Positions 1 through 64,000 of a stretch of DNA of 64,000 bases are shown one piece after another. The position numbers were made by a program, and so were the translations under genes. Location of the stretch: the NCBI RefSeq assembly GCF_023923225.1, contig NZ_CP099489.1:1054001-1118000 (forward strand). Direction: 5' to 3'. This DNA comes from Ornithinimicrobium faecis. GTDB taxonomy: Bacteria > Actinomycetota > Actinomycetes > Actinomycetales > Dermatophilaceae. The notes below the pieces were generated by a model. That model had not been told where the DNA came from. It saw nothing but the letters and a program-made list of their open reading frames with translations, and made no database searches. The stretch's first letter is position 1. Each line of letters begins with the position of its first letter.

Positions 1-246
1 GACTATCCCACCAAGGTCGTCATCCAAGCCCCTCTCGAGCGGTGTGAGCGGGTGCTGGGCCACGCGCTGGGCACGCTGAGCGCCATCGATGACCGGAGCA
101 CGCGCCTCACCGGGAGCACCAGCAACCCCTATGGGTATGCCGAGCGTCTCGTCACCCTGCCGGTTCCGTTCACGGTGGTGGATGGCCCCGAGCTGCGTGC
201 CGTCGTGCGTGAGCTGGGAGAGCGCCTCGTGGCTGCCGCTGGCTGA
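1..246 (+). CDS. WYL-type transcriptional regulator, C-terminal fragment
   Basis: The frame is open from the first base and stops at TGA 244-246, so only the last 81 residues are present and the DNA-binding part lies outside the window. The tail has the alternating beta/alpha pattern of the C-terminal (WCX) extension of YafY-type WYL regulators: a KVVIQAPLE strand, a linker rich in small residues, then LPVPFTVVDGPELRAVVRE and a short amphipathic end. WYL proteins are ligand-sensing repressors or activators, but nothing here shows the ligand. The family call rests on a short C-terminal match by eye. A different regulator with a similar sensor fold is possible. Confidence 0.55.
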   Translation, partial: DYPTKVVIQAPLERCERVLGHALGTLSAIDDRSTRLTGSTSNPYGYAERLVTLPVPFTVVDGPELRAVVRELGERLVAAAG

Positions 247-292
247 GGAACTCGGTTGCGTGCCCGGCGACCGGTCCCTGAGGGTGAGGAGC

Positions 293-700
293 ATGACTTC
301 CTTTGTGTCTCACACCACGATCGACTCCACCGACGCCTACACCCAGTCAGTGTGGTGGCAGGGGGTGCTGGGTTATGTCGAGGACGCCGACGATCCCAAC
401 GAGCCGGGTCACGAGGAGTGCCCCATCTTCGACCCCGAGACCGGGCACACGTTGCTGTTCATCGAGGTGCCGGACCCGACCCCGGGCAAGAACAAGATCC
501 ACCTCGACCTGCGCCCGCGTGACCTGACCCAGCAGGAGGAGGTCGACCGCCTCCTCGCCCACGGCGCCAGGCTCTCCACGGATCACCGGGGGCTCTACGG
601 CCCGGGCACCGGCTGGGTCACTCTGGCCGACCCTGAGGGCAACCTCTTCTGTGTCCTGAAGTCGCCGGCCGAGCGGGCCGCCCTGGCGGCGCAGTCCTGA
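293..700 (+). CDS. VOC family (glyoxalase/bleomycin-resistance fold) protein
   Basis: 135 residues in the single-domain betaalphabetabetabeta size range of vicinal-oxygen-chelate proteins. The second half carries the typical end of the fold, with GWVTLADPEGNLFCVL giving the DPEGN(L/E)F(C) turn that precedes the last strand. The ATG at 293 was chosen because GTGAGGAG lies just before it; the open frame extends upstream without a better ribosome site. VOC proteins bind a metal and act on small molecules, or sequester drugs as dimers. No substrate can be read from the sequence. It lies 46 bp after the WYL fragment on the same strand, so regulator and enzyme may be linked. Confidence 0.75.
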   Translation: MTSFVSHTTIDSTDAYTQSVWWQGVLGYVEDADDPNEPGHEECPIFDPETGHTLLFIEVPDPTPGKNKIHLDLRPRDLTQQEEVDRLLAHGARLSTDHRGLYGPGTGWVTLADPEGNLFCVLKSPAERAALAAQS

Positions 701-748
701 GCAGGTTCCCCGCCGCCACTCAGCCACCATCAGTTGGCCGCAGCCTGC

Positions 749-970
749 TCAGCGGTTGCGCGGGTGATTGCGGGCGACCCGCTCGTTGCCGTGCTTGTAG
801 TTGCCGGTCACGCGTGCCATCAGCAACTGGTCGTCCTCGCCGTCCACATCCTCAAGGAAGTCCGCGGCGCGGCGCCCGCGCAGGGTCGTGGCGACCTTCC
901 CGTGGTGACGGATGCGGACCGCACCGTCCGAGCTGATCGTGTAGTCGAAACCCTGTGGTCGTTGCCCCAT
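749..970 (-). CDS. Small conserved hypothetical protein
   Basis: 73 residues, starting at the ATG whose complement is 968-970. The frame stays open far upstream, antisense to the universal stress gene; I read that extension as spurious. The product (MGQRPQGFDYTISSDGAVRI...) is basic at both ends with an acidic middle (FLEDVDGEDD). It looks like a short cytoplasmic nucleic-acid-associated or structural protein of a kind common in Micrococcales, with no recognisable domain. It is divergent from the universal stress gene, leaving about 150 bp for two promoters. Function unknown. Confidence 0.6.
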   Translation of the reverse strand: MGQRPQGFDYTISSDGAVRIRHHGKVATTLRGRRAADFLEDVDGEDDQLLMARVTGNYKHGNERVARNHPRNR

Positions 971-1123
971 CCGTCCACTGTCCCGCCTGCACGGCTCCTG
1001 CGCCACTGAGTTGTTCCGCTGGAGAGTTCCGCTGGAGACCTGCCTCGTCGTGGTGCGGCTGTGGTCAGCGCCTTCTGCGTGGGAGATACTGGGGTGGCAG
1101 GCCCGGCCCAGTGGAGGTGCGTG

Positions 1124-2017
1124 ATGAGCAAAGGTTTCGTCGTCGTCGGTGTTGATGTGCCGGAGACCAGTGGCGATGCGGTCCGGTGGGCCGCGCAGAC
1201 CGCCAGTCTCCACGGTCGAGCCCTGAAGTTGGTCCACGCTGTCGAGGGTGTTGCGGGGCTGCCCAGCGGTGTCGTGCAGGCCGACGACAACTCCACCCGG
1301 GACGTGCTGCGGGACAACACCGACGCGCTGTCGACGCTCGAGCAGGCCGTCGCGGCGGTGCACGAGGAGTTCCCCGAGCTGGAGCTGGTGCCACTGGAGG
1401 TCGTCGGTGACAACGTCAAGTCGCTGCTGGCCCACGAGGAGGACGCGCTGCTGGTCGTCGGGACCGGCCACCGCAGCACCCTCTCCGAGATGGTGCTCGG
1501 GTCGACCTCGCTCGGAGTGGCCATGCACGCCTCCAGTCCGGTGGCCGTTGTGCCTCCGGGCAGCCGCCGGGACGAGGAGGCGCACGGGGTGCTCGCCGTC
1601 GCCGTGGACGGCAGCGCCGACAGTGCGCTGGCCGCCCGGGTCGCCTGCTACGAGGCCAGGACCCGCGGCGCCCGAGTGCTCGCCATCAACACCTGGGCGT
1701 TGGAGGTCGTGGACGGATTCGTTGTGACCGAGTCCGACCAGGAGGAGTTCGGCGCCATCCAGGAGCGGCAGCGCGAGCTGACCGAGCGGGCACTGGTGTC
1801 GGCACGTCGGGACTATCCCGACGTGGACATCGAGGTGCAGGTGGTGCACGCGCGCGCGGTCCCCACGCTGCTGGGCGCCTCGCAGAACGCCGACGTGTTG
1901 GTTCTGGGCAGCCGCGGGCTCGGTGGCTTCGCCGGCAAGCTGCTCGGCTCGGTGAGTCAGCGGGTGCTGCGCGGGTCGGCGTGTCCCGTGATCGTCGTCA
2001 AGGCCGCGGACCGCTGA
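1124..2017 (+). CDS. Universal stress protein, tandem UspA domains
   Basis: 297 residues forming two Usp domains (about 1-145 and 150-297). The second ends in the full ATP-binding signature GSRGLGGFAGKLLGSVS followed by CPVIVV. The first has a related but altered segment, GTGHRSTLSEMVLGSTS, then SPVAVV. Such tandem proteins bind ATP and help actinobacteria through hypoxia, starvation or redox stress. The ATG at 1124 follows GTGGAGGTG; the frame reaches back to 1061 without a better site. Its stop codon lies inside the first of two identical hairpins shared with the convergent amidotransferase gene. Confidence 0.9.
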   Translation: MSKGFVVVGVDVPETSGDAVRWAAQTASLHGRALKLVHAVEGVAGLPSGVVQADDNSTRDVLRDNTDALSTLEQAVAAVHEEFPELELVPLEVVGDNVKSLLAHEEDALLVVGTGHRSTLSEMVLGSTSLGVAMHASSPVAVVPPGSRRDEEAHGVLAVAVDGSADSALAARVACYEARTRGARVLAINTWALEVVDGFVVTESDQEEFGAIQERQRELTERALVSARRDYPDVDIEVQVVHARAVPTLLGASQNADVLVLGSRGLGGFAGKLLGSVSQRVLRGSACPVIVVKAADR

Positions 2018-2057
2018 CGAGGGTCAGCCCTGCAGCGAACCGCTGACGAGGGTCAGC
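2013..2057. terminator. Twin hairpins between convergent genes
   Basis: The 16-nt sequence GCTGACGAGGGTCAGC (6-bp stem, 4-nt loop) occurs twice, at 2013-2028 and 2042-2057, within a 22-bp direct repeat of 29-bp period. The first copy contains the stop codon of the universal stress gene and the second the stop codon of the opposing amidotransferase gene. There is no T-tract. It could serve as a two-way end of transcription or as mRNA 3'-end protection. Confidence 0.5.
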
Positions 2058-2784
2058 CCTGGGCAGCGTCCTTGACGATCTTTGCCCACCGCTTGGCGAG
2101 CGGCTCCCAGGCCCTGCGGAGGGCGGGCCCGGCCTCCTGCACGGCATCGGCGGCGGCAAAGACGTCGATCCCGTCGGCCCGTGCCTCGCGCGCCGACGGC
2201 TTGTCTGTCGTCCAGCTGCGGAAGATGGCCGGGCTGGTCTCGGGGTGGAACTGCACACCCCACGCCAGGGGACCGAACCGGGCAGCCTGCACGGTCCCGT
2301 CGGGGGAGTGGGCCAGGACGCTCGCGCGCTCCGGGATGGTGGTGACCACATCGTTGTTCCACTGGACGGCCGGCAGCCCGGGCATCAGGCCCCGAAAGAG
2401 CGGGTCGTCTGCGGCCTGTGGTGTGGGGCCGTAGGGCGTGAGCCCGGTGCCGTGCCCGTTGGGGTTGGGCGCGACCGTGCCGCCGAGGGCCACGGCTGCC
2501 AACTGGTGGCCCAGACAGATCCCCAGGAACGGCTCCCCGCTGGCCACGACGGTGGCGATCAGCGCACGGGTCGGGGCGAGCCACCTGGTCGTGTCGTCGT
2601 CGTTGGCGCCCATCTCACCTCCGAGCACCAGCAGGCCGGCGTGATCTGTCAGGGATGACGGGATGGCGCAGCCGCCGTGGGCTTCCAGGACGTTGAGCTC
2701 GAGTCCGGCCGCTGTGAGCCAGTCGCCGAACCAGCCTGGGGGGCAGTTGTCCTCGTGTTGCACCACGAGCACGGTGGGCTTCAT
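2053..2784 (-). CDS. Class I glutamine amidotransferase-like protein
   Basis: 243 residues of a single GATase1 domain. The nucleophile elbow GICLGHQL puts the catalytic cysteine at residue 90, and GVQFHPE gives His179 and Glu181, so the triad is complete. No synthetase domain is attached, as in stand-alone GMP-synthase-like amidotransferases that act on small amides or gamma-glutamyl compounds. It starts 44 bp after the last ATPase gene of the peptide transporter on the same strand and may be the last gene of that operon. That would suggest work on imported peptides or gamma-glutamyl amides (inference). The substrate is not visible in the sequence. Confidence 0.82.
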   Translation of the reverse strand: MKPTVLVVQHEDNCPPGWFGDWLTAAGLELNVLEAHGGCAIPSSLTDHAGLLVLGGEMGANDDDTTRWLAPTRALIATVVASGEPFLGICLGHQLAAVALGGTVAPNPNGHGTGLTPYGPTPQAADDPLFRGLMPGLPAVQWNNDVVTTIPERASVLAHSPDGTVQAARFGPLAWGVQFHPETSPAIFRSWTTDKPSAREARADGIDVFAAADAVQEAGPALRRAWEPLAKRWAKIVKDAAQG

Positions 2785-2828
2785 TTCGGCAATCTAGCGC
2801 CCCACCGCTGACAATGACGAATGCTGGC

Positions 2829-4043
2829 TCAGGTGAGGTCGGCCGCCGAGGTGGGAGGTTCGGTGGCGTCCGCCGTGACGGACTGTTGCGCCGACGGGTC
2901 GGTGAGCTCGATCTCCACCTTGTGCGGCTGCAGCTCGCCGCTGGCGATCTGCTCGGCCCAGTGGCAGGCCACCCGTTGGGAGGCGGGCACCCCGTCGATC
3001 TGCACGACGCGCAGCTGGGGCCGCTCGGTGTCGCACAGCGTCTCCTGGCGCCACGGGCACCGGGTGTGGAACCGACAGCCCGAGGGCGGGTTGGCCGGGC
3101 TCGGCAGGTCGCCCGCGAGCAGGATCTGCTCCCGGGTGTCCTCGATCTTCGGGTCGGGCACGGGGACGGCCGACATCAGCGCCCTGGTGTAGGGGTGCAG
3201 GGGGCGATCGTAGAGGTCGTCCGCGTCGGCCTCCTCGACGAGGGACCCGAGATACATCACACCGACCCGGTCGCTGATGTGTCGGACGACAGCCAGATCG
3301 TGGGCGATGACCAGGTAGGTGAGGTCAAACTCGTCCTGCAGGTCCTTGAGCAGGTTGATCACCTGCGCCTGCACCGAGACGTCCAGGGCGCTGACCGGCT
3401 CGTCGGCGACAATCAGTTTCGGGTCGACCGACAGTGCGCGGGCGATGCCGACGCGCTGTCGCTGGCCGCCGGAGAACTCGTGCGGATACTTGTTGAGCGC
3501 GGACCGGGGCAGGCCGACGGCCTTCAGTAACTCGGCCAGCCGCTCGGTGGCCGCACCGCCCTTGACCAGGTTGTGGGCACGCATGCCCTCCAGAAGGAGC
3601 TGCTCCACGGTCTGCCGCGGGTCGAGGCTGCCCAGCGGGTCCTGGAAGACCATCTGCATGTTCTTGCGCTCACGCCGCAGCTTCTCGCCCTTCAGGCTGG
3701 CGAGGTCGACCCCGTCGAAGTGCACCTTGCCAGCGGTGAGCTCCTCGAGCTGCAGCAGAGCCCGTCCGAAGGTCGACTTGCCACAGCCGGACTCACCGAC
3801 CAGGCCGTACGTCTCACCCTGGCGGATCTGCAGGTCCATGCCGTCGACGGCATAGACGTGGCCCACCGTCTTGTCGAAGATCACTCCCCGCTTGATGGGG
3901 AAGTGCACCTTCACGCCCTGGGCGTCCACCAGCACCTCGCGATCACGGGTGGTCGTGGCCAGGGCACCGCCCTGCTCATCAGCAAGAGCACCAGGGGTCG
4001 TGTCCCCGGAGCGAGCCGGTTGTTCAGATGTGGTGTCACTCAT
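2829..4043 (-). CDS. dppF: Peptide ABC transporter ATP-binding protein (DppF/OppF type)
   Basis: 404 residues. Walker A GESGCGKS is at 83-90, the signature SGGQRQ at 191-196 and Walker B IVADEP at 211-216. After the ATPase core comes the oligopeptide-specific C-terminal segment (LHPYTRALMSAVPVPDP and a Cys-containing CRFHTRCPW stretch). It energises import of di/oligopeptides together with the paired ATPase encoded just upstream. Its ATG overlaps the stop of that gene, so the two are translationally coupled. About 40 extra polar residues precede the domain. The substrate class is assigned from family and operon layout; nickel or other solutes are less likely but not excluded. Confidence 0.9.
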   Translation of the reverse strand: MSDTTSEQPARSGDTTPGALADEQGGALATTTRDREVLVDAQGVKVHFPIKRGVIFDKTVGHVYAVDGMDLQIRQGETYGLVGESGCGKSTFGRALLQLEELTAGKVHFDGVDLASLKGEKLRRERKNMQMVFQDPLGSLDPRQTVEQLLLEGMRAHNLVKGGAATERLAELLKAVGLPRSALNKYPHEFSGGQRQRVGIARALSVDPKLIVADEPVSALDVSVQAQVINLLKDLQDEFDLTYLVIAHDLAVVRHISDRVGVMYLGSLVEEADADDLYDRPLHPYTRALMSAVPVPDPKIEDTREQILLAGDLPSPANPPSGCRFHTRCPWRQETLCDTERPQLRVVQIDGVPASQRVACHWAEQIASGELQPHKVEIELTDPSAQQSVTADATEPPTSAADLT

Positions 4044-5101
4044 CAGCTTGCCTCCGTCTCGACGGCTGCGTCCGGGCGGACCAGGATCGAACCGTCCGCG
4101 GGCAATGGGTTGTGGCAGCGCAGCAGGCGCCCACCCTTGACCTCGTCGTCCGGCACGAGGTCGGGGGTCTGGGACCGGCAGGCGGCGATCTCACTGGAGC
4201 AGCGGGGTGCGAAGGCGCACGCGCCGTCCCAGGGGATGTTGTCGGCCACCGATCCCGGCACGGGGGTGAGCCGCCGATCCCTCGGGTCGTCCAACCGGGG
4301 GATCGAGGCCAGCAGCCCCCCTGTGTAGGGGTGGCGCGGGGTCTCGAAGAGGGGGTGTCGGTCGGCGTGCTCGACGATCCGACCGGCATACAGCACATTG
4401 ACCTCGTCGCAGAGCCCGGCGACGACGCCCAGGTCGTGGGTGATCATGATCAGGGCGGTGCCGGACTCCTCGACGAGCTCACGCAGCAGGGCGAGGATCT
4501 GCGCCTGGATCGTCACGTCGAGCGCCGTGGTGGGCTCGTCGGCGATCAGCAGGCGCGGCTCGCAGGCCAGGGCCATCGCGATCAGGGCGCGCTGCCGCAT
4601 GCCGCCGGAGAGCTGGTGCGGATAGTCCGTCAGGCGTCGGGTCGGGTCGGGAATGCCAACCTTGTCGAGCAGATCGGCGGCCCGCGTGGAGGCGGCCTTG
4701 CCCTTCATGCCCTTGTGGCGCTTGAGCACTTCGGTGACCTGCAGGCCCAGCGAGACGACGGGGTTCAGCGAGCTGAGAGGGTCCTGGAAGATCATGGCCA
4801 ACTCGGCGCCTCGTCGGTCACGCATCTGCGCGTCCGACAGGGTCAGCAGGTCCTCCCCCGCAAACCGCACGGACCCGGTGACGGTGTTGCCGCGCTGGGG
4901 GAGGAGCTGCATGATCGCCAGGGAAGTCACCGACTTGCCGCAGCCGGACTCTCCGACCAGGCCGACCGTCTGGCCCGGCGCGACGCCGAAGGACACGCCG
5001 TCGACGGCGGCGAACTGCTTCTTTCCCTTGGCTCCGAAAGTGACCCGTAGGTCCTCCACTTCCAGGAGCGGTGCAGTGGTGGATGTTGGCACCGCAATCA
5101 C
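4043..5101 (-). CDS. dppD: Peptide ABC transporter ATP-binding protein (DppD/OppD type)
   Basis: 352 residues with Walker A GESGCGKS at 50-57, signature LSGGMRQ at 164-170 and Walker B LLIADEP at 184-190. The C-terminal oligopeptide extension [15 protein letters not shown] and a Cys-bearing CAFAPRCSS segment follow. It is the partner of the DppF-type subunit and overlaps both neighbours by 1-4 bases, giving a coupled C-D-F order. Length and motifs are normal for the family, so an active ATPase is expected on the cytoplasmic face. Confidence 0.9.
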
Positions 5102-6105
5102 CTCCGTGACTTGGGGTCGAGGGCCTCGCGCAACGACTCACCCATCAGGGTGAAGCCGAGAGCGACGACGATGATGCACAGCGCCGGATACACCGCGATG
5201 TGCGGGTAGGAGTCGAAGAAGACCTGGGCCTTGCCGAGCATCTGACCCCACTCCGGCACTGCGTCGTTGGGGTTGCCCAGGCCAAGGAAGGACAGGGCGG
5301 CGGCGTCGATGATGGAGACCGCCAGCACCAGGGTGCCCTGCACGATGACGGGGCCGATCGAGTTGGGCAGCATGTGCCGGAAGACGATCGCCGGGCGGCG
5401 CACTCCCAGGGCGCGCGCCGCCAGCACGTGATCGCTGTGTCGCTGCGCCATCATGGACCCGCGCAAGAGTCTGGCAAAGATCGGCACCTGGATGATCGCG
5501 ATGGCGAGGATGACCGTCCACTGGCTGGGCCGGGCGAACAGGGCGGCGATCGAGAAGGCCATCAGCAGGGAGGGGATGGACAGCATCACGTCGACGACGC
5601 GCATCACGGCGGTGTCGGCCCAGCCACCGAGTCCACCGGCGATGGTGCCCAGGATCATGCCACCGGTCAGGCCGCCCAGGGTGGCCAGCACCCCGACGAT
5701 CAGGGTCTGGCGGGAGCCGGCGACGAGACGGGACAGCAGGTCACGGCCGGCATTGTCGCCGCCGAGCGGGTGACCGGGCTGCGGTTCGGGGATCGGGGTG
5801 GCCGGTGTCACCTGGTCGATGAGGAGACGAGCCGTGGGGTCGTGGGGGGTGATCCACGGCGCGATGATCGCGACGATCACGAAGAGGCCGGTGACCACCA
5901 GCCCCATCAGGAAGACCGGGTCGCGGCGGAGCCGGCGCCAGGCGCTGCGCCACAGGCTGACACCCTGCTCCTCGGAGAGCGCACCAGCCTCGGCGAGGGA
6001 ATCGATGCGGGCCTTCTTGCGACCGCCGAGGCCGTGCCGGGAGGACTCGCCGCCACCGGCGGTGTGGGACGTGCTGCGTTCAGTCACAGGTAGGTCATCA
6101 CTCAC
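5098..6105 (-). CDS. dppC: Peptide ABC transporter permease (DppC/OppC type)
   Basis: 335 residues. A polar N-terminal stretch of about 60 residues, including GGRKKARIDSLAEAGALSEE, precedes the first membrane helix (VFLMGLVVTGLFVIVAIIAP). The periplasmic-side motif HPLGGDNAGRDLLSR and the cytoplasmic coupling (EAA) loop ARALGVRRPAIVFRHMLPN identify a BPD-type permease of the OppC branch. It forms the channel with the DppB-type subunit encoded 10 bp upstream and overlaps the next ATPase gene by 4 bp. The long soluble N-terminus is common among actinobacterial homologues. Confidence 0.9.
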   Translation of the reverse strand: MSDDLPVTERSTSHTAGGGESSRHGLGGRKKARIDSLAEAGALSEEQGVSLWRSAWRRLRRDPVFLMGLVVTGLFVIVAIIAPWITPHDPTARLLIDQVTPATPIPEPQPGHPLGGDNAGRDLLSRLVAGSRQTLIVGVLATLGGLTGGMILGTIAGGLGGWADTAVMRVVDVMLSIPSLLMAFSIAALFARPSQWTVILAIAIIQVPIFARLLRGSMMAQRHSDHVLAARALGVRRPAIVFRHMLPNSIGPVIVQGTLVLAVSIIDAAALSFLGLGNPNDAVPEWGQMLGKAQVFFDSYPHIAVYPALCIIVVALGFTLMGESLREALDPKSRR

Positions 6106-6115
6106 GGGTGGCTCC

Positions 6116-7126
6116 TCACTTGGTCCGGACGCGCGGATCGATCACCGCGTAGGCGATATCGACCAGGAGGTTGACGATGATGTAGATCAGCGCAGCCATC
6201 ATGATCAGCACCTGCAGCACGGGGTAGTCGCGCAACTCGAAGCCGATCGCCAGGGCCTGCCCGATGCCCTGGAAGGCGAAGACCTTCTCCGTCAGCACTG
6301 CCCCGGCCAGCAGGGCGCCGATCTGCAGGCCGACGATGGTCACGACAGGGATCAGGGCGTTGCGCATGATGTGCCTGACCCGGATCGTCCGACCGTGCAA
6401 CCCCTTGGCGCGAGCGGTGCGCACGTAGTCCTCGTCCAGCACGTCGATGACCGCGGCCCGGGTGATGCGGAAGATGATGGCGAAGGGGATCGATGCCAAC
6501 GCGAGAGTCGGCAGGATCAGGTGCTTGAAGGCGTCCCAGGCGGCGTCCCACTCGCGGGTGATGATGCCGTCCAGGACATACATGTTGGTGATGTGCGTGG
6601 CGTTGATGCCCACGGTCTGTCGTCCCGACGGGGGCAGCCAGCCCAACTGCACCGCGAAGATGTACTTCAGGACGTAGGCCAGGAAGAAGACGGGGACGGC
6701 CACCCCGACCAGCGAGAAGATCACGCTGCCGGTGTCCAGCGGTCCGCCGTGGCGGCGTGCGGCGATGTAGCCCAGCGGGATGGCCAGGAGCAGGGCCAAG
6801 GTGATGGCGAACAGGCTCAGCTCCAAGGTGGCCGGGAAGCGCTGGAGGAAGACGTCGAGCGCGGGCTCCCCGCGGTAGACGCCGTTGGAGATGCCGAAGT
6901 CGCCCTGGACCGCGCGCTCCAGGAAACGCCAGTACTGCACGAAGATGGGGTCGTTGAGGCCGAGCTGTTCGCGCAGCTGGGCGGCGGTCTCGGGGGTTCC
7001 CCGCTCTCCGAGCAGGGCGCTGACAACGCCGCCGGGCAGCGAGCGCAGCCACGCGAAGAGCAGGATGCTCAGCACGAAGAGTGCCAGCACGGCCTGTATC
7101 AGCCGGCGGATGATGAACTTCAGCAC
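6116..7126 (-). CDS. dppB: Peptide ABC transporter permease (DppB/OppB type)
   Basis: 336 residues. It begins MLKFIIRRLIQAVLALFVLS, the signal-anchor-like first helix of DppB/OppB proteins. The EAA coupling loop is VRTARAKGLHGRTIRVRHIM and is followed by two more helices. A long exoplasmic loop separates helices 1 and 2, as usual. It lies 118 bp after the binding-protein gene with a strong hairpin between them, and 10 bp before the second permease. With that subunit it builds the transmembrane pore. Confidence 0.9.
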   Translation of the reverse strand: MLKFIIRRLIQAVLALFVLSILLFAWLRSLPGGVVSALLGERGTPETAAQLREQLGLNDPIFVQYWRFLERAVQGDFGISNGVYRGEPALDVFLQRFPATLELSLFAITLALLLAIPLGYIAARRHGGPLDTGSVIFSLVGVAVPVFFLAYVLKYIFAVQLGWLPPSGRQTVGINATHITNMYVLDGIITREWDAAWDAFKHLILPTLALASIPFAIIFRITRAAVIDVLDEDYVRTARAKGLHGRTIRVRHIMRNALIPVVTIVGLQIGALLAGAVLTEKVFAFQGIGQALAIGFELRDYPVLQVLIMMAALIYIIVNLLVDIAYAVIDPRVRTK

Positions 7127-7159
7127 TTGTCCTCCAGGTCAGGATCGGCTGCCGCACAT

Positions 7160-7198
7160 GACGACGGGCTGGGCCAGCGTGCAGCCCAGCCCGTCGTC
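7160..7198 (-). terminator. Intercistronic hairpin between binding-protein and permease genes
   Basis: A perfect 15-bp inverted repeat with a 9-nt loop; the arms are GACGACGGGCTGGGC and its complement. It sits between the binding-protein stop (7245) and the permease start (7126). No T-run follows on the minus strand. Such hairpins after a solute-binding-protein gene usually act as partial terminators or 3'-end stabilisers that raise binding-protein mRNA above permease mRNA (established for other ABC operons, inferred here). Confidence 0.7.
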
Positions 7199-7244
7199 TG
7201 AACGTGTCCGCGTCAGGATAGACGCGAGAACGGGTGGTGTCGCG

Positions 7245-8972
7245 TCACTCGGTGATCGTGATGGTCGAGAAGTCCTCGGCCGTCAGGGGGCTGGGGACCA
7301 GACCCTCGACGTTCGCGCCCACGACGATCGCCGGCGGGCTGTGCGAGAGCGGCAGGCCAGGCAGCCACTCCGGGCTCATGATCTTCTCGTTCAGATCCTT
7401 GTAGAGCTGCTCACGAGTCGCCTCGTCCGGCTCCGCGTCCGCTGCCTGCAGTGCCTCCTGCATCTCGCCGTGGAACGGGTAGGGCGAGGTGCCGAACTGG
7501 TTGTCCTCGCCACAGAAGAAGGCGCACAGGAAGTTGTCCGCCGAGTTCAGGTCACCGGTCCAGCCCAGGAAGAACGCCGGGGCACGGCTTGCCTGCGTGT
7601 CGTCGATGTAGCCACCGGACCAGGGCTTGGTCACGGTCTCAACCGTGATGCCGGCCGCCTCCCAGTCAGCCTTGACCGCGTCGTAGATGCGCTGCGGGTC
7701 TGGCATGTAGGGGCGGGTCACCTCGCTCGGGTACCACAGCTCGATCGTCAGGTCGGACTTGCCGGCCTCCTCAAGCAGCTGCTGAGCCTTCTCGGGGTCG
7801 TATTCGTAGGCCGCGATGTCCTCGTTCCAGCCACTGACCGTGTCCGGGATGAACTGCGTGGCCACGGTGGCACCCTCGGGCAGCTGGGAGGTGACCAGCT
7901 GCTCGCGGTTCAGGGCGTGGTAGAGCGCCTGGCGGACCAGCGGGTCCTCCAGTTGCGGGTCGGCCACCGGGTTCAGCGCCAGGTAGAGGATGTTGAACGG
8001 GTCCCGGATCAGGACCTGGTTGCCAGCGTCCTCCAGCGCCTGCCAGTCGACCGGGTTCGGCAGGTCGTAACCGTGGATGGTGCCGGCCTCAAGCTCCTGG
8101 CGACGCGCGTTCTCGTCGGCGATGATCTTGAAGACGATGCTGCCCACGCCAGCGGTCTCGCCCCAGAAGTCGTCGTTGCGGGTCAGGGTCACCGTGCCCG
8201 CGGAGTTGTCGTACTCCTCGAACATGAACGGTCCGGTGCCGGTCGGGTGCTCCTGGGCGTATTCCGGGAAGACGAAGGCCTCACCCTCCAGGGCGATGCC
8301 GTTGGCGTCGTACTCCTCCATCGCCGTCGGCGACTGGATCGCGTAGGACGACTGCGAGAGCACCATCGGGAACTTGCCGGTGGCGCGGGTGACCGTGACC
8401 TGGGCGTTGTACTCCTCGGTGGCCTCGCAGCCGCCGTAGAGGGTGTCGTCGCCGAAGCCGAAGTCATTGCCGTAGTAGTAGGCACCCGAGGGGGCCTGAC
8501 CCGCCTCGTTCTGGTCGGCCCAGCGCTCGAAGTTCGCGCACACGGCCTCGGCGTTGAGGTCGGTGCCGTCGTGGAAGGTCACACCCTCCTGGATGGCGAA
8601 GTCCCACACCAGGCCGTCGTCGCTGCTCGTCCACTCGGTGGCGAGCTCGGGCACACCCTCGGTGCCGCCGGGCTCGATGCCGATCAGGTTCTGGAAGATC
8701 TGACGGGTGACGCGGAAGGTCTCACCGTCACTGGCATAGAACGGGTCGAATGTCGTCGGGGCACCAGCGGCACCGAAGATGAACGTGGCGTCGGACGCAG
8801 CGGACCCAGCGTCTTCACCACCGGTCGAATCGCTGGCGTCGGCGTTGTCCCCAGCGGCGTTGTCGCCGCCGTTGTCTCCACCACCGTCGTCGCGGTCGGA
8901 CTCGGCGCACGAGCTCAGGACGAGCGCCAACGCGGCCGTCCCGGCGATGGCCGCAACCTTGCGGATAGTCAT
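7245..8972 (-). CDS. dppA: Peptide ABC transporter substrate-binding lipoprotein (family 5)
   Basis: 575 residues. The signal peptide ends in lipobox LVLSSC with Cys22 as the lipid site, so the protein is anchored outside the membrane. An Asp/Gly/Asn-rich linker of about 35 residues follows, then the SBP_bac_5 domain (TFDPFYASDG, VPELATEWTSSDDGLVWDF, TFHDGTDLNAEAV, HPTGTGPFMF). GAGGAGG lies before the ATG. As first gene of the operon it determines substrate capture. Peptides are the likely ligand by family and by the D/F ATPase pair, but related proteins carry other solutes. Confidence 0.92.
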   Translation of the reverse strand: MTIRKVAAIAGTAALALVLSSCAESDRDDGGGDNGGDNAAGDNADASDSTGGEDAGSAASDATFIFGAAGAPTTFDPFYASDGETFRVTRQIFQNLIGIEPGGTEGVPELATEWTSSDDGLVWDFAIQEGVTFHDGTDLNAEAVCANFERWADQNEAGQAPSGAYYYGNDFGFGDDTLYGGCEATEEYNAQVTVTRATGKFPMVLSQSSYAIQSPTAMEEYDANGIALEGEAFVFPEYAQEHPTGTGPFMFEEYDNSAGTVTLTRNDDFWGETAGVGSIVFKIIADENARRQELEAGTIHGYDLPNPVDWQALEDAGNQVLIRDPFNILYLALNPVADPQLEDPLVRQALYHALNREQLVTSQLPEGATVATQFIPDTVSGWNEDIAAYEYDPEKAQQLLEEAGKSDLTIELWYPSEVTRPYMPDPQRIYDAVKADWEAAGITVETVTKPWSGGYIDDTQASRAPAFFLGWTGDLNSADNFLCAFFCGEDNQFGTSPYPFHGEMQEALQAADAEPDEATREQLYKDLNEKIMSPEWLPGLPLSHSPPAIVVGANVEGLVPSPLTAEDFSTITITE

Positions 8973-9075
8973 TCTGCCTCCTCATGGGGCCGCCGGCAGA
9001 AGACCGGACGGCTGGTCGCAATGCGCCAAAGGTAGGCGTCCGCAGCCCCCAGGGGAAGCACGCGGCGCTGATCGA

Positions 9076-9106
9076 TGCCGGATCTTGACCTAATCGGTAT
9101 CCGGCA
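9076..9106. promoter_or_regulatory. Inverted repeat, possible operator
   Basis: TGCCGGAT (9076-9083) and ATCCGGCA (9099-9106) form a perfect 8-bp inverted repeat with a 15-bp centre. It lies in the divergent gap between the peptide-transporter operon and the Nudix gene, about 30 bp upstream of the Nudix -10 box. The size suits a dimeric regulator. No regulator gene is adjacent. Confidence 0.35.
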
Positions 9107-9134
9107 CATCAGTTCTCAGCACGCTCGTCCCACC

Positions 9135-9140
9135 TACCCT
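9135..9140 (+). promoter_or_regulatory. -10 box of leaderless Nudix transcript
   Basis: TACCCT, 6 nt before the GTG at 9147. There is no Shine-Dalgarno sequence, so transcription probably starts at the start codon. Confidence 0.5.
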
Positions 9141-9146
9141 GGTGCC

Positions 9147-9569
9147 GTGACAGACCGACTCGTCGTGGCCGCGGCGCTCGTGGACGACCTGGCCCGTCCC
9201 ACCCGGCTCCTGGCGGCCCGCCGCTCGGCACCTGCCGACCTCGCGGGTCAGTGGGAGTTCCCCGGCGGCAAGGTCGAGCCGGGAGAGGAACCCCTCGCCG
9301 CACTCAACCGCGAGTTGCGCGAGGAGCTGGGCGTCGGCATACGGCTGGGGGAAGTGATCCCAGGCCCGCTGGACGGGCAGTGGCCGCTGACCGTGCCCGG
9401 CTGGACCCTCGCCCTGTGGTTTGCCGTGCCGGTGGGTGACCCTGCTCCACTGGAGGATCACGACCAGCTGCGGTGGCTCCGCAGAGAGGACCTCGGGGAC
9501 GTGCCGTGGCTGCCCAGCAACGCCCCGATGGTGCGTTCCATCAGGGGGTCGCTGGCCGCCGTGTCATGA
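9147..9569 (+). CDS. Nudix hydrolase, MutT/8-oxo-dGTPase type
   Basis: 140 residues. The Nudix box is complete: [24 protein letters not shown] fits G-x5-E-x7-REUxEExGU, at about residues 38-60 and preceded by GQWEFP. Length and the WEFPGGK lead-in match the MutT branch, which hydrolyses 8-oxo-dGTP or related damaged nucleotides. The GTG at 9147 was chosen because it lies 6 nt behind a -10 box; the frame continues upstream to 9075 but through the promoter. It is followed 30 bp later by typA. Confidence 0.85.
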
Positions 9570-9599
9570 ACAGGGCGCAAAGGATGAGAAAATCGTGCC

Positions 9600-11507
9600 A
9601 TGCCTTTGAAGAATCGCGACGACATCCGGAATGTCGCCATCGTTGCCCACGTCGATCACGGCAAGACCACGCTGGTGGACGCCATGCTGTGGCAGGCTGG
9701 CGCGTTCTCCGGCCACGACGCCGAGCGCGACACCGTCGAACGAGTGATGGACAGCGGCGACCTGGAGCGCGAGAAGGGCATCACGATCCTGGCCAAGAAC
9801 ACGGCCGTGCACTACAAGGGTCCGGCCGCGCAGGAGCTGGACATCGACGGTGGCGTCACGATCAACATCATCGACACCCCCGGCCACGCCGACTTCGGTG
9901 GCGAGGTCGAGCGCGGGCTGTCGATGGTCGACGGGGTCGTGTTGGTGGTCGACGCCTCAGAGGGGCCGCTGCCGCAGACGCGCTTCGTGCTGCGCAAGGC
10001 GCTCGCCGCGCGCATGCCGGTCATCCTGTGCATCAACAAGGTGGACCGTCCGGACGCACGCATCGAGGCGGTGACCGAGGAGGTCTATGAGCTGTTCATG
10101 GACCTGATCGACGACGCCGAGGACAATGACGCTGCCCTCGAGTTCCCCATCGTCTATGCCTCCGCCAAGAATGGTCGGGCCAGCCTGACCCGGCCCGCCG
10201 ACGGCACGCTGCCCGAGGACGAGACCCTGGAGGCGCTGTTCCAGACGGTCCTGGGCACCATCCCGGCGCCGGTCTATGACCCCGAGGTGCCCCTGCAGGC
10301 GCACGTCACCAACCTTGACTCCTCCCCGTTCCTGGGTCGCCTGGCGCTGTGCCGCGTGCGCTCCGGCACGATCTCCAAGGGCCAGCAGGTGACCTGGTGC
10401 CGCAGCGACGGCAGCATGCAGAAGGTCAAGATCACCGAGCTGCTGCTCACCGAGGCCCTGGAGCGGGTGCCCGCCACCAGCGCCGGTCCCGGTGACATCA
10501 TCGCGATCGCGGGCATCCCGGAGATCACGATCGGGGAGACCCTGGCCGATGCCGACGACCCCCGCCCGCTGCCCCTGATCACCGTGGACGAGCCGGCGAT
10601 CAGCATGACGATCGGCACCAACACCTCGCCGCTGGCAGGGCGGACCAAGGGCGCCAAGGTCACCGCCCGCCTGGTCAAGGACCGGCTGGACAAGGAGCTG
10701 GTCGGCAACGTCTCGCTGCGGGTCCTGCCCACCGAGCGCCCCGACGCCTGGGAGGTGCAGGGCCGTGGTGAGCTGGCGCTGGCGATCCTGGTGGAGCAGA
10801 TGCGCCGCGAGGGCTATGAGCTGACCGTCGGCAAGCCCCAGGTGGTCACCAAGGAGATCAACGGCAAGGTCCACGAGCCCGTCGAGCGCCTCACCATCGA
10901 TGCGCCCGAGGAGCACCTGGGCACGATCACCCAGGTGATGGCCGCCCGCAAGGGCCGCATGGAGCAGATGTCCAACCACGGCACCGGCTGGATCCGGATG
11001 GAGTTCATCGTCCCCGCCCGTGGCCTGATCGGCTTCCGCACCGAGTTCATGACCGAGACCCGCGGCACCGGCATCGCCAACCACGTCTTTGACGACTATG
11101 CCCCGTGGTTCGGCGAGATCCGCACCCGCCAGACCGGCTCGCTGGTCTCCGACCGCACCGGTGTGGCCACGACCTATGCGATGTTCAACCTGCAGGAGCG
11201 CGGCTCGATGTTCCTCGAGCCGACCACCGAGGTCTATGAGGGCATGATCGTCGGCGAGAACTCCCGCGCCGACGACATGGACGTCAACATCACCAAGGAG
11301 CGCAAGCTCACCAACGTGCGCTCCGCGGGTGCGGACGTGCTGGAGCGGCTGATCCCGCCACGTCGGCTCTCGCTCGAGCAGTCCCTGGAGTTCTGCCGCG
11401 AGGACGAGTGCGTCGAGGTGACCCCGGAGGCCGTGCGCATCCGCAAGGTCGTGCTGGACCACTCGCTGCGGGCCCGTGCCGCGGCGCGTGCCAAGCACCA
11501 CGACTGA
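9600..11507 (+). CDS. typA: Translational GTPase TypA/BipA
   Basis: 635 residues, near the usual 610-640. The GTPase domain has G1 AHVDHGKT at 16-23, G3 [14 protein letters not shown] and G4 NKVDRPDAR. Domains shared with EF-G follow, then the TypA-specific C-terminus ([17 protein letters not shown]). TypA/BipA binds the ribosome and helps 50S assembly and stress or cold adaptation. No clear ribosome-binding site precedes the ATG; a weak GAAAAT box lies 6 nt upstream, so leaderless translation is possible here too. In M. tuberculosis typA is likewise upstream of mshB. Confidence 0.95.
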
Positions 11508-11562
11508 GGAGCACGGCTGGGGAGCGACAGCCGTGGACGACTGAGGAGGACGACAGAGCACC

Positions 11563-12489
11563 ATGACTGAGCAGACGCCGCCGATCGACGCCCCGCCTCA
11601 GGGAGAGCGTCCCTCTCTGAGCCAGGCGCTCACCGGGGGTGAGGACCGCCGGCTCAAGGTGGTCGCGGTCCACGCGCACCCCGACGACGAGACGCTGGCC
11701 ACCGGTGTCGCCCTGGCACATCACGCGGCGCGGGGCGACCTGGTGCATGTCATCACCGCCACCCTGGGCGAGGAGGGCGAGGTCATCCCGCAGGACCTGC
11801 GGCACCTGGAGGGTGACCCTGCCCTCGGTCCGCACCGGGCTGGCGAGTTGCACCGCGCGATGGCTGCCCTCGGTGTCGAGCACGACTATCTGGCGGCGGG
11901 GTCCAGCCGACTGTCCAAACCACGGTGGCGCGACAGCGGCATGGCCGGCTCGGAGGCTGCGGCGCACCCGCGAGCCTTCGCCGGTGCCCCCATCGCTGTG
12001 GCGGCTGACCTGCTGGCCGAGCGCCTCGGCATACTGCTGCCTGACCTGGTCCTCACCTATGACGCCCAGGGCGGCTATGGGCACCCCGACCACATCCAGA
12101 CCCACCGGGTCACCGTGGCCGCGGTCGCCTCCCTGCCCGAGCGGCTGCGACCCCGGCTGTATGCCGTGCTGACCCCCTCATCCTGGGCGCGCGAGGACCG
12201 CGCGTGGCTGGCCGAGCAGGTGCCTGCGGGCACGGGGCTGACCGTGCCGACACCGGATGACCCGTTCCCGCCGTCGGTGGTCGATGATGCGCTGGTCACG
12301 CACGCGGTCGTGGACCCGGCCGTGGTGCCCGACCAGGTCCGCGCGCTGCGCGAGCACGCGACGCAGGTCAGCGTCCGTGACGATGCCGCGGCGCCCTACT
12401 TCGCGCTCTCCAATGACATTGCCGCTCGGCTCCCGGGGCGGGAGGGCTATGCCGAGGTCGACCCGGACACCGGCGATCTGATCCGGTGA
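11563..12489 (+). CDS. mshB: N-acetyl-GlcN-Ins deacetylase (mycothiol biosynthesis)
   Basis: 308 residues of the PIG-L/LmbE zinc deacetylase fold. HAHPDDE at 37-43 supplies the metal ligands and catalytic Asp, and GGYGHPDHIQTH gives the distal histidines. Two stretches separate MshB from the related amidase Mca: TLGEEGEVIPQDL and RWRDSGMAG. MshB removes acetate from GlcNAc-inositol in the second committed step of mycothiol synthesis, so the organism should make mycothiol. GAGGAGG lies 13 nt before the ATG, a long spacing. An N-terminal extension of about 30 polar residues is unusual. The gene overlaps or nearly overlaps the flavin reductase gene. Confidence 0.9.
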   Translation: MTEQTPPIDAPPQGERPSLSQALTGGEDRRLKVVAVHAHPDDETLATGVALAHHAARGDLVHVITATLGEEGEVIPQDLRHLEGDPALGPHRAGELHRAMAALGVEHDYLAAGSSRLSKPRWRDSGMAGSEAAAHPRAFAGAPIAVAADLLAERLGILLPDLVLTYDAQGGYGHPDHIQTHRVTVAAVASLPERLRPRLYAVLTPSSWAREDRAWLAEQVPAGTGLTVPTPDDPFPPSVVDDALVTHAVVDPAVVPDQVRALREHATQVSVRDDAAAPYFALSNDIAARLPGREGYAEVDPDTGDLIR

Positions 12490-12524
12490 GGCACGATGGG
12501 CGGAGCGGACTGAGAGGAGCTGGA

Positions 12525-13040
12525 GTGGTCGAGGATGCAGGCGCCGAGCCGGTGCCTGTCGACCCCCAGGCCTATCGCCGGGCTGTCGGCCGCTTCGCGA
12601 CCGGCGTCACCGTCGCCACCACCTTTGCCGGGCAGCACGACCACGCCATGACCGCCAACTCGATCACCAGCGTGTCGTTGGACCCGATCCTGATGCTCAT
12701 CTCGGTCGAGCGCGCTGCCCGCTGGCACGACGCGGTGGTCGAGTCCGGGGTGTGGGGCATCAGCGTCCTGGGGCAGCATGCCAAGGCGACCGCCTCCTGG
12801 CTGAGCACCCACGGTCGTCCGCTGCACGGGCAGCTCGACCGGGTGGCCCACCACCGCGGCGCCGCCACAGGTGTCGCGCTGATCGACGGCGCGCTCGCCG
12901 GCTTCGAGTGCCGCACCACCGACATCCACGTCGCCGGGGACCACAGCCTGGTGGTCGGTGAGGTCGTCGGCCTGGAGATCCCGCCGCGCATCGACCCCGC
13001 GCTGGTGCACTTCCGCGGCCGCTACGGCCACCTGGACTGA
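12525..13040 (+). CDS. Flavin reductase family protein (FMN-binding split barrel)
   Basis: 171 residues. YRRAVGRFATGVTVATT, then AMTANSITSVSLDPILMLISV, is the FMN-binding N-terminal pattern of HpaC/ActVB-type reductases. HFRGRYGHL closes the domain. These proteins supply reduced FMN to two-component monooxygenases, or reduce flavin for iron release. The GTG at 12525 was preferred because GAGAGGAG lies directly before it; a GTG at 12486 overlapping the mshB stop is the alternative. The partner monooxygenase is not adjacent. A dispersed repeat begins 4 bp after its stop codon. Confidence 0.85.
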   Translation: MVEDAGAEPVPVDPQAYRRAVGRFATGVTVATTFAGQHDHAMTANSITSVSLDPILMLISVERAARWHDAVVESGVWGISVLGQHAKATASWLSTHGRPLHGQLDRVAHHRGAATGVALIDGALAGFECRTTDIHVAGDHSLVVGEVVGLEIPPRIDPALVHFRGRYGHLD

Positions 13041-13044
13041 CCCG

Positions 13045-13108
13045 CCCCCCGCAAAATGATAAAGGTTTCGCACGCCCTCAGCGCCTTTTGATAGAGGTTT
13101 CGCACGCC
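13045..13108. repeat. Dispersed repeat, half copy A (two units)
   Basis: Two tandem units on the minus strand (read on plus as CCCCCCGCAAAATGATAAAG..., then a unit ending GGTTTCGCACGCC). The C-tract starts 4 bp after the flavin reductase stop codon. It shares the GTRCGARACC core and the A/T-rich spacer with copies at 15.7, 23.5, 28.7 and 40.9 kb. Only one arm of the palindrome is present. Confidence 0.85.
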
Positions 13109-13170
13109 TGCGTTGGCGACTCGCGCACGCGATCCGCGCGTGCACGGCAGTTTGAGACCTGAAGCGACCG

Positions 13171-13276
13171 CAGCGTGCAGCCAAACAGGCAAGGTGACGA
13201 TCTCCCGGCGTGACCAGGTCGCTGACCTGCGGCTTTGCTCGAGGGCCCCTGACATTGCCTGTTTGGCTGCACGCTG
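13171..13276. repeat. 22-bp perfect inverted repeat around a 62-bp centre
   Basis: Positions 13171-13192 (CAGCGTGCAG...AGGCAA) are exactly complementary to 13255-13276. The 62-bp centre contains a smaller hairpin, CAGGTCGCTGACCTG. No open frame here looks coding. The whole can fold into one long stem, so it could be a structured RNA, a cruciform site or the remains of a small mobile element. Confidence 0.7.
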
Positions 13277-13300
13277 ATCCTGGGGCGGGCCGGCAACGCT

Positions 13301-13330
13301 CAGCCGGCCCACGGCATACGGCTGGGTTTT
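13301..13330 (+). terminator. Rho-independent terminator candidate
   Basis: CAGCCG (13301-13306) pairs with CGGCTG (13319-13324), followed by GGTTTTGTTGTTG. It lies downstream of the flavin reductase unit and the inverted-repeat element, about 40 bp before the methyltransferase start. Confidence 0.5.
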
Positions 13331-13370
13331 GTTGTTGTGCAGGGCCGGTCGCGCAGGGCAGGGTGGCCGG

Positions 13371-14132
13371 GTGCGCGCTTTCGAGGACCTGGTTGCCGAG
13401 GCGACGGCGGCCGACGTCTCGGGGTGGGGCTTCGGATGGCTCGCGGGCAGGGCCACCGAGGAGCGCCCGCCCTGGGGTTATGCCCGCCTGCTGGCCGAGC
13501 ACTTGGCGCGGGTGCCGTCGGCCCTCGACGTGGACACCGGCGGTGGCGAGGTGGTCGACGAGGCGCCGGTCCTGCCGCCGCGGATGGTGGTCACCGAGAG
13601 CGGGTCACCCAACGTGGAGCGGGCGCGTGCTCGACTCGGGCCGCGCGGGGTGCACGTCGTGGAGACCGTCGCCGGGGAGCCGTTCCCGCTGCCGGACAAC
13701 GCTTTTGATCTGGTGACCTCCAGGCACCCGGTGCGTCCGGACTGGACGCAGATCCACCGGGTGCTCGTGCCGGGCGGACGCTATGTCGCCCAGCACGTTG
13801 GCCCGGAGTCGGCCCGTGAGTTGAGCGAGGCCTTCCTCGGGCCACTGCCGGACGGGGACGGGCGCGACCCGGAGCGCGAGGTTGCGGCTGCGCAGGACGC
13901 CGGGCTGAGCGTCGAGGACGTGCGCACGGCGCGGTGCCGCATGGAGCTCCACGACATCGGCGCGATAGTGTGGATCCTGCGCAAGTGCGTCTGGTGGGTG
14001 CCGGACTTCACCGTCGAGCGCTATCGCGACGTGCTCCTCGACCTGGATGCCGGGCTGCGGGCCGGCCGACCGTTCGTGGCGCACTCGACCCGCCACCTGA
14101 TCACGGCCACGAAACCGGCACGCCCGTCCTGA
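13371..14132 (+). CDS. SAM-dependent methyltransferase-like protein
   Basis: 253 residues. LDVDTGGGEV stands at the place of motif I (normally D-x-GCGxG), followed by NAFDLVTSRHP, then RVLVPGGRYVAQHVG, the post-motif III pattern of class I methyltransferases of the UbiE/Methyltransf_11 kind. Both the glycine loop and the acidic residue after strand 2 (VVTESGS) are recognisable but not textbook. The GTG at 13371 begins the homologous part; the upstream frame runs through the terminator-like hairpin. Substrate unknown. Confidence 0.7.
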   Translation: MRAFEDLVAEATAADVSGWGFGWLAGRATEERPPWGYARLLAEHLARVPSALDVDTGGGEVVDEAPVLPPRMVVTESGSPNVERARARLGPRGVHVVETVAGEPFPLPDNAFDLVTSRHPVRPDWTQIHRVLVPGGRYVAQHVGPESARELSEAFLGPLPDGDGRDPEREVAAAQDAGLSVEDVRTARCRMELHDIGAIVWILRKCVWWVPDFTVERYRDVLLDLDAGLRAGRPFVAHSTRHLITATKPARPS

Positions 14133-14155
14133 GGTGCCCGGGCCAGCGGCCGGTC

Positions 14156-14161
14156 TATGCT
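14156..14161 (+). promoter_or_regulatory. Possible -10 box of the xdh operon
   Basis: TATGCT in the 139-bp gap before xdhA, giving an expected start near 14168 and a 5' leader of about 100 nt. No convincing -35 box was found. Confidence 0.3.
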
Positions 14162-14271
14162 CGAAAGCACAGCACGGGTCGTCGTTCGCATGGACAACCG
14201 GCGGCCCACCGGTGCACGAACCATGCACCGCGCGCGACGGAGCGTGCGGCCACGGCCGGAGGGAGCGCTCG

Positions 14272-18262
<3,991 letters not shown>

Positions 18263-18263
<1 letters not shown>

Positions 18264-19105
18264 TGGACTGGTTGCGGGCACTGGCGCACCTGCGCGAGGA
18301 CGGACGCTCCGCGGTGCTGGTCACTGTCACGGCCGTGCGCGGGCATGCTCCGCGAGAGGCCGGCGCCAAGATGGTGGTCGCCGCTGAGGAGACGTGGGAC
18401 AGCATCGGCGGCGGCAATCTGGAGGCCAGCGCCGTGGCCCGAGCCAGAGAGCTGCTCGCGGCCGGGACCACCGGGCCGGAGCGCACTGATCTGTCGTTGC
18501 ACGAGCACGCTCCCACGACCTATGGCCGGCAGTGCTGCGGCGGTGAGGTCAGCCTGCTGTTCGAGCCGTTGCCTGCCCGTCCGGTGGTGGCGGTCTTCGG
18601 GCTGGGACACGTCGGCGCGGAGCTGGGGCGGATCCTGTCGAGGTTGCCGCTCGTGGTGCACCTGGTGGACAGCCGCCGGGGTCAGGTCGAGGCCCTGAAC
18701 GCCCTGGGCGTGCGTGATGGTCTCGCCGACGTTCAGATCACCCATGCGCCCGTCCCGGAGGTGGTGCTCGCGGACCTCCCGGCGCATGCCCACGTGCTGG
18801 TGATGACCCATGACCACGCCGAGGACCTCGTGCTCTGTGAGGCCGCACTGCGCCGCGGCGACCTCGGCTCGGTCGGGGTGATCGGCTCGTCGGCCAAGTG
18901 GCAGCGCTTCCGCAAGCGGCTGCTCGAGGCTGGTCACACCGAGGCCGCCATCTCGACGCTGACCAGCCCGATCGGGCTGCCCGACCTGCCGGGCAAGCAA
19001 CCAGCGGTGATCGCGATCAGTGTCGCGGCCGCGCTGGTGGGCACGCTGCAGCTCGATGCCGCACCTGCCGCTGCGATGGACTCGCCGGCGGACCTTCGCG
19101 GATGA
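18263..19105 (+). CDS. xdhC: XdhC-family molybdenum cofactor maturation protein
   Basis: 280 residues. The N-terminal XdhC/CoxI segment has VRGHAPREAGAKMVV, WDSIGGGNLE and a GRQCCGGEV motif. The C-terminal Rossmann domain follows (VAVFGLGHVGAEL, VMTHDHAEDL, GVIGSSAKWQRF). XdhC binds the molybdenum cofactor, promotes its sulfuration and inserts it into XdhB. Its start overlaps the xdhB stop by one base (TGATG), so the three genes form one coupled operon with no regulator inside. Confidence 0.9.
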
Positions 19106-19122
19106 GCGGCCGGTGGCGCGGA

Positions 19123-19128
19123 TAGCGT
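19123..19128 (+). promoter_or_regulatory. -10 box of leaderless HIT-protein transcript
   Basis: TAGCGT, 6 nt before the ATG at 19135. It lies just after the xdhC stop codon, so the HIT gene probably has its own promoter. Confidence 0.5.
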
Positions 19129-19134
19129 GTCGGG

Positions 19135-19551
19135 ATGAGCGCGCCCGACTGCATCTTCTGCACCCTGATCGCCGGTCGCGCACCGGTGAGCATCGTCGAG
19201 AGCGACGAGCATGTCGTGGCCTTCCTGGACGCCTTCCCGGTGGGACCGGGCCACGTGCTGGTGAGTCCGCGGCGGCACGTCGAGTCACTGAGCGAGCTGA
19301 CGGTCGAGGAGGGCGCTGCCCTGTTTGCCTCGGCCCGGCGTCTTGCCGGGAGGGTGCGCGAACGCCTCGCTCCAGCAGTCAACCTGCACCTGTCCGATGG
19401 GGCTGAGGCCGATCAGGAGGTGCCGCACGTGCACCTGCACGTCATCCCCCGGCACGCCGGTGACCAGGTGGTGCTCGACCTGCCGGGGACACCGCGCACC
19501 AGGCAGGACCTGGATGAGGTCGCTGCGGCGCTGACGGCGAGCCCGGACTGA
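19135..19551 (+). CDS. HIT family nucleotide hydrolase/transferase
   Basis: 138 residues. The histidine triad is HVHLHVI at 98-104, with His100 the expected nucleophile. CIFC at 6-9 plus histidines further on form the zinc site seen in Hint-like members. NLHLSDGAEADQEVPHVH replaces the usual N-x-G-x2-A-x-Q loop with a close variant. HIT proteins cleave AMP from phosphoramidates or dinucleotides. It is the last gene before a 330-bp gap. Confidence 0.88.
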   Translation: MSAPDCIFCTLIAGRAPVSIVESDEHVVAFLDAFPVGPGHVLVSPRRHVESLSELTVEEGAALFASARRLAGRVRERLAPAVNLHLSDGAEADQEVPHVHLHVIPRHAGDQVVLDLPGTPRTRQDLDEVAAALTASPD

Positions 19552-19879
19552 GCCGGAGCGCCCCGTGCGGTGGTGCTGAACCGGCGTGACCGATGCCGCG
19601 CTGGAGTGCAGGACACGCCGCAACGATGGGCGCACGGTGCACGACACGCAGGGGTGATCGCGACCGGCGGCGTAGGATCAGCGAGGCACCTGGCGGGCAG
19701 GCGTGGGGAGATAACAACTCGGCATCGATCCGGTCAGGAGTGCCAACCACACGCTCAGGTGACGCGTTTGCGTTAGGAGGGCACGGCATACTGCCACAGA
19801 CGCGCGAGCGTCCTGACACCCGTGCCAGCGCACCGTGAGCACGCCAGACCGACACCAGACGACCAGCAAGGGAAGCCCC
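19552..19879. other. 328-bp gap without a recognised gene
   Basis: No open frame with coding character. It contains possible -10 boxes at TAGGAT (near 19674) and CATACT (near 19787), the second as part of a GGCATAC motif. One of these may serve the VanW gene. No hairpin with a T-tail was seen after the HIT gene. Confidence 0.4.
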
Positions 19880-21592
19880 GTGGACGAACGACAGAGCCTG
19901 CCGGAGGAGCCGCAGCGCAACGAGTGGGTCGCCATCCTCGTGCGCACGTTGGTCGCCGTGTTGGTGCTGGGCGGAGGCTATTACTTCGCAGCGCAGTATC
20001 TCGGGGGACGCGTGCCCAACGGCACGCAGGTCGAAGGGATCGACATCGGTGGCCTGAGCCCCGAGGATGCGCGGGCCACGCTGGACGATCGCCTGGACGA
20101 CATGGCCACCGAACCGGTGACGATTGATGTCGAGGGCGACACCGTGCAGATCGCACCAGAGGACGCGGGGCTCGCCCTCGATCTGGACACCACGCTGGCA
20201 GGCATCACGGGCGTCAGCTATGACCCGTCGGTGCTCTGGGACCGAGTCGTCAACGAGGGGCAGGACCTGCCACTCGAGGTCACCGTGGACCGCGCCGACC
20301 TCGAGAAGGCCGTGCAGGGGGTGGCCCAGGACGTGGCCATCGAGCCCACCGAGGGTGAGGTCTGGCTCAACATGGGCGAGGTCAAGTCCACCGAGTCCGC
20401 GGACGGCCGCGAGCTCGACGTGCCTGCCACCAGCGACGCGGTGGAGGCTGTGTGGCCGCAGACGACCAAGGTGGACGGCGTGGTGACGGCCACCAAGCCG
20501 CAACTGGCCCAGGCCGAGATCGACCGCTTCGTCGGGGAGGTCGCCGGCCCCGCCGTCGCCGGCCCGATCACCGTCGAGGTGGACGGCGAGAAGTCGGAGA
20601 TCAGCACCAAGCAGATCGCCCGCCTGCTCACCATCACCGAGGGTGACGACCACACCCTGTCGCTGGACTTCGACGCCGAGGGCGTGCTCGAGATCGTCAG
20701 CGGTCAGCTGGAGGAGGCCACCGTCTCGCCGCAGAACGCGGGCGTGGTCCTCGACGGCGGGAGCCCCGTTGTCACCAGCGCTCGCGTGGGACAGGTCGTC
20801 GACGAAAAGGCGCTGCTCGAGGAGGTCAACAAGGCCATCAAGAAGGAGGGCGAGCACCGCGTCGCCAAGGTTGGCACCACCGAGGTGGAGCCCGACATCA
20901 CGGACAAGGACGCGGCGGCGTGGGACTTCTCGCAGATGGCGACCTTCCGCAGCACCTTCCCGGGTGGAGCGTCCAACGCCGACCGCACCGAGAACATCCG
21001 GGTCGGACTGGGGCACCTCAACGGCACTGTCGTCATGCCCGGGGACTCCTTCAGCCTGTCCAACGAGCTGGCTCCCATCACGCATGAGCGTGGATACGTC
21101 GACGCCGGTGTGATCAGCGGTGGCCGCCTGGTCAAGGGAATCGGAGGTGGCCTCTCGCAGGTCTCCACCACGGTGCTCAACACCGCCTGGAACGCCGGTG
21201 TCCAACTCGATGAGTTCCACCCGCACTCCTACTACATCGAGCGCTATCCGGTCGGCAAGGAGGCCACGATCGCGGTCGGTCAGCTGGACAACCGGTGGAC
21301 CAATGACACCGACACCCCGGTCGTGATCCAGACCTGGATCGAGGGCAGCGACATCGTGATGACCTTCTGGGGTGACAAGAAGTACGACGTCGACACGGTC
21401 ACCGGCCAGCGCACCAACTACGTGCAGCCTGACGTCAAGACCGATGACAGCGAGAACTGCCTGCCGCAGAGCCCCCAGCAGGGCTTCACCATCACGGTGA
21501 CGCGCATCCTGTCCCAGTCGGGCAGTGAGGCTGACCGGCAGTCCTACACCACGACATACCACCCCTCGGACCAGGTCACGTGCACCGGATGA
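19880..21592 (+). CDS. VanW family protein with YoaR-like repeats, membrane-anchored
   Basis: About 570 residues. A polar head of about 15 residues is followed by one membrane helix (VAILVRTLVAVLVLGGGYYF). Two repeats of the YoaR-like putative peptidoglycan-binding domain follow (VNGTQVEGIDIGGLSPEDA-like starts). The VanW domain begins near FSLSNELAPI and includes GGRLVKGIGGGLSQVSTT and ERYPVGKEATI. It is probably an extracytoplasmic cell-wall protein; the VanW function is not established. The GTG at 19880 has AAGGGAAG just before it. A GTG at 19835 in the same frame would add 15 residues and lacks such a site. Confidence 0.82.
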   Translation: MDERQSLPEEPQRNEWVAILVRTLVAVLVLGGGYYFAAQYLGGRVPNGTQVEGIDIGGLSPEDARATLDDRLDDMATEPVTIDVEGDTVQIAPEDAGLALDLDTTLAGITGVSYDPSVLWDRVVNEGQDLPLEVTVDRADLEKAVQGVAQDVAIEPTEGEVWLNMGEVKSTESADGRELDVPATSDAVEAVWPQTTKVDGVVTATKPQLAQAEIDRFVGEVAGPAVAGPITVEVDGEKSEISTKQIARLLTITEGDDHTLSLDFDAEGVLEIVSGQLEEATVSPQNAGVVLDGGSPVVTSARVGQVVDEKALLEEVNKAIKKEGEHRVAKVGTTEVEPDITDKDAAAWDFSQMATFRSTFPGGASNADRTENIRVGLGHLNGTVVMPGDSFSLSNELAPITHERGYVDAGVISGGRLVKGIGGGLSQVSTTVLNTAWNAGVQLDEFHPHSYYIERYPVGKEATIAVGQLDNRWTNDTDTPVVIQTWIEGSDIVMTFWGDKKYDVDTVTGQRTNYVQPDVKTDDSENCLPQSPQQGFTITVTRILSQSGSEADRQSYTTTYHPSDQVTCTG

Positions 21593-21719
21593 CCGGCGTG
21601 ATACCGGCCACAGAAGCCGGGGGCGGCTTACCGCTCTGCCCTGCCGCGCGGCATACTAGGCAGTGGCCTGTCCCGTGCCCGGAACGCCACGTCACCAATA
21701 GCAGGATCAGGAGCAGTTC

Positions 21720-22046
21720 ATGACCTACGTCATCGCCCAACCGTGTGTCGACCTGAAGGACCTCGCCTGCATCGAGGAGTGCCCGGTCGACTGCATCTAC
21801 GAGGGCGAGCGGATGCTGTATATCCACCCTGACGAGTGCGTGGACTGCGGCGCCTGCGAGCCGGTGTGCCCCGTGGAGGCCATCTACTACGAGGACGACA
21901 CCCCCGAGGAGTGGGCCGACTACTACAAGGCCAACGTCGAGTTCTTCGACGACCTGGGCAGCCCCGGCGGCGCCGCCAAGCTGGGTCTGATCGCCAAGGA
22001 CCACCCAATCGTCGCGGCGCTGCCGCCGCAGGAGCACGACGAGTAA
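21720..22046 (+). CDS. fdxA: Seven-iron ferredoxin
   Basis: 108 residues with eight cysteines at 9, 17, 21, 25, 40, 43, 46 and 50. That is the 3Fe-4S plus 4Fe-4S arrangement of FdxA/FdxC ferredoxins (ACIEECPVDCIYEG, then DECVDCGACEPVCP). The acidic C-terminus is normal. It carries low-potential electrons for oxidoreductases, including P450s, in actinobacteria. CAGGAG precedes the ATG, which is base 21720. Tyr codons are mostly TAC, consistent with high expression. Citrate synthase follows 99 bp later on the same strand. Confidence 0.93.
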   Translation: MTYVIAQPCVDLKDLACIEECPVDCIYEGERMLYIHPDECVDCGACEPVCPVEAIYYEDDTPEEWADYYKANVEFFDDLGSPGGAAKLGLIAKDHPIVAALPPQEHDE

Positions 22047-22145
22047 GCATCCCCGGATTCGGGCAGGCGCTAGAGGGCCTCTGCTCGGTCAACGACAAGC
22101 GGCGCTCCCGGCCCTAGGGCGTGCCGACCCCGAGCAGGAGGACAT

Positions 22146-23432
<1,287 letters not shown>

Positions 23433-23451
23433 CCTGAGCTCACCCCACACG

Positions 23452-23482
23452 CCCCCGTTCCGGTTCGCCGGAGCGGGGGTTT
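23452..23482 (+). terminator. Rho-independent terminator of gltA
   Basis: A 12-bp stem with one G-U pair (CCCCCGTTCCGG / CCGGAGCGGGGG), a TTCG tetraloop and a short TTT tail, 20 bp after the gltA stop codon. Confidence 0.85.
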
Positions 23483-23491
23483 GTGCGATCT

Positions 23492-23621
23492 CCCCCCAAT
23501 TTTCATAAAGGTCTCGTACGTCGGACCCGGATCTTGATACAGGTCTCGCACGGGCAGGCCGTACGAGACCTCTATCAATTTCCGGGGGAGGCGTGCGAAA
23601 CCTTTATCTTTTTGCGGGGGG
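23492..23621. repeat. Dispersed repeat, full 130-bp palindrome C
   Basis: Two reverse units (from CCCCCCAATTTTCATAAAGG to TCTCGCACGG), a short GCAGG centre, and two forward units (from CCGTACGAGACC to TTTTTGCGGGGGG). It fills the gap between convergent genes: the gltA terminator on one side and the stop codon of the next minus-strand gene 7 bp away on the other. Confidence 0.9.
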
Positions 23622-23628
23622 AGGGGGG

Positions 23629-24501
23629 TCAGCTGGTCGCGACGGTGATCGTCACTGTGGTGCCGTCGGCCGGGGTATCGGTGGATCGCCAGGTGAGCGG
23701 GTCGTCGTGCCGGTCCCAGGCGCGGTCAGCGACCTGCACCCCCACGATGTCCTGCACCTCCGCGTGGGCCACCGCCCAACTGGCCACCGCCCATGCCTGG
23801 TCGGCGCCCGAGGCCTGCAGCGTGACGGTGTCGTCGTCGGCGCTGCCCTGCCCGGAGAAGGTCCGCTCCGCCTTGGCGAGCACGTCCTGGGCCGAGCCGG
23901 CGCCCTCCACCGCGTCCAGGCGGCAGGCGAGACCGGCGTGGGTCTGACCGACCAGAGCTGAGGCCATCACCCGGGCCTCGCCCTCGTGATCGGCATAGGC
24001 GTCCGGATAGCGGCTGCGCTGGACCTCCTGCGCGATCTCGGTGACCACCCACTCCGACCAGTCCGGGATCGCCTCCAGGGCGTCCAGGAAGGTGTTGGTG
24101 GCATAGACGGGGTCGGTCACCTCCTCGGGAGTGCCCCAACCCTGGCTCGGCCGCTGCTGGAACAGACCGAGGGAGTCGGCGTCCCCATAATTGAGGTTGC
24201 GGAGCTTGGACTCCTGGATCGCGGTGGCCAGGGCGACCGTGGCGGCCTTGGGCGGCAGGCCACGCTCCAGGGTGATCATGCTGATGGTCGCTGCGTTGGC
24301 CGCCTGCTCAGGTGTGAGTGACTCGCTGGCGTCGCCGACCGTGAACTCACAGGTCGGGCTGCGGAACTCGTCGATCAGCCAGCGCGCGCCATAGGCCCCG
24401 CCGAGGATGGCCACAGCGGTGACGGCAGCCAGGGTCAGCCATGCGCGCCGCCGTGGCCGACGGGCCTCGGCGGCCGGGTCATCCTGGCCGGCCGGGGTCA
24501 T
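23629..24501 (-). CDS. Membrane-anchored lytic-transglycosylase-like protein
   Basis: 290 residues. A basic N-terminus (RRPRRRAWLTLAAVTAVAIL) forms a signal-anchor helix; the rest should lie outside. ALATAIQESKLRNLNYGDAD followed by SLGLFQQRPSQGWG is the core seen in actinobacterial proteins related to lysozyme-like/transglycosylase folds, with Glu in AIQES as the likely catalytic acid. The C-terminal half is Ala-rich and unassigned. It is convergent with gltA and divergent from dapE. Annotation as hypothetical would also be fair; enzymatic activity is inferred from a short motif. Confidence 0.65.
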   Translation of the reverse strand: MTPAGQDDPAAEARRPRRRAWLTLAAVTAVAILGGAYGARWLIDEFRSPTCEFTVGDASESLTPEQAANAATISMITLERGLPPKAATVALATAIQESKLRNLNYGDADSLGLFQQRPSQGWGTPEEVTDPVYATNTFLDALEAIPDWSEWVVTEIAQEVQRSRYPDAYADHEGEARVMASALVGQTHAGLACRLDAVEGAGSAQDVLAKAERTFSGQGSADDDTVTLQASGADQAWAVASWAVAHAEVQDIVGVQVADRAWDRHDDPLTWRSTDTPADGTTVTITVATS

Positions 24502-24525
24502 GCCTGAAGTCTACGGTCCGCTGGC

Positions 24526-24531
24526 TAAGGT
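24526..24531 (+). promoter_or_regulatory. -10 box of leaderless dapE transcript
   Basis: TAAGGT, 7 nt before the ATG at 24539, in the 37-bp gap from the divergent gene. Confidence 0.5.
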
Positions 24532-24538
24532 CGAGGAC

Positions 24539-25615
24539 ATGTCGAGCGAGAACATCCTGGACCTTACCCAGGACGCGGTGGCCCTGACCGCCAGCCTGTG
24601 CAACATCCCCTCCGTGAGTCTGGAAGAGGGGCCCCTTGCCGATGCGGTGGAGGCCGCCCTGCGCGGCCTGTCGCACCTGTCGGTCACGCGCGACGGCAAC
24701 ACCGTCGTGGCCCGCACAGACCTCGGCCGCTCCGAGCGGGTGGTGCTCGCCGGGCACCTGGACACGGTGCCGCTGACCGAGCCCGCCAACCTGCCGGTCC
24801 ACCGGGAGGGGGACTATCTGGTGGGTCGTGGCACCACCGACATGAAGGGTGGCGTGGCGGTCCAGCTCCGACTGGCTGCCGAGCTCACGGCTCCGAGCCG
24901 GGACATCACCTTCGTCTTCTATGACGCAGAGGAGATCGCCGACGAGCACAACGGTCTGGCCCGGTTGGCGCGGACCCACCCGGACCTGCTGGCCGCCGAC
25001 TTCGCGGTGCTGTTGGAGCCGACCGACGACGCGATCGAGGGCGGGTGCAACGGCTATGTCACGGTCCTGGTCCACACCCGCGGGACCGCCGCCCACTCCG
25101 CACGGCCCTGGATGGGGCACAACGCGATCCACGACGTCGCCGACGTGCTCGCGCGGATCGAGCGGGGGCAGCTCCCGGACGCCGATGTCGACGGGCTGAC
25201 CTATCGCCAGTCGCTCAGCGCGGTCGGGATCAGCGGCGGCATCGCGGACAACGTGATCCCCGACCACGCCGTGGTGACCGTCAACCTCCGCTTCGCGCCG
25301 CAGTGGACGCAGGACCAGGCGGTGTCCTATCTGGTCGACGACGTCTTTGCCGGCCTCGAGACGGAGGTCATCGACCGCTCCGCCGGTGCCCGACCGGGCC
25401 TGGACCGTCCAGCCGCTGCCGCGTTCATCGAGGCCCTGGGGCTGCCGGTGCGTGCCAAGCTGGGGTGGACCGATGTGGCCCGGTTTTCCGCCCTCGGGAT
25501 CCCGGCGGTCAACTTTGGTCCGGGGGAGGCCCAGTTTGCCCATGCCGACGATGAGCGGTGCCGCGTCGACCAGATCGTCGCAGCCGAGGCGTCACTGCGC
25601 CGCTGGCTGGCCTGA
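24539..25615 (+). CDS. dapE: Succinyl-diaminopimelate desuccinylase
   Basis: 358 residues of the M20 metallopeptidase family. Metal and catalytic residues are in VLAGHLDTVPL, GRGTTDMKGG, FYDAEEIADEHNG and VLLEPTDDAIEGGCNG, with the lid domain in TRGTAAHSARPWMG. LGWTDVARFSALGIPAVNFGPG is diagnostic of the actinobacterial DapE subgroup. It removes succinate from N-succinyl-LL-2,6-diaminopimelate for lysine and peptidoglycan synthesis. The ATG at 24539 sits 7 nt behind a -10 box. The frame extends upstream, but through the promoter. Confidence 0.93.
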   Translation: MSSENILDLTQDAVALTASLCNIPSVSLEEGPLADAVEAALRGLSHLSVTRDGNTVVARTDLGRSERVVLAGHLDTVPLTEPANLPVHREGDYLVGRGTTDMKGGVAVQLRLAAELTAPSRDITFVFYDAEEIADEHNGLARLARTHPDLLAADFAVLLEPTDDAIEGGCNGYVTVLVHTRGTAAHSARPWMGHNAIHDVADVLARIERGQLPDADVDGLTYRQSLSAVGISGGIADNVIPDHAVVTVNLRFAPQWTQDQAVSYLVDDVFAGLETEVIDRSAGARPGLDRPAAAAFIEALGLPVRAKLGWTDVARFSALGIPAVNFGPGEAQFAHADDERCRVDQIVAAEASLRRWLA

Positions 25616-25661
25616 GCAGCACAGACCGTATGCCGGTTGGGCACCTGTGGGTGCGACGGTT

Positions 25662-25667
25662 TAGGTT
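25662..25667 (+). promoter_or_regulatory. -10 box of leaderless LOG-family transcript
   Basis: TAGGTT, 6 nt before the GTG at 25674. Confidence 0.5.
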
Positions 25668-25673
25668 CGTCGT

Positions 25674-26398
<725 letters not shown>

Positions 26399-26402
<4 letters not shown>

Positions 26403-26743
26403 TCCTGATCCTGGTCATCGTCGGTGTCGTGGCTCTCGGCGCGGTCGCCGCAGCCCTGGTGCTGCGCTCGGGCGTGCCCGGAGTGCCGGACCCGGTGACG
26501 ACCGAGTCGTTCGAGCCGCTGCCGCGCGGCGGGGTGAGCGCCGAGCAGGTGACCGACGTGCAGTTCGACCAGGCCGTGCGCGGCTATCGGATGTCGCAGG
26601 TTGACACCGTGCTGGACCGACTCGCTGACGAGCTGCGGGAGCGCGACGCCGAGATCGACCGGCTGCGCGGGGAGCTGGCCGAGATGCCCGTGGACTTCAC
26701 CGGGGGGAGCCCGATGCCGGAGCGTGACCGTGGGGACCTTTGA
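26399..26743 (+). CDS. DivIVA-domain membrane protein
   Basis: 114 residues. One N-terminal helix (ILILVIVGVVALGAVAAALVL) is followed by a linker and a short DivIVA-like segment, FDQAVRGYRMSQVDTVLDRL, then a heptad stretch (ELRERDAEIDRLRGELAE) likely to form a coiled coil. Such proteins may mark curved membrane or septum and recruit cell-wall factors. M. tuberculosis Rv1209 has a similar place and size (from memory). The GTG start overlaps the LOG gene and the end overlaps the SRPBCC gene by 20 bp. Confidence 0.8.
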
Positions 26744-27164
26744 GATCGCCCGCACCCTGCCGGCCGACCCGGAGGCGACCTTCAGGGTCTTAGGCGACCT
26801 CGCGGCATACGGTCAGTTCCAGCCACTGACCCGGATCTCGCCCAGTCCGGGTCCCATCGGACCCGGCTGGTCCTTTGTCGCGCACACCGGCATCGGCCCG
26901 CTGTCGATCACCGACCGGATGGTCGTCACGCAGTGGGACCCCGGTGAGCACTTCACGATCGTCAAGATCGGGCCGGTGCTGGACGGCGGCGCCGAGGTGC
27001 ACCTGACACCCGAGGGTGACGGCACGCGGGTCGTGTGGCGCGAGGAGATCGTGCCGCGACCCGGCTGGATCGGGCGTCGCACGGCGCTGCTGACGGACCC
27101 GCCGATGCGCTGGTTCCTGGGCCGCTCGCTGGACCAGATGGCCGCCCGGGTCGGGGAGCGGTGA
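26724..27164 (+). CDS. SRPBCC (START-like) family protein
   Basis: 146 residues. TVGTFEIARTLPADPEATFRVLGDLAAY is the typical first strand and helix of polyketide-cyclase/dehydrase-like SRPBCC proteins, and DRMVVTQWDPGEHFTI with RVVWREEIVPRPG gives the central sheet. A hydrophobic ligand pocket is expected, but the ligand is unknown. The GTG at 26724 overlaps the DivIVA gene; a GTG at 26730 is also possible. It is followed by GTGA overlap with the membrane protein, so four genes (25674-28360) form one coupled unit. Confidence 0.8.
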   Translation: MTVGTFEIARTLPADPEATFRVLGDLAAYGQFQPLTRISPSPGPIGPGWSFVAHTGIGPLSITDRMVVTQWDPGEHFTIVKIGPVLDGGAEVHLTPEGDGTRVVWREEIVPRPGWIGRRTALLTDPPMRWFLGRSLDQMAARVGER

Positions 27165-28360
27165 CCCGCTCGACGGGACGGTTCCTGCTGGTCCTGCTGG
27201 GGCTCTACACCGTCTTTCGCCTGTTCACCACGGCCGTGCTGCTGTGGATCACCGACGTCCACCAGGACCCGGTGATCTTCAGCGGTGAGGTGCATCGCTA
27301 TTTCGACCTGGCCACCCTCTGGGACGGCGCCTGGTATGAGTCGATCGCCACCACCGGCTATCCCGACGAGATCCCCCGCGACGAGCACGGCATGGCCCGG
27401 CAGAACGAGTGGGCCTTCTATCCGATGTTCCCGACGCTGGCCAAGTGGCTGATGGCGCTCACCGGGTGGCCGTTTGCCGTGGCCGGGCCCGTCGTGGCGC
27501 TCGTCGTGGGCTATGCGGCGGCCGTGGTCATGGGTCTGCTGCTGCGCGAGCGGGTTGGTGCTGTGGCCGCGCTCGGGGGCGTTGCCCTGTTCGCCGCGTT
27601 CCCGACGGCGCCGGTGCTGCAGGTTGCCTACACCGAGTCGCTGGCCACGCTGCTGTTGTGCATCGTGCTGTGGCTGCTCATGCGGCGGCAGTGGTGGGCG
27701 GCGGGCGCGGTGGCGCTGCTGACCGGCCTGGCCCGTCCGATCGCGCTGCCCCTGGGGCTGGTCGCGCTGGTGGCCGTGGTGCTGCGCTGGCGTCGGCGCC
27801 GCGAGGAGCCGGTGCCCCGAGGGGAGTATGCCGGCATGCTGGGTGCCCTTGTCGGCTGCGGTTTGTCGGGGCTCATCTGGCCGGCCCTGGTCTGGCGGGG
27901 GACCGGTGTCCCGGCGGGCTACACCGAGACGATGTCAGCCTGGCGTCAGGGGGAGCCGGTCACCCCGTTTGGTCCCACCCTGGAGATGGTGAAGTGGCAG
28001 TTCGGGGACCCGCGCGGCGTGTGGCTGCTGCTCGGGTTCTTCGTGCTGCTGGCGGTCATGATGCTCGGTCCGTGGGCCCGTGGCCTGGGGCCGGTCCTGA
28101 AGACCTGGAGCCTGGGCTATCCGTTCTATCTCGCCGCGGCCCTGGACCCGTGGACCAGCATCTATCGCTATTTGATCATGCTGTTCCCAGTCTTCGTGGT
28201 GATGATCGGCGGAGGCTGGGCGCCCTCGGACAAACGCGCCAACCCCACCTGGCTGATCGTGCTGCGCACCGTCGTGCTCGTGGCGCTCTTCCTCGGGTGG
28301 CAGGTGTGGTGGTCCTGGGAGTTGTTCCGGTTTGAGCCGCCGCGCGACAACCCGCCGTGA
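27161..28360 (+). CDS. Polytopic membrane protein, GT-C mannosyltransferase-like (PIG-V-like)
   Basis: 399 residues with about 9-10 membrane helices. The first exoplasmic loop has DLATLWDGAWYESIATTGYP, resembling the W-D-x-W-Y-x-x-I-x-x-x-G-Y motif of PIG-V-type mannosyltransferases that use polyprenyl-phosphate sugars. NEWAFYPMFPTLAKWL follows, as in that family. It probably adds a sugar to a lipid or protein on the outer face, but acceptor and donor are not shown. GTG overlaps the previous stop codon. Convergent with the enoyl-CoA hydratase gene. Confidence 0.75.
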   Translation: MTRSTGRFLLVLLGLYTVFRLFTTAVLLWITDVHQDPVIFSGEVHRYFDLATLWDGAWYESIATTGYPDEIPRDEHGMARQNEWAFYPMFPTLAKWLMALTGWPFAVAGPVVALVVGYAAAVVMGLLLRERVGAVAALGGVALFAAFPTAPVLQVAYTESLATLLLCIVLWLLMRRQWWAAGAVALLTGLARPIALPLGLVALVAVVLRWRRRREEPVPRGEYAGMLGALVGCGLSGLIWPALVWRGTGVPAGYTETMSAWRQGEPVTPFGPTLEMVKWQFGDPRGVWLLLGFFVLLAVMMLGPWARGLGPVLKTWSLGYPFYLAAALDPWTSIYRYLIMLFPVFVVMIGGGWAPSDKRANPTWLIVLRTVVLVALFLGWQVWWSWELFRFEPPRDNPP

Positions 28361-28671
28361 CCACTTTTCCCGGGGCGTCGCCGGTCTGAAACACCGGGTT
28401 GCCGGCGCTTCGCTGGTCGCGGCGGCCGGGTGACTGTGCGCCGCTGCTGTGAGTGACGCGCGCACCCTCCTTCGACGCGTGTCCTACACCGTGCCGACAT
28501 CGTGGCGGCGTGTCTAGGGCCAGAGCACGGGTGCGGCAGCACGTCCTGTGCACCAGCGCTTTGAGGGCGCTCGCTCGCTCTGGTGAGTGCGTGCAGCGCC
28601 CCTCCGGGGGCGGTGGACGCACTCGCGAGGAACCTCTGCGCTCGGGCACCTCGGGCGCAGAAGGTTGGGGG
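28361..28671. other. Gene-free, hairpin-rich stretch
   Basis: About 310 bp between convergent genes with no credible frame. It contains a hairpin at 28583-28626 (GTGAGTGCG pairing with CGCACTCGC, inner stem CGCCCC/GGGGCG) related to one at 45961-46004, and a 6-bp stem CTGCGC/GCGCAG at 28636-28660. A dispersed repeat follows directly. Confidence 0.5.
28583..28631. repeat. Hairpin related to that at 45961
   Basis: GTGAGTGCG pairs with CGCACTCGC, enclosing the 6-bp stem CGCCCC/GGGGCG. It is followed by GAGGAAC, as in the second copy, where GTGAGTGCAG/CTGCACTCAC is followed by GAGGAAC. Both lie beyond the 3' end of a minus-strand gene in a convergent gap. Confidence 0.55.
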
Positions 28672-28733
28672 CGTACGAAACCTCTATCAAAAGACGGGGA
28701 GGGCGTGCGAGACCTTTATCTTTTTGCGGGGGG
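28672..28733. repeat. Dispersed repeat, half copy D (two units)
   Basis: Forward units 28672-28703 (CGTACGAAACCTCTATCAAA...) and 28704-28733 (CGTGCGAGACCTTTATC, ending GCGGGGGG). The G-tract touches the stop codon of the enoyl-CoA hydratase gene on the other strand. Confidence 0.9.
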
Positions 28734-29552
28734 TCAGCGGCCCTCGAAGACGGGCTTCTCCTTGGCGAGGAAGGCGGCCACAGCGGTCTTGTGGTCCGCG
28801 GAGGCGCCGGTGCTGGCCATCAGCTCGGCCTCGTGCTCCAGGGACTCGGCCAACTCGTGGGTCGCGGAGAAGGCGACGGCCCGCCGCACGGCACCGTAGG
28901 CCTTGGTGGGCCCGGCCGCGAGGGTCTGGGCGAGCTCACGCACGTGCGCCTCGAAGTCCTCGTCCGCGACGACCTGGGTGGCCAGGCCCAGCTCGAGGGC
29001 CTCGTCGGCCTTGACCGTGCGCGGCAGCAGGAGCAGCTCCTTGGCCTTGGCCGCGCCGATCAGCCGGGGCAGGTGATAGGACGCGCCGGAGTCGCACGAC
29101 AGCGCGATCCCCGTGAAGGCCGTGTTGAATCCCGCGGACGCCGCCACGATGCGCAGGTCGGCCGCGAAGGTGAACGATGCGCCGGCACCAGCCGCGATCC
29201 CGTTGACTGCTGCGATCACCGGCTTGTCCATCGTGGCCAGCAGCTGGACGATGGGGTTGTAGTGGGCCCGAACCGTGCCAGAGAGCGCTGCGTTGCCCTC
29301 AGCAGAGGCGTCCGCGTCCGTGGGGGCCTGCAGGTCGTTGATGTCCTGACCGACACAGAACGCCCGCCCGGTGCCGGTCAGCACCACCGCCCGCACCGAC
29401 TCGTCCTCGGCGACCTCTCGCAGCGCGGCGAGCAGGGCCTCCTTGGTGGCGGTGTTGAGGGAGTTCATCGCCTCGGGGCGATTGAGGCGCACGACGGCGA
29501 CGCCCCCGTCGCGCTCGATCAGGACAGGCGTGGTGGTGTCGGTCTGACTCAT
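28734..29552 (-). CDS. Enoyl-CoA hydratase/isomerase family protein
   Basis: 272 residues of the crotonase fold. The oxyanion-hole segments are GTGRAFCVGQDINDL and NGIAAGAGASFTFAADLRI. The usual second catalytic Glu is replaced by Asp in ALSCDSGASYHLPRLIG, the arrangement of PaaG-type isomerases (Asp in place of Glu). That, and the overlapping PaaX gene, suggests 1,2-epoxyphenylacetyl-CoA isomerase (PaaG) or a related ring-cleavage-pathway enzyme. No other paa genes are in the window, so a general fatty-acid role stays possible. Its ATG overlaps the paaX stop by 4 bp. Confidence 0.85.
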   Translation of the reverse strand: MSQTDTTTPVLIERDGGVAVVRLNRPEAMNSLNTATKEALLAALREVAEDESVRAVVLTGTGRAFCVGQDINDLQAPTDADASAEGNAALSGTVRAHYNPIVQLLATMDKPVIAAVNGIAAGAGASFTFAADLRIVAASAGFNTAFTGIALSCDSGASYHLPRLIGAAKAKELLLLPRTVKADEALELGLATQVVADEDFEAHVRELAQTLAAGPTKAYGAVRRAVAFSATHELAESLEHEAELMASTGASADHKTAVAAFLAKEKPVFEGR

Positions 29553-30376
29553 CGGGCTGGGTCCTTCACAGGTCGGTCGGGCTCGGTGGGCGCCCCAGCC
29601 GCGGCCAGGGCTTCTGAGACGAAGATACGGGCTGGCGGCAACAGGCGGTCAGCCACCTCCAGGAACAGGTCCCGTGCCGCCTGTCCCGGCCACCCGTCGG
29701 GCAGCACCTCATCCGGCAGGGCCGGGTCGACGAAGAGGAACTTGCGCCAGCGGTGGACGAGCTCGGCCCGGACCGGATAGGCCGCCTCCGGTGTCATCGA
29801 CCCGGCCAGGCGTTCCCGCAGCGGCGCGGCGTCGGCCATGAAGGCGCGGTAGTCCTCGGCCAGCTCGGTCAGGTCCCAGGTCCGGGCCACAACGGCGGGA
29901 GCATCGGGCAGGTCGCCGGTGGTGAAGGCGGAGAACTCGATCCCCAGGGCCTCCAGTGAGGAGGCCAGCTCTGGGGCCGGTCGTGCGGCCAGCCAGGTCT
30001 GCGGGGCAATCCGTCCATAACCGAGGAAGCCGAGCGTCCCGACCACCTTGTCGCGCTGGGCCCGATCCTGGGGCCGCGCGGTGACCACCACCTGCCAGCG
30101 ACCGTCCCAGGCCGCGGTGGTGGGGCGATAGATCCGTTCCCACGCCTCACCCAGCCTGTCCCGACCGGCCGGTGTTGCGGCATACCCTCGAATGTTGTTG
30201 CGGGGCAACGGCTCCAGCCACCCCTGGGAGGTGATCCGCGAGACGGCCGTGCGGGTCGCGGGGGCCGCGATGCCACAGGAGCCGAGCAGGGTGATCACGC
30301 CAGAGATCGGCGCCCAGTAGCCGCGCAGCGCAAGGTGGTCCCCGTAGAGGTCGAAAACGGCGGACCGAGCGTGCAC
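29549..30376 (-). CDS. PaaX family transcriptional regulator
   Basis: 275 residues from the GTG whose complement ends at 30376. Homologues typically begin (M/V)HARSALFD, as here (VHARSAVFDLYGDHL). A GTG 18 bp upstream would add six residues. A winged-helix domain (RTAVSRITSQGWLEPL) is followed by the PaaX central and C-terminal parts (WDGRWQVVVT, LGFLGYGRIAPQTWLA, RAELVHRWRKFLFVDP). PaaX represses phenylacetate genes and is released by phenylacetyl-CoA. It is translationally coupled to the crotonase gene it probably controls. Confidence 0.85.
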   Translation of the reverse strand: MHARSAVFDLYGDHLALRGYWAPISGVITLLGSCGIAAPATRTAVSRITSQGWLEPLPRNNIRGYAATPAGRDRLGEAWERIYRPTTAAWDGRWQVVVTARPQDRAQRDKVVGTLGFLGYGRIAPQTWLAARPAPELASSLEALGIEFSAFTTGDLPDAPAVVARTWDLTELAEDYRAFMADAAPLRERLAGSMTPEAAYPVRAELVHRWRKFLFVDPALPDEVLPDGWPGQAARDLFLEVADRLLPPARIFVSEALAAAGAPTEPDRPVKDPAR

Positions 30377-30506
30377 CGTCCTAGTCTGCCGCACCCAGAT
30401 TTCGGGTGACGATGGTCACGGGGGATAATAGGTCTCCAAGCACTGACCGTCGCGGCCTCGCGGCAGGGAACTTGCGGCCGGCGGCCGCTTCAGGAGGAGA
30501 TCAGAC

Positions 30507-30674
30507 ATGGCAGCCATGAAGCCCCGCACCGGCGACGGCCCGCTCGAGGTCACCAAGGAGGGCCGGGGGATCGTCCTGCGGATGCCGCTGGAAGGCGGCG
30601 GCCGCCTGGTCGTGGAGATGAACGCTGACGAGGCCACCGCCCTGGGCGAGGCCATCAAGGGTTGTGTGGGCTAA
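30507..30674 (+). CDS. DUF3117 small protein
   Basis: 55 residues, beginning MAAMKPRTGDGPLEVTKEGR and ending EAIKGCVG, with stop TAA at 30672. This is the compact, nearly invariant DUF3117 protein of actinobacteria (Rv1211 in M. tuberculosis). The predicted fold is a small beta sheet plus one helix; the function is unknown, but its strong conservation suggests a core role. CAGGAGGAG lies 9 nt before the ATG. It ends 6 bp from the stop codon of the convergent O-methyltransferase gene. Confidence 0.92.
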   Translation: MAAMKPRTGDGPLEVTKEGRGIVLRMPLEGGGRLVVEMNADEATALGEAIKGCVG

Positions 30675-30680
30675 GACCCC

Positions 30681-31313
30681 TCAGCGCTTGACGGCGGCGA
30701 ACAGTCCGTCGCCCACCGGGAGGAGGGCCGGCACGAGCCGGTCGTCCTCCCGCAGTGTTTTCCCGAGGTCGCGCAGCACCGTCGTGGCCTCGTCACGGGC
30801 CGCGGGGTCGGCGACCCTGTCGTGCCACAACATGTTGTCCAACACCAGGATTCCGCCGCTGCGCAGCACCCGGATGCCGTGCTCGGCATACAACGGGTAG
30901 TTGGGCTTGTCGGCGTCGATGAGCACCATGTCGTAGGTCGCGTCGTTGAGGCGGGGCAGCACCTGCCCGGCGTCGCCGGCGATGACGCGGGTGCGCTGGG
31001 AGGGGACCCCGGCCTCGGCGAAAGCCTTCTTGGCCATCCGCTGGTGCTCAGGCTCCACGTCGATCGAGGTGAGGATGCCGTCAGGGGCCATGCCCTGCAG
31101 CAACCAGAGCCCGGACGTGCCGGCCCCGGTGCCGACCTCGACGACCGTCCTGGCCTGCAGCGACGCGGCCAGCAGGCGCAACACGGTGCCGACGGCCGGG
31201 TGGACGGGAGTGGCGCCCAGCGCCTCGCCCTCGGCCCCGGCTCGTTCCATCAGCTCGCTCGGCTCGATGAAGGCCTCGGTGTAGGCCCATGTCGCCAGTC
31301 TCTGGGTGCTCAT
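30681..31313 (-). CDS. SAM-dependent O-methyltransferase
   Basis: 210 residues of the caffeoyl-CoA/catechol O-methyltransferase-like family. TVVEVGTGAGTSGLWLL is motif I, ILTSIDVEPEHQRMAKKAF the SAM ribose-binding region, and YDMVLIDADKPNYP with VLDNMLWHDRV the metal/catalytic region. It methylates a hydroxyl group of an unknown acceptor. The ATG at 31313 follows a -10 box by 7 nt. It is divergent from sigE exactly as Rv1220c is in M. tuberculosis. Confidence 0.9.
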   Translation of the reverse strand: MSTQRLATWAYTEAFIEPSELMERAGAEGEALGATPVHPAVGTVLRLLAASLQARTVVEVGTGAGTSGLWLLQGMAPDGILTSIDVEPEHQRMAKKAFAEAGVPSQRTRVIAGDAGQVLPRLNDATYDMVLIDADKPNYPLYAEHGIRVLRSGGILVLDNMLWHDRVADPAARDEATTVLRDLGKTLREDDRLVPALLPVGDGLFAAVKR

Positions 31314-31320
31314 GGCCCCC

Positions 31321-31326
31321 ACACTA
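31321..31326 (-). promoter_or_regulatory. -10 box of leaderless O-methyltransferase transcript
   Basis: TAGTGT on the minus strand, 7 nt before the ATG at 31313. Confidence 0.5.
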
Positions 31327-31432
31327 ATGCGCCGCGGACGCTCAGGAACCTCCCAGCCTGGACTGCCACTATTGGTGGACGGCGAACTGCGCAGCAGGGG
31401 TGCGGTCGCCTTGCCTCGAGATGGAGGACACC

Positions 31433-32014
31433 ATGGACGCTCCGGAGCAGCAGGACTGGCAGGTCCCCACGTGGGACGAGATCGTCCGCGAGCACTCGGC
31501 CAGGGTCTACCGCCTCGCCTATCGCCTCACCGGCAACCAGCACGATGCCGAGGACCTGACCCACGACGTCTTCATCCGCGTCTTCCGGTCCCTGCACACC
31601 TACCGCCCCGGGACCTTCGAGGGCTGGTTGCACCGGATCACCACCAACCTCTTCCTGGACCGCGTCCGGCGCAAGCAGCGCATCCGCTTCGACGCCCTGA
31701 GCGACGAGGCTGCCGCGCGCCTGCCCAGCCGGCTGCGTGGCCCGGAGGAGGCGTATGACGCGACGCACCTCGACGATGACGTCCAGCGAGCCCTGGCCGC
31801 CCTCTCGCCACAGTTCCGTGCGGCGGTCGTGCTCAGTGACATTGAGGGCTACTCCTATGAAGAGGTCGCCCAGACCCTGGAGATCAAGCTCGGCACGGTC
31901 CGCTCCCGCATCCACCGCGGGCGCGCCCAGTTGCGCGAGGCGCTCGCCCACCGTGCGCCCCAGGCCAAGCGGGGCAACGTCTCGCACAGCCAGCCCATCC
32001 CCGTCCTGGGGTGA
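31433..32014 (+). CDS. sigE: ECF sigma factor SigE
   Basis: 193 residues. Region 2 is [29 protein letters not shown] with [17 protein letters not shown], and region 4 is [28 protein letters not shown] plus the helix-turn-helix [14 protein letters not shown]. Sequence and position (O-methyltransferase divergent upstream, htrA and tatB downstream) match the mycobacterial envelope-stress factor SigE. The ATG at 31433 is preceded by GGAGG 5 nt away; an ATG at 31421 is in frame. The anti-sigma gene expected next (rseA) is absent; htrA starts 45 bp after the stop codon. Confidence 0.92.
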
Positions 32015-32059
32015 GGGTCCCGTTCGGCCCCGGCGGGCTGATCAGGCAGAATCAGGCGC

Positions 32060-33508
32060 ATGGCTGACGAGCGAGACCCCGAGGACGCGGACCGTCCCGG
32101 CCTGTCCCCGGACGAGCGCCCCGCCAGCCCCACCGGCTATGACGACACAACGGCCGCCTCGATCGACCACACCTCGGCGATCCCGGTGGAGCACACGACA
32201 TCCTTCCCGCCCTATCCGGGCGGCGACGGCGCAGGCACGACAGGCGGGTCCTGGTCGAGGCCCGGCGGCGGCACCGCTGAGGCTCACGATCGTTCCGTCG
32301 GCCACGCGGCCTATGCCCACCCGTCGCCCCAGGGCAGCCACCCTGCCTACCTGAGCCCGTCCGCGCCAGCCGACCACACGGCATACCGGCAGGGGAGCGG
32401 AGCGACCGCCACCCACCCCCGCACGCGCAGGGGACCGGGCCTGGGACTGCTCACCGGTGCCCTGCTGTTGGGCCTGATCGGGGGCGGCGCGGCCGGCTAT
32501 CTGGGGGCGCAGTTCGCCCAGGACGAGCAGGAGCCGGCACCGAGCATCGTCGAGGCGGCACCGGTGGGCACCACGCCGCCGACCGCCATCACCGCGATCG
32601 CCCAGCACGCTCTGCCCAGCGTGGTGTTCATCTCCGTGGGCTCCACCGCCGGCGAGGGCGTCGGCTCGGGCTTCGTCGTGCGCGACGACGGCTACATCGT
32701 CACCAACAACCACGTCATCGAGGGCGCCTCTGACGGCGCGATCGGGGTCACCTTCGCCGACGGGCGGGAGACCACGGCGGAGCTGGTCGGCGCGGACCCC
32801 GAATATGACATCGCCGTGATCAAGGTCGACGAGACCGGGCTGCAGGCGCTGGAGTTTGGCGACTCCGACGCGCTGGCGGTGGGTGCCACGGTGGTCGCGG
32901 TCGGGGCTCCGCTCGGTCTGGACAACACGGTGACGGCGGGCATCGTCTCGGCGCTGAACCGGCCCGTGATGGCCGGTGGCGGGGCCGGGCCGATGTCCTA
33001 TATCAACGCCATCCAGACCGACGCGGCGATCAACCCCGGCAACTCTGGTGGCCCCCTGCTCGACCTGAACGGCCAGGTCGTCGGCGTCAACTCCGCCATC
33101 GCGCAGATCCCGGGTGACCTCGGCGGCCAGTCCGGCAGCATCGGCCTGGGCTTCTCGATCCCGGCACGGCAGGTCGAGCACACGGCCAACCAGCTGATCG
33201 AGACCGGCACCAGCAACCACCCGATCATCGGTGTGATGCTGGACATGACCCACACCGGGGCCGGAGCCAAGGTGCTCGAGGACGGGCAGGGTGAGGGCCC
33301 CTCGATCGTGGAGGGCGGCCCGGCAGACGATGCCGGCGTGGAGCCGGGCGACCTGATCCTCGCCGTCGACGGCGAGGAGGTCGACCACGGCAGCCACCTG
33401 ATCATCATCCTGCGCAGCCACGAGATCGGCGACGAGGTCGAGTTGCTGCTGCAGAACCCGGACGGCGACGAGCGGACCGTGACGATGACCCTCCAGGGCT
33501 CGGAGTAG
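32060..33508 (+). CDS. htrA: HtrA/DegP-type serine protease with PDZ domain
   Basis: 482 residues. A disordered Pro/His/Thr-rich cytoplasmic segment (1-125) is followed by one membrane helix (127-150), so the protease faces outward. The catalytic triad is His218 (TNNHV), Asp250 (EYDIAVIKVD) and Ser329 (NPGNSGGPLLD). The PDZ domain covers about 385-475 (GGPADDAGVEPGDLILAVDG). It degrades or refolds envelope proteins under stress and in mycobacteria belongs to the SigE regulon. It follows sigE directly and precedes tatB by 6 bp, suggesting one envelope-stress operon. Confidence 0.94.
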   Translation: MADERDPEDADRPGLSPDERPASPTGYDDTTAASIDHTSAIPVEHTTSFPPYPGGDGAGTTGGSWSRPGGGTAEAHDRSVGHAAYAHPSPQGSHPAYLSPSAPADHTAYRQGSGATATHPRTRRGPGLGLLTGALLLGLIGGGAAGYLGAQFAQDEQEPAPSIVEAAPVGTTPPTAITAIAQHALPSVVFISVGSTAGEGVGSGFVVRDDGYIVTNNHVIEGASDGAIGVTFADGRETTAELVGADPEYDIAVIKVDETGLQALEFGDSDALAVGATVVAVGAPLGLDNTVTAGIVSALNRPVMAGGGAGPMSYINAIQTDAAINPGNSGGPLLDLNGQVVGVNSAIAQIPGDLGGQSGSIGLGFSIPARQVEHTANQLIETGTSNHPIIGVMLDMTHTGAGAKVLEDGQGEGPSIVEGGPADDAGVEPGDLILAVDGEEVDHGSHLIIILRSHEIGDEVELLLQNPDGDERTVTMTLQGSE

Positions 33509-33514
33509 GCCACG

Positions 33515-33949
33515 ATGCTCAACCTCGGTGGTGGTGAGCTGGTCCTGCTGATCGTCCTGGCGCTGATCATCCTGGGGCCGGACAAACTGCCTGGGTATGC
33601 CGCGAAGCTGGGTCAGTTTGTCCGCTCGGCCCGGGACATGGCTGAGGGAGCCAAGACTCACCTGCGCGATGAGATGGGTCCCGGGTTCGACGACGTCGAC
33701 TGGAGCGCTCTGGACCCGCGGCAGTATGACCCGCGGCGCATCGTGCGCGATGCCCTGTCCGCCCCGGCGGCGGGTGCGGCAGCAGGCGGTGCCGTCAGTG
33801 GGGGTGACCTGGGCGGGGGTGGGGCTCAGGAGACCGCTGCTGGTCGGGCCGCGAACGAGGCCGCGATCGCCGGCGGAGGTGTGCCGCGCCGCTCGTTCCA
33901 GGGCTTCGACCCCAGTGCCCCGGTCCCGTGGGACGTCGACGCCACCTGA
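33515..33949 (+). CDS. tatB: Sec-independent translocase subunit TatB
   Basis: 144 residues. LNLGGGELVLLIVLALIILGPDKLP is the short membrane helix with the conserved E and GP-(D/E)-KLP hinge of TatB/TatA. An amphipathic helix (YAAKLGQFVRSARDMAEGAK) and a Gly/Ala-rich tail follow. The MGPGFDDVDWSALDPRQYDPRR segment is typical of actinobacterial TatB. With TatC (not in this window) it recognises twin-arginine signal peptides of folded exported proteins. It lies 6 bp after htrA. Confidence 0.9.
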   Translation: MLNLGGGELVLLIVLALIILGPDKLPGYAAKLGQFVRSARDMAEGAKTHLRDEMGPGFDDVDWSALDPRQYDPRRIVRDALSAPAAGAAAGGAVSGGDLGGGGAQETAAGRAANEAAIAGGGVPRRSFQGFDPSAPVPWDVDAT

Positions 33950-33968
33950 GGGTCGTGCCCTCCTGAGG

Positions 33969-35102
33969 TCAGCGGCTCGTCGGAGTGATGCCGAGCTTGC
34001 GGCCAGCCAAACCGCGACCCCGGTGCGCCAGCTGGCGGGCGATGCCGCGCAGGGCGGTCGCCGCGGGGGAGTCCGGGGTGCCGATCACGGCGGGGACGCC
34101 GGAGTCGCCGCCCTCGCGCAGGGTGGTGTCCAGCGGGATCTGACCCAGCAGCGGGACCTCGGCGCCGATCGAGCGGGTGAGGCTCTCGGCGACGGCCTGG
34201 CCACCGCCGGAGCCAAAGATCTCCTGGCGGGTGCCGTCGGGCAGCTCGAGCCAGGACATGTTCTCGATGACACCGACGACGCGCTGGTGGGTCTGCAGGG
34301 CGATCGCACCGGCCCGCTCGGCCACCTCGGCCGCAGCCTGCTGCGGGGTGGTCACCACGAGGAGCTCGGAGTTGGGCAGCAACTGGGCGGTGGTGATGGC
34401 GATGTCGCCGGTGCCCGGCGGCAGGTCGAGCAGCAGGACGTCGATGTCGCCCCAGAAGACGTCGGAGAGGAACTGCTGCATCGCGCGGTGCAGCATCGGG
34501 CCCCGCCAGACGACCGGCTGGTTGCCCGGCACGAACATGCCGATCGAGATGACCTTCACGTCGTGCGCCAGGGGCGGCAGGATCATGTCGTCGACCTGGG
34601 TCGGCTGCTGCTCGACGCCGAGCATGCGCGGCACGGAGAAGCCATAGATGTCCGAGTCGACCACGCCGACCCGCAGACCCTCGGCCGCCATCGCGGCCGC
34701 CAGGTTGACGGTGACCGAGGACTTGCCGACGCCACCCTTGCCGGAGGCCACGGCATACACCCGTGTCAGGGTGTCTGGTCGGGCGAAGGGGATCTCCTTC
34801 TCCGGGGCGCCACCACGCAGCTGCGAGCGCAGGTTGCCCCGCTGCTCATCGCTCATCACGCCGAGCTGGACGCGCACGTCCGTGACGCCAGCGACCGAGG
34901 CCACGGCCGCCGTGACGTTCTTGGTGATGGTCTCCTTCATGGGACATCCGGGCACCGTCAGCAGGATGGTGGTGTTGACCAGCCCTGCCTCGTCGATGTC
35001 GACTCCCTCGACCATGCCGAGCTCGGTGATGGGCTTGCGGATCTCGGGGTCATCGACCGTCGCCAGCGCGGCGTGGATGGCATCAAGGGAGGGTGCAGAC
35101 AT
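33969..35102 (-). CDS. mrp: Mrp/NBP35 family Fe-S cluster carrier ATPase
   Basis: 377 residues. An N-terminal MIP18/DUF59 domain (1-85; ITELGMVEGVDI, TVPGCPMKE) is fused to a P-loop domain with the deviant Walker A GKGGVGKS at 121-128, then DSDIYGFSVPRMLG and DVLLLDLPPGTGD. Mrp/ApbC proteins hold and deliver 4Fe-4S clusters to target enzymes, and several are encoded here (ferredoxin, XdhA, AdnA). The CxxC usually placed near the C-terminal third is not obvious in this sequence. Convergent with tatB (19 bp gap). Confidence 0.93.
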   Translation of the reverse strand: MSAPSLDAIHAALATVDDPEIRKPITELGMVEGVDIDEAGLVNTTILLTVPGCPMKETITKNVTAAVASVAGVTDVRVQLGVMSDEQRGNLRSQLRGGAPEKEIPFARPDTLTRVYAVASGKGGVGKSSVTVNLAAAMAAEGLRVGVVDSDIYGFSVPRMLGVEQQPTQVDDMILPPLAHDVKVISIGMFVPGNQPVVWRGPMLHRAMQQFLSDVFWGDIDVLLLDLPPGTGDIAITTAQLLPNSELLVVTTPQQAAAEVAERAGAIALQTHQRVVGVIENMSWLELPDGTRQEIFGSGGGQAVAESLTRSIGAEVPLLGQIPLDTTLREGGDSGVPAVIGTPDSPAATALRGIARQLAHRGRGLAGRKLGITPTSR

Positions 35103-35159
35103 GCCTCCATCGTAGGCTGCTCGCCCGAACGAACGATGCCGCGGGTGGGGTGATCTGCG

Positions 35160-35774
35160 CTACGGCAGGGATCGCTCGTCAGTGTGCTGATCCGGGTCGG
35201 CCTCGGGGGCCCTGGCCCGCATCTCCAGCCCGCGCTCCTCCATCTCGTCCAGCAGGCTGCGCAGCTCGCTGCGCACGAAGTCACGGGTCGCGGCGTCACG
35301 CATGGCAATCCGCAGCGAGACCACCTCGCGGGTGAGGAACTCCGTGTCGGCCAGGTTGCGCTCGTCGCGGGTGCGGTCCTGCTCGATGACCACCTTGTCG
35401 CGGTCGGCCTGCCGGTTCTGCGCGAGCAGGATCAGGGGCGCGGCATAGGACGCCTGCAGGCTCAGCATCAGCGTCAGGAAGATGAAGGCATAGGGGTCGA
35501 ATCGCAGGTGCTCGGGGGCCAGGAAGTTCCAGACGAGCCAGACGGCGACGAAGACGGTCATGTAGCCCAGGAACCGGGCGGTGCCCATGAACCGTGCGAA
35601 CCCCTCGGCGAACTGGCCGAAGGCGTCGGGGTCCATCTTGGGCCTGACGATGAGCTGTCGACGACTGGCCAGCGGCTGGTCGAGGCGGTCGGTGCGTCGC
35701 TCCACCTGACGCTCGACGGCCCGGTCGGCGAGCCGGTCGCGTCGAGGCGGTGTGGTCGGGTTCGGCTCAGACAC
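35160..35774 (-). CDS. DUF1003 membrane protein
   Basis: 204 residues. Two membrane helices (TARFLGYMTVFVAVWLVWNF and AFIFLTLMLSLQASYAAPLI) are joined by the DUF1003 motif LRFDPYAFIFL and followed by LLAQNRQADRDKV. A long charged C-terminal helix (VSLRIAMRDAATRDFVRSEL) follows. The function of the family is unknown. The GTG start overlaps the MgtE-like gene by 8 bp, so the two products may act together in the membrane (Rv1231c/Rv1232c neighbourhood in M. tuberculosis). Confidence 0.88.
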   Translation of the reverse strand: MSEPNPTTPPRRDRLADRAVERQVERRTDRLDQPLASRRQLIVRPKMDPDAFGQFAEGFARFMGTARFLGYMTVFVAVWLVWNFLAPEHLRFDPYAFIFLTLMLSLQASYAAPLILLAQNRQADRDKVVIEQDRTRDERNLADTEFLTREVVSLRIAMRDAATRDFVRSELRSLLDEMEERGLEMRARAPEADPDQHTDERSLP

Positions 35775-37155
35775 GCGCTGCTCCCTCGGCTGTGCTGGAC
35801 GGTCCGCTGCTCGACGGTCCGCGGCTCGACGGTCGGCTGCTCGACGGCGGGGAGGCGACCGGGATCGCGCCGGTCTCGTCGTGGCGCTCCTCGCGCCAGT
35901 CCTCGGGCAGCATGTGGTCGAGCACGTCGTCCACGGTCACCGCACCGAGCAACCGGCCCTCCTCATCGGTCACCGGCACAGCGACCATGTTGTAGTTCGC
36001 CATCAGGCGGGTGATCGTCTCCAGCGAGGCATCGGCGGGGACCGGCTCGAAGTCGCGATCCACGATGCCACCGATCGCCTGGTGCGGCGGCTCGCGCAGC
36101 AGGCGCTGGAGGTGCACGATGCCGATGAGGCGCCCGGTCGGCGTCTCCAGGGGCGGGCGGCACACATAGACCAGCGAGGCAACGGCGGGGGAGAGCTCCA
36201 CGCGCCGCACCATGGCCAGGGCCTCGGCGATGCTGGCCTGCGGGCCGAGGATCACCGGCTCCGGCGTCATCATGCCGCCGGCCGTGTCCTGGTCATAGGC
36301 GAGCAGGCGGCGCAGGGGCTCGGCCTCGTCCGGCTCCATCATCTGGAGCAACTCCTCGACCGTGTCGGCCGGCAACTCGGCCAGCAGGTCGGTCGCGTCA
36401 TCGGGCTCCATGACCTCGAGGACGTCCGCCGCCCGCTCGGCGGTCAGACCGGTCAGGATCTCGATCCGGTCGTCGTCGGGCAGCTCCTCGAGGACGTCGG
36501 CGAGCATCTCGTCGTCCATCGCGTCGGTCACCTCGGCCCGGCGCTTGGGAGTCAGGTCATGGATCGCGTCGGCGAGGTCGGCGGGCTTGCGGTCCTCCAG
36601 GCTCTCCAGCAGGGCGTGGGCGCCCTGTTCGCCGCCTGCCAGGTGCAGGCCCTGCACGTCCTCCACCGGCACCAGGACGGTCTCCCCGCGGGGCCGGCGC
36701 AGCCGGAGGCCGGGCCGCGAGCGGGTCGGGGCACCGCGCCGACAGAACACCCGGGTGACCAGCCAGTCGCGACTGGGCTGCAGCTCGAGCGCGAGGTCCT
36801 CCACCACCGCCGGCTCGGGACCGCTGTCCCGGTCCACGACGATCTGCACGCTCCGGTCGAACACCTCGGCGACGACGCTGGTCTCGCCGGCGCGCTGCTC
36901 AAACCGGCGCATGTTGACCAGGCCGGTGGTGATCACCTGCCCGGCGTCGATCGTGGTCACGCGAGTGATCGGCAGGAAGACGCGTTTGCGGCCCGGCACC
37001 TCGACGACCAGGCCGATGGCCCGAGGGCCGCGGACGCGCACCCGAGTCGGCATGGTCAGCACCACGTCGCGGACGCGTCCGACCTCGTCTCCGAGGGGGT
37101 CGAAGACGCTCAGCCCGATCAACCGGGCAACGAAGACTCGGGGGTTGCTGCTCAC
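35767..37155 (-). CDS. MgtE N-terminal/CBS domain protein with PRC-barrel start
   Basis: 462 residues. A PRC-barrel-like part (about 1-180, VFVARLIGLSVFDPLGDEVG) leads into the MgtE N-terminal superhelix (DLADAIHDL, LADVLEELPDDDRIEIL, ADVLEVMEPDDATDLL), then two CBS domains (about 290-430, YDQDTAGGMMTPEPVI, AVPVTDEEGRLLGAVTVDDV). The Mg2+ channel helices of MgtE are missing, so this is a soluble sensor, perhaps of Mg2+ or nucleotides, not a transporter. The GTG at 37155 sits 6 nt behind a -10 box. The C-terminal 20 residues come from four 15-bp repeats. Confidence 0.88.
   Translation of the reverse strand: MSSNPRVFVARLIGLSVFDPLGDEVGRVRDVVLTMPTRVRVRGPRAIGLVVEVPGRKRVFLPITRVTTIDAGQVITTGLVNMRRFEQRAGETSVVAEVFDRSVQIVVDRDSGPEPAVVEDLALELQPSRDWLVTRVFCRRGAPTRSRPGLRLRRPRGETVLVPVEDVQGLHLAGGEQGAHALLESLEDRKPADLADAIHDLTPKRRAEVTDAMDDEMLADVLEELPDDDRIEILTGLTAERAADVLEVMEPDDATDLLAELPADTVEELLQMMEPDEAEPLRRLLAYDQDTAGGMMTPEPVILGPQASIAEALAMVRRVELSPAVASLVYVCRPPLETPTGRLIGIVHLQRLLREPPHQAIGGIVDRDFEPVPADASLETITRLMANYNMVAVPVTDEEGRLLGAVTVDDVLDHMLPEDWREERHDETGAIPVASPPSSSRPSSRGPSSSGPSSTAEGAARV
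35793..35852. repeat. Four 15-bp tandem repeats in the 3' end of the MgtE-like gene
   Basis: TGCTGGACGGTCCGC, TGCTCGACGGTCCGC, GGCTCGACGGTCGGC and TGCTCGACGGCGGGG in a row (plus-strand reading). They encode a Ser/Pro-rich tail (SSRPSSRGPSSSGPSS) and are in frame, so copy number can change without breaking the protein. Confidence 0.75.
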
Positions 37156-37161
37156 TCGGGC

Positions 37162-37167
37162 AGGATA
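37162..37167 (-). promoter_or_regulatory. -10 box of leaderless MgtE-like transcript
   Basis: TATCCT on the minus strand, 6 nt before the GTG at 37155. Confidence 0.5.
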
Positions 37168-37281
37168 GCGACTAGCCACCCGTGTGACCGACCTCACGAG
37201 AAGGGTGGGAATCTTCTGAGTGGGCCACTCGCTGTCACAGGTGACGGTTCAACTATGCAATGAAGGAGCACGAACACCCTG

Positions 37282-37404
37282 ATGGGTTTCCAGACCGGCA
37301 GCACCTACGACTACGCCACGCTTCGCGCCTATCGTCATCGGACTCCGTCCGACATCGCACGCAAGGCCCTCAAGCCGCGCAAGCGACTCTTCGGACTCCG
37401 CTGA
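37282..37404 (+). CDS. Small basic protein, 40 residues, unannotated type
   Basis: ATG 37282 to TGA 37402-37404. The product starts MGFQTGSTYDYATLRAYRHR and ends in ALKPRKRLFGLR, with 11 Arg/Lys in 40 residues. Third codon positions are mostly G or C, as in real genes here. AAGGAG lies 13 nt upstream, a long spacing, behind a TATGCA box. A strong hairpin 22 bp after the stop codon (37427-37460) suggests a separate transcript. I do not recognise a family. It could be a ribosome- or RNA-binding peptide. An overlapping ATG at 37260 in another frame is a less likely alternative. Confidence 0.5.
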   Translation: MGFQTGSTYDYATLRAYRHRTPSDIARKALKPRKRLFGLR

Positions 37405-37426
37405 TCACCATCAGCACCGCAGACCC

Positions 37427-37460
37427 GTGGCCCGGACGCTCAGCGAGCGTGCCGGGCCAC
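37427..37460 (+). terminator. Hairpin after the 40-residue gene
   Basis: GTGGCCCGGACGCTC pairs with GAGCGTGCCGGGCCAC (15 bp, one bulged G, loop AGC). There is no T-run beyond ATT. It lies between the small gene and the GSP17M-like gene, 20 bp before the latter. Confidence 0.6.
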
Positions 37461-37480
37461 ATTAGTGTCAGGATGGCCTT

Positions 37481-38155
37481 GTGACCAGCATGCCCAGCAC
37501 CGGACGTGGCCGCATCACCGGCCTCACGCTCGACTACCCGATGTCCCTGGGGGTCTTCGAGAAATACGAGGACGCGCAAAAGGCGGTCGACTTCCTGTCA
37601 GACCGCTCGTTCCCGGTGGAAAACTGCATGATCGTGGGGACCGATCTGCGTCAGGTCGAGCGGGTCACCGGTCGCCTCACGATGGGGCGCGTCGCGCTCG
37701 CCGGGCTGGTCACCGGCATCTGGATGGGCCTGTTCGTCGGTCTGATCTTCGCCCTCTTCGCGCCGAGTGGAGACGCCTTCACGACCGTCCTGTGGTCGAT
37801 GCTCTTCGGTGCGGTCTTCGCCCTCGTGTGGGCTCTGCTGGGCCACGCCCTCACCCGTGGACAGCGTGACTTCACCTCGGTCTCGCAGGTCATCGCGACC
37901 CGCTATGAGGTGCTGACCGAGCACAAGTTCGCCCAACAGGCCCGCGACCTGCTCGTTGAGATGCCGGGTGGTCCGGGCACGCTCGGCTATCGCCCGCCGA
38001 CCCAGCAGCCGCCCTTTCAGTCCCCGCCGCAGGGGGCCCCGCAGTCTCCGCCGCAAGGCGCTCCGCAGCAGCCACCGACCGCCGAGCAGCCCGCGCCGCA
38101 GGGCGCCCAGCAGCCAGAGGCCACCGAGCAACCCCCGCGCGACACGCAGAGCTGA
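37481..38155 (+). CDS. General stress protein 17M-like membrane protein
   Basis: 224 residues. LGVFEKYEDAQKAVDFLSDRSFPVENCMIVG is the YflT/GSP17M-like domain. Two membrane helices follow (LAGLVTGIWMGLFVGLIFALF and LWSMLFGAVFALVWALLGHAL), then a Pro/Gln-rich tail built on repeats of PPQGAPQ. It resembles Rv1234 in size, domain and position. The role in stress is inferred from the family name. The GTG at 37481 has AGGATGG before it; an ATG at 37490 is possible. Convergent with the MFS gene, with only 6 bp between stop codons. Confidence 0.8.
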   Translation: MTSMPSTGRGRITGLTLDYPMSLGVFEKYEDAQKAVDFLSDRSFPVENCMIVGTDLRQVERVTGRLTMGRVALAGLVTGIWMGLFVGLIFALFAPSGDAFTTVLWSMLFGAVFALVWALLGHALTRGQRDFTSVSQVIATRYEVLTEHKFAQQARDLLVEMPGGPGTLGYRPPTQQPPFQSPPQGAPQSPPQGAPQQPPTAEQPAPQGAQQPEATEQPPRDTQS

Positions 38156-38161
38156 GCACCG

Positions 38162-39577
38162 TTAGACAGGTGCCTCCTGCGGGACGTCGCGTCCCGGCAC
38201 GCGCTGGGCGATCAGCGCACCCACACCGAGGCCGGCGACCGCGAGCAGAGCGGCGATGATGAACGGGTCGCCCGAGTGCAGGGCGGGAGCGAACCCGATC
38301 CCGACATACAGGGCCACCCCGCTGGCGCCACCGAGTTGGTCCGCGGCGCGTTGCACGCCGGACGCGATCCCCGCGTCCTCGTCGGTCGTGCCACCGACCG
38401 CGACGTATTGCAGCCCGACGATGCCGAAGCCCATCCCGGCAGCGATCAGCAGCATCGCTGGGAGCAGCCACAGTGCCCCTGCATCGAGGAAGGCCACCAG
38501 GGCCACCACCACCATGGCGCAGGCGGCAGAGCCCAGACCGGTCAGCACGCAGGTGCGCGCTCCCCACCTCGACAGGAACCGAGGGACCAGGACGGACGCA
38601 AGGATCAGGGCGGCGGCCAGCGGCAGCATGAGGAGGCCGGAGCCGAGCGGTCCGATGCCCAGGTGGTCCTGCAGATAGAACGTGAACAGCAGGAACGAGG
38701 TCGACAGTGCGGCACTGAGCAGCACCGTCGTCAGGTTCGCGCTCACGCGAGCGCGATCGGCGAAGAAGCCCAGGGGCACCAGCGGGTTTGCCGAGGCTGC
38801 CTCGACCCGCACGAACCCGACGCCGGCCAACACTGCGCCCACCAGAGCCGCCGCGCTCAGCCACAGGCTCGCGCCGGCCTCACCGGCCTCGACCACGCCG
38901 AAGGTGAACAACAGCGGGCAGGCGGTGAGCAGGGCCGCGCCGGGCAGGTCCAACCGGCCCGGACGGCGCCTCGCGGGCCGATCGTTGTCGAGCAGGAAGA
39001 GGGCCGCGATGACCACGACCAGGATGAACGGCACGGAGATCAGAAAGATCCATCGCCAGCCCAGATAGGCGGTGATGATGCCTGACATCGCGAACCCGAC
39101 GACCAGCCCGCAGCTGGCGACCGCGGCCCACACGCTCAGGGCACGTGATCGTTGCGGACCCTCGGGGAACAGCAACACGATCGTGGCCATCGCGGCCGGC
39201 AACGCGATGGCCTCACCCACCCCCTGCAGGAGGCGGGCGACCACGAGGATCTCGAACGAGGGTGCCAGCCCGGCCAACAGGGAGGCCGCACCGAACACCG
39301 TCGTGCCGACCAGCAGGGTGCGCCGGCGCCCCCACAGGTCGCCGAGGCGCCCACCGAGCATCAGCAGACCACCGCCAGTGATGGTGTAGCCGACCACGAC
39401 CCAGGTCAGGGCGTTGCCGCTGACCCCGAAGGTCGTGCCGATCGAGGGCAGGGCGATGTTGACCACGGTCACGTCGACCGCGATGAAGAACTGCAGCATC
39501 GACATCGCGCACAGCAACAGCAGCGCGCGGGTCGAGGTCGGGCTGTGCCCGGGGGAGGGGGAACTGCCTGAACGCAT
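38162..39577 (-). CDS. MFS transporter, DHA2-like (EmrB/QacA) family
   Basis: 471 residues with 14 predicted helices. Motif A-like GGRLGDLWGRRRTLLVG, the antiporter motif C-like region (LVVGFAMSGIITAYLGWRWIF) and the opening MLQFFIAVDVTVVNIALPSIG (motif D1) are typical of 14-helix drug:H+ antiporters. The substrate is not predictable. The ATG has GGAGCACC upstream. No regulator is adjacent; the 289-bp gap to the divergent oxidoreductase gene holds its promoter. Confidence 0.88.
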   Translation of the reverse strand: MRSGSSPSPGHSPTSTRALLLLCAMSMLQFFIAVDVTVVNIALPSIGTTFGVSGNALTWVVVGYTITGGGLLMLGGRLGDLWGRRRTLLVGTTVFGAASLLAGLAPSFEILVVARLLQGVGEAIALPAAMATIVLLFPEGPQRSRALSVWAAVASCGLVVGFAMSGIITAYLGWRWIFLISVPFILVVVIAALFLLDNDRPARRRPGRLDLPGAALLTACPLLFTFGVVEAGEAGASLWLSAAALVGAVLAGVGFVRVEAASANPLVPLGFFADRARVSANLTTVLLSAALSTSFLLFTFYLQDHLGIGPLGSGLLMLPLAAALILASVLVPRFLSRWGARTCVLTGLGSAACAMVVVALVAFLDAGALWLLPAMLLIAAGMGFGIVGLQYVAVGGTTDEDAGIASGVQRAADQLGGASGVALYVGIGFAPALHSGDPFIIAALLAVAGLGVGALIAQRVPGRDVPQEAPV

Positions 39578-39866
39578 CAGTGGTGCTCCGTTGCTCAGAG
39601 AGGTTTCCGAGCAGCACGAGAAGGTGCCGCCCCGGTCTGGTCACGAAGCGGCAGGACGATTCAGGAGTGGTGCTGTGACGCGTCCCGCCGCTAGCGGGAC
39701 ACCTTGGTCACTGCCGCGCAGGCGGCCGAGCACGATGCGGCTGACATGACACCAAGGCTAACAGCGGTGCACGGGCTGAGTCATGGGCCTTTCGACCGAG
39801 GCGACCACGGCCGCGGGCCGAGGTGAGCCACGGCATACGATCGGCTCTCTGGGTGTTGACCCGACT
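39578..39866. other. Divergent intergenic region, 289 bp
   Basis: Between the MFS gene and the flavin-dependent oxidoreductase gene. It contains a GGCATACGAT stretch near 39833 that may be a -10 region for the rightward gene. A loose inverted repeat (CCTTGGTCA near 39703 and TGACACCAAGG near 39750) could be an operator. The open frames here are out of register with any recognised protein. Confidence 0.35.
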
Positions 39867-40886
39867 GTGAAGAAGATCGGGTTCCTGTCCTTCGGTCACT
39901 GGACCGACTCCCCGCACTCGGCTGTGCGCAGCGCCTCCGACGCGCTGCTGCAGTCGATCGAGCTGGCCGTCGCGGCCGAGGAGATCGGCGCCGACGGTGC
40001 CTACTTCCGGGTGCACCACTTTGCCCAGCAGCTCGCCTCGCCCTTCCCGCTGCTCGCGGCCGTCGGTGCGCGGACGAGCCGCATCGAGATCGGCACCGGC
40101 GTGATCGACATGCGCTACGAGAACCCCCTCTACATGGCCGAGGACGCCGGCGCTGCCGACCTGATCTCTGGTGGCCGACTGCAGTTGGGCATCAGCCGCG
40201 GATCGCCCGAGCAGGTGATCAAGGGCTATGAGCACCTCGGCCATGTGCCCGCGGACGGGGAGACCGACGCGGACCTGGCCCGTCGGCACACGGCCCGCTT
40301 CCTCGACGTGCTCGACGGGGAGGGCTTCGCCGAGCCCAACCCCAGTCCGATGTTCCCCAACCCGCCCGGGCTGCTGCGCATCGAGCCGCACTCACCCGGC
40401 CTGCGGCGCCGCATCTGGTGGGGTGCCGGGTCGCGCGCGACCGCGCAGCGGACGGCGCAGCAGGGGATGAACCTGATGAGCTCCACCCTGCTCACGGAGG
40501 ACACCGGGGTGCCTTTCCACCAGCTCCAGGCCGAGCAGATCCAGGTCTTCCGTGATGCCTGGGCCGGCGCCGGGCACGACTGGACTCCGCAGGTGTCCGT
40601 GAGCCGCAGCATCTTCCCGCTGGTCAACGAGATGGATCACCAGTTCTTCGGTTTGCAGACCCGCAGCCAGGACCAGGTCGGTCGCCTCGAGGGTGGGCTG
40701 GCTCGGTTTGGCAAGACGTATGCCGCGGAGCCGGACTCCCTGATCGCTCAGCTCGCGCAGGACGAGGCGATCGCGGCGGCGGACACGCTGCTGCTGACGG
40801 TGCCCAACCAGCTGGGCGTCGACTACAACGCCCACATCCTCGACAGCGTCGTGCGGCACGTGGCGCCGGGGCTCGGCTGGCGCTGA
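39867..40886 (+). CDS. LLM class flavin-dependent oxidoreductase
   Basis: 339 residues of the bacterial luciferase-like fold (KKIGFLSFGHWTDSP start, GADGAYFRVHHFAQQ, RIEIGTGVIDMRYENPLYMAEDAG, GRLQLGISRGSPEQVI). The FMN- or F420-dependent reaction and substrate are unknown. The GTG at 39867 begins the conserved part; an in-frame ATG at 39783 would add 28 residues that do not look homologous. It ends 16 bp before a 130-bp palindromic repeat that fills the gap to the convergent aminopeptidase gene. Confidence 0.85.
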   Translation: MKKIGFLSFGHWTDSPHSAVRSASDALLQSIELAVAAEEIGADGAYFRVHHFAQQLASPFPLLAAVGARTSRIEIGTGVIDMRYENPLYMAEDAGAADLISGGRLQLGISRGSPEQVIKGYEHLGHVPADGETDADLARRHTARFLDVLDGEGFAEPNPSPMFPNPPGLLRIEPHSPGLRRRIWWGAGSRATAQRTAQQGMNLMSSTLLTEDTGVPFHQLQAEQIQVFRDAWAGAGHDWTPQVSVSRSIFPLVNEMDHQFFGLQTRSQDQVGRLEGGLARFGKTYAAEPDSLIAQLAQDEAIAAADTLLLTVPNQLGVDYNAHILDSVVRHVAPGLGWR

Positions 40887-40902
40887 GGGCAGCGGACCGG
40901 TT

Positions 40903-41032
40903 CCCCCGCAAAAAGATAAAGGTTTCGCACGGTTCTCCCGGATCTTCGTAGAGGTCTCGCACGCCTAACCTGTACGAGACCGCTATGAAAAGGCGGGGTC
41001 GGTGTACGAAACCTTTATCTTTTTGCGGGGGG
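40903..41032. repeat. Dispersed repeat, full 130-bp palindrome E
   Basis: Reverse units (CCCCCGCAAAAAGATAAAGG..., then a unit ending TCTCGCACG), centre CCTAACCT, and forward units (GTACGAGACCGCTATG..., then GTACGAAACCTTTATC ending GCGGGGGG). It has the same 130-bp length as copy C. The G-tract abuts the aminopeptidase stop codon (41033-41035). Confidence 0.9.
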
Positions 41033-42526
41033 CTAGCGCTGGCCTCCGGACTGCACCCAGGCCTCGACCTCGTCGGCCGTGCGGGGCAGCGCCACGGAGA
41101 GGTTGCGGTTGCCGTCCTCGGTGATGACGATGTCGTCCTCGATGCGCACGCCGGTGCCGCGGAACTCCTCGGGCACCAGCAGGTCGTCGGCCTTGAAGTA
41201 CAGACCCGGCTCGACGGTGATGACCATGCCCGGGAGCAGCTCTGCGTCCAGATAGTCCTCGCGCAGCGCCAGGGCGCAGTCGTGCACGTCCAGGCCGAGG
41301 TGGTGGCTGGTGCCGTGGACCATCCAGCGTCGGTGCTGCTGACCGTGCTCGGGGTCGAGGGTCGCCTCGACGGTGACTCCGTCGGGCAGCAGGCCCCACT
41401 CGAAGAGCTTGGTGGCGATGACCTTGATCGCGGCGGCGTGGACGTCGCTGAACTTGTTGCCCGGCTTCGCCGCGGCCAGGCCGGCCTCCTGGGCCTCCAG
41501 GACCGCCTCATAGATCGTGCGCTGCGTGTCCGTGAAGGTGCCGTTGACGGGGACCGTGCGCGTGACATCGGCGGTGAAGAGGGAGTCGACCTCGACACCG
41601 GCATCAAGCAGCAGCAGGTCACCGTCGCGCACCTCACCGGTGTTGCGGATCCAGTGCAGCGTCGTGGCGTGGTCGCCCGACGCACAGATCGAGTCATAGC
41701 CGACCCCGTTGCCGGAGTGCCGGGCGTGCAAACCGAAGACGCCCTCCACCCAGCGCTCGCCCCGACCGCGCTTGACCGCCTCGGGCAGCTCGGAGACGAC
41801 GGCGTCGAAAGCGTCGGCGGTGGCGTCGCAGGCCTCCTGCATCTGCCCGACCTCCCACTCGTCCTTGACCAGCCGCAGCGTGGACAGGAAGCGGGAGAGC
41901 TCGACGTCGGCCTCGGCGGCGGTCTCGACATTGTGCTCGGCGGCCTGGGAGCGCGCCGTCTCGACGAGCTCGGCCACCGCGGCGTCGGCCTCGCCAACCA
42001 CCCGCACGGTGATCGCCCCGGCGTCCTTGGCGACGGCGTCCGACAGCTCGGACAGGTCGCGGGTCTCGATGCCCAGCTCGGCGGCCATGCCTGCCAGGGT
42101 GGGCCGGCGCCCGACCCAGAACTCACCAACGCGGGAGTCGGCGAAGAACTCCTCGGTGTCGCGACCGGCGAGCGGGCGGAAATAGAGCACGGCGTCGTGG
42201 CCGCCGTCCTCACGCGGGTCCAGGACCAGAACAGCGTCCGGCTCACGGTCGGACCCCAGACCAGTCAGGTGCGCAAACGCGGTGTGCGGTCGGAAGACGT
42301 AGTCGGTGTCGTTGCTGCGGACCTTCAGCCCACCGGCGGGGACGACGAGCCGCTCCCCGGGGAAGGCGGCGGAGACCGCCTCTCGGCGCGCCTCGGCATG
42401 CTGCGCGGCCTCGGTCGTTGACGGGAGATCTGCGCCGTGGTCCGCCCAACCCTTGGCGATAAACGCCCGGAACTCGGGGCTGTTGGGACGGCTGCGGTGC
42501 TCGGCCTTGTGCTGCTTTTCACTCAC
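41033..42526 (-). CDS. pepP: Aminopeptidase P (Xaa-Pro) family metallopeptidase
   Basis: 497 residues. An N-terminal creatinase/AMP_N domain (about 60-190) is followed by the pita-bread M24 domain. Metal ligands are in LLLDAGVEVDSLFTADVTRT (two Asp), HGTSHHLGLDVHD (His), MVITVEPGLYF (Glu) and GVRIEDDIVITEDG (Glu). It removes the first residue from X-Pro peptides, which fits a cell importing peptides. The GTG at 42526 is preceded by AAGGATGG. The gene is divergent from the ThrE-like gene and ends against the repeat. Confidence 0.92.
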   Translation of the reverse strand: MSEKQHKAEHRSRPNSPEFRAFIAKGWADHGADLPSTTEAAQHAEARREAVSAAFPGERLVVPAGGLKVRSNDTDYVFRPHTAFAHLTGLGSDREPDAVLVLDPREDGGHDAVLYFRPLAGRDTEEFFADSRVGEFWVGRRPTLAGMAAELGIETRDLSELSDAVAKDAGAITVRVVGEADAAVAELVETARSQAAEHNVETAAEADVELSRFLSTLRLVKDEWEVGQMQEACDATADAFDAVVSELPEAVKRGRGERWVEGVFGLHARHSGNGVGYDSICASGDHATTLHWIRNTGEVRDGDLLLLDAGVEVDSLFTADVTRTVPVNGTFTDTQRTIYEAVLEAQEAGLAAAKPGNKFSDVHAAAIKVIATKLFEWGLLPDGVTVEATLDPEHGQQHRRWMVHGTSHHLGLDVHDCALALREDYLDAELLPGMVITVEPGLYFKADDLLVPEEFRGTGVRIEDDIVITEDGNRNLSVALPRTADEVEAWVQSGGQR

Positions 42527-42573
42527 CCGACCATCCTTGCATGTCTCGCTGCGCACTGGTCCGACGGAGTCCC

Positions 42574-42579
42574 TACGCT
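42574..42579 (+). promoter_or_regulatory. -10 box of leaderless ThrE-like transcript
   Basis: TACGCT, 6 nt before the GTG at 42586. Confidence 0.5.
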
Positions 42580-42585
42580 GGACCT

Positions 42586-44097
42586 GTGAGCGACGAGCTG
42601 AACTTCCCCGACCTGCCGCTGGGAGGTGATGTCACTGGCCCCCAAGTGATCTCCGGACGACAGGTGCGCCCCGTGCCCCGGGTCGGCCGTGCCTGGCGAA
42701 CCCGTGCCCAGTGGGCGATGAAGGGCGTCGGTCCGCCCACCATCGCGATCGCCGTCCCGGGCAGCGACGACGAGGTGTCCCAACGGCACGCGCGGGCGGT
42801 GATCGACCTGGCCCTGCGGGTCGGTGAGGCCATGCTGTCCACCGGTGCCTCCGCCTCTGAGGTGGTCGCCACCGTGCTGCGGTTGGTCGGTGCCTATGGC
42901 ATCAAGTCCGCGCACATCGACATCACCTTCACCTCCATCACCGTCTCGATCCACCGGGGCCTGGACGAGGACCCCCTGGCGGTCATGCGGGTGATCCGGG
43001 TGCGCACCCGCGACTACACCCGCCTGCAGAACCTGCAGCTGCTCGTCGACGAGATCGCCCAGCCACAGCCAGGGGAGGACGTCCCCGAGCCGGAGGTCGC
43101 CCGCGACGAGCTGGCCCGGGTCCTCGCCGCACCGCACCCCTATCGCCGCTGGCTGGTCACCGCCGGTGACGCCCTGCTGGCGGTCGGCGTCGTCGCCCTG
43201 TTCGGCGCCGGCCCGATGATGTGGCTCATCGCCGCCCTGACGACTGTCGTGGTGGTCAGCGTCCAGCGCAGACTGGCGCGGGCCGCGGTCGCCGACTTCC
43301 TCAACCAGGCGGTGAGCGCGGCGATCCCCACCGCGGTCGCGGTCGTGATCTTCTGGATGCGCGACGAGGGTTGGGAGATCCCCGGGGTGGACTCACCCTC
43401 GCTGGTGGTCATCTCCGGCATCATCCTGCTGCTGTCTGGACTCAGCGTGATGGGGGCGGCGCAGGACGCGATCGACGGTTACTACGTCACCGCGGCAGCA
43501 CGCGGCCTGGAGGTCGGGATCCTGACCCTGGGCCTGGCCGTCGGTGTTGCCACGGTCCTCGGCATCGCCTGGCGTCTGGGCATCCCGATGGAGATCTCAC
43601 CGTTCATCTCCGTGGGCGGCATGCCCCTGCAGTCCACCCTGGCCGCGGCCGCGATCGGCGCGGGCTTTGCGTGGGCCACCTACACCGGCTTCCGGGCCGT
43701 CCTGTTGGCGACGGCGATCGCGGCCGGGTCCTGGGTCGTCTATGAGTTGATGATCCTGTTGGGGCTCGGTCCGGCCGAGTCCGTGGTCGTGCCGGCCATC
43801 GTGGTCGGCGCCGTCGCCTATGCCGCACACCGGCTGCTGCGCGTCCCGGAGCTGGCCATGGTCATGGCCGGGATCGTGCCCCTGCTGCCAGGCATGGCGG
43901 TCTATCGCGCGATCTTCCTGGGCATGGACAACTCGGTGCTGCTGCCCCAGGCTGCGGCCGAGGTGGTCCTGGCAATCTCGATCGGTCTCGCCCTGGCCGG
44001 AGGCGTCTGGGTGGGTCAGTACCTGGCCCGCCGCAAGTTCGGCCTGGACGCCGCTGCCCAGCGGGCCCGGATGCGCGCGCGAGGCGCAATGCGCTGA
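42586..44097 (+). CDS. ThrE/ThrP family threonine-serine exporter
   Basis: 503 residues with a soluble N-terminal half (ThrE domain: LALRVGEAMLSTGASASEVVATV, SAHIDITFTSITVSIHRG) and ten predicted helices. LEVGILTLGLAVGVATVLGIAW and ELAMVMAGIVPLLPGMAVYR lie in the membrane part, the latter being a family hallmark. Corynebacterial ThrE exports threonine and serine by proton-motive force. The true substrate here may also be another small metabolite. The GTG start is leaderless. The upstream frame (ATG 42541) runs through the promoter. Confidence 0.88.
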   Translation: MSDELNFPDLPLGGDVTGPQVISGRQVRPVPRVGRAWRTRAQWAMKGVGPPTIAIAVPGSDDEVSQRHARAVIDLALRVGEAMLSTGASASEVVATVLRLVGAYGIKSAHIDITFTSITVSIHRGLDEDPLAVMRVIRVRTRDYTRLQNLQLLVDEIAQPQPGEDVPEPEVARDELARVLAAPHPYRRWLVTAGDALLAVGVVALFGAGPMMWLIAALTTVVVVSVQRRLARAAVADFLNQAVSAAIPTAVAVVIFWMRDEGWEIPGVDSPSLVVISGIILLLSGLSVMGAAQDAIDGYYVTAAARGLEVGILTLGLAVGVATVLGIAWRLGIPMEISPFISVGGMPLQSTLAAAAIGAGFAWATYTGFRAVLLATAIAAGSWVVYELMILLGLGPAESVVVPAIVVGAVAYAAHRLLRVPELAMVMAGIVPLLPGMAVYRAIFLGMDNSVLLPQAAAEVVLAISIGLALAGGVWVGQYLARRKFGLDAAAQRARMRARGAMR

Positions 44098-44113
44098 GAT
44101 CTGTTCTGCCACA

Positions 44114-44159
44114 CCGTATGCCGTGGGGCTGGGTGACTCACCCAGCCCACGGCATACGG
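44114..44159. terminator. Long bidirectional hairpin between thrE-like and lipoprotein genes
   Basis: A 22-bp inverted repeat with one extra base, nearly without loop. It begins CCGTATGCCGTGGGGCTGGG and closes CCCAGCCCACGGCATACGG. It sits centrally between convergent stop codons (44097 and 44175), and both ends carry the GTATGCC/GGCATAC motif. Confidence 0.75.
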
Positions 44160-44174
44160 GGGCTTGGTTTGGTG

Positions 44175-44921
44175 TCAGTCCTGCCAGGTCCAGGTGGACA
44201 GGATCTCCTCCATGATGGGCCGGCTGGCCTCCTCCTGGGTCTTGGCGGTGCTGAAGGTCGTGACATAGAGTCGCTCGCCGTGCTCGACCCACCACTGGGT
44301 CTGGGCGACCTCGACGCCGCCCGTGACGCGGGTCAGCACAAAGCCATAGGCATCCGTGCCGGCGATCTGGATCGGGTCGAGCATCTCGTAGTCCCCGTCG
44401 GCACCGGCGACCTGCTCTGCGGCTGCCTCGATGGAGTCCTCCAGGTCCCCGATCGGCTCCTCGCTGGCGACCACGATGTTGGTGAAGAAGTCATCGGTCA
44501 TCTCGTCGTCGCGCACGGCAATCTCGACCTGCTGCTCGACCTGCTCGCGCACGTCAACCCACCCGTCCGGCGCCGTGACCTCGAACGCGCCGTCGTCGGA
44601 GGTGATGGGGCCGCTGGGCACCGCCGTCTCCTCGGCGTCGTCGCTCGGCGCCTCCGTCGCGGTCTCCTCCTGGTCGTCGGTGCCAGGAGCCTCGGTGGTC
44701 TCCGCGGCGTCGGTGGTCTCGCCGTCGTCCGTGGTGGCCTCGCCGTCGTCCGTGGTGGCCTCGTCCGTGGTGGCCTCGGAGGTGGTGGGGTCCTCCACCT
44801 CCGGGTCGTCGCTGCTGCAGGAGCTGAGCAGCAGGGCGCTCGCGGTCACGGTCGCGGCCAGCGCGCGCAGCGAGGTGGCACGTCGCCGGGGGTGTGCTCG
44901 GTCAAGTCGCAGGTTTCTCAC
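44175..44921 (-). CDS. Secreted lipoprotein with acidic Thr-rich linker
   Basis: 248 residues. The signal sequence ends LRALAATVTASALLLSSC, so Cys35 should be lipidated. An 80-residue low-complexity linker (TTSEATTDEATTDDGEATTD) follows, then a compact domain that begins DDGAFEVTAPDGWVDV and ends ILSTWTWQD. That domain matches the LpqN/DUF1795-like pattern (F-x-V-x-x-P-x-x-W start) by eye. The function is unknown; such proteins may help lipid or cell-wall metabolism. The GTG at 44921 lies 7 nt behind a -10 box. Confidence 0.75.
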   Translation of the reverse strand: MRNLRLDRAHPRRRATSLRALAATVTASALLLSSCSSDDPEVEDPTTSEATTDEATTDDGEATTDDGETTDAAETTEAPGTDDQEETATEAPSDDAEETAVPSGPITSDDGAFEVTAPDGWVDVREQVEQQVEIAVRDDEMTDDFFTNIVVASEEPIGDLEDSIEAAAEQVAGADGDYEMLDPIQIAGTDAYGFVLTRVTGGVEVAQTQWWVEHGERLYVTTFSTAKTQEEASRPIMEEILSTWTWQD

Positions 44922-44928
44922 CCGATCC

Positions 44929-44934
44929 AGTATG
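44929..44934 (-). promoter_or_regulatory. -10 box of leaderless lipoprotein transcript
   Basis: CATACT on the minus strand, 7 nt before the GTG at 44921, inside a GGCATAC motif. Confidence 0.45.
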
Positions 44935-45032
44935 CCGTGGGTTGGCCCAGGAAGGTGACCCATGAAGTCTGCCCGGGGAGTCCGCGACGGCACGGTCGCC
45001 GGCACGGTGACCGACTCAGGCAGTTGGCTCAG

Positions 45033-45038
45033 TAGGTT
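45033..45038 (+). promoter_or_regulatory. -10 box of leaderless PHP-domain transcript
   Basis: TAGGTT, 6 nt before the ATG at 45045. Confidence 0.5.
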
Positions 45039-45044
45039 GGCAGC

Positions 45045-45905
45045 ATGCTCATCGATCTGCACACCCACTCCAACCGCAGCGACGGAACCGAAACCCCGGC
45101 AGAGGTGGTTCGAGCCGGTGCCGCCGCCGGCCTGGGTGCGCTCGCCCTGACCGACCACGACACCGTGGAGGGTTGGGCGGAGGCCGACCTCGCTGGTCGC
45201 GAGGCGGGGGTGAGCGTGATCCCGGGCGTCGAGCTGTCCTGCCAGAGTCGTGGGATCAGCGTGCACGTGCTGGCCTATCTGGTGGACCCGGCGTCCGAGC
45301 CGCTGCGGGAGGAGATGCGCCAGTCCCTGGACTCGCGGGTCGGACGCCTGCGCAAGATGGCGGACCTGCTGATTGCGGACGGTTACCTCGACTCCTACGA
45401 ACAGGTCCTCGCGCAGTTGAAGGAGGGCGCGACGCCGGGACGCCCGCATCTGGCCGACGCCATGGTTGCCGCTGGGCGGTTCCCGGACCGCAACGCGGCC
45501 TTCGCCGACGTGCTCAACGGACGATCCCGCTATTACGTCGGGCACTATGCCCCCGACGTGCTGCGGGCCGTTGAGGTGATCCGGGAGGCAGGCGGGGTGG
45601 CTGTGATCGCCCACCCCTTGGCGAGCGAGCGTGGGCTGGTGGTCGGCGATGACGTCATCGCGGCGATGGCCCGGGCCGGCCTGGGTGGGATCGAGGTCAA
45701 CCACCGCGACCACGGTCCGTCCCAGCGCGCCCACGCCGCTGAGCTGGCGCGGCGACTGGACCTGCTCCAGACCGGCGCGAGCGACTATCACGGGGCAGGC
45801 AAGGACAACCGCCTCGGCGAGAACACGACGGCACCCGAGGTGCTGGAGGAGTTGCTTGAGCGCGGGACCGGGTCGTCGGCGCTAGGTGCCCCACTCAGTC
45901 GGTGA
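45045..45905 (+). CDS. PHP domain phosphoesterase (TrpH/RNase AM type)
   Basis: 286 residues. DLHTHSNRSDGTETP is PHP motif 1, ALTDHDTVEGW motif 2, VIPGVELSC motif 3 and GVAVIAHPLAS motif 4, with GASDYHGAGKDNRLGENTT at the end. These bind three metals. Members of this branch are 5'-3' exonucleases or nucleoside 3',5'-bisphosphate phosphatases. The exact substrate is not visible. The 3' end of the gene is part of a 32-bp direct repeat. Confidence 0.88.
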   Translation: MLIDLHTHSNRSDGTETPAEVVRAGAAAGLGALALTDHDTVEGWAEADLAGREAGVSVIPGVELSCQSRGISVHVLAYLVDPASEPLREEMRQSLDSRVGRLRKMADLLIADGYLDSYEQVLAQLKEGATPGRPHLADAMVAAGRFPDRNAAFADVLNGRSRYYVGHYAPDVLRAVEVIREAGGVAVIAHPLASERGLVVGDDVIAAMARAGLGGIEVNHRDHGPSQRAHAAELARRLDLLQTGASDYHGAGKDNRLGENTTAPEVLEELLERGTGSSALGAPLSR

Positions 45906-45957
45906 GAGTCGCGACGGTCGTCCCGCTCAGTCGGTGAGAGCGGCGTCGGTCGTCCCG
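45894..45957. repeat. 32-bp tandem direct repeat at the end of the PHP gene
   Basis: CTCAGTCGGTGAGAG...GGTCGTCCCG occurs at 45894-45925 and again at 45926-45957 with four differences. The first copy encodes the last residues and the stop codon (TGA 45903-45905) of the PHP gene; the second lies outside it. Confidence 0.75.
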
Positions 45958-45960
45958 CTC

Positions 45961-46004
45961 GTGAGTGCAGGTAACGACCCTGGAGGGGCGCTGACTGCAC
46001 TCAC
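45961..46004. terminator. Hairpin between PHP and RhlE-like genes
   Basis: GTGAGTGCAG pairs perfectly with CTGCACTCAC across 24 nt. GAGGAACGAC follows, then the stop codon of the convergent helicase gene at 46015. A related hairpin is at 28583. A role as a two-way terminator is plausible, although there is no T-run. Confidence 0.55.
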
Positions 46005-46014
46005 GAGGAACGAC

Positions 46015-47547
46015 TTACTGCGTGGCGGGCTGGCCGCTGCCGCCGCGGCGGCGCTGACGGTTGCGCGGCTTGCGCTGGCGTGGCTCGCTGCTGCCCGGGC
46101 CGTCGGAGTTGCGCTGGGACCGGCCGGCCTCCTCCGAGGAGCCGTGACCACCGGAGCGGCCACCCCCCGAGCGTCCACCACCCGAACGGCCACCGCCGGA
46201 ACGACCTCCGCCGGAGCGGCCACCACCGGAACGACCGCCGGAGCGATCCGGACGGCCACCGGTCTCGCCGAGGTCCTCATAACGCTCGGCCGACAGACCC
46301 TCGCGGGTCCGCGCCGACTTCGGCAGCGTGCCGCGGGTGCCCTCCGGGATCTTCATCTCGGCGAACAGGTGCGGTGAGGAGGAGTAGGTCTCCGTCGGCT
46401 CCGGGATGCCGAGGTCGAGGGTCTTGTTGATCATGCCCCAGCGGTGCAGGTCGTCCCAGTCGACGAACGTGACAGCCACGCCCGTGGCGCCCGCGCGGCC
46501 GGTGCGACCGATGCGGTGCAGGTAGGTCTTCTCGTCCTCGGGACACTGATAGTTGATGACGTGCGTGACGGCCTCGACGTCGATGCCGCGGGCCGCGACG
46601 TCGGTGGCGACCAGGATGTCGACCTTGCCGTTGCGGAAGGCCCGCAGCGCCTGCTCCCGGGCGCCCTGCCCGAGGTCACCGTGGATGGGCGCTGCCGCGA
46701 AGCCGCGCTCGACCAGGTCGTCCGCGACCTTGGCGGCGGTGCGCTTGGTGCGGGCGAAGATGATCGTCAGCCCGCGGCCCTCGGCCTGCAGGATGCGTGC
46801 CAGCATCTCGACCTTGTCCATCGCGTGCGCGCGGTAGACGAACTGCTCGACGGCGGCCACGGTGTGGCCCTCGCCGTCCTCGCTCATCGCGCGGATGTGG
46901 GTGGGCTGGGTCATGTAGCGCCGGGCCAGCGAGACGACCGCACCGGGCATCGTGGCGGAGAAGAGCATCGTCTGACGGCCGGCCGGAGTCATCGCGAGCA
47001 GCTTCTCGACGTCGGGCAGGAAGCCGAGGTCGAGCATCTCGTCGGCCTCGTCGAGCACGACGGTGCGGGCGTGGCCAAGGTCCAGGTGCCCCTGCTGGGC
47101 GAGGTCGATCAGGCGACCGGGGGTGCCGACGACGATCTCGATGCCCTTGCGCAGCGCCTCGATCTGCGGCTCGTAGGCCCGGCCACCGTAGACCGTCAAC
47201 ACACGAGCCCCGCCACGCTGAGCGGCTGCCTTGGTGAGGTCACCGGCAACCTGCACGGCCAGCTCACGGGTCGGTGCGACCGCGAGGGCCTGCGGGGCGC
47301 CCGGCTTGGCGAGGGCGTCGAAGCCCGCGTCCTGCGGCGCCGTGAGCCGCTGGATCATCGGGATGCCGAAACCGAGCGTCTTGCCCGTGCCGGTCTTGGC
47401 CTGACCGATGATGTCGTGCCCCCCGAGCGCAACCGGCAGGGTCATCGCCTGGATCGGGAACGGGTGGGTGATGCCTCCCTCGGCGAGGGCGGCGACGATG
47501 TCCGCGTGGACATCAAAGTCTGCGAAGGTGCGGGTTTCTTCCACCAT
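46015..47547 (-). CDS. rhlE: DEAD-box RNA helicase, RhlE-like
   Basis: 510 residues. The Q motif is near FPIQAMTLPVALGG, motif I AKTGTGKT, motif II VLDEADEML, motif III LFSATMP and motif VI HRIGRTGRAG; all core motifs are intact. The tail holds many RSGGG repeats plus a basic end (RQRKPRNRQRRRGGSG), which usually binds RNA loosely. Expected roles are ribosome assembly and RNA decay in the cold. It is the orthologue position of Rv3211, next to a ferritin-like gene. The start ATG at 47547 is divergent from that gene by 207 bp. Confidence 0.93.
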   Translation of the reverse strand: MVEETRTFADFDVHADIVAALAEGGITHPFPIQAMTLPVALGGHDIIGQAKTGTGKTLGFGIPMIQRLTAPQDAGFDALAKPGAPQALAVAPTRELAVQVAGDLTKAAAQRGGARVLTVYGGRAYEPQIEALRKGIEIVVGTPGRLIDLAQQGHLDLGHARTVVLDEADEMLDLGFLPDVEKLLAMTPAGRQTMLFSATMPGAVVSLARRYMTQPTHIRAMSEDGEGHTVAAVEQFVYRAHAMDKVEMLARILQAEGRGLTIIFARTKRTAAKVADDLVERGFAAAPIHGDLGQGAREQALRAFRNGKVDILVATDVAARGIDVEAVTHVINYQCPEDEKTYLHRIGRTGRAGATGVAVTFVDWDDLHRWGMINKTLDLGIPEPTETYSSSPHLFAEMKIPEGTRGTLPKSARTREGLSAERYEDLGETGGRPDRSGGRSGGGRSGGGRSGGGRSGGGRSGGGRSGGHGSSEEAGRSQRNSDGPGSSEPRQRKPRNRQRRRGGSGQPATQ

Positions 47548-47741
47548 GAAGGTCGTCTTCCGTTCGGCGGGCCCGGACCGGGGACAGACGTGTCGCCCGG
47601 TGTCCCGGCGCGTCGTGCGCCACGGGAGGGCCCTGCGTGGTCGGGCCGATCGGAAGTCTTCTGTGGGCGGCTGCTGTGCAGCCTGGTGTCATGCCGACCG
47701 GGCACCGCTGGTGTCGCCAGTCTAGGCCACCGGCGAGGCGC

Positions 47742-47747
47742 TACGGT
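47742..47747 (+). promoter_or_regulatory. -10 box of leaderless ferritin-like transcript
   Basis: TACGGT, 7 nt before the ATG at 47755. Confidence 0.5.
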
Positions 47748-47754
47748 TCACCCC

Positions 47755-48438
47755 ATGAATCCTGTGCAGTCTGACGCCGCGTCCGGCCACGTCCCCGAGG
47801 CGGTCGTCGACCTGCTCGGGGCGATCGGGTATGCCGAGCTGACGGCGGGTCTGCGGATGGCCTCCGATGCCCTGGTGGCACCCGGGCTCGGGGTGCGGGT
47901 GTGGATGGGGCGCTCGGCTGGGGCCGAGCTGGAGCACTTCGAGCGGATCGGCGCCCGGCTGCACGACCTGGGACACGACCCGGAAGCGGTGATGGCGCCG
48001 TTCACCGGGCCGGTGGATGCCTTCCACGAACGGACCCGGCCCCGGGACTGGCTGGAGGCCCTGATCAAGGTCTATGTCGGGGACGGCATCGCGCGCGACT
48101 TCTATCGCGAGATCGCCCAGCACGTCGATGACGCCTCGCGGGAGCTGATCGAGGCGGTGCTCGAGGCCGACGCTCAGGAGGAGTTTGTGGTGCGCACCCT
48201 TAACGACGCGATTGAGCTGGACCCTCCGGTGGCCGGTCGGTTGGCCCTGTGGGCCCGGCGCCTGGTGGGGGAGGCGATCGCGCAGACGCAGTATGTCGCG
48301 CTCGAGCGGGAGGCCCTGCTGGGACTGTTGGTCGGTGGCCACGGCAACGGCGTCGACCTGGCTGACCTGGGTCGGATGTTCACCCGGCTGATCGACCTGC
48401 ACGGCCAGCGCATGGCCAACCTGGGCCTGACCCCCTGA
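47755..48438 (+). CDS. Ferritin-like fold protein (tRNA hydroxylase-like)
   Basis: 227 residues, mostly helical. Glu and His residues that could bind two metals appear as AELEHFERI and DAFHERTRPRDWLEALIKVYVGDGIARDFYRE, with EAIAQTQYVALEREALL later; the pattern fits ferritin-like diiron proteins related to MiaE. In M. tuberculosis Rv3210c lies in the same place beside rhlE. A hydroxylase, a peroxide-linked role or a structural role are all possible. It is followed by a strong terminator. Confidence 0.8.
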   Translation: MNPVQSDAASGHVPEAVVDLLGAIGYAELTAGLRMASDALVAPGLGVRVWMGRSAGAELEHFERIGARLHDLGHDPEAVMAPFTGPVDAFHERTRPRDWLEALIKVYVGDGIARDFYREIAQHVDDASRELIEAVLEADAQEEFVVRTLNDAIELDPPVAGRLALWARRLVGEAIAQTQYVALEREALLGLLVGGHGNGVDLADLGRMFTRLIDLHGQRMANLGLTP

Positions 48439-48493
48439 CCTGGCCCCTCGGCATACAGTCAAAGAGAGGGCTGGCCGGAAGAAGACGAACAGG

Positions 48494-48530
48494 AAGAAGG
48501 CGCGGTCCCCGCTGGGGACCACGCCTTCTT
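48494..48530. terminator. Bidirectional rho-independent terminator
   Basis: AAGAAGGCG-C-GGTCCCC, loop GCT, GGGGACC-A-CGCCTTCTT: a 16-bp stem with one internal mismatch. A-rich and T-rich ends serve both strands. It lies between the ferritin-like gene and the GlsB gene. Confidence 0.88.
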
Positions 48531-48545
48531 GGGGTGTTGCTGAGG

Positions 48546-48827
48546 TCAGATGCGCTTGTGGGTGTTGTCCTTGCCGCTGACCGCGCCATAGATCAGCACG
48601 AGCACGATGGCCACGACGACGCCGAGGCCGAAGGCAACCCAGTCAAAACCTGGGGTGTCGCTGTTGCCGCTGATCAGGGTGTAGAGCCAGGACCCCGCGA
48701 GGGATCCCACGGCGCCCAGCAGGATGGTGATCGGGATCGAGATGTTCTGCTTGCCGGGCAGGATGAGACGGGCGAGGGGGCCGATAATGCAACCCGCGAT
48801 CAGCGCCCCGATGATGGTCCACAACAT
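48546..48827 (-). CDS. GlsB/YeaQ/YmgE family stress-response membrane protein
   Basis: 93 residues with three membrane helices. IIGALIAGCIIGPLARLILPGKQN is the family-defining first part, then ITILLGAVGSLAGSWLYTLIS and VAFGLGVVVAIVLVLIYGAV. The family (transglycosylase-associated proteins) has no proven biochemical role but is induced by stress in several bacteria. The gene stands alone between a terminator and the DUF3107 gene 139 bp upstream. Confidence 0.9.
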   Translation of the reverse strand: MLWTIIGALIAGCIIGPLARLILPGKQNISIPITILLGAVGSLAGSWLYTLISGNSDTPGFDWVAFGLGVVVAIVLVLIYGAVSGKDNTHKRI

Positions 48828-48965
48828 GGTGATCCAACCTTTCTCGCTGTGCAGTGCACGACGATGTTCCGAGACAGCCGGAGGACCCGGTGCCGCGAAC
48901 CCAGTCCGTCTGGGCGGTGCTCATGGTACTGCTGTGACGGGTGGGGTTGGGGGATCTTCGACCGA

Positions 48966-49190
48966 TCAGTAACTTCCGAAGCCCACCTTGCCGGCTTCCT
49001 CGACGCCGATCTCGACGTAGGCCACCGAATCCACCGGGATGAGGACGCGGCGACCCTTGTCGTCGGTCAGGTCCAGCGTGCCCTCGCCGCCCAGGGCGCT
49101 GGTGACGATCTCCTGGACCTCCTCGGCCTTCTGCGCGGACTCGATGACAACCTCACGGCTGACGTGCTTGACACCGATACGTACTTCCAT
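48966..49190 (-). CDS. DUF3107 protein (TB9.4-like)
   Basis: 74 residues (MEVRIGVKHVSREVVIESAQ...), the length of the mycobacterial protein TB9.4/Rv3208A, which lies beside a tetR gene there as it does here. DLTDDKGRRVLIPVDSVAYVEIG is the conserved strand pair of this ATP-binding-like small protein family. The function is unknown. GGGAG precedes the ATG. It starts 71 bp after the TetR gene on the same strand, so the two may be co-transcribed. Confidence 0.9.
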   Translation of the reverse strand: MEVRIGVKHVSREVVIESAQKAEEVQEIVTSALGGEGTLDLTDDKGRRVLIPVDSVAYVEIGVEEAGKVGFGSY

Positions 49191-49261
49191 GCTCCCTCAA
49201 TCTCTGGTCGGTCAGTCTTCAGTCTGGGGTGTTCAGTCTGGGGTGTTCTCAGGCGTCAACG

Positions 49262-49894
49262 TTAGTCGGCGTCGTTTTCTGCCCGGGTCAGCGGGAAGCG
49301 TCCCAGGCCACGCCAGGCAACGGTCGAGACGAGCTCGACCGCCTCGTCCAGCGGCGTCTGACGACCCTCGGAGACCCAGCGTTGGGCACAGGCCTGGGCC
49401 ATGCCCACGAGGCTGACCCCGAGCAGTTGGGCGCTGGAGAACGGCAGGCCGGTGTCCTGGGCGATCAGCTTGGCGACAGCGTCGGCGCACTGCACGACCG
49501 GTCGCTCGAGCAGGTCGCGCACCGCCGGCTCGCTGATCAGGTCGGTCTCGAACAACAACCGGTGTGCACCGTTGGGCTCGTCGGCGAACTGGAAGTAGGC
49601 ACGAACCGTCGCCCCGATCCGCTCCGCGTTGTCGTCGCTCGAAGCTAGCGCGGCCTCGAGGCGGTCGATGAGCAGGTCGGACTGCGTCTCCAGCAGGCCC
49701 AGATAGAGCTCGAGCTTGCCGTCGAAGTGCTGATAGAGCACCGGCTTGCTGACCCCGGCGCGATCGGCGATCTCGTCCATCGAGGTCGCGTGATAGCCGG
49801 AGTCGACGAAGGCTTCCTGCGCCGTGGCCAGCAGTTGCTCCCGGCGTGCAGCGCGGGGGAGACGCGAGCTCGGTGTGGTGTCGTGGCTGGGCAG
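49262..49894 (-). CDS. TetR family regulator, non-canonical start
   Basis: 210 residues if translated from CTG 49894. The helix-turn-helix begins EQLLATAQEAFVDSGYHATS and continues MDEIADRAGVSKPVLYQHF. The first half of this domain lies upstream of the first in-frame ATG (49780), and no in-frame ATG, GTG or TTG exists before the divergent gene. GAGGAGGA lies 4 nt before CTG 49894, so that is the best start. The effector domain has FADEPNGAHRLLFETD. It is in the Rv3208 position, upstream of the DUF3107 gene. Starting at 49780 would leave a protein without helix 1. Confidence 0.78.
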   Translation of the reverse strand: MPSHDTTPSSRLPRAARREQLLATAQEAFVDSGYHATSMDEIADRAGVSKPVLYQHFDGKLELYLGLLETQSDLLIDRLEAALASSDDNAERIGATVRAYFQFADEPNGAHRLLFETDLISEPAVRDLLERPVVQCADAVAKLIAQDTGLPFSSAQLLGVSLVGMAQACAQRWVSEGRQTPLDEAVELVSTVAWRGLGRFPLTRAENDAD

Positions 49895-49935
49895 TGGTCC
49901 TCCTCGGGTCGCGCTCCGTGGGGAGCTGTCGGTCC

Positions 49936-49941
49936 TATCCT
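49936..49941 (+). promoter_or_regulatory. -10 box of leaderless MGMT-family transcript
   Basis: TATCCT, 6 nt before the ATG at 49948. Confidence 0.5.
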
Positions 49942-49947
49942 GTGTCG

Positions 49948-50274
49948 ATGCACTCGTTCCGGACGGACCCTGCGCCGCTGCCTGCGTACGCAGGCCGGGT
50001 GATCGAACTTGTTGACAGTATCCCCTCCGGCTGCGTCCTGAGTTATGGGGACGTGGCCGAGCTGCTCGAGCAGGGCGGCCCGCGGCAGGTCGGGCAGGTC
50101 ATGTCGCGCTATGGCAGCAGCACCAACTGGTGGCGAGTCGTGCGCGCTGACGGCCAGTTGCCGAAGTGCCACGAGGGGGAGGCGCGGGAGAAATTGTTGG
50201 CGGAGGGGGCGCCGCTGACCAGTCGCGGCGTGCAGATGAAGGCCGCCCGGTGGGACGGTGTCAGTGGCTCCTGA
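49948..50274 (+). CDS. MGMT family (alkyltransferase-like) DNA-repair protein
   Basis: 108 residues, a single C-terminal-type MGMT domain. SIPSGCVLSYGDVAELLEQG is the DNA-binding helix-turn-helix, and NWWRVVRADGQLPKCHEGEA is where active methyltransferases have PCHR. Here the segment reads PKCHEGE, so classical O6-methylguanine transfer to a PCHR cysteine is uncertain. Alkyltransferase-like proteins flag bulky O6-alkyl lesions for nucleotide excision repair. Rv3204 occupies this place in M. tuberculosis. The gene lies 13 bp before the helicase-nuclease gene. Confidence 0.82.
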   Translation: MHSFRTDPAPLPAYAGRVIELVDSIPSGCVLSYGDVAELLEQGGPRQVGQVMSRYGSSTNWWRVVRADGQLPKCHEGEAREKLLAEGAPLTSRGVQMKAARWDGVSGS

Positions 50275-50287
50275 TCAGATGGGGCCA

Positions 50288-53200
50288 ATGAACATCACGG
50301 AGGGGAACACCACGGAGGAGAACACGACGGCGAGGAACACTACGGCGAGGAACACTACGGGGGACCTGCTCGACGCGAAGACCGTCAACGGCGCGGCGGA
50401 CGCGCTCGATGACACGCAGCAGGCCGCCGTCCGCGAACGGGTTCCTGTGCTGCAGGTGATCGGTGCGCCTGGCACCGGCAAGACCCGGGTGGCGGTGGCC
50501 ACCGTGGTCGATCGCGTGCGCCGGGACGGGCTGGCTCCCGACACGGCCCTCGTCCTCGCACCCACCCGCCTGGCCGCGGGGCGGCTGCGCGACCAGATCA
50601 CGGCCGCTGTCGGGGGCACGACCACGCAGCCGCTCGCGCGCACCCCGTCGGCCTTCGCCTTCAGCCTGCTCGGCGATGCCGCGGCCGCCGACGACGAGCC
50701 GGCGCCCCGACTGCTCTCGGGCGCCGAGCAGGATGTCGTGCTCGCCGACCTGCTCGCCGGTCACCGGGAGTCGGGAGGGGGGCCCGTCTGGCCGGCCGGG
50801 CTGCGTGAGGCACTCACCACCCGCGGCTTTCGCGACCAGCTGCGCGATCTGTTGATGCGCACCGTCGAAAACGGTTTGGGGCCGCAGGAGTTGCAGGACC
50901 TGGCGGCCCAGCACGAGCGGCCCGAGTGGGCGGCTGCGGCGGCAGTGCTCGAGGAGTATGACGAGGTGACAGCCCTGCAGCGCCCGGCCACCTTTGACCC
51001 GGCGTGGATCAGCACCGCTGCCGCGGACCGGCTCGCCGCCGACCCGGGTCTGCTAGACCAGGTCCGGCGCCGGGTGCGGCTCATCGTGGTGGATGACGCG
51101 CAGGAGCTCACCGCGTCGGCGGCGCGGCTGATCGAGCAGGTCCACCACGCGGGTCTGTCGGTGGTCCTGATCGGAGACGGTGATGTGACCGGACAGGGCT
51201 TCCGCGGCGCGGACCCGGCCCGCTTCACCCGCCTGGCCGGACGGCTCGCCGCCCGGGTCGGCAGTGCGCCCACGCGTGCCGTGCTCGGCGTGAGTCACCG
51301 CCGCGGGCCCGAGCTGCTCGCCGCCACCGTCCGGGTGGTCGATCGTGTCGGCGCCAGCACGGGCGCCGACCACCGACGGCCCGAGCCGCTGATCGCGCAG
51401 AGTGCCACGTCCGCTTCGCCGGTGGCGGGTCCGGCCAGCACCGAGGAGGGCGCGCCGGGGCCGCTCGAGGTCGTGACCGTGCGCACCGCCGCGCAGGAGG
51501 CCGCGCTGGTGGCGGGCCGGTTCCGTGCGGCCCATCTCGGCGACGAGCGGGTGCCCTGGTCACAGATGGCGGTGCTGGCCCGGAGTCGCTCCCGGCTGGA
51601 TCAGGTGCGCCGCGCTCTGATCAGCGCCGGGGTGCCCGTGCATGAGCCACCCAGCACCGGCCCGCTCCAGGAGCACCCGGTGGTGCGGGCGCTGCTGCTG
51701 GCCTACGAGGTGTGCCTGCGACCCGAGGGCGCCGGCCCCACTGCAGCCGAGGCTGTTGAGCTGGTGACATCCGCGCTCGGGGGCGCGGACCCGGTTGCCC
51801 TGATGCGGCTGCGTCGTGTGCTGGCCGCGGCCGAGCGTGAGGACGGTGGTGCCCGGCCGTCGGAGGAGGTGCTGGCCTCCCTGCTCGACCAGCCCGCAGG
51901 CCTCCGGCTCCTCGGGTTCGATGCAGAGCCAGCGGCGCACCTTGCCGACGTCCTGGTGGCCGGACGGGCCGCCGCCGCGCGCCAGGTGGACGGCGGTTGG
52001 TCGCCGGGCGTCACGGCCGAGTCCGTGCTCTGGGCGGTGTGGTCCACAGCGGGGGTTGCCGACGTCTGGAGGGGGGCGGCCCTGGCCGGAGGCGCCGCGG
52101 GCGCCCGGGCCGACCGCGACCTCGACGCGGTGATGACCCTGTTCGGGGCTGCCGAGGCCTATGTCGACCGGTTGCCCGGACGCGGCCCCGACGGGTTCCT
52201 CAGCCACGTCAGGGCGCTGCAGGTCAGCCCAGACTCCCTCGTGGCTCGAGCTCGCCCGACCGAGGCTGTCGAGGTGCTCACCCCCCAGTCGGCTGCCGGT
52301 CGCGAGTGGGACCTGGTCGCGGTGATCGGTGTGCAGGAGGGAGTCTGGCCCGATCTGCGGTTGCGTGACTCCCTGCTCGGCGCGGAGACCCTGGTGTCTG
52401 TGCTGCACGGGCGCCCAGTGGTCGGCACCGCCGGGCTGCGGGCCGCCCAGGCGCAGGTCCGGGTCGACGAGGTCCGCCAGTTCTATTCCGCGCTCACCCG
52501 CGCCCGCACGTCCCTGCTGGTGACCGCCGTGGCCAGCGTTGATGAGCAACCCTCCAGCTTCCTGGACCTGGTGGACCCGATCGAGGGTGAGCGGGTCCCG
52601 GTCGACGTGGACCCGCCCCTGACCCTGCGCAGCCTGGTCGCCAGGCTGCGGGCTGACCTGGTCCGTGCGCAGCGCGACGGAGACCTGGTGGCTCGGGACC
52701 GCGCTGCTGGCCACCTGATCACCCTGGACGAGGCCGGGGTCGCCGGTGCCGATCCCGCCAGTTGGTGGCAGGGTCGGGCGCTCTCCGACGAGCGTGCGCT
52801 GCAGCCCGAGGGTTCGGTGTCCGTGTCGCCGTCGCGTGTGCAGACCTTCAGCGAGTGTCGACTGCGCTGGATGCTCGGGAGCCGGGGCGGTGACTCCGGC
52901 GATTTCTCGGCAGCAGCGGTGGGCACGCTGGTCCATGACGTGATCGCCGAGGCACCGGATGCCGGGGCCGCGGAGCTGTCCGAGGGGCTGCGTGCACGAT
53001 GGCACGAGCTGGCCCTGGGGGACGGCTGGGTGCAGCGGCGGGAGTGGGAGCGCGCCGAGCGCATGCTCCAGCGCTACGTCGCCTATGTCGCCGAGGCCAA
53101 GGGAGCGGGGCGCGAACTCGTCGGGGTCGAGCTGGAGCTCGTCGCTGAGCACGAGCGGGCCCAGATCTCTGGTCGAGTCGACCGGCTGGAGCGGGATGCC

Positions 53201-53653
53201 TCAGGGGATCTGCTCGTCATCGACCTCAAGACGGGCAAGAGCCGGCCCACCAAGGCCGAGATGGAGCGGCACCCGCAGCTGGGGGTCTATCAGGTCGGGG
53301 TCGTCGCTGGTGGCTCCCGACTGCTCGAGCAGGCCGCCAAGCGGGCGGCCGGGGACGCCCCCGAGCAGGAGCCCGCGCCCGAACAGGAGCCGGCGCCAGC
53401 AGAGCCCGGGCTGGCCGGTGCGGCCCTGGTCCAGATCGGGGCCCCGGGAGGCAACCCGCAGCAGAAGCACGGTGTGCAGCGGCAGCAACCGTTGGATCAG
53501 GACCCAGATCCGCAGTGGGCCCACGACCTGGTCGCAGAGACCGCCGAGGGCATGGGTGGGGCGGCCTTCCCTGCCTCGCCCGGTCCGTGGTGCCGGGTGT
53601 GCTCGGTGCGCTTCAGCTGCCCGATCCAGCCGGAGGGGAGGATGCTCGCATGA
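50288..53653 (+). CDS. adnA: AdnA-like helicase-nuclease subunit (UvrD-like motor, Fe-S PD-(D/E)XK)
   Basis: 1121 residues. Walker A is GAPGTGKT at 59-66; helicase motifs continue (IVVDDAQELT, SHRRGPELLA). The nuclease domain is in the last 270 residues, with D965 (GRVDRLE), D979 and K981 (VIDLKTGK). Four cysteines (C857, C1102, C1105, C1111) can hold a 4Fe-4S cluster as in AddB/Cas4-type nucleases. With AdnB it should form the RecBCD-like end-resection machine of actinobacteria. Residues 2-26 are five NTT-type pentapeptide repeats. Start 50288 (a TCAGAT box is 7 nt upstream); 50279 and 50258 are in frame. It overlaps adnB by 4 bp. Confidence 0.88.
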   Translation: MNITEGNTTEENTTARNTTARNTTGDLLDAKTVNGAADALDDTQQAAVRERVPVLQVIGAPGTGKTRVAVATVVDRVRRDGLAPDTALVLAPTRLAAGRLRDQITAAVGGTTTQPLARTPSAFAFSLLGDAAAADDEPAPRLLSGAEQDVVLADLLAGHRESGGGPVWPAGLREALTTRGFRDQLRDLLMRTVENGLGPQELQDLAAQHERPEWAAAAAVLEEYDEVTALQRPATFDPAWISTAAADRLAADPGLLDQVRRRVRLIVVDDAQELTASAARLIEQVHHAGLSVVLIGDGDVTGQGFRGADPARFTRLAGRLAARVGSAPTRAVLGVSHRRGPELLAATVRVVDRVGASTGADHRRPEPLIAQSATSASPVAGPASTEEGAPGPLEVVTVRTAAQEAALVAGRFRAAHLGDERVPWSQMAVLARSRSRLDQVRRALISAGVPVHEPPSTGPLQEHPVVRALLLAYEVCLRPEGAGPTAAEAVELVTSALGGADPVALMRLRRVLAAAEREDGGARPSEEVLASLLDQPAGLRLLGFDAEPAAHLADVLVAGRAAAARQVDGGWSPGVTAESVLWAVWSTAGVADVWRGAALAGGAAGARADRDLDAVMTLFGAAEAYVDRLPGRGPDGFLSHVRALQVSPDSLVARARPTEAVEVLTPQSAAGREWDLVAVIGVQEGVWPDLRLRDSLLGAETLVSVLHGRPVVGTAGLRAAQAQVRVDEVRQFYSALTRARTSLLVTAVASVDEQPSSFLDLVDPIEGERVPVDVDPPLTLRSLVARLRADLVRAQRDGDLVARDRAAGHLITLDEAGVAGADPASWWQGRALSDERALQPEGSVSVSPSRVQTFSECRLRWMLGSRGGDSGDFSAAAVGTLVHDVIAEAPDAGAAELSEGLRARWHELALGDGWVQRREWERAERMLQRYVAYVAEAKGAGRELVGVELELVAEHERAQISGRVDRLERDASGDLLVIDLKTGKSRPTKAEMERHPQLGVYQVGVVAGGSRLLEQAAKRAAGDAPEQEPAPEQEPAPAEPGLAGAALVQIGAPGGNPQQKHGVQRQQPLDQDPDPQWAHDLVAETAEGMGGAAFPASPGPWCRVCSVRFSCPIQPEGRMLA
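50291..50365 (+). repeat. Five 15-bp repeats at the 5' end of adnA
   Basis: Units begin AACATCACGG, AACACCACGG, AACACGACGG, AACACTACGG and AACACTACGG, each 15 bp, giving Asn-(Ile/Thr)-Thr-(Glu/Ala/Gly)-x. They lie before the first conserved helicase residues. Confidence 0.8.
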
Positions 53654-56600
53654 TCGGGGCACTGGAGATCGCTTCGGCGCTGGGTCAGTTGCCGCCGACG
53701 CAGGAGCAGGTTGCGGTCATCGAGGCACCGCTGGAGCCGACCCTGGTCGTCGCGGGTGCCGGATCGGGCAAGACCGAGACGATGGCCTCCCGCGTGGTCT
53801 GGCTCGTGGTCAACGGTGTCGCTCGGCCCGAGGAGGTGCTCGGGCTCACCTTCACCCGCAAGGCAGCCATCGAGCTCGGCGAGCGGATCGGGCGTCGACT
53901 GCGAGCCGCGACCGAGCAGGGTCTGTGGACGGCCGAAGACGACGAGGTGCCCCTGCCGGAGGTCTCGACCTACCACGCGTATGCCGGACGGCTGGTTTCC
54001 GAGCACGGGCTGCGGTGGGGGATCGAGCCAGACTCGCGCCTGCTGTCCGAGGCGTCCGCCTGGCAGCTGGCCCACGAGGTGGTGCACACCACCGATGCAG
54101 ACCTGGCCGGCTTCGAGAAGGCGCCCGCCACCCTGGTGGACGCCGTCCTGTCGCTGTCGGGGGAACTGGCCGAGCATCTGGTCGAGACCCGGTCGGCGCG
54201 CGAGCTCGTCGAGCACTATGCCGCCCGCCTCGCAGCGATGCCCGGCAGGGACCACAAGAAGCCACTGAAGCTGGCGGCGGAGACGGCCGACGACCTGCTC
54301 GATCAGGCGAGGGTCTATCCACTGGTCGAGCGCTACCGTGAGCTCAAGAGAGCCCGGGGGACGCTGGACTTCGCCGACCAGATGGCGATCGCCGCACGCC
54401 TGGCAGCAACGCTCCCGGCTGTCGGCGCACAGGAGCGCCAGCTGCGCAAGGCCGTGCTGCTGGATGAGTTTCAGGACACCAGCGAGGCCCAGATGGTGCT
54501 GCTGTCCAGCCTGTTCGCTGGGGAGCAGATGCCGCTGACGGCGGTGGGCGACCCGAGCCAGTCGATCTATGGCTGGAGAGGCGCCAGCGCGACGACGTTG
54601 AGCAGTTTTCCGGAGATCTTCCCTGCCGGGGATCGCCCTGCCGCAGTCCTGCCGCTGTCGACCTCCTGGCGCAACGCGCAGCGGATCCTCACCGTGGCCA
54701 ACGACGCCTCCAGCTCGCTCCGCCGGCGCAGCAGGGTGCCCGTGACCCAGTTGCAGCCTCGACCCGGTGCCGACACCGGCACGGTGCGTGCCGCCCGACT
54801 CCTCACGCACCGCGACGAGGCCGGCTATGTCGCCGAGTGGGTGCGAGGCCACTGGATCGGTGCCGACGGAGAGCCCACGGGGCGCACCGCCGCCGTCCTG
54901 TGCCGCAACCGTGCCCAGTTCGATGAGGTCGTGCAGGCGCTGCGAGGTCAGGGGCTCCCCGTCGAGATCGTCGGCCTCGGCGGGCTGCTCAGCGCCCCCG
55001 AGGTGGCTGACCTGGTGGCTCTGCTCACCGTGGCACAGGACCCGACCAGGGGCGATGCCCTGATGCGCCTGCTCACCGGGCCCGTGTGCCGACTCGGGGC
55101 CGCCGACCTCGATGGATTGTGGGCCTGGGTTGGTGCCCTGGCCCACAGTGATGGGCTCCCACGCAGCGAGGCCGTCCTCAGCGATGCTCTGGATCGCCTG
55201 CCACCGGTCACCTGGGCCGGGTCGCGGGGGCGCCGGGTGAGTGAGACTGCACGGGCACGGGTGCGGGCGTTGGGGCAGGCCGTCGACCGCGTCCGCTCCC
55301 TCGCTGGCCTGCCGCTGCCTGAGCTGCTGGTGGAGGCGGAGCGGGCGATCGGTCTCGATCTGGAGGTCACCTCCAACCCCGACCTGCCACCGGCCTGGGG
55401 CCGGGCACAGCTCGACGCCCTGGCCGAGGTGGCAGCTGGCTTCTCGGTGAGCGCCGAGCGGCCCACGCTCGGCGGCTTCGTGGACTGGCTGGAGGCGGCG
55501 CGCGAGCGGGAGCGTGGGCTGGAGATGGCCGAGGTCTCGGTGTCGGACTCGGCGGTCCAGGTCCTCACGGTCCACGCAGCCAAGGGGCTGGAGTGGGACG
55601 TCGTCGCTGTTCCTGGGCTGGCCGAGGGGATCTTCCCGTCCTACACAACCAGGACCCGGCCCAACGGCAGCGAGTGGAGCGCCTCGACACCCAAGGACAG
55701 GGGCTGGCTCACCGGGCTGGGCAAGCTGCCCTATCCGCTCCGGGGCGACGTGGCAGGATTGCCGGCTCTCCCCCTGGACTCTGTGGTGGACACGCACGAG
55801 CTCAAGGAGGCCGTGGAGGACTTTGGCCTGGCCGGTGGCCGCCACCAGGTGGACGAGGAACGTCGCTTGGCGTATGTCGCCTTCACCAGGGCACGGCACG
55901 ACCTCATGGTGACCGCGCCCGTCTGGTCGACCGGACAGACACCTCGACAGACATCTCGCTTCCTCGAGGAGGTGATTGCCTCACCCGATGGAGGGGTGGA
56001 GGTCGCCCACTGGGCGCCCATGCCGGACCCGGACGACCCGACCCAGGTGGTCAACCCACTGCTCGCCGAGGAACAGCTGGCGCCGTGGCCGACAGTGCCT
56101 GACGCCCGCCGCCGACTGGTCACCGACGTTGTGCAGGCCGTCCTGGACGCTCGCCGAGCAGGAGCCGTGCCAGCCGCGGATCCGGACGATCCGGTTGGAC
56201 TCGAGGTCACTCGGCTGCTGCGCGAGCGCGCCGAGTTGCGAGCAGCCCGCGAGGTCGCAGGGCACGCCCAGCTCCCCGAGCACCTGTCCACCTCGGGCCT
56301 GGTCGAGCTCACCGCAGACAAGGAGGCCTATCTGCGGGCCCTGCGCAGACCCGTCCCGGGTCCCCCCGCCCACGCGGCCCGGGCGGGCACCAGCTTCCAC
56401 GCCTGGGTTGAGCGGCACTTCGGCATGCCGTCGCTGGTCGAGGTGGAGGGCCTGCAGGCCGACTCCGATCACGAGCTGGTCGACCTGTCGACCATGCGCG
56501 CCAACTTCCTGGCCAGCGAGTGGGCGGGGCAGTCGCCGGTCGAGATCGAGGTCCCGGTCGAGACCGTGCTCGGTGGCCGTGCCGTCCGAGGTCGGATCGA

Positions 56601-56871
56601 CGCGGTTTTCGGCCACGGCGACGGATTCGTCGTCGTCGACTGGAAGACGGGAGCGCGCGGCGGGGGAGAGCGGGAGCGCACCCGCGTGTTGCAGCTCGCC
56701 GTCTATCGCGTGGCCTATGCCCGCCTGCGGGGGATCGACCCCGAGCGCGTGAGCGCTGCGTTCTTCTATGCGGCGACCGGCGAGACCGTGCGTCCTGACC
56801 TGCACTCGGAGCAGGAGCTTGAGGACCTGCTGGCGGGGCTGGCCGACGCTGCCCCCGTGCTCAGGCCGTAG
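53650..56871 (+). CDS. adnB: AdnB-like helicase-nuclease subunit
   Basis: 1073 residues with a complete superfamily 1A helicase: Walker A AGAGSGKT at 35-42, DEFQDTS from 272, GDPSQSIYGWRGA, VLTVHAAKGLEWD and LAYVAFTRARHD. The C-terminal PD-(D/E)XK nuclease has D984 (GRIDAVF), D997 and K999 (VVDWKTG), plus QLAVYR. This subunit supplies the main motor of AdnAB, which unwinds and degrades DNA from double-strand ends. The ATG overlaps the adnA stop (ATGA). Its 3' end overlaps the convergent membrane-protein gene by 11 bp. Confidence 0.9.
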   Translation: MIGALEIASALGQLPPTQEQVAVIEAPLEPTLVVAGAGSGKTETMASRVVWLVVNGVARPEEVLGLTFTRKAAIELGERIGRRLRAATEQGLWTAEDDEVPLPEVSTYHAYAGRLVSEHGLRWGIEPDSRLLSEASAWQLAHEVVHTTDADLAGFEKAPATLVDAVLSLSGELAEHLVETRSARELVEHYAARLAAMPGRDHKKPLKLAAETADDLLDQARVYPLVERYRELKRARGTLDFADQMAIAARLAATLPAVGAQERQLRKAVLLDEFQDTSEAQMVLLSSLFAGEQMPLTAVGDPSQSIYGWRGASATTLSSFPEIFPAGDRPAAVLPLSTSWRNAQRILTVANDASSSLRRRSRVPVTQLQPRPGADTGTVRAARLLTHRDEAGYVAEWVRGHWIGADGEPTGRTAAVLCRNRAQFDEVVQALRGQGLPVEIVGLGGLLSAPEVADLVALLTVAQDPTRGDALMRLLTGPVCRLGAADLDGLWAWVGALAHSDGLPRSEAVLSDALDRLPPVTWAGSRGRRVSETARARVRALGQAVDRVRSLAGLPLPELLVEAERAIGLDLEVTSNPDLPPAWGRAQLDALAEVAAGFSVSAERPTLGGFVDWLEAARERERGLEMAEVSVSDSAVQVLTVHAAKGLEWDVVAVPGLAEGIFPSYTTRTRPNGSEWSASTPKDRGWLTGLGKLPYPLRGDVAGLPALPLDSVVDTHELKEAVEDFGLAGGRHQVDEERRLAYVAFTRARHDLMVTAPVWSTGQTPRQTSRFLEEVIASPDGGVEVAHWAPMPDPDDPTQVVNPLLAEEQLAPWPTVPDARRRLVTDVVQAVLDARRAGAVPAADPDDPVGLEVTRLLRERAELRAAREVAGHAQLPEHLSTSGLVELTADKEAYLRALRRPVPGPPAHAARAGTSFHAWVERHFGMPSLVEVEGLQADSDHELVDLSTMRANFLASEWAGQSPVEIEVPVETVLGGRAVRGRIDAVFGHGDGFVVVDWKTGARGGGERERTRVLQLAVYRVAYARLRGIDPERVSAAFFYAATGETVRPDLHSEQELEDLLAGLADAAPVLRP

Positions 56872-57526
56872 TCGCGTCGTCGACGCTGGCGAAGGGTGCC
56901 TCCGGGATCAGGTGGGCCACCAGAAGCTTCAGAAACAGCAGCGGCGCGATCCACCCCAGACCGTCCGGGACTGGGACCAGGGTGGCGCTGAGCAGCGCTG
57001 CTGCCACCAGGGCGCCCATCGCCACGGGGCGTCGCACCGGCAAGGGCGTGTGCTCGATCAGCAGGGCAAGTCCGAGCAGCAGCACCGCGTTCAGGGCCAG
57101 CCACCCCCACTGCTGATCGAGGACCAGGATCGCGATCAGTGCCAGGTGGACCACGTGCAGGGAGACGAACCGGAGTCGTTCGCCCCGCGTGCCGGGCCGG
57201 TGATACCAGCGCTTGGCAGCACCCGTTGAGTTGGTGAGCACCCCGCCGAGGGCGTCGATGGTGAAGATCGCCAGAGCGATGACACCCCACCAGTGCAGCT
57301 GCACACCGACTGAGGCCACGTGTGCCAGGACGAGCACGCCCAGGATGGGGATCCCGCACAGTTGCACGAGGACCTCCACCCGGGTCGGTCCCGGACCGAA
57401 GAACCGGTCCACCGCGCCGCGCCACCCGGGCCGGGGCGCCGGCACCTTCCAGGCGATCGCCAGGTCTGGGCGATGTGGTCCCTGACGGACTGGGGCCGTC
57501 CCTCGGAGCGACGACGGCGCTCTCAT
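56861..57526 (-). CDS. Polytopic membrane protein of unknown function
   Basis: 221 residues from the ATG at 57526, which has GAGGAG 9 nt upstream; the frame extends further through the operators without a better site. About 45 polar residues precede six hydrophobic segments (VLVQLCGIPILGVLVLAHVA, WWGVIALAIFTIDALGGVLT, FVSLHVVHLALIAILVL and others). TNSTGAAKRWYHRP between helices 2 and 3 is a notable polar loop. No family recognised. It is divergent from a TetR gene, with two matching operators in the gap, so it is probably the regulator's target, perhaps an exporter or an enzyme of lipid metabolism. Confidence 0.75.
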   Translation of the reverse strand: MRAPSSLRGTAPVRQGPHRPDLAIAWKVPAPRPGWRGAVDRFFGPGPTRVEVLVQLCGIPILGVLVLAHVASVGVQLHWWGVIALAIFTIDALGGVLTNSTGAAKRWYHRPGTRGERLRFVSLHVVHLALIAILVLDQQWGWLALNAVLLLGLALLIEHTPLPVRRPVAMGALVAAALLSATLVPVPDGLGWIAPLLFLKLLVAHLIPEAPFASVDDATTA

Positions 57527-57551
57527 CTCACACAACTCCTCGTTGACTCTC

Positions 57552-57571
57552 TGTGGACCGGGTGGTCCACA
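57552..57571. promoter_or_regulatory. Operator 1, TetR-type palindrome
   Basis: TGTGGACCGGGTGGTCCACA, with the complementary arms extended by CTC/GAG outside. It lies between the start codons of the membrane protein and tetR, just downstream of a TACTCT -10 box for the leftward gene (57571-57576, minus strand). Confidence 0.7.
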
Positions 57572-57582
57572 GAGTAGCAAGG

Positions 57583-57600
57583 TGTGGACTAGCTGGTCCA
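57583..57600. promoter_or_regulatory. Operator 2, TetR-type palindrome
   Basis: TGTGGACTAGCTGGTCCA shares TGTGGACYRGNTGGTCCA with operator 1. The centres are about 31 bp apart (three helical turns). It covers the -35 position of the tetR promoter (-10 box 57617-57622), as expected for an autorepressor site. Confidence 0.7.
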
Positions 57601-57616
57601 GACGTTAGATTTCCGG

Positions 57617-57622
57617 TATGTT
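57617..57622 (+). promoter_or_regulatory. -10 box of leaderless tetR transcript
   Basis: TATGTT, 6 nt before the GTG at 57629. Confidence 0.55.
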
Positions 57623-57628
57623 CGGACG

Positions 57629-58258
57629 GTGACTGAGTCTCGATCCGACCAGCCGTCGCGCGCGATGGAGCCGTCCCAGTGGGACGCGCTGCTGCGCACT
57701 GCTGCCCGCGAGTTCGCCGAGGCCGGCTATCCGCACGCCTCGTTGAATCGGATCATCAAGAGCTGCGGGCTGAGCAAGAGCTCGTTCTACTACTTCGTGG
57801 GCTCCAAGGCGCACCTCTTCGACGCGGTGCTCGCCGAGTTCGGCCCCGCCCTGCTGGAGCAGCTGGACGTCCCAGCCGTCGATGACCTCGGGCCCGACTT
57901 CTGGAGTGCGATCACCGGCATCGTGGACCGACTGCTCAACGCTGCAGGTCAGGACGAGATCTATCTCCTGCTAGGGCGCATGTGGTATCTGCCCGGCGCA
58001 CCCACGAGCGGTGCCTCGACGCTCCAGCGCCATCTCTCCACCGTGGACCGATGGTTGGCGCAAGCGCTGCGGGCCGGGCGCCGAGCCGGTGCCGTCCGGG
58101 ACGACCTCCCGCTGGAGCTGCAGGCACGGCTGCTCACCGCCACGGTGCGCGTCTTCGACGAGTGGAGCGTGCAGCACCGCGGGGCCGAGGACATCCCGGC
58201 CCGCGAGCTCGCCCACGCCCAACTGGGGGCTGTGCGCCGGCTGCTCGAGGCTCCGTAG
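57629..58258 (+). CDS. TetR/AcrR family transcriptional repressor
   Basis: 209 residues. The N-terminal helix-turn-helix is LRTAAREFAEAGYPHASLNRIIKSCGLSKSSFYYFVGSK-like in order: AAREFAEAGYPHASLNRIIK then CGLSKSSFYYFVGSKAHLF. The ligand domain has WSAITGIVDRLLNAAGQDEIYLLLGRMW. It is divergent from the membrane-protein gene and very probably represses both through the two palindromes in between. The effector is unknown; a hydrophobic compound is usual for the family. Confidence 0.92.
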   Translation: MTESRSDQPSRAMEPSQWDALLRTAAREFAEAGYPHASLNRIIKSCGLSKSSFYYFVGSKAHLFDAVLAEFGPALLEQLDVPAVDDLGPDFWSAITGIVDRLLNAAGQDEIYLLLGRMWYLPGAPTSGASTLQRHLSTVDRWLAQALRAGRRAGAVRDDLPLELQARLLTATVRVFDEWSVQHRGAEDIPARELAHAQLGAVRRLLEAP

Positions 58259-58343
58259 GGGCTGTCGTCCCGTTGTCGTCGTCGCGACTGACGACAACTC
58301 AGTGGTGGGGATAAACCTCTTGAGAATGTGAGTGCGGCAGAAA

Positions 58344-58349
58344 TACTCT
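58344..58349 (+). promoter_or_regulatory. -10 box of leaderless VOC transcript
   Basis: TACTCT, 7 nt before the ATG at 58357, in an unusually A/T-rich stretch. Confidence 0.5.
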
Positions 58350-58356
58350 CGAATGC

Positions 58357-58719
58357 ATGGATATGAAATTGGAATTGGTCTTAGTCCCGGTGACTGATGT
58401 GGATCGCGCCAAGGAGTTCTATGTCGCTGCGGGGTTTGTTGCCGACCACGATCACGTCGTCAGCGACGACGTCCGGTTCGTGCAGCTGACACCACCGGGC
58501 TCAGCCTGCTCGATCGCCCTCGGCGCCGGACTGACCTCGATGACTCCCGGGTCGCTGGACAACCTGCAGATGGTGATCGACGACGCCGACGCGATGCGGG
58601 CCGAGCTCATGGGCCGTGGCGTGGAGGTCAGCGACGTCGACCCGCAACCATGGGGCCGGTTCATCTACTTCGCCGACCCGGATGGCAACCGCTGGGCACT
58701 GCAGGAGGCCCAGTCCTAG
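58357..58719 (+). CDS. VOC family protein (glyoxalase fold)
   Basis: 120 residues, single domain. DMKLELVLVPVTDVDRAKEFYV...GF is the usual opening strand and helix, and RFIYFADPDGNRWALQE the closing one with metal-ligand Glu near the end. The start region and first 10 codons are unusually A/T-rich for this genome (ATGAAATTGGAATTGGTC), but the rest is normal. It is downstream of the TetR gene with its own promoter. A resistance or dioxygenase role is possible. Confidence 0.85.
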   Translation: MDMKLELVLVPVTDVDRAKEFYVAAGFVADHDHVVSDDVRFVQLTPPGSACSIALGAGLTSMTPGSLDNLQMVIDDADAMRAELMGRGVEVSDVDPQPWGRFIYFADPDGNRWALQEAQS

Positions 58720-58772
58720 TCACAGGGCGCCAGCGGGCAGAGCGACACCAACTGATCGGGAGCGCCCCGGGT

Positions 58773-58798
58773 CAGCGCTGATCTGGCGATCAGCGCTG
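58773..58798. terminator. Hairpin between VOC and phosphotransferase genes
   Basis: CAGCGCTGATC pairs with GATCAGCGCTG (11 bp) around TGGC. The right arm also belongs to the 14-bp palindrome GATCAGCGCTGATC. It overlaps the stop codon of the convergent phosphotransferase gene (58790-58792). Confidence 0.6.
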
Positions 58799-60475
58799 AT
58801 CGGACTCGAGCTCGTCCTCGTCCGGCATGCCGTAGAGCGTGTGCAGTCGCTCCTGCTCCTGGTCTTCCGCGGCTCGCTCCTGCTCCTGGTCTTCCGCGGC
58901 TCGCTCGTCCGTGGAGGCAGCCGCTTCAGTGCCTTCGTCCTCACCAGGCTCCGCATCACCCTCGTCCACATGCTCATCAGGCTCAACCTCATCAGCAGCA
59001 CGCTCATCAGGCTCAGCTTCGGTGGGGTCGGGAGCAGCGGGATCAGGGGTGGACTGCTCGGGCGGCGCCGACTGGATGGGGCGGAACATCGGGATGGGCG
59101 CCGTCACGTCGGTGGGGGAGGCGTCTGGCCAATCCAGTTCGTGAGCTAAGACGGCTGGCGAGTCGTCGGCGACAGGATCGTCGCCGAACTGGTTGGTGTC
59201 ATCGTCCGCCTCCGAACCGGCTGCTCGGACGGGCTCGAGGTGGACACCCTCGGCCGGTTGCTCCACGACGAAGGCAGGCTCGTCGTCCTCGTCCTCGTCA
59301 TCGAGCGCGACGGGCACCGGCACCGTCGCGGTGGCATCGGACGCGGGCCTGTCCGCCGCCTCGCTATCGGCCCTGTGCTCGGTGGCTGTGCTCTCCCCGT
59401 CGACCGTTGGTTCGCTGGGGGCTGAGTCCTCGTCGACCGTTGGCTCGGTGGGGGCTGAGTCCTCGTCGACCGTTGGCTCGGTGGGGGCTGAGTCCTCGTC
59501 GACCGCTGGTCCGGTGGGTGCCACCGCGGTCCGGGGCACCAGCGAGTTGTCATTGGCTGTGAGTCGGTCCAGCTTGCGCAATTGGTCGGCGCGGGTGCGC
59601 ACGAAGGCCTGGTCGTCGGCACCCAGCGCGGCCACCAGTCCGCCCAGCAGACGCGTCTCCGAGGCCAGGCGGGCCCGGTTGAGCAGATAACCGTCAGGGC
59701 GGGCGCCGCGAGCCATCGAATAGCTCTCAAAGACGGCATCGACCGCATGCGGGTGTGACTGCTGGACCAGGCGGGCAAAGTCCTCGGCCGGATCGGCGAC
59801 CTGCGCACGCTCCCAGCCGTCGATGCCAACGACCCGGCCGCTGGCCGCGTCATCCTCGGAGAAGACCACCAGGAACGAGGCGCCGTCCAGGGAGCCGTGC
59901 GTCGGCACCGTGGTGAACTGCCACATCACATCGGCATCCAGTGCCTGCTCCCAACGGGCCAGCAGACCGTTGGGCACATGTCCGGTCTCGGCCGCACGGT
60001 CCAGCTCGGTCAGCTTGCGGGCGCGGAACTCGGCGGCGTCGAAGATCGGGACCCCGTGCTCCTCGAAGAGCTCGCGGGGCATGTTGTGGATGGCGGCCAG
60101 CGCCCGACCGACGGCGTTGGTCAGACCCGGCCCCACGGGCAGGTGCCGCAGACTGAGCCCCTGCCCCTCGACATACGGATAGACCGCTGCCCGGCCGTCC
60201 TGTCCCAGGTCGGCGTAGCCGGCCGCAGCGGGCACCTTGAATGGCAGGTGCTTGCCCAGTTGCCGGATCAGGTCGTCATTGCGCTCGAGCTCAGCGCCGG
60301 CCGCGGCGCCCAGCGGGGCACGCACCAACCACTTGCGCCCGGTCACGTCCTCGACGAGCGCGGACTGGTGGAGGGGGGTCTCCTCGCTGGTGCGGATGCC
60401 GGCAACCTGCACCGGCCGCATCCCGGGGACGGCGGCAGTGGCCAGGGCAGCCAGGGCCAGGTCGCTACGAATCAC
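58790..60475 (-). CDS. APH/macrolide-kinase-like phosphotransferase with acidic repeat tail
   Basis: 561 residues. The kinase-like domain (about 1-320) has GRKWLVRAPLGAAAGAELERN (Lys and Glu of the ATP site), PYVEGQGLSL, THGSLDGASFLV (catalytic loop, with HGSLDGAS in place of HGD.....N) and VVGIDGWERAQVADPAEDFARL (DFG-like). The remaining 240 residues are Asp/Glu/Ala/Pro-rich, with three 11-residue repeats (VDEDSAPTEPT) and two 9-residue repeats (AAEDQEQER). The altered catalytic loop makes kinase activity uncertain. The GTG at 60475 is 6 nt behind a -10 box. Divergent from nudC, a conserved neighbourhood in actinobacteria. Confidence 0.8.
   Translation of the reverse strand: MIRSDLALAALATAAVPGMRPVQVAGIRTSEETPLHQSALVEDVTGRKWLVRAPLGAAAGAELERNDDLIRQLGKHLPFKVPAAAGYADLGQDGRAAVYPYVEGQGLSLRHLPVGPGLTNAVGRALAAIHNMPRELFEEHGVPIFDAAEFRARKLTELDRAAETGHVPNGLLARWEQALDADVMWQFTTVPTHGSLDGASFLVVFSEDDAASGRVVGIDGWERAQVADPAEDFARLVQQSHPHAVDAVFESYSMARGARPDGYLLNRARLASETRLLGGLVAALGADDQAFVRTRADQLRKLDRLTANDNSLVPRTAVAPTGPAVDEDSAPTEPTVDEDSAPTEPTVDEDSAPSEPTVDGESTATEHRADSEAADRPASDATATVPVPVALDDEDEDDEPAFVVEQPAEGVHLEPVRAAGSEADDDTNQFGDDPVADDSPAVLAHELDWPDASPTDVTAPIPMFRPIQSAPPEQSTPDPAAPDPTEAEPDERAADEVEPDEHVDEGDAEPGEDEGTEAAASTDERAAEDQEQERAAEDQEQERLHTLYGMPDEDELESDQR
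58850..58903. repeat. Two 27-bp tandem repeats in the phosphotransferase gene
   Basis: Exact copies at 58850-58876 and 58877-58903, encoding AAEDQEQER twice on the minus strand. In-frame, low complexity, near the C-terminus. Confidence 0.8.
59399..59519. repeat. 33-bp tandem repeats in the phosphotransferase gene
   Basis: Three full copies and one partial of a unit containing GTCGACCGTTGGCTCGGTGG and ending GAGTCCT. They encode VDEDSAPTEPT repeats on the minus strand. The copies are nearly identical, suggesting recent expansion. Confidence 0.8.
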
Positions 60476-60481
60476 CCTCCC

Positions 60482-60487
60482 ACCGTA
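60482..60487 (-). promoter_or_regulatory. -10 box of leaderless phosphotransferase transcript
   Basis: TACGGT on the minus strand, 6 nt (GGGAGG) before the GTG at 60475. The spacer could also act as a ribosome-binding site. Confidence 0.45.
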
Positions 60488-60556
60488 TGACGTCCGGTGC
60501 GTGTGGTGCAGTAAGCCGCGCGACACGGGGGTCACCAAGGTGTCGTGGTTCGCGCC

Positions 60557-60562
60557 TACAGT
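60557..60562 (+). promoter_or_regulatory. -10 box of leaderless nudC transcript
   Basis: TACAGT, 6 nt before the GTG at 60569. Confidence 0.5.
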
Positions 60563-60568
60563 GGAGTG

Positions 60569-61522
60569 GTGAGTCTGGATTCCGAGGCACTGTTGGACCT
60601 GTCGCTGTCCAGGGGGACGCTCCACCGCAACGGCAACGGCAGGCGAGAAGGCGACCCCATCGCCAAGGCGCTCGCGGACGCCAGCACCCGGGTCGTCGAC
60701 ATCGCCGACGGTCGCGTCCTGACGTGCCGGGTCGACGGGCGACTGCGCCTGGTGCACCGCGCTCCCCGCTTTGATGACGGCGGTGAGTCCGGCCTCTATC
60801 TGGGGCACGACGACGACGGCACCAACTATGTCGCGATCGTGCACGAGGGCCCCGAGTCGGCCAGCAGTCCAGACCGGGGCTGGCGCAGCCTGCGTGAGGC
60901 CGGGGCAGACCTGGACGACACCGACTCCGGGGTCCTGACGACCGCCGTCGCCCTGGCCAACTGGCATGCCCGACACCGGTTCTGCCCACGGTGCGGTGGC
61001 CCCACCGTGGTCGAGGAGGGCGGCTGGGTCCGGCGCTGCACCGCGGACGGCTCGCAGCACTACCCACGCACCGACGCGGCCATCATCGTGGCGGTCGTCG
61101 ATGACGACGAGCGCATCCTGCTCGCCCGCGGACCGCACTGGCCCGAGGGGCGGCTGTCGGTGCTGGCTGGTTTTGTGGAGGCTGGCGAGTCCCTGGAGGC
61201 CGCCGTCCACCGCGAAGTCATGGAGGAGGTGGGTCTGTCGGTGACCGACCTGGTCTACAAGGGCAACCAGCCCTGGCCATTCCCTGCCTCCCTGATGGTT
61301 GGCTACACCGCTCACGCGACAGGCACCGAGGTCACCCTCGATCCGGCAGAGATCGTCGAGGCCCACTGGTTCACTCGCGGTGAGCTGTCCTTCGCGGCCC
61401 GCTCCGGGGAGGTCGGCATCCCGCCGCGCGTCTCGATCGCGCGCCAGCTCATCGAGCACTGGCACGGCGGCCCGATCGAGGCAGCCAGCGACAGCCGACC
61501 CACCGTGGAGGCCACTCGGTGA
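60569..61522 (+). CDS. nudC: NAD(+) diphosphatase / NADH pyrophosphatase
   Basis: 317 residues. Zinc-ribbon part FCPRCGGPTVVEEGGWVRRC, then QHYPRTDAAII; Nudix box GFVEAGESLEAAVHREVMEEVGL; and the NudC signature GNQPWPFPASLM (usually SQPWPFPxS). NudC splits NAD(H) to NMN and AMP and can remove NAD caps from RNA. Only three of the four zinc cysteines are present (the fourth position reads CTADGSQH). This is a common actinobacterial variant to my memory. The GTG at 60569 is leaderless. The stop overlaps the uvrD2 start (GTGA). Confidence 0.92.
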   Translation: MSLDSEALLDLSLSRGTLHRNGNGRREGDPIAKALADASTRVVDIADGRVLTCRVDGRLRLVHRAPRFDDGGESGLYLGHDDDGTNYVAIVHEGPESASSPDRGWRSLREAGADLDDTDSGVLTTAVALANWHARHRFCPRCGGPTVVEEGGWVRRCTADGSQHYPRTDAAIIVAVVDDDERILLARGPHWPEGRLSVLAGFVEAGESLEAAVHREVMEEVGLSVTDLVYKGNQPWPFPASLMVGYTAHATGTEVTLDPAEIVEAHWFTRGELSFAARSGEVGIPPRVSIARQLIEHWHGGPIEAASDSRPTVEATR

Positions 61523-63651
61523 CGCTGCCCCTCCACGAGTCGGCGGCTGGTGCACCAGCCTCGGCCGACGACATCCTGCGTGGCCTGGACCCCGAGCAGC
61601 ACGCTGTCGCAGCCTCGCCGACCGGACCGATGTGTGTCCTGGCCGGTGCCGGGACCGGCAAGACCCGGGCCATCACGCACCGCATTGCGTATGGCGTGTG
61701 GTCCGGCACCTATCAGCCGCACCAGGTGCTGGCGGTCACCTTCACCGCCCGGGCGGCGGGGGAGATGCGCACCCGCCTGCGAGCCCTGGGTGTCCCCGGG
61801 GTGCAGGCCCGCACCTTCCATGCTGCGGCCCTGCGCCAGCTGCAGTATTTCTGGCCCCAGGCCGTCGGCGGTGCGCCGCCCGAGGTGGTGGCCCAGAAAG
61901 CACCGGCCGTCGCGGAGGCCGCGGGTCGGTTGCGGCTGCGACTGGACCGTCCGGCGCTGCGTGACCTCGCCTCGGAGATCGAGTGGGCCAAGGTCAACCT
62001 GATCACTCCGCAGGGCTATGCCGCGGCTGTGCGGGGGCGCCGCGACGGTGTCGCCGGCCTCGATGCCACGGCCGTGTCGCGGCTGATGAGTGCCTATGAG
62101 GACATCAAGGGTGAGCGTCACGTCATCGATTTCGAGGACGTGCTGCTGCTCATGGTCGGCATCCTGGACGCCCACCCGAAGGTCGCCGCGTCGGTGCGCG
62201 ACCAGTATCGCCACTTCGTCGTGGATGAGTATCAGGACGTCAACCCCGTCCAGCAACAGTTGCTGGACCTCTGGCTGGGTGGCCGTGACGAGGTGTGTGT
62301 CGTCGGTGATCCCGCGCAGACCATCTATTCCTTCACCGGTGCCTCGCCCAAGCACCTGCTGGAGTTCCCCCAGCGCCACCCCGATGCCGCGGTGGTCCGG
62401 TTGGTGCGCAACTACCGGTCAACACCGCAGATCGTCCAGGTGGCCAACCTGGTGCTCGGCCCGGGGGCCCGCGGCGGAGTGGAGCTGCGTGCCCAGGGGG
62501 AGCCGGGAGCGGTCCCCCAACTGACGGCATACCCCGATGATGTTGCTGAGGCCGCCGGGGTCGCGGCCGACATCCGGGCTCGCATCGGCGCGGGCACAGC
62601 GGCCAGCGAGATCGCCATCCTGTTCCGGACCAACGCCCAGTCTGCGGCGCTGGAGTCCGCGCTGGCTGCCCAGGACGTGCCCTATCTGGTGCGTGGGGGC
62701 GAGCGCTTCTTCTCCCGGACCGAGGTGCGCCAGGCGATCCTGCTGCTGCGTGGTGCAGCCCGCAGTGACACGGGCAACCGACCGCTCGGCGAGGCGGTGC
62801 GCGACGTGCTCAGCGGAGCCGGCTGGAGTCCGCAACCCCCGACCGCGGGTGCAGCGAGCCGGGAGCGCTGGGAGTCGCTGGAGGCGCTCGCCAACCTGGC
62901 CGACGACCAGGCGGCGCTCGAGCCGGACACCCGCATCCCCGGTTTCGTGACCGAACTCGACCGACGCGCCTCCGAGCAGCACGCCCCGACGGTGCAGGGC
63001 GTGACGCTTGCCTCGCTGCACGCGGCCAAGGGGCTGGAGTGGGACGCCGTCTACATCATCGGCGTCAGCGAGGGGCTGCTGCCGGTGTCGATGGCCGAGG
63101 GTGCTGAGCGCATCGAGGAGGAGCGCCGCCTGCTCTACGTCGGGCTCACCCGTGCCCGGCGCGAGCTCATGCTCAGCTGGGCCGCCGCCCGTGGCGCCGG
63201 TGGTCGTGCCGGTCGGCGCCCCTCGCGCTTCCTGCAGCCCGCGGGCCAGCTGCTGGGCCTGACCAAGGGTCCGCAGAGCGGGTCCCCGAAGCCAAAGACT
63301 CGCAAGCCCCGACGTCCCCGCACCTGCCGCACGTGCGGCGTCACGCTGGAGACAGCGGCCGAGCGCAAGATCGGTCGCTGCGACGACTGCCCGCCGACCT
63401 ATGACGAGGCGACTTTCGAGCGGCTGCGCGACTGGAGACTCGAGGTCTCCCGCGATCAGGAGGTGCCGGCCTATGTCGTCTTCACCGACGCCACGCTGAC
63501 CGCCATCGCTGAGTCGACACCTGACAGCACGGAGAAGTTGGCCGAGATCGCGGGCGTTGGTCCGCGCAAACTGGAGCTCTACGGCGACGAAGTGCTTGCT
63601 GTTCTTGCAGGTCAGGACGTCGTCCGGGATTCAAGCAAAGAATCTCATTAA
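61519..63651 (+). CDS. uvrD2: ATP-dependent DNA helicase UvrD2
   Basis: 710 residues. Superfamily 1A motifs: Walker A GAGTGKT at 43-49, VVDEYQDVNP, GDPAQTIYSFTGA, TLASLHAAKGLEWD and YVGLTRARRE. A tetracysteine knuckle (CRTCGVTLETAAERKIGRCDDC) links to a C-terminal HRDC domain (VPAYVVFTDATLTAIAES, LAEIAGVGPRKLELYG). This architecture is specific to actinobacterial UvrD2, an essential 3'-5' helicase in mycobacteria. Translation is coupled to nudC. The whiB7-type leader follows immediately. Confidence 0.94.
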   Translation: MTLPLHESAAGAPASADDILRGLDPEQHAVAASPTGPMCVLAGAGTGKTRAITHRIAYGVWSGTYQPHQVLAVTFTARAAGEMRTRLRALGVPGVQARTFHAAALRQLQYFWPQAVGGAPPEVVAQKAPAVAEAAGRLRLRLDRPALRDLASEIEWAKVNLITPQGYAAAVRGRRDGVAGLDATAVSRLMSAYEDIKGERHVIDFEDVLLLMVGILDAHPKVAASVRDQYRHFVVDEYQDVNPVQQQLLDLWLGGRDEVCVVGDPAQTIYSFTGASPKHLLEFPQRHPDAAVVRLVRNYRSTPQIVQVANLVLGPGARGGVELRAQGEPGAVPQLTAYPDDVAEAAGVAADIRARIGAGTAASEIAILFRTNAQSAALESALAAQDVPYLVRGGERFFSRTEVRQAILLLRGAARSDTGNRPLGEAVRDVLSGAGWSPQPPTAGAASRERWESLEALANLADDQAALEPDTRIPGFVTELDRRASEQHAPTVQGVTLASLHAAKGLEWDAVYIIGVSEGLLPVSMAEGAERIEEERRLLYVGLTRARRELMLSWAAARGAGGRAGRRPSRFLQPAGQLLGLTKGPQSGSPKPKTRKPRRPRTCRTCGVTLETAAERKIGRCDDCPPTYDEATFERLRDWRLEVSRDQEVPAYVVFTDATLTAIAESTPDSTEKLAEIAGVGPRKLELYGDEVLAVLAGQDVVRDSSKESH

Positions 63652-63754
63652 ATACGTTGCGCGTGGCTGAGAGCCGGGCGTACGGTAGTTCCTGACCAAC
63701 CCGCCGGGGGTGACAACCGCGGGCCGAAGACTTGAGCGAGAGGAGGCGGACACG
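63640..63754 (+). promoter_or_regulatory. Promoter and leader of a whiB7-like attenuated gene
   Basis: A/T-rich CTCATTAAATACG lies directly upstream of -35 TTGCGC (63657-63662). An 18-bp spacer and -10 TACGGT (63681-63686) follow. WhiB7-activated promoters have just such an A/T patch before -35. GAGAGGAGG precedes the small frame at 63755. The gene that should follow lies beyond the window. Confidence 0.6.
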
Positions 63755-63946
63755 ATGGAGACCATGAACATCACCATGACTGGCAAGGCAGGCACCACAG
63801 GTGCACTGTGCCGTGATGCCGTCCGCGCTCCGTTCGGAGTCGCGCGGGATCGCGTCTGCACGGACACCATCGGCGGCGCCTTCGTCTCCGCCATCGCCAA
63901 CTCTGCCACCACTGTGGCGTTCCCCCTTCGCAGGGCCGTGGATTAG
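63755..63946 (+). CDS. Upstream leader peptide (attenuator ORF), 63 residues
   Basis: ATG 63755, with GAGAGGAGG 9 nt before it; stop TAG 63944-63946. The product starts METMNITMTGKAGTTGALCR and ends TTVAFPLRRAVD, with no recognised domain. Its stop codon is 18 nt before a strong terminator, the layout of a translation-dependent attenuator. In mycobacteria and streptomycetes the whiB7/wblC leader holds an upstream ORF whose stalled translation by ribosome-targeting antibiotics prevents termination. An ATG at 63710 in the same frame has no ribosome site. It may be a leader only and not a stable protein. Confidence 0.6.
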   Translation: METMNITMTGKAGTTGALCRDAVRAPFGVARDRVCTDTIGGAFVSAIANSATTVAFPLRRAVD

Positions 63947-63964
63947 AACCACGTAAACCCTCGC

Positions 63965-64000
63965 AGGCCGCGGAACCCCACAGAGGGATCCGCGGCCTTT
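63965..64000 (+). terminator. Attenuator terminator at the window end
   Basis: AGGCCGCGGA (63965-63974) pairs perfectly with TCCGCGGCCT (63989-63998) around a 14-nt loop. The sequence runs into TT at the window edge, so the T-tract may continue. It lies 18 nt after the leader-peptide stop codon. Confidence 0.75.

Follow-up and report, generated by a model that had tools for sequence, protein, structure and literature searches.

Five loci in the window, by which we mean the whole 64-kb stretch of Ornithinimicrobium faecis DNA analysed here, carry copies of one short repeat unit, and in two of them the copies form a 130-bp palindrome. What kind of repeat is this, and what, if anything, does it do for the cell? 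We observed a consistent unit anatomy, a placement bias, occurrence restricted to one clade, sites shared between species and, at shared sites, dialects specific to each species. That these are directed tandem arrays of a putative DNA-binding protein's sites, lying mainly at gene 3' ends, is a reading in which we place as much trust as doubt. Its fuller version, which we hold more tentatively, is a clade-specific punctuation of gene ends, in which a fast-evolving, dedicated putative reader and about a hundred arrays per genome would be rewritten in concert, the arrays serving as directional barriers.

Units, arrays and copy number

All five loci carry the units described by an earlier sequence-only reading, at the positions it gave, and 14 of the 16 matches to GTRCGARACCTYTATC in the window (at most 3 mismatches) lie within them; the other two, at 48091 and 62194, are isolated and have 3 mismatches each. 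In 100 shuffles of the window, the same test gave a mean of 1.07 matches and a maximum of 4. Across the genome of O. faecis (G000), the pattern GTRCGARACCTNTAYS with at most 1 mismatch gave 221 matches (117+104) against 4 (2+2) for its reversed control, and CGARACCTYTATC, a slightly different search pattern for the same motif, gave 85+76 against 3+5 at that tolerance. The multi-copy family that had been claimed is real, and the five loci are a small part of the genome-wide set.

Each unit consists of a conserved core (GTRCGARACCTYTATC in O. faecis), an A/T tract of 4-5 bp on either strand and a G-rich end. By reading, the genome holds about 83 arrays of two to four direct units with a 31/32-bp period; spacing is 32 bp in 79 of 102 intervals, 31 bp in 22 and 33 bp in one. 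Because 31-32 bp corresponds to three helical turns, successive sites would lie on one face of the helix. Tandem pairs do occur at the five loci, with their units 32 bp apart, but 25 of 70 own arrays have three or four units, so that neither "pairs" nor "130-bp palindromes" is the defining structure. A palindrome arises where two arrays meet back to back between convergent genes; loci C and E are indeed two pairs so arranged, but the symmetry is imperfect (E and its reverse strand agree in 74% of positions over 129 bp).

In a logo of 70 own outer units, which start YGTRCGA and finish GCGGG(G), seven positions are 100% invariant, two are purely A/G, and positions 16-19 of the W-tract contain neither G nor C, the tract occurring on either strand. 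That an A-tract and a T-tract are both accepted favours a signal read in the DNA over one read in RNA. A G at position 20 (AAAAG) occurs in 25 of 60 first own units and 1 of 60 last ones, a tendency of first units also found in the sister Ornithinimicrobium genomes G107, G110, G111 and G130, and absent in a further sister genome, G128.

The unit in this logo is direct and asymmetric, with no palindromic stem-loop, and folding of 30 own arrays compared with shuffles gave a mean z of +0.68 when read in gene direction and of +0.10 for the strand of the array. These values bear on whether the arrays are intrinsic terminators, in which every unit junction would yield an RNA hairpin with U residues after it, a reading that we think very improbable: by eye, C-rich stretches can base-pair with G-rich ones upstream of TTTTG in some units of G130 and G107, and mean z is -1.79 in 5 arrays of G107 and -0.62 in 12 of G130, yet the dominant O. 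faecis motif is unable to pair in this way, its arrays have the positive mean z in gene direction, and the A/T tract is present in both orientations. Only about 2% of genes are capped in O. faecis (about 83 arrays for some 4,000 genes, a gene total extrapolated from the 59 called in 64 kb), so the arrays are no general terminator, a point against the binding-site reading as well.

Placement at gene ends

Among 109 arrays drawn from five genomes, the outer, G-rich end lies within -25 to +40 bp of the stop codon of the gene reading inward in 72, versus 12 for the inner end. Convergent junctions hold 29 of the 65 own arrays outside predicted genes and divergent junctions 4, compared with 12 of 58 window junctions for each class. 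The arrays in divergent junctions count against a gene-end role, as do 10 of the 65 that face away into a codirectional gene and 5 of 70 own arrays that lie within predicted genes.

Three loci in the window are two-unit arrays with counterparts in several sister species. Site A (13045..13106, minus strand) lies about 5 bp past gene 12486-13040, which is flavin-reductase-like and whose stop the G-rich end faces; orthologous arrays occur in G130 (L198) and G110 (L212, minus strand), and none was seen at the orthologous place in G107 or G111. Site B (15724..15788, plus strand) lies inside the 3' end of ORF 14134-15795, of the CO/xanthine-dehydrogenase FeS/FAD type, and its G-rich end, GGGGGAGGAG, looks like a Shine-Dalgarno site for the next gene (ATG 15792). 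Site D (28672..28733, plus strand) directly adjoins the stop codon of the minus-strand gene 28734-29552, which is enoyl-CoA hydratase-like. Both B and D have orthologous arrays in G110, G111 and G130; in G107, one degraded unit marks B and a degraded array marks D.

The remaining two loci are double arrays. At site C, a citrate synthase-like gene with its stop at 23432 is followed by a hairpin, identified by eye at 23452-23479, and past this by the left array (23490..23552, minus strand); the right array (23560..23624, plus strand), which completes the 130-bp palindrome, faces the stop of a minus-strand gene (23629-24501). No array was found on the left side in G107, G110, G111 or G130, nor on the right side in G107, G110 or G130; by eye, the hairpin is kept without an array in G130 and G107, which counts against a barrier. 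At site E, the left array (40903..40963, minus strand) lies 16 bp past the stop codon of gene 39783-40886, a luciferase-like monooxygenase, and the right array (40971..41032, plus strand) directly adjoins that of the minus-strand gene 41033-42556, which is M24 aminopeptidase-P-like. G130 has only the right-hand array here, with two units in its own dialect, and the site is empty in G110 (3 bp between the two stop codons) and G107 (13 bp). The comparison of filled and empty flanks that had been proposed was made base by base at this one site, and no target duplication was evident. Both double arrays, C and E, look as if they were gained in particular lineages, and such gains need some mobility or duplication.

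Dialects in sister species

Sister Ornithinimicrobium species have the same architecture, each in its own dialect, and share sites A, B and D. The core reads GTRCGARACCT in O. faecis, mostly CnACGAAACCnC in G110 and G111, mostly CnRCAAAACC in G130 and GGTCCGAACCTCCC in G107. A pair pattern built on GGTTTYG gave 113 matches in G128, 106 in G110, 67 in G130, 61 in G111 and 48 in O. faecis, and its reversed control gave 0 in all 31 genomes of the genus. The arrays of G126, which may lack the A/T tract, are a possible more distant branch. The uniformity of the O. faecis dialect is partly an effect of searching, since it was the own motif that retrieved the majority of own arrays; at least two arrays there (L285, L286) are in another dialect, and a generic pattern returned the own dialect in 17 of the 21 matches listed.

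Cores resemble one another more by species than by site, with 0.272 mismatches per position within a species at different sites versus 0.364 at the same site in different species, an excess reached by 1 of 5000 within-site label permutations. Spacer differences carry no memory of site (0.401 for the same site, 0.415 for the same species, 0.419 for neither), so that re-gain at the same gene end stays compatible with the spacer data.

Grouping of cores by species would also be produced if dispersed repeats were homogenised by gene conversion, a concerted change that needs no drifting protein. Several copies do share long identical stretches, perhaps sufficient for conversion (the 28-base GTGCGAGACCTTTATCTTTTTGCGGGGG recurs at 335035, 1561580, 1692151 and 1836448, among other places). 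Conversion tracts should, however, bring the spacer along, yet spacers are diverse while cores are fixed, and within the core of outer units, positions 2 and 6 vary only A for G; we consider this explanation improbable. Arrays in species-specific dialects, sometimes at the same genes, suggest a putative DNA-binding protein whose preference drifts along with its motif.

How far the family extends depended on the pattern used. The exact own motif occurs in 97 units in O. faecis and once each in 3 of 185 other genomes of the family, and the own-type pair pattern matched O. faecis alone among 396 genomes of the order, results that pointed to a species-specific family until generic patterns matched sister genomes. 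Likewise, G107 seemed to have lost the system until its own dialect appeared. The own-type pair pattern found 7 stretches in contigs of 84,980 species (a set from which the own genome was possibly left out), of which only L080, from Ornithinimicrobium cavernae, reads as an array. The generic pair pattern matched 37 of 186 family genomes; in the matches listed outside the genus the A/T tract is, by eye, not at the right place, and the reversed control also matches several of those genomes. In the genomes searched, then, the family reaches beyond O. faecis, as a check in relatives had been meant to establish, and is confined to one clade within the genus Ornithinimicrobium. Its claimed novelty holds as far as Rfam gave 0 matches at gathering score within the window and our search of the open-access literature found no description of this repeat family.

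Species dialects have a precedent in the DNA uptake sequences (DUS) of Neisseriaceae, where dialects of one motif are read by ComP and inverted pairs sit at terminators (PMC3630211). The family here likewise has species dialects of one motif, and uptake-like signals spreading through biased DNA uptake would account for these and for the inverted pairs. DUS are short, however, number thousands of copies and occur also inside genes, whereas here there are a few hundred phased units (about 220 in O. faecis), those read being mostly in gene-end tandem arrays; of all the explanations weighed, this one seems to us the most remote.

Mobile elements and a putative reader

The main rival to binding-site arrays is a mobile-element origin: a nonautonomous REP-, MIRU- or MITE-like family, inserted at gene ends by some transposase and without a host role, gene ends tolerating the copies and each dialect reflecting the current master copies of its species. 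The gains at C and E, the many copies, the location at gene ends that REPs share, the spacers without memory of site and the likeness of the 130-bp double arrays to small inverted-repeat elements (they are themselves imperfect inverted repeats) are all in its favour. Against it, sites A, B and D are common to several species, site E lacks an evident target duplication, and invariant contact-like positions with a preferred orientation are unexpected for inert copies. The RAYT transposase (PF01797) had 0 matches in 31 genus genomes, while the same search detected it in 5 of 14 control genomes, E. coli among them; this absence, together with own arrays that fold no better than shuffles, led us to reject a REP/REPIN identity. 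We also rejected the idea that facing arrays are the ends of transposons carrying cargo, after scanning four ORFs that lie between such arrays: COX15/CtaA (L058), an HTH_Tnp_1 fragment (L055), one without a family (L070) and one weakly resembling YtxH/DUF5403 below cut-offs (L038). Movement in trans of palindromic MITE or REP elements, the main idea of the sequence-only reading, gives way to a directed tandem array with shared sites and no Y1/RAYT gene among the 31 genomes; it keeps some footing in the apparent gains at C and E, and overall we judge a mobile family unlikely, though a serious competitor.

MIRU are tandem direct repeats at gene junctions in actinobacteria, touching stop and start codons, with units longer than the 31-32 bp seen here. 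Our arrays resemble them in being tandem direct repeats at junctions that overlap stop or start codons, and differ in their orientation bias toward the stop codon and their species dialects. REPs also sit at gene ends, GTAG REPs often providing the stop codon, and their families vary by species (PMC3733652). Like REP, BIME and REPIN sequences, the present family is multi-copy, extragenic and near gene 3' ends, but its units are direct, non-palindromic, 31-32 bp long and helically spaced, no palindrome is tagged GTAG or CGTC, and some sites are shared between species while the motif differs. In marine Beggiatoaceae, abundant intergenic TAACTGA direct repeats have a proposed regulatory role (PMC4679880); the motif has 7 bases and the proposed role is post-transcriptional, with no link to the family here.

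Returning to binding-site arrays, a putative sequence-specific protein would read the unit core, and cooperative binding on phased units could close off the end of a transcription unit with a directional barrier, whether as an RNA polymerase roadblock, an insulator or a supercoil sink; between some convergent gene pairs, two arrays would stand back to back. Such a barrier is the most probable mechanism under this reading. If the protein's specificity drifted, the arrays would follow. RNA polymerase roadblocks have been studied with single bound obstacles, in contrast to the genome-wide gene-end arrays here. Protein roadblocks such as LacI offer a working principle (PMC4132739, PMC10310618).

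The family offers a bacterial example of a genome-wide motif that takes different forms at sites which sister species share. If the barrier role is true, sequence-specific ending or insulation of transcription units would stand beside hairpin and Rho termination. With a reader that evolves along with the dialects, the family would be a bacterial parallel to systems in which reader and motif drift together. Since close relatives have been sequenced and the edge of the clade can be seen, two questions become testable: what reads gene-end repeats, and by what path the specificity of a DNA-binding protein shifts jointly with some hundred sites. No reader factor was found: the single candidate between facing arrays, the orphan HTH_Tnp_1 protein of L055, fails the distribution test, matching within the genus only itself, a 34% paralogue in O. 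faecis and, weakly, G120, and so, without close relatives outside O. faecis, it does not follow the arrays. The neighbouring proteins scanned were GntR, one without a family, methylmalonyl-CoA mutase, AMP-binding, LGT and Cys/Met metabolism.

Copy number and unit anatomy

The sequence-only reading described five repeat loci in the window (sites A–E, starting at 13045, 15724, 23492, 28672, and 40903), and all are present as described: the 16-base core, with up to three mismatches allowed, has 16 window matches, 14 of them inside these loci (shuffled mean, 1.07). Across the whole Ornithinimicrobium faecis genome (G000; 4.62 Mb in a single contig), CGARACCTYTATC occurs 161 times versus 8 for the reversed pattern when one mismatch is allowed, and GTRCGARACCTNTAYS on the same terms 221 times versus 4. 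We use "array" for two to four direct 31/32-bp units, each a core followed by an A/T tract and a G-rich end; the 130-bp palindromes of sites C and E are two arrays placed back to back, each between convergent genes. In the G000 stretches covered, a first scan collected 70 arrays, of which 45 have two units, 18 have three, and 7 have four. The count rose to 72 with a wider pattern and, with eleven read later, to ~83 in the stretches read.

The G-rich, or outer, end mostly faces the stop codon of a gene, and the opposite end is the inner one. Outer units run YGTRCGARACCTYTATC, four to five A/T bases, GCGGG, and the G-rich end. The 70 outer units of G000 are invariant at positions 0, 3, 4, 5, 7, 8, and 9, carry only A or G at 2 and 6, nearly always have C or T at 11, and never have G or C at 16–19, where A and T are both accepted; the units were collected with a motif allowing three mismatches anywhere, and it is the distribution of mismatches that is informative, not overall similarity. 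Of 102 intervals between successive units, 79 measure 32 bp, 22 measure 31 bp, and one measures 33 bp, or about three helical turns. AAAAG is common in the first (inner) unit, and the last has AAAAT or TTTTT instead. Position 20 is G in 25 of 60 first units versus 1 of 60 last units of G000, and in four sister species it is G in first units (6/12 in G130, 5/12 in G110, 2/6 in G111, and 2/5 in G107) and in no last unit; a fifth, G128, is without this tendency (0/4 first, 1/4 last).

Placement at gene ends

Genes were predicted with a home-made caller based on codon usage, and array ends were placed relative to their stop codons. In 72 of 109 arrays (46/70 in G000, 11/16 in G130, 10/16 in G110, 4/6 in G111, and 1/1 in G107), the outer end falls −25 to +40 bp from the stop codon of a gene transcribed toward the array; in 12, the inner end comes equally near the stop of a gene that runs into it. 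A small number of doubtful pairs, one of them in locus stretch L213, are counted among the 109. Often the stop codon is within the outer unit or directly adjoins it. Among 65 G000 arrays outside predicted genes, 29 occupy convergent and 4 divergent junctions; between codirectional genes, 22 turn their outer end to the gene that reads in and 10 have the opposite orientation. In the sister species, convergent and divergent junctions hold 6 and 0 of 13 arrays (G110), 10 and 2 of 15 (G130), and 3 and 0 of 6 (G111). The background is 12 and 12 of 58 junctions for the window, 44 and 44 of 282 for G110, and 57 and 60 of 369 for G130.

Because the arrays are oriented toward incoming transcription, their placement suggests a role as a barrier, insulator, or topological element. 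Bound proteins can in principle form a roadblock to polymerase.

Individual sites add detail. At site B the array codes for the C terminus of one ORF, and the G-rich end of the array resembles the ribosome-binding site of the next gene. By eye, a window hairpin at 23452–23479, after a citrate synthase-like gene, is kept in G130 and G107, where no array lies behind it as one does in G000. In L055, an orphan 132-aa HTH_Tnp_1 protein (2739–3137, minus strand) sits between two outward-facing arrays; the other 30 genus genomes hold no close relative of it.

Species dialects and a putative reader

The core differs by species: GTRCGARACCTYTATC in G000 (136 units); C at position 0 and A at 6 predominating, with several bases used at 10, in G110 (29) and G111 (15); mostly A at position 4 (CAAAACC) in G130 (24); GGTCCGAACCTCCC in G107 (11); and mixed in G128 (11). 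Ten site groups are common to at least two species, some of them reached via loci picked for motif matches. For six groups taken from the window and from stretches that are contiguous or syntenic, core mismatch per position is 0.272 between different sites of one species (64 comparisons) versus 0.364 between species at one site (44 comparisons), a difference reached by 1 of 5000 within-site label permutations. A larger set gives 0.236 for same species, 0.334 for same site, and 0.362 where neither is shared. At least two arrays kept in G000 (L285 and L286) are in another dialect. Spacers between units show no species pattern and, in same-site comparison, no site memory; the latter counts in favor of the main rival reading, that the arrays are mobile elements aimed at gene ends, as do the lineage-specific sites C and E.

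As to DNA read by a protein, the A/T tract in either form, the purine-only positions, and the three-turn phasing point to units that a putative protein would contact from one face. If such a reader drifted in specificity and its sites followed, species dialects would result. A conserved reader such as gyrase, Rho, or polymerase would leave the dialects unexplained. RNA structure is not favored as the basis of the arrays in the G000 species, as 30 of its arrays show no more folding than shuffled sequence does (mean z in gene direction, +0.68); folding is slightly better than shuffles in G130 (−0.62, n = 12) and G110 (−0.30, n = 12), and more so in G107 (−1.79, n = 5).

REP elements are palindromic by definition (PMC12306157), and two large families are GTAG- or CGTC-tagged, the GTAG REPs being linked to RAYTs (PMC3733652). 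The arrays show neither a palindromic unit nor either tag, and no RAYT occurs in the 31 genus genomes, which sets them apart from REP elements. The nearest precedent for dialects is the DUS of Neisseriaceae (PMC3630211). Open-access papers yielded no description of the array family.

Occurrence among relatives

Generic motif scans, in which the reversed control gave at most one match per genome, found 12 arrays in 400 kb of G110, 12 in 420 kb of G130, 6 in 140 kb of G111, 5 listed in 480 kb of G107 (one, in L253, not array-like), and 4 in 24 kb of selected G128 loci; motif matches had guided the choice of the G128 loci, of 5 of 20 G110 stretches, and of 3 of 7 G111 stretches, so these are not densities. 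No arrays turned up in G122 (220 kb), G114 (200 kb), G106 (140 kb), or a further 168 kb of loci, most of which come from other members of the genus. In whole genomes, GGTTTYGN{24,26}GGTTTYG matches 113 times in G128, 106 in G110, 67 in G130, 61 in G111, and 48 in G000, where 21 matches listed were, by reading, 17 own dialect, 2 other, and 2 unrelated. Counts are low in G121 (6), G107 (4), G126 (4), G119 (2), and G129 (2), and zero in the remaining 21 of 31 genus genomes (control, 0 in all 31). The sequences read from G119, G129, G126, and five of six from G121 are missing the A/T tract, as are all matches listed from outside the genus.

In a one-gene tree of 14 species, G121 not among them, one branch separates the six array species from the rest (support 88/87, recovered in 85% of bootstrap trees). 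An Ornithinimicrobium cavernae stretch (L080) is identical to a G107 stretch over 1,500 bp, and the genome search assigns G107 and the window to one genus, which makes the window part of Ornithinimicrobium in the GTDB sense; the NCBI family is Ornithinimicrobiaceae. A G107 array in its own dialect (L050 and L096/L124) is flanked by 474 bp with 95% identity to G000. Other G107 flanks compared reach 75–92%, so a recent transfer is likely here.

Two 32-bp units with a core unlike that of G000 occupy site E in G130, and their outer end adjoins the same stop codon as in G000; the gap between the two stops is 3 bp in G110 and 13 bp in G107. Outgroup loci have palindromic repeats of other kinds at this gene end: of L172, L173, and L175, two share a GCAGCAGGTGTTCCTCTG hairpin and the third has a related one, and L163 and L167 carry a GTCGAATTCGACC element.

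Other tandem repeats also occur. G126 has 32-bp GTGCGAAACCCCTAGCAACGTGGTGGGGAAGG arrays without an A/T tract (L297, contig C7, ~1608; L298, contig C10, ~1446), one ending at TCA, a possible stop codon; they may represent a remote branch of the array system. The window holds a different 32-bp tandem repeat, CAGTCGGTGAGAGTCGCGACGGTCGTCCCGCT, at 45893–45960. GC-rich 31–33 bp tandem repeats, several with CGCGCTCGGT, occur in several genus species (G000 905080–905218; G121 contig C8 32452–32586; L260 14579–14700; L193 17811–17990) and apparently form a second tandem family in the genus.
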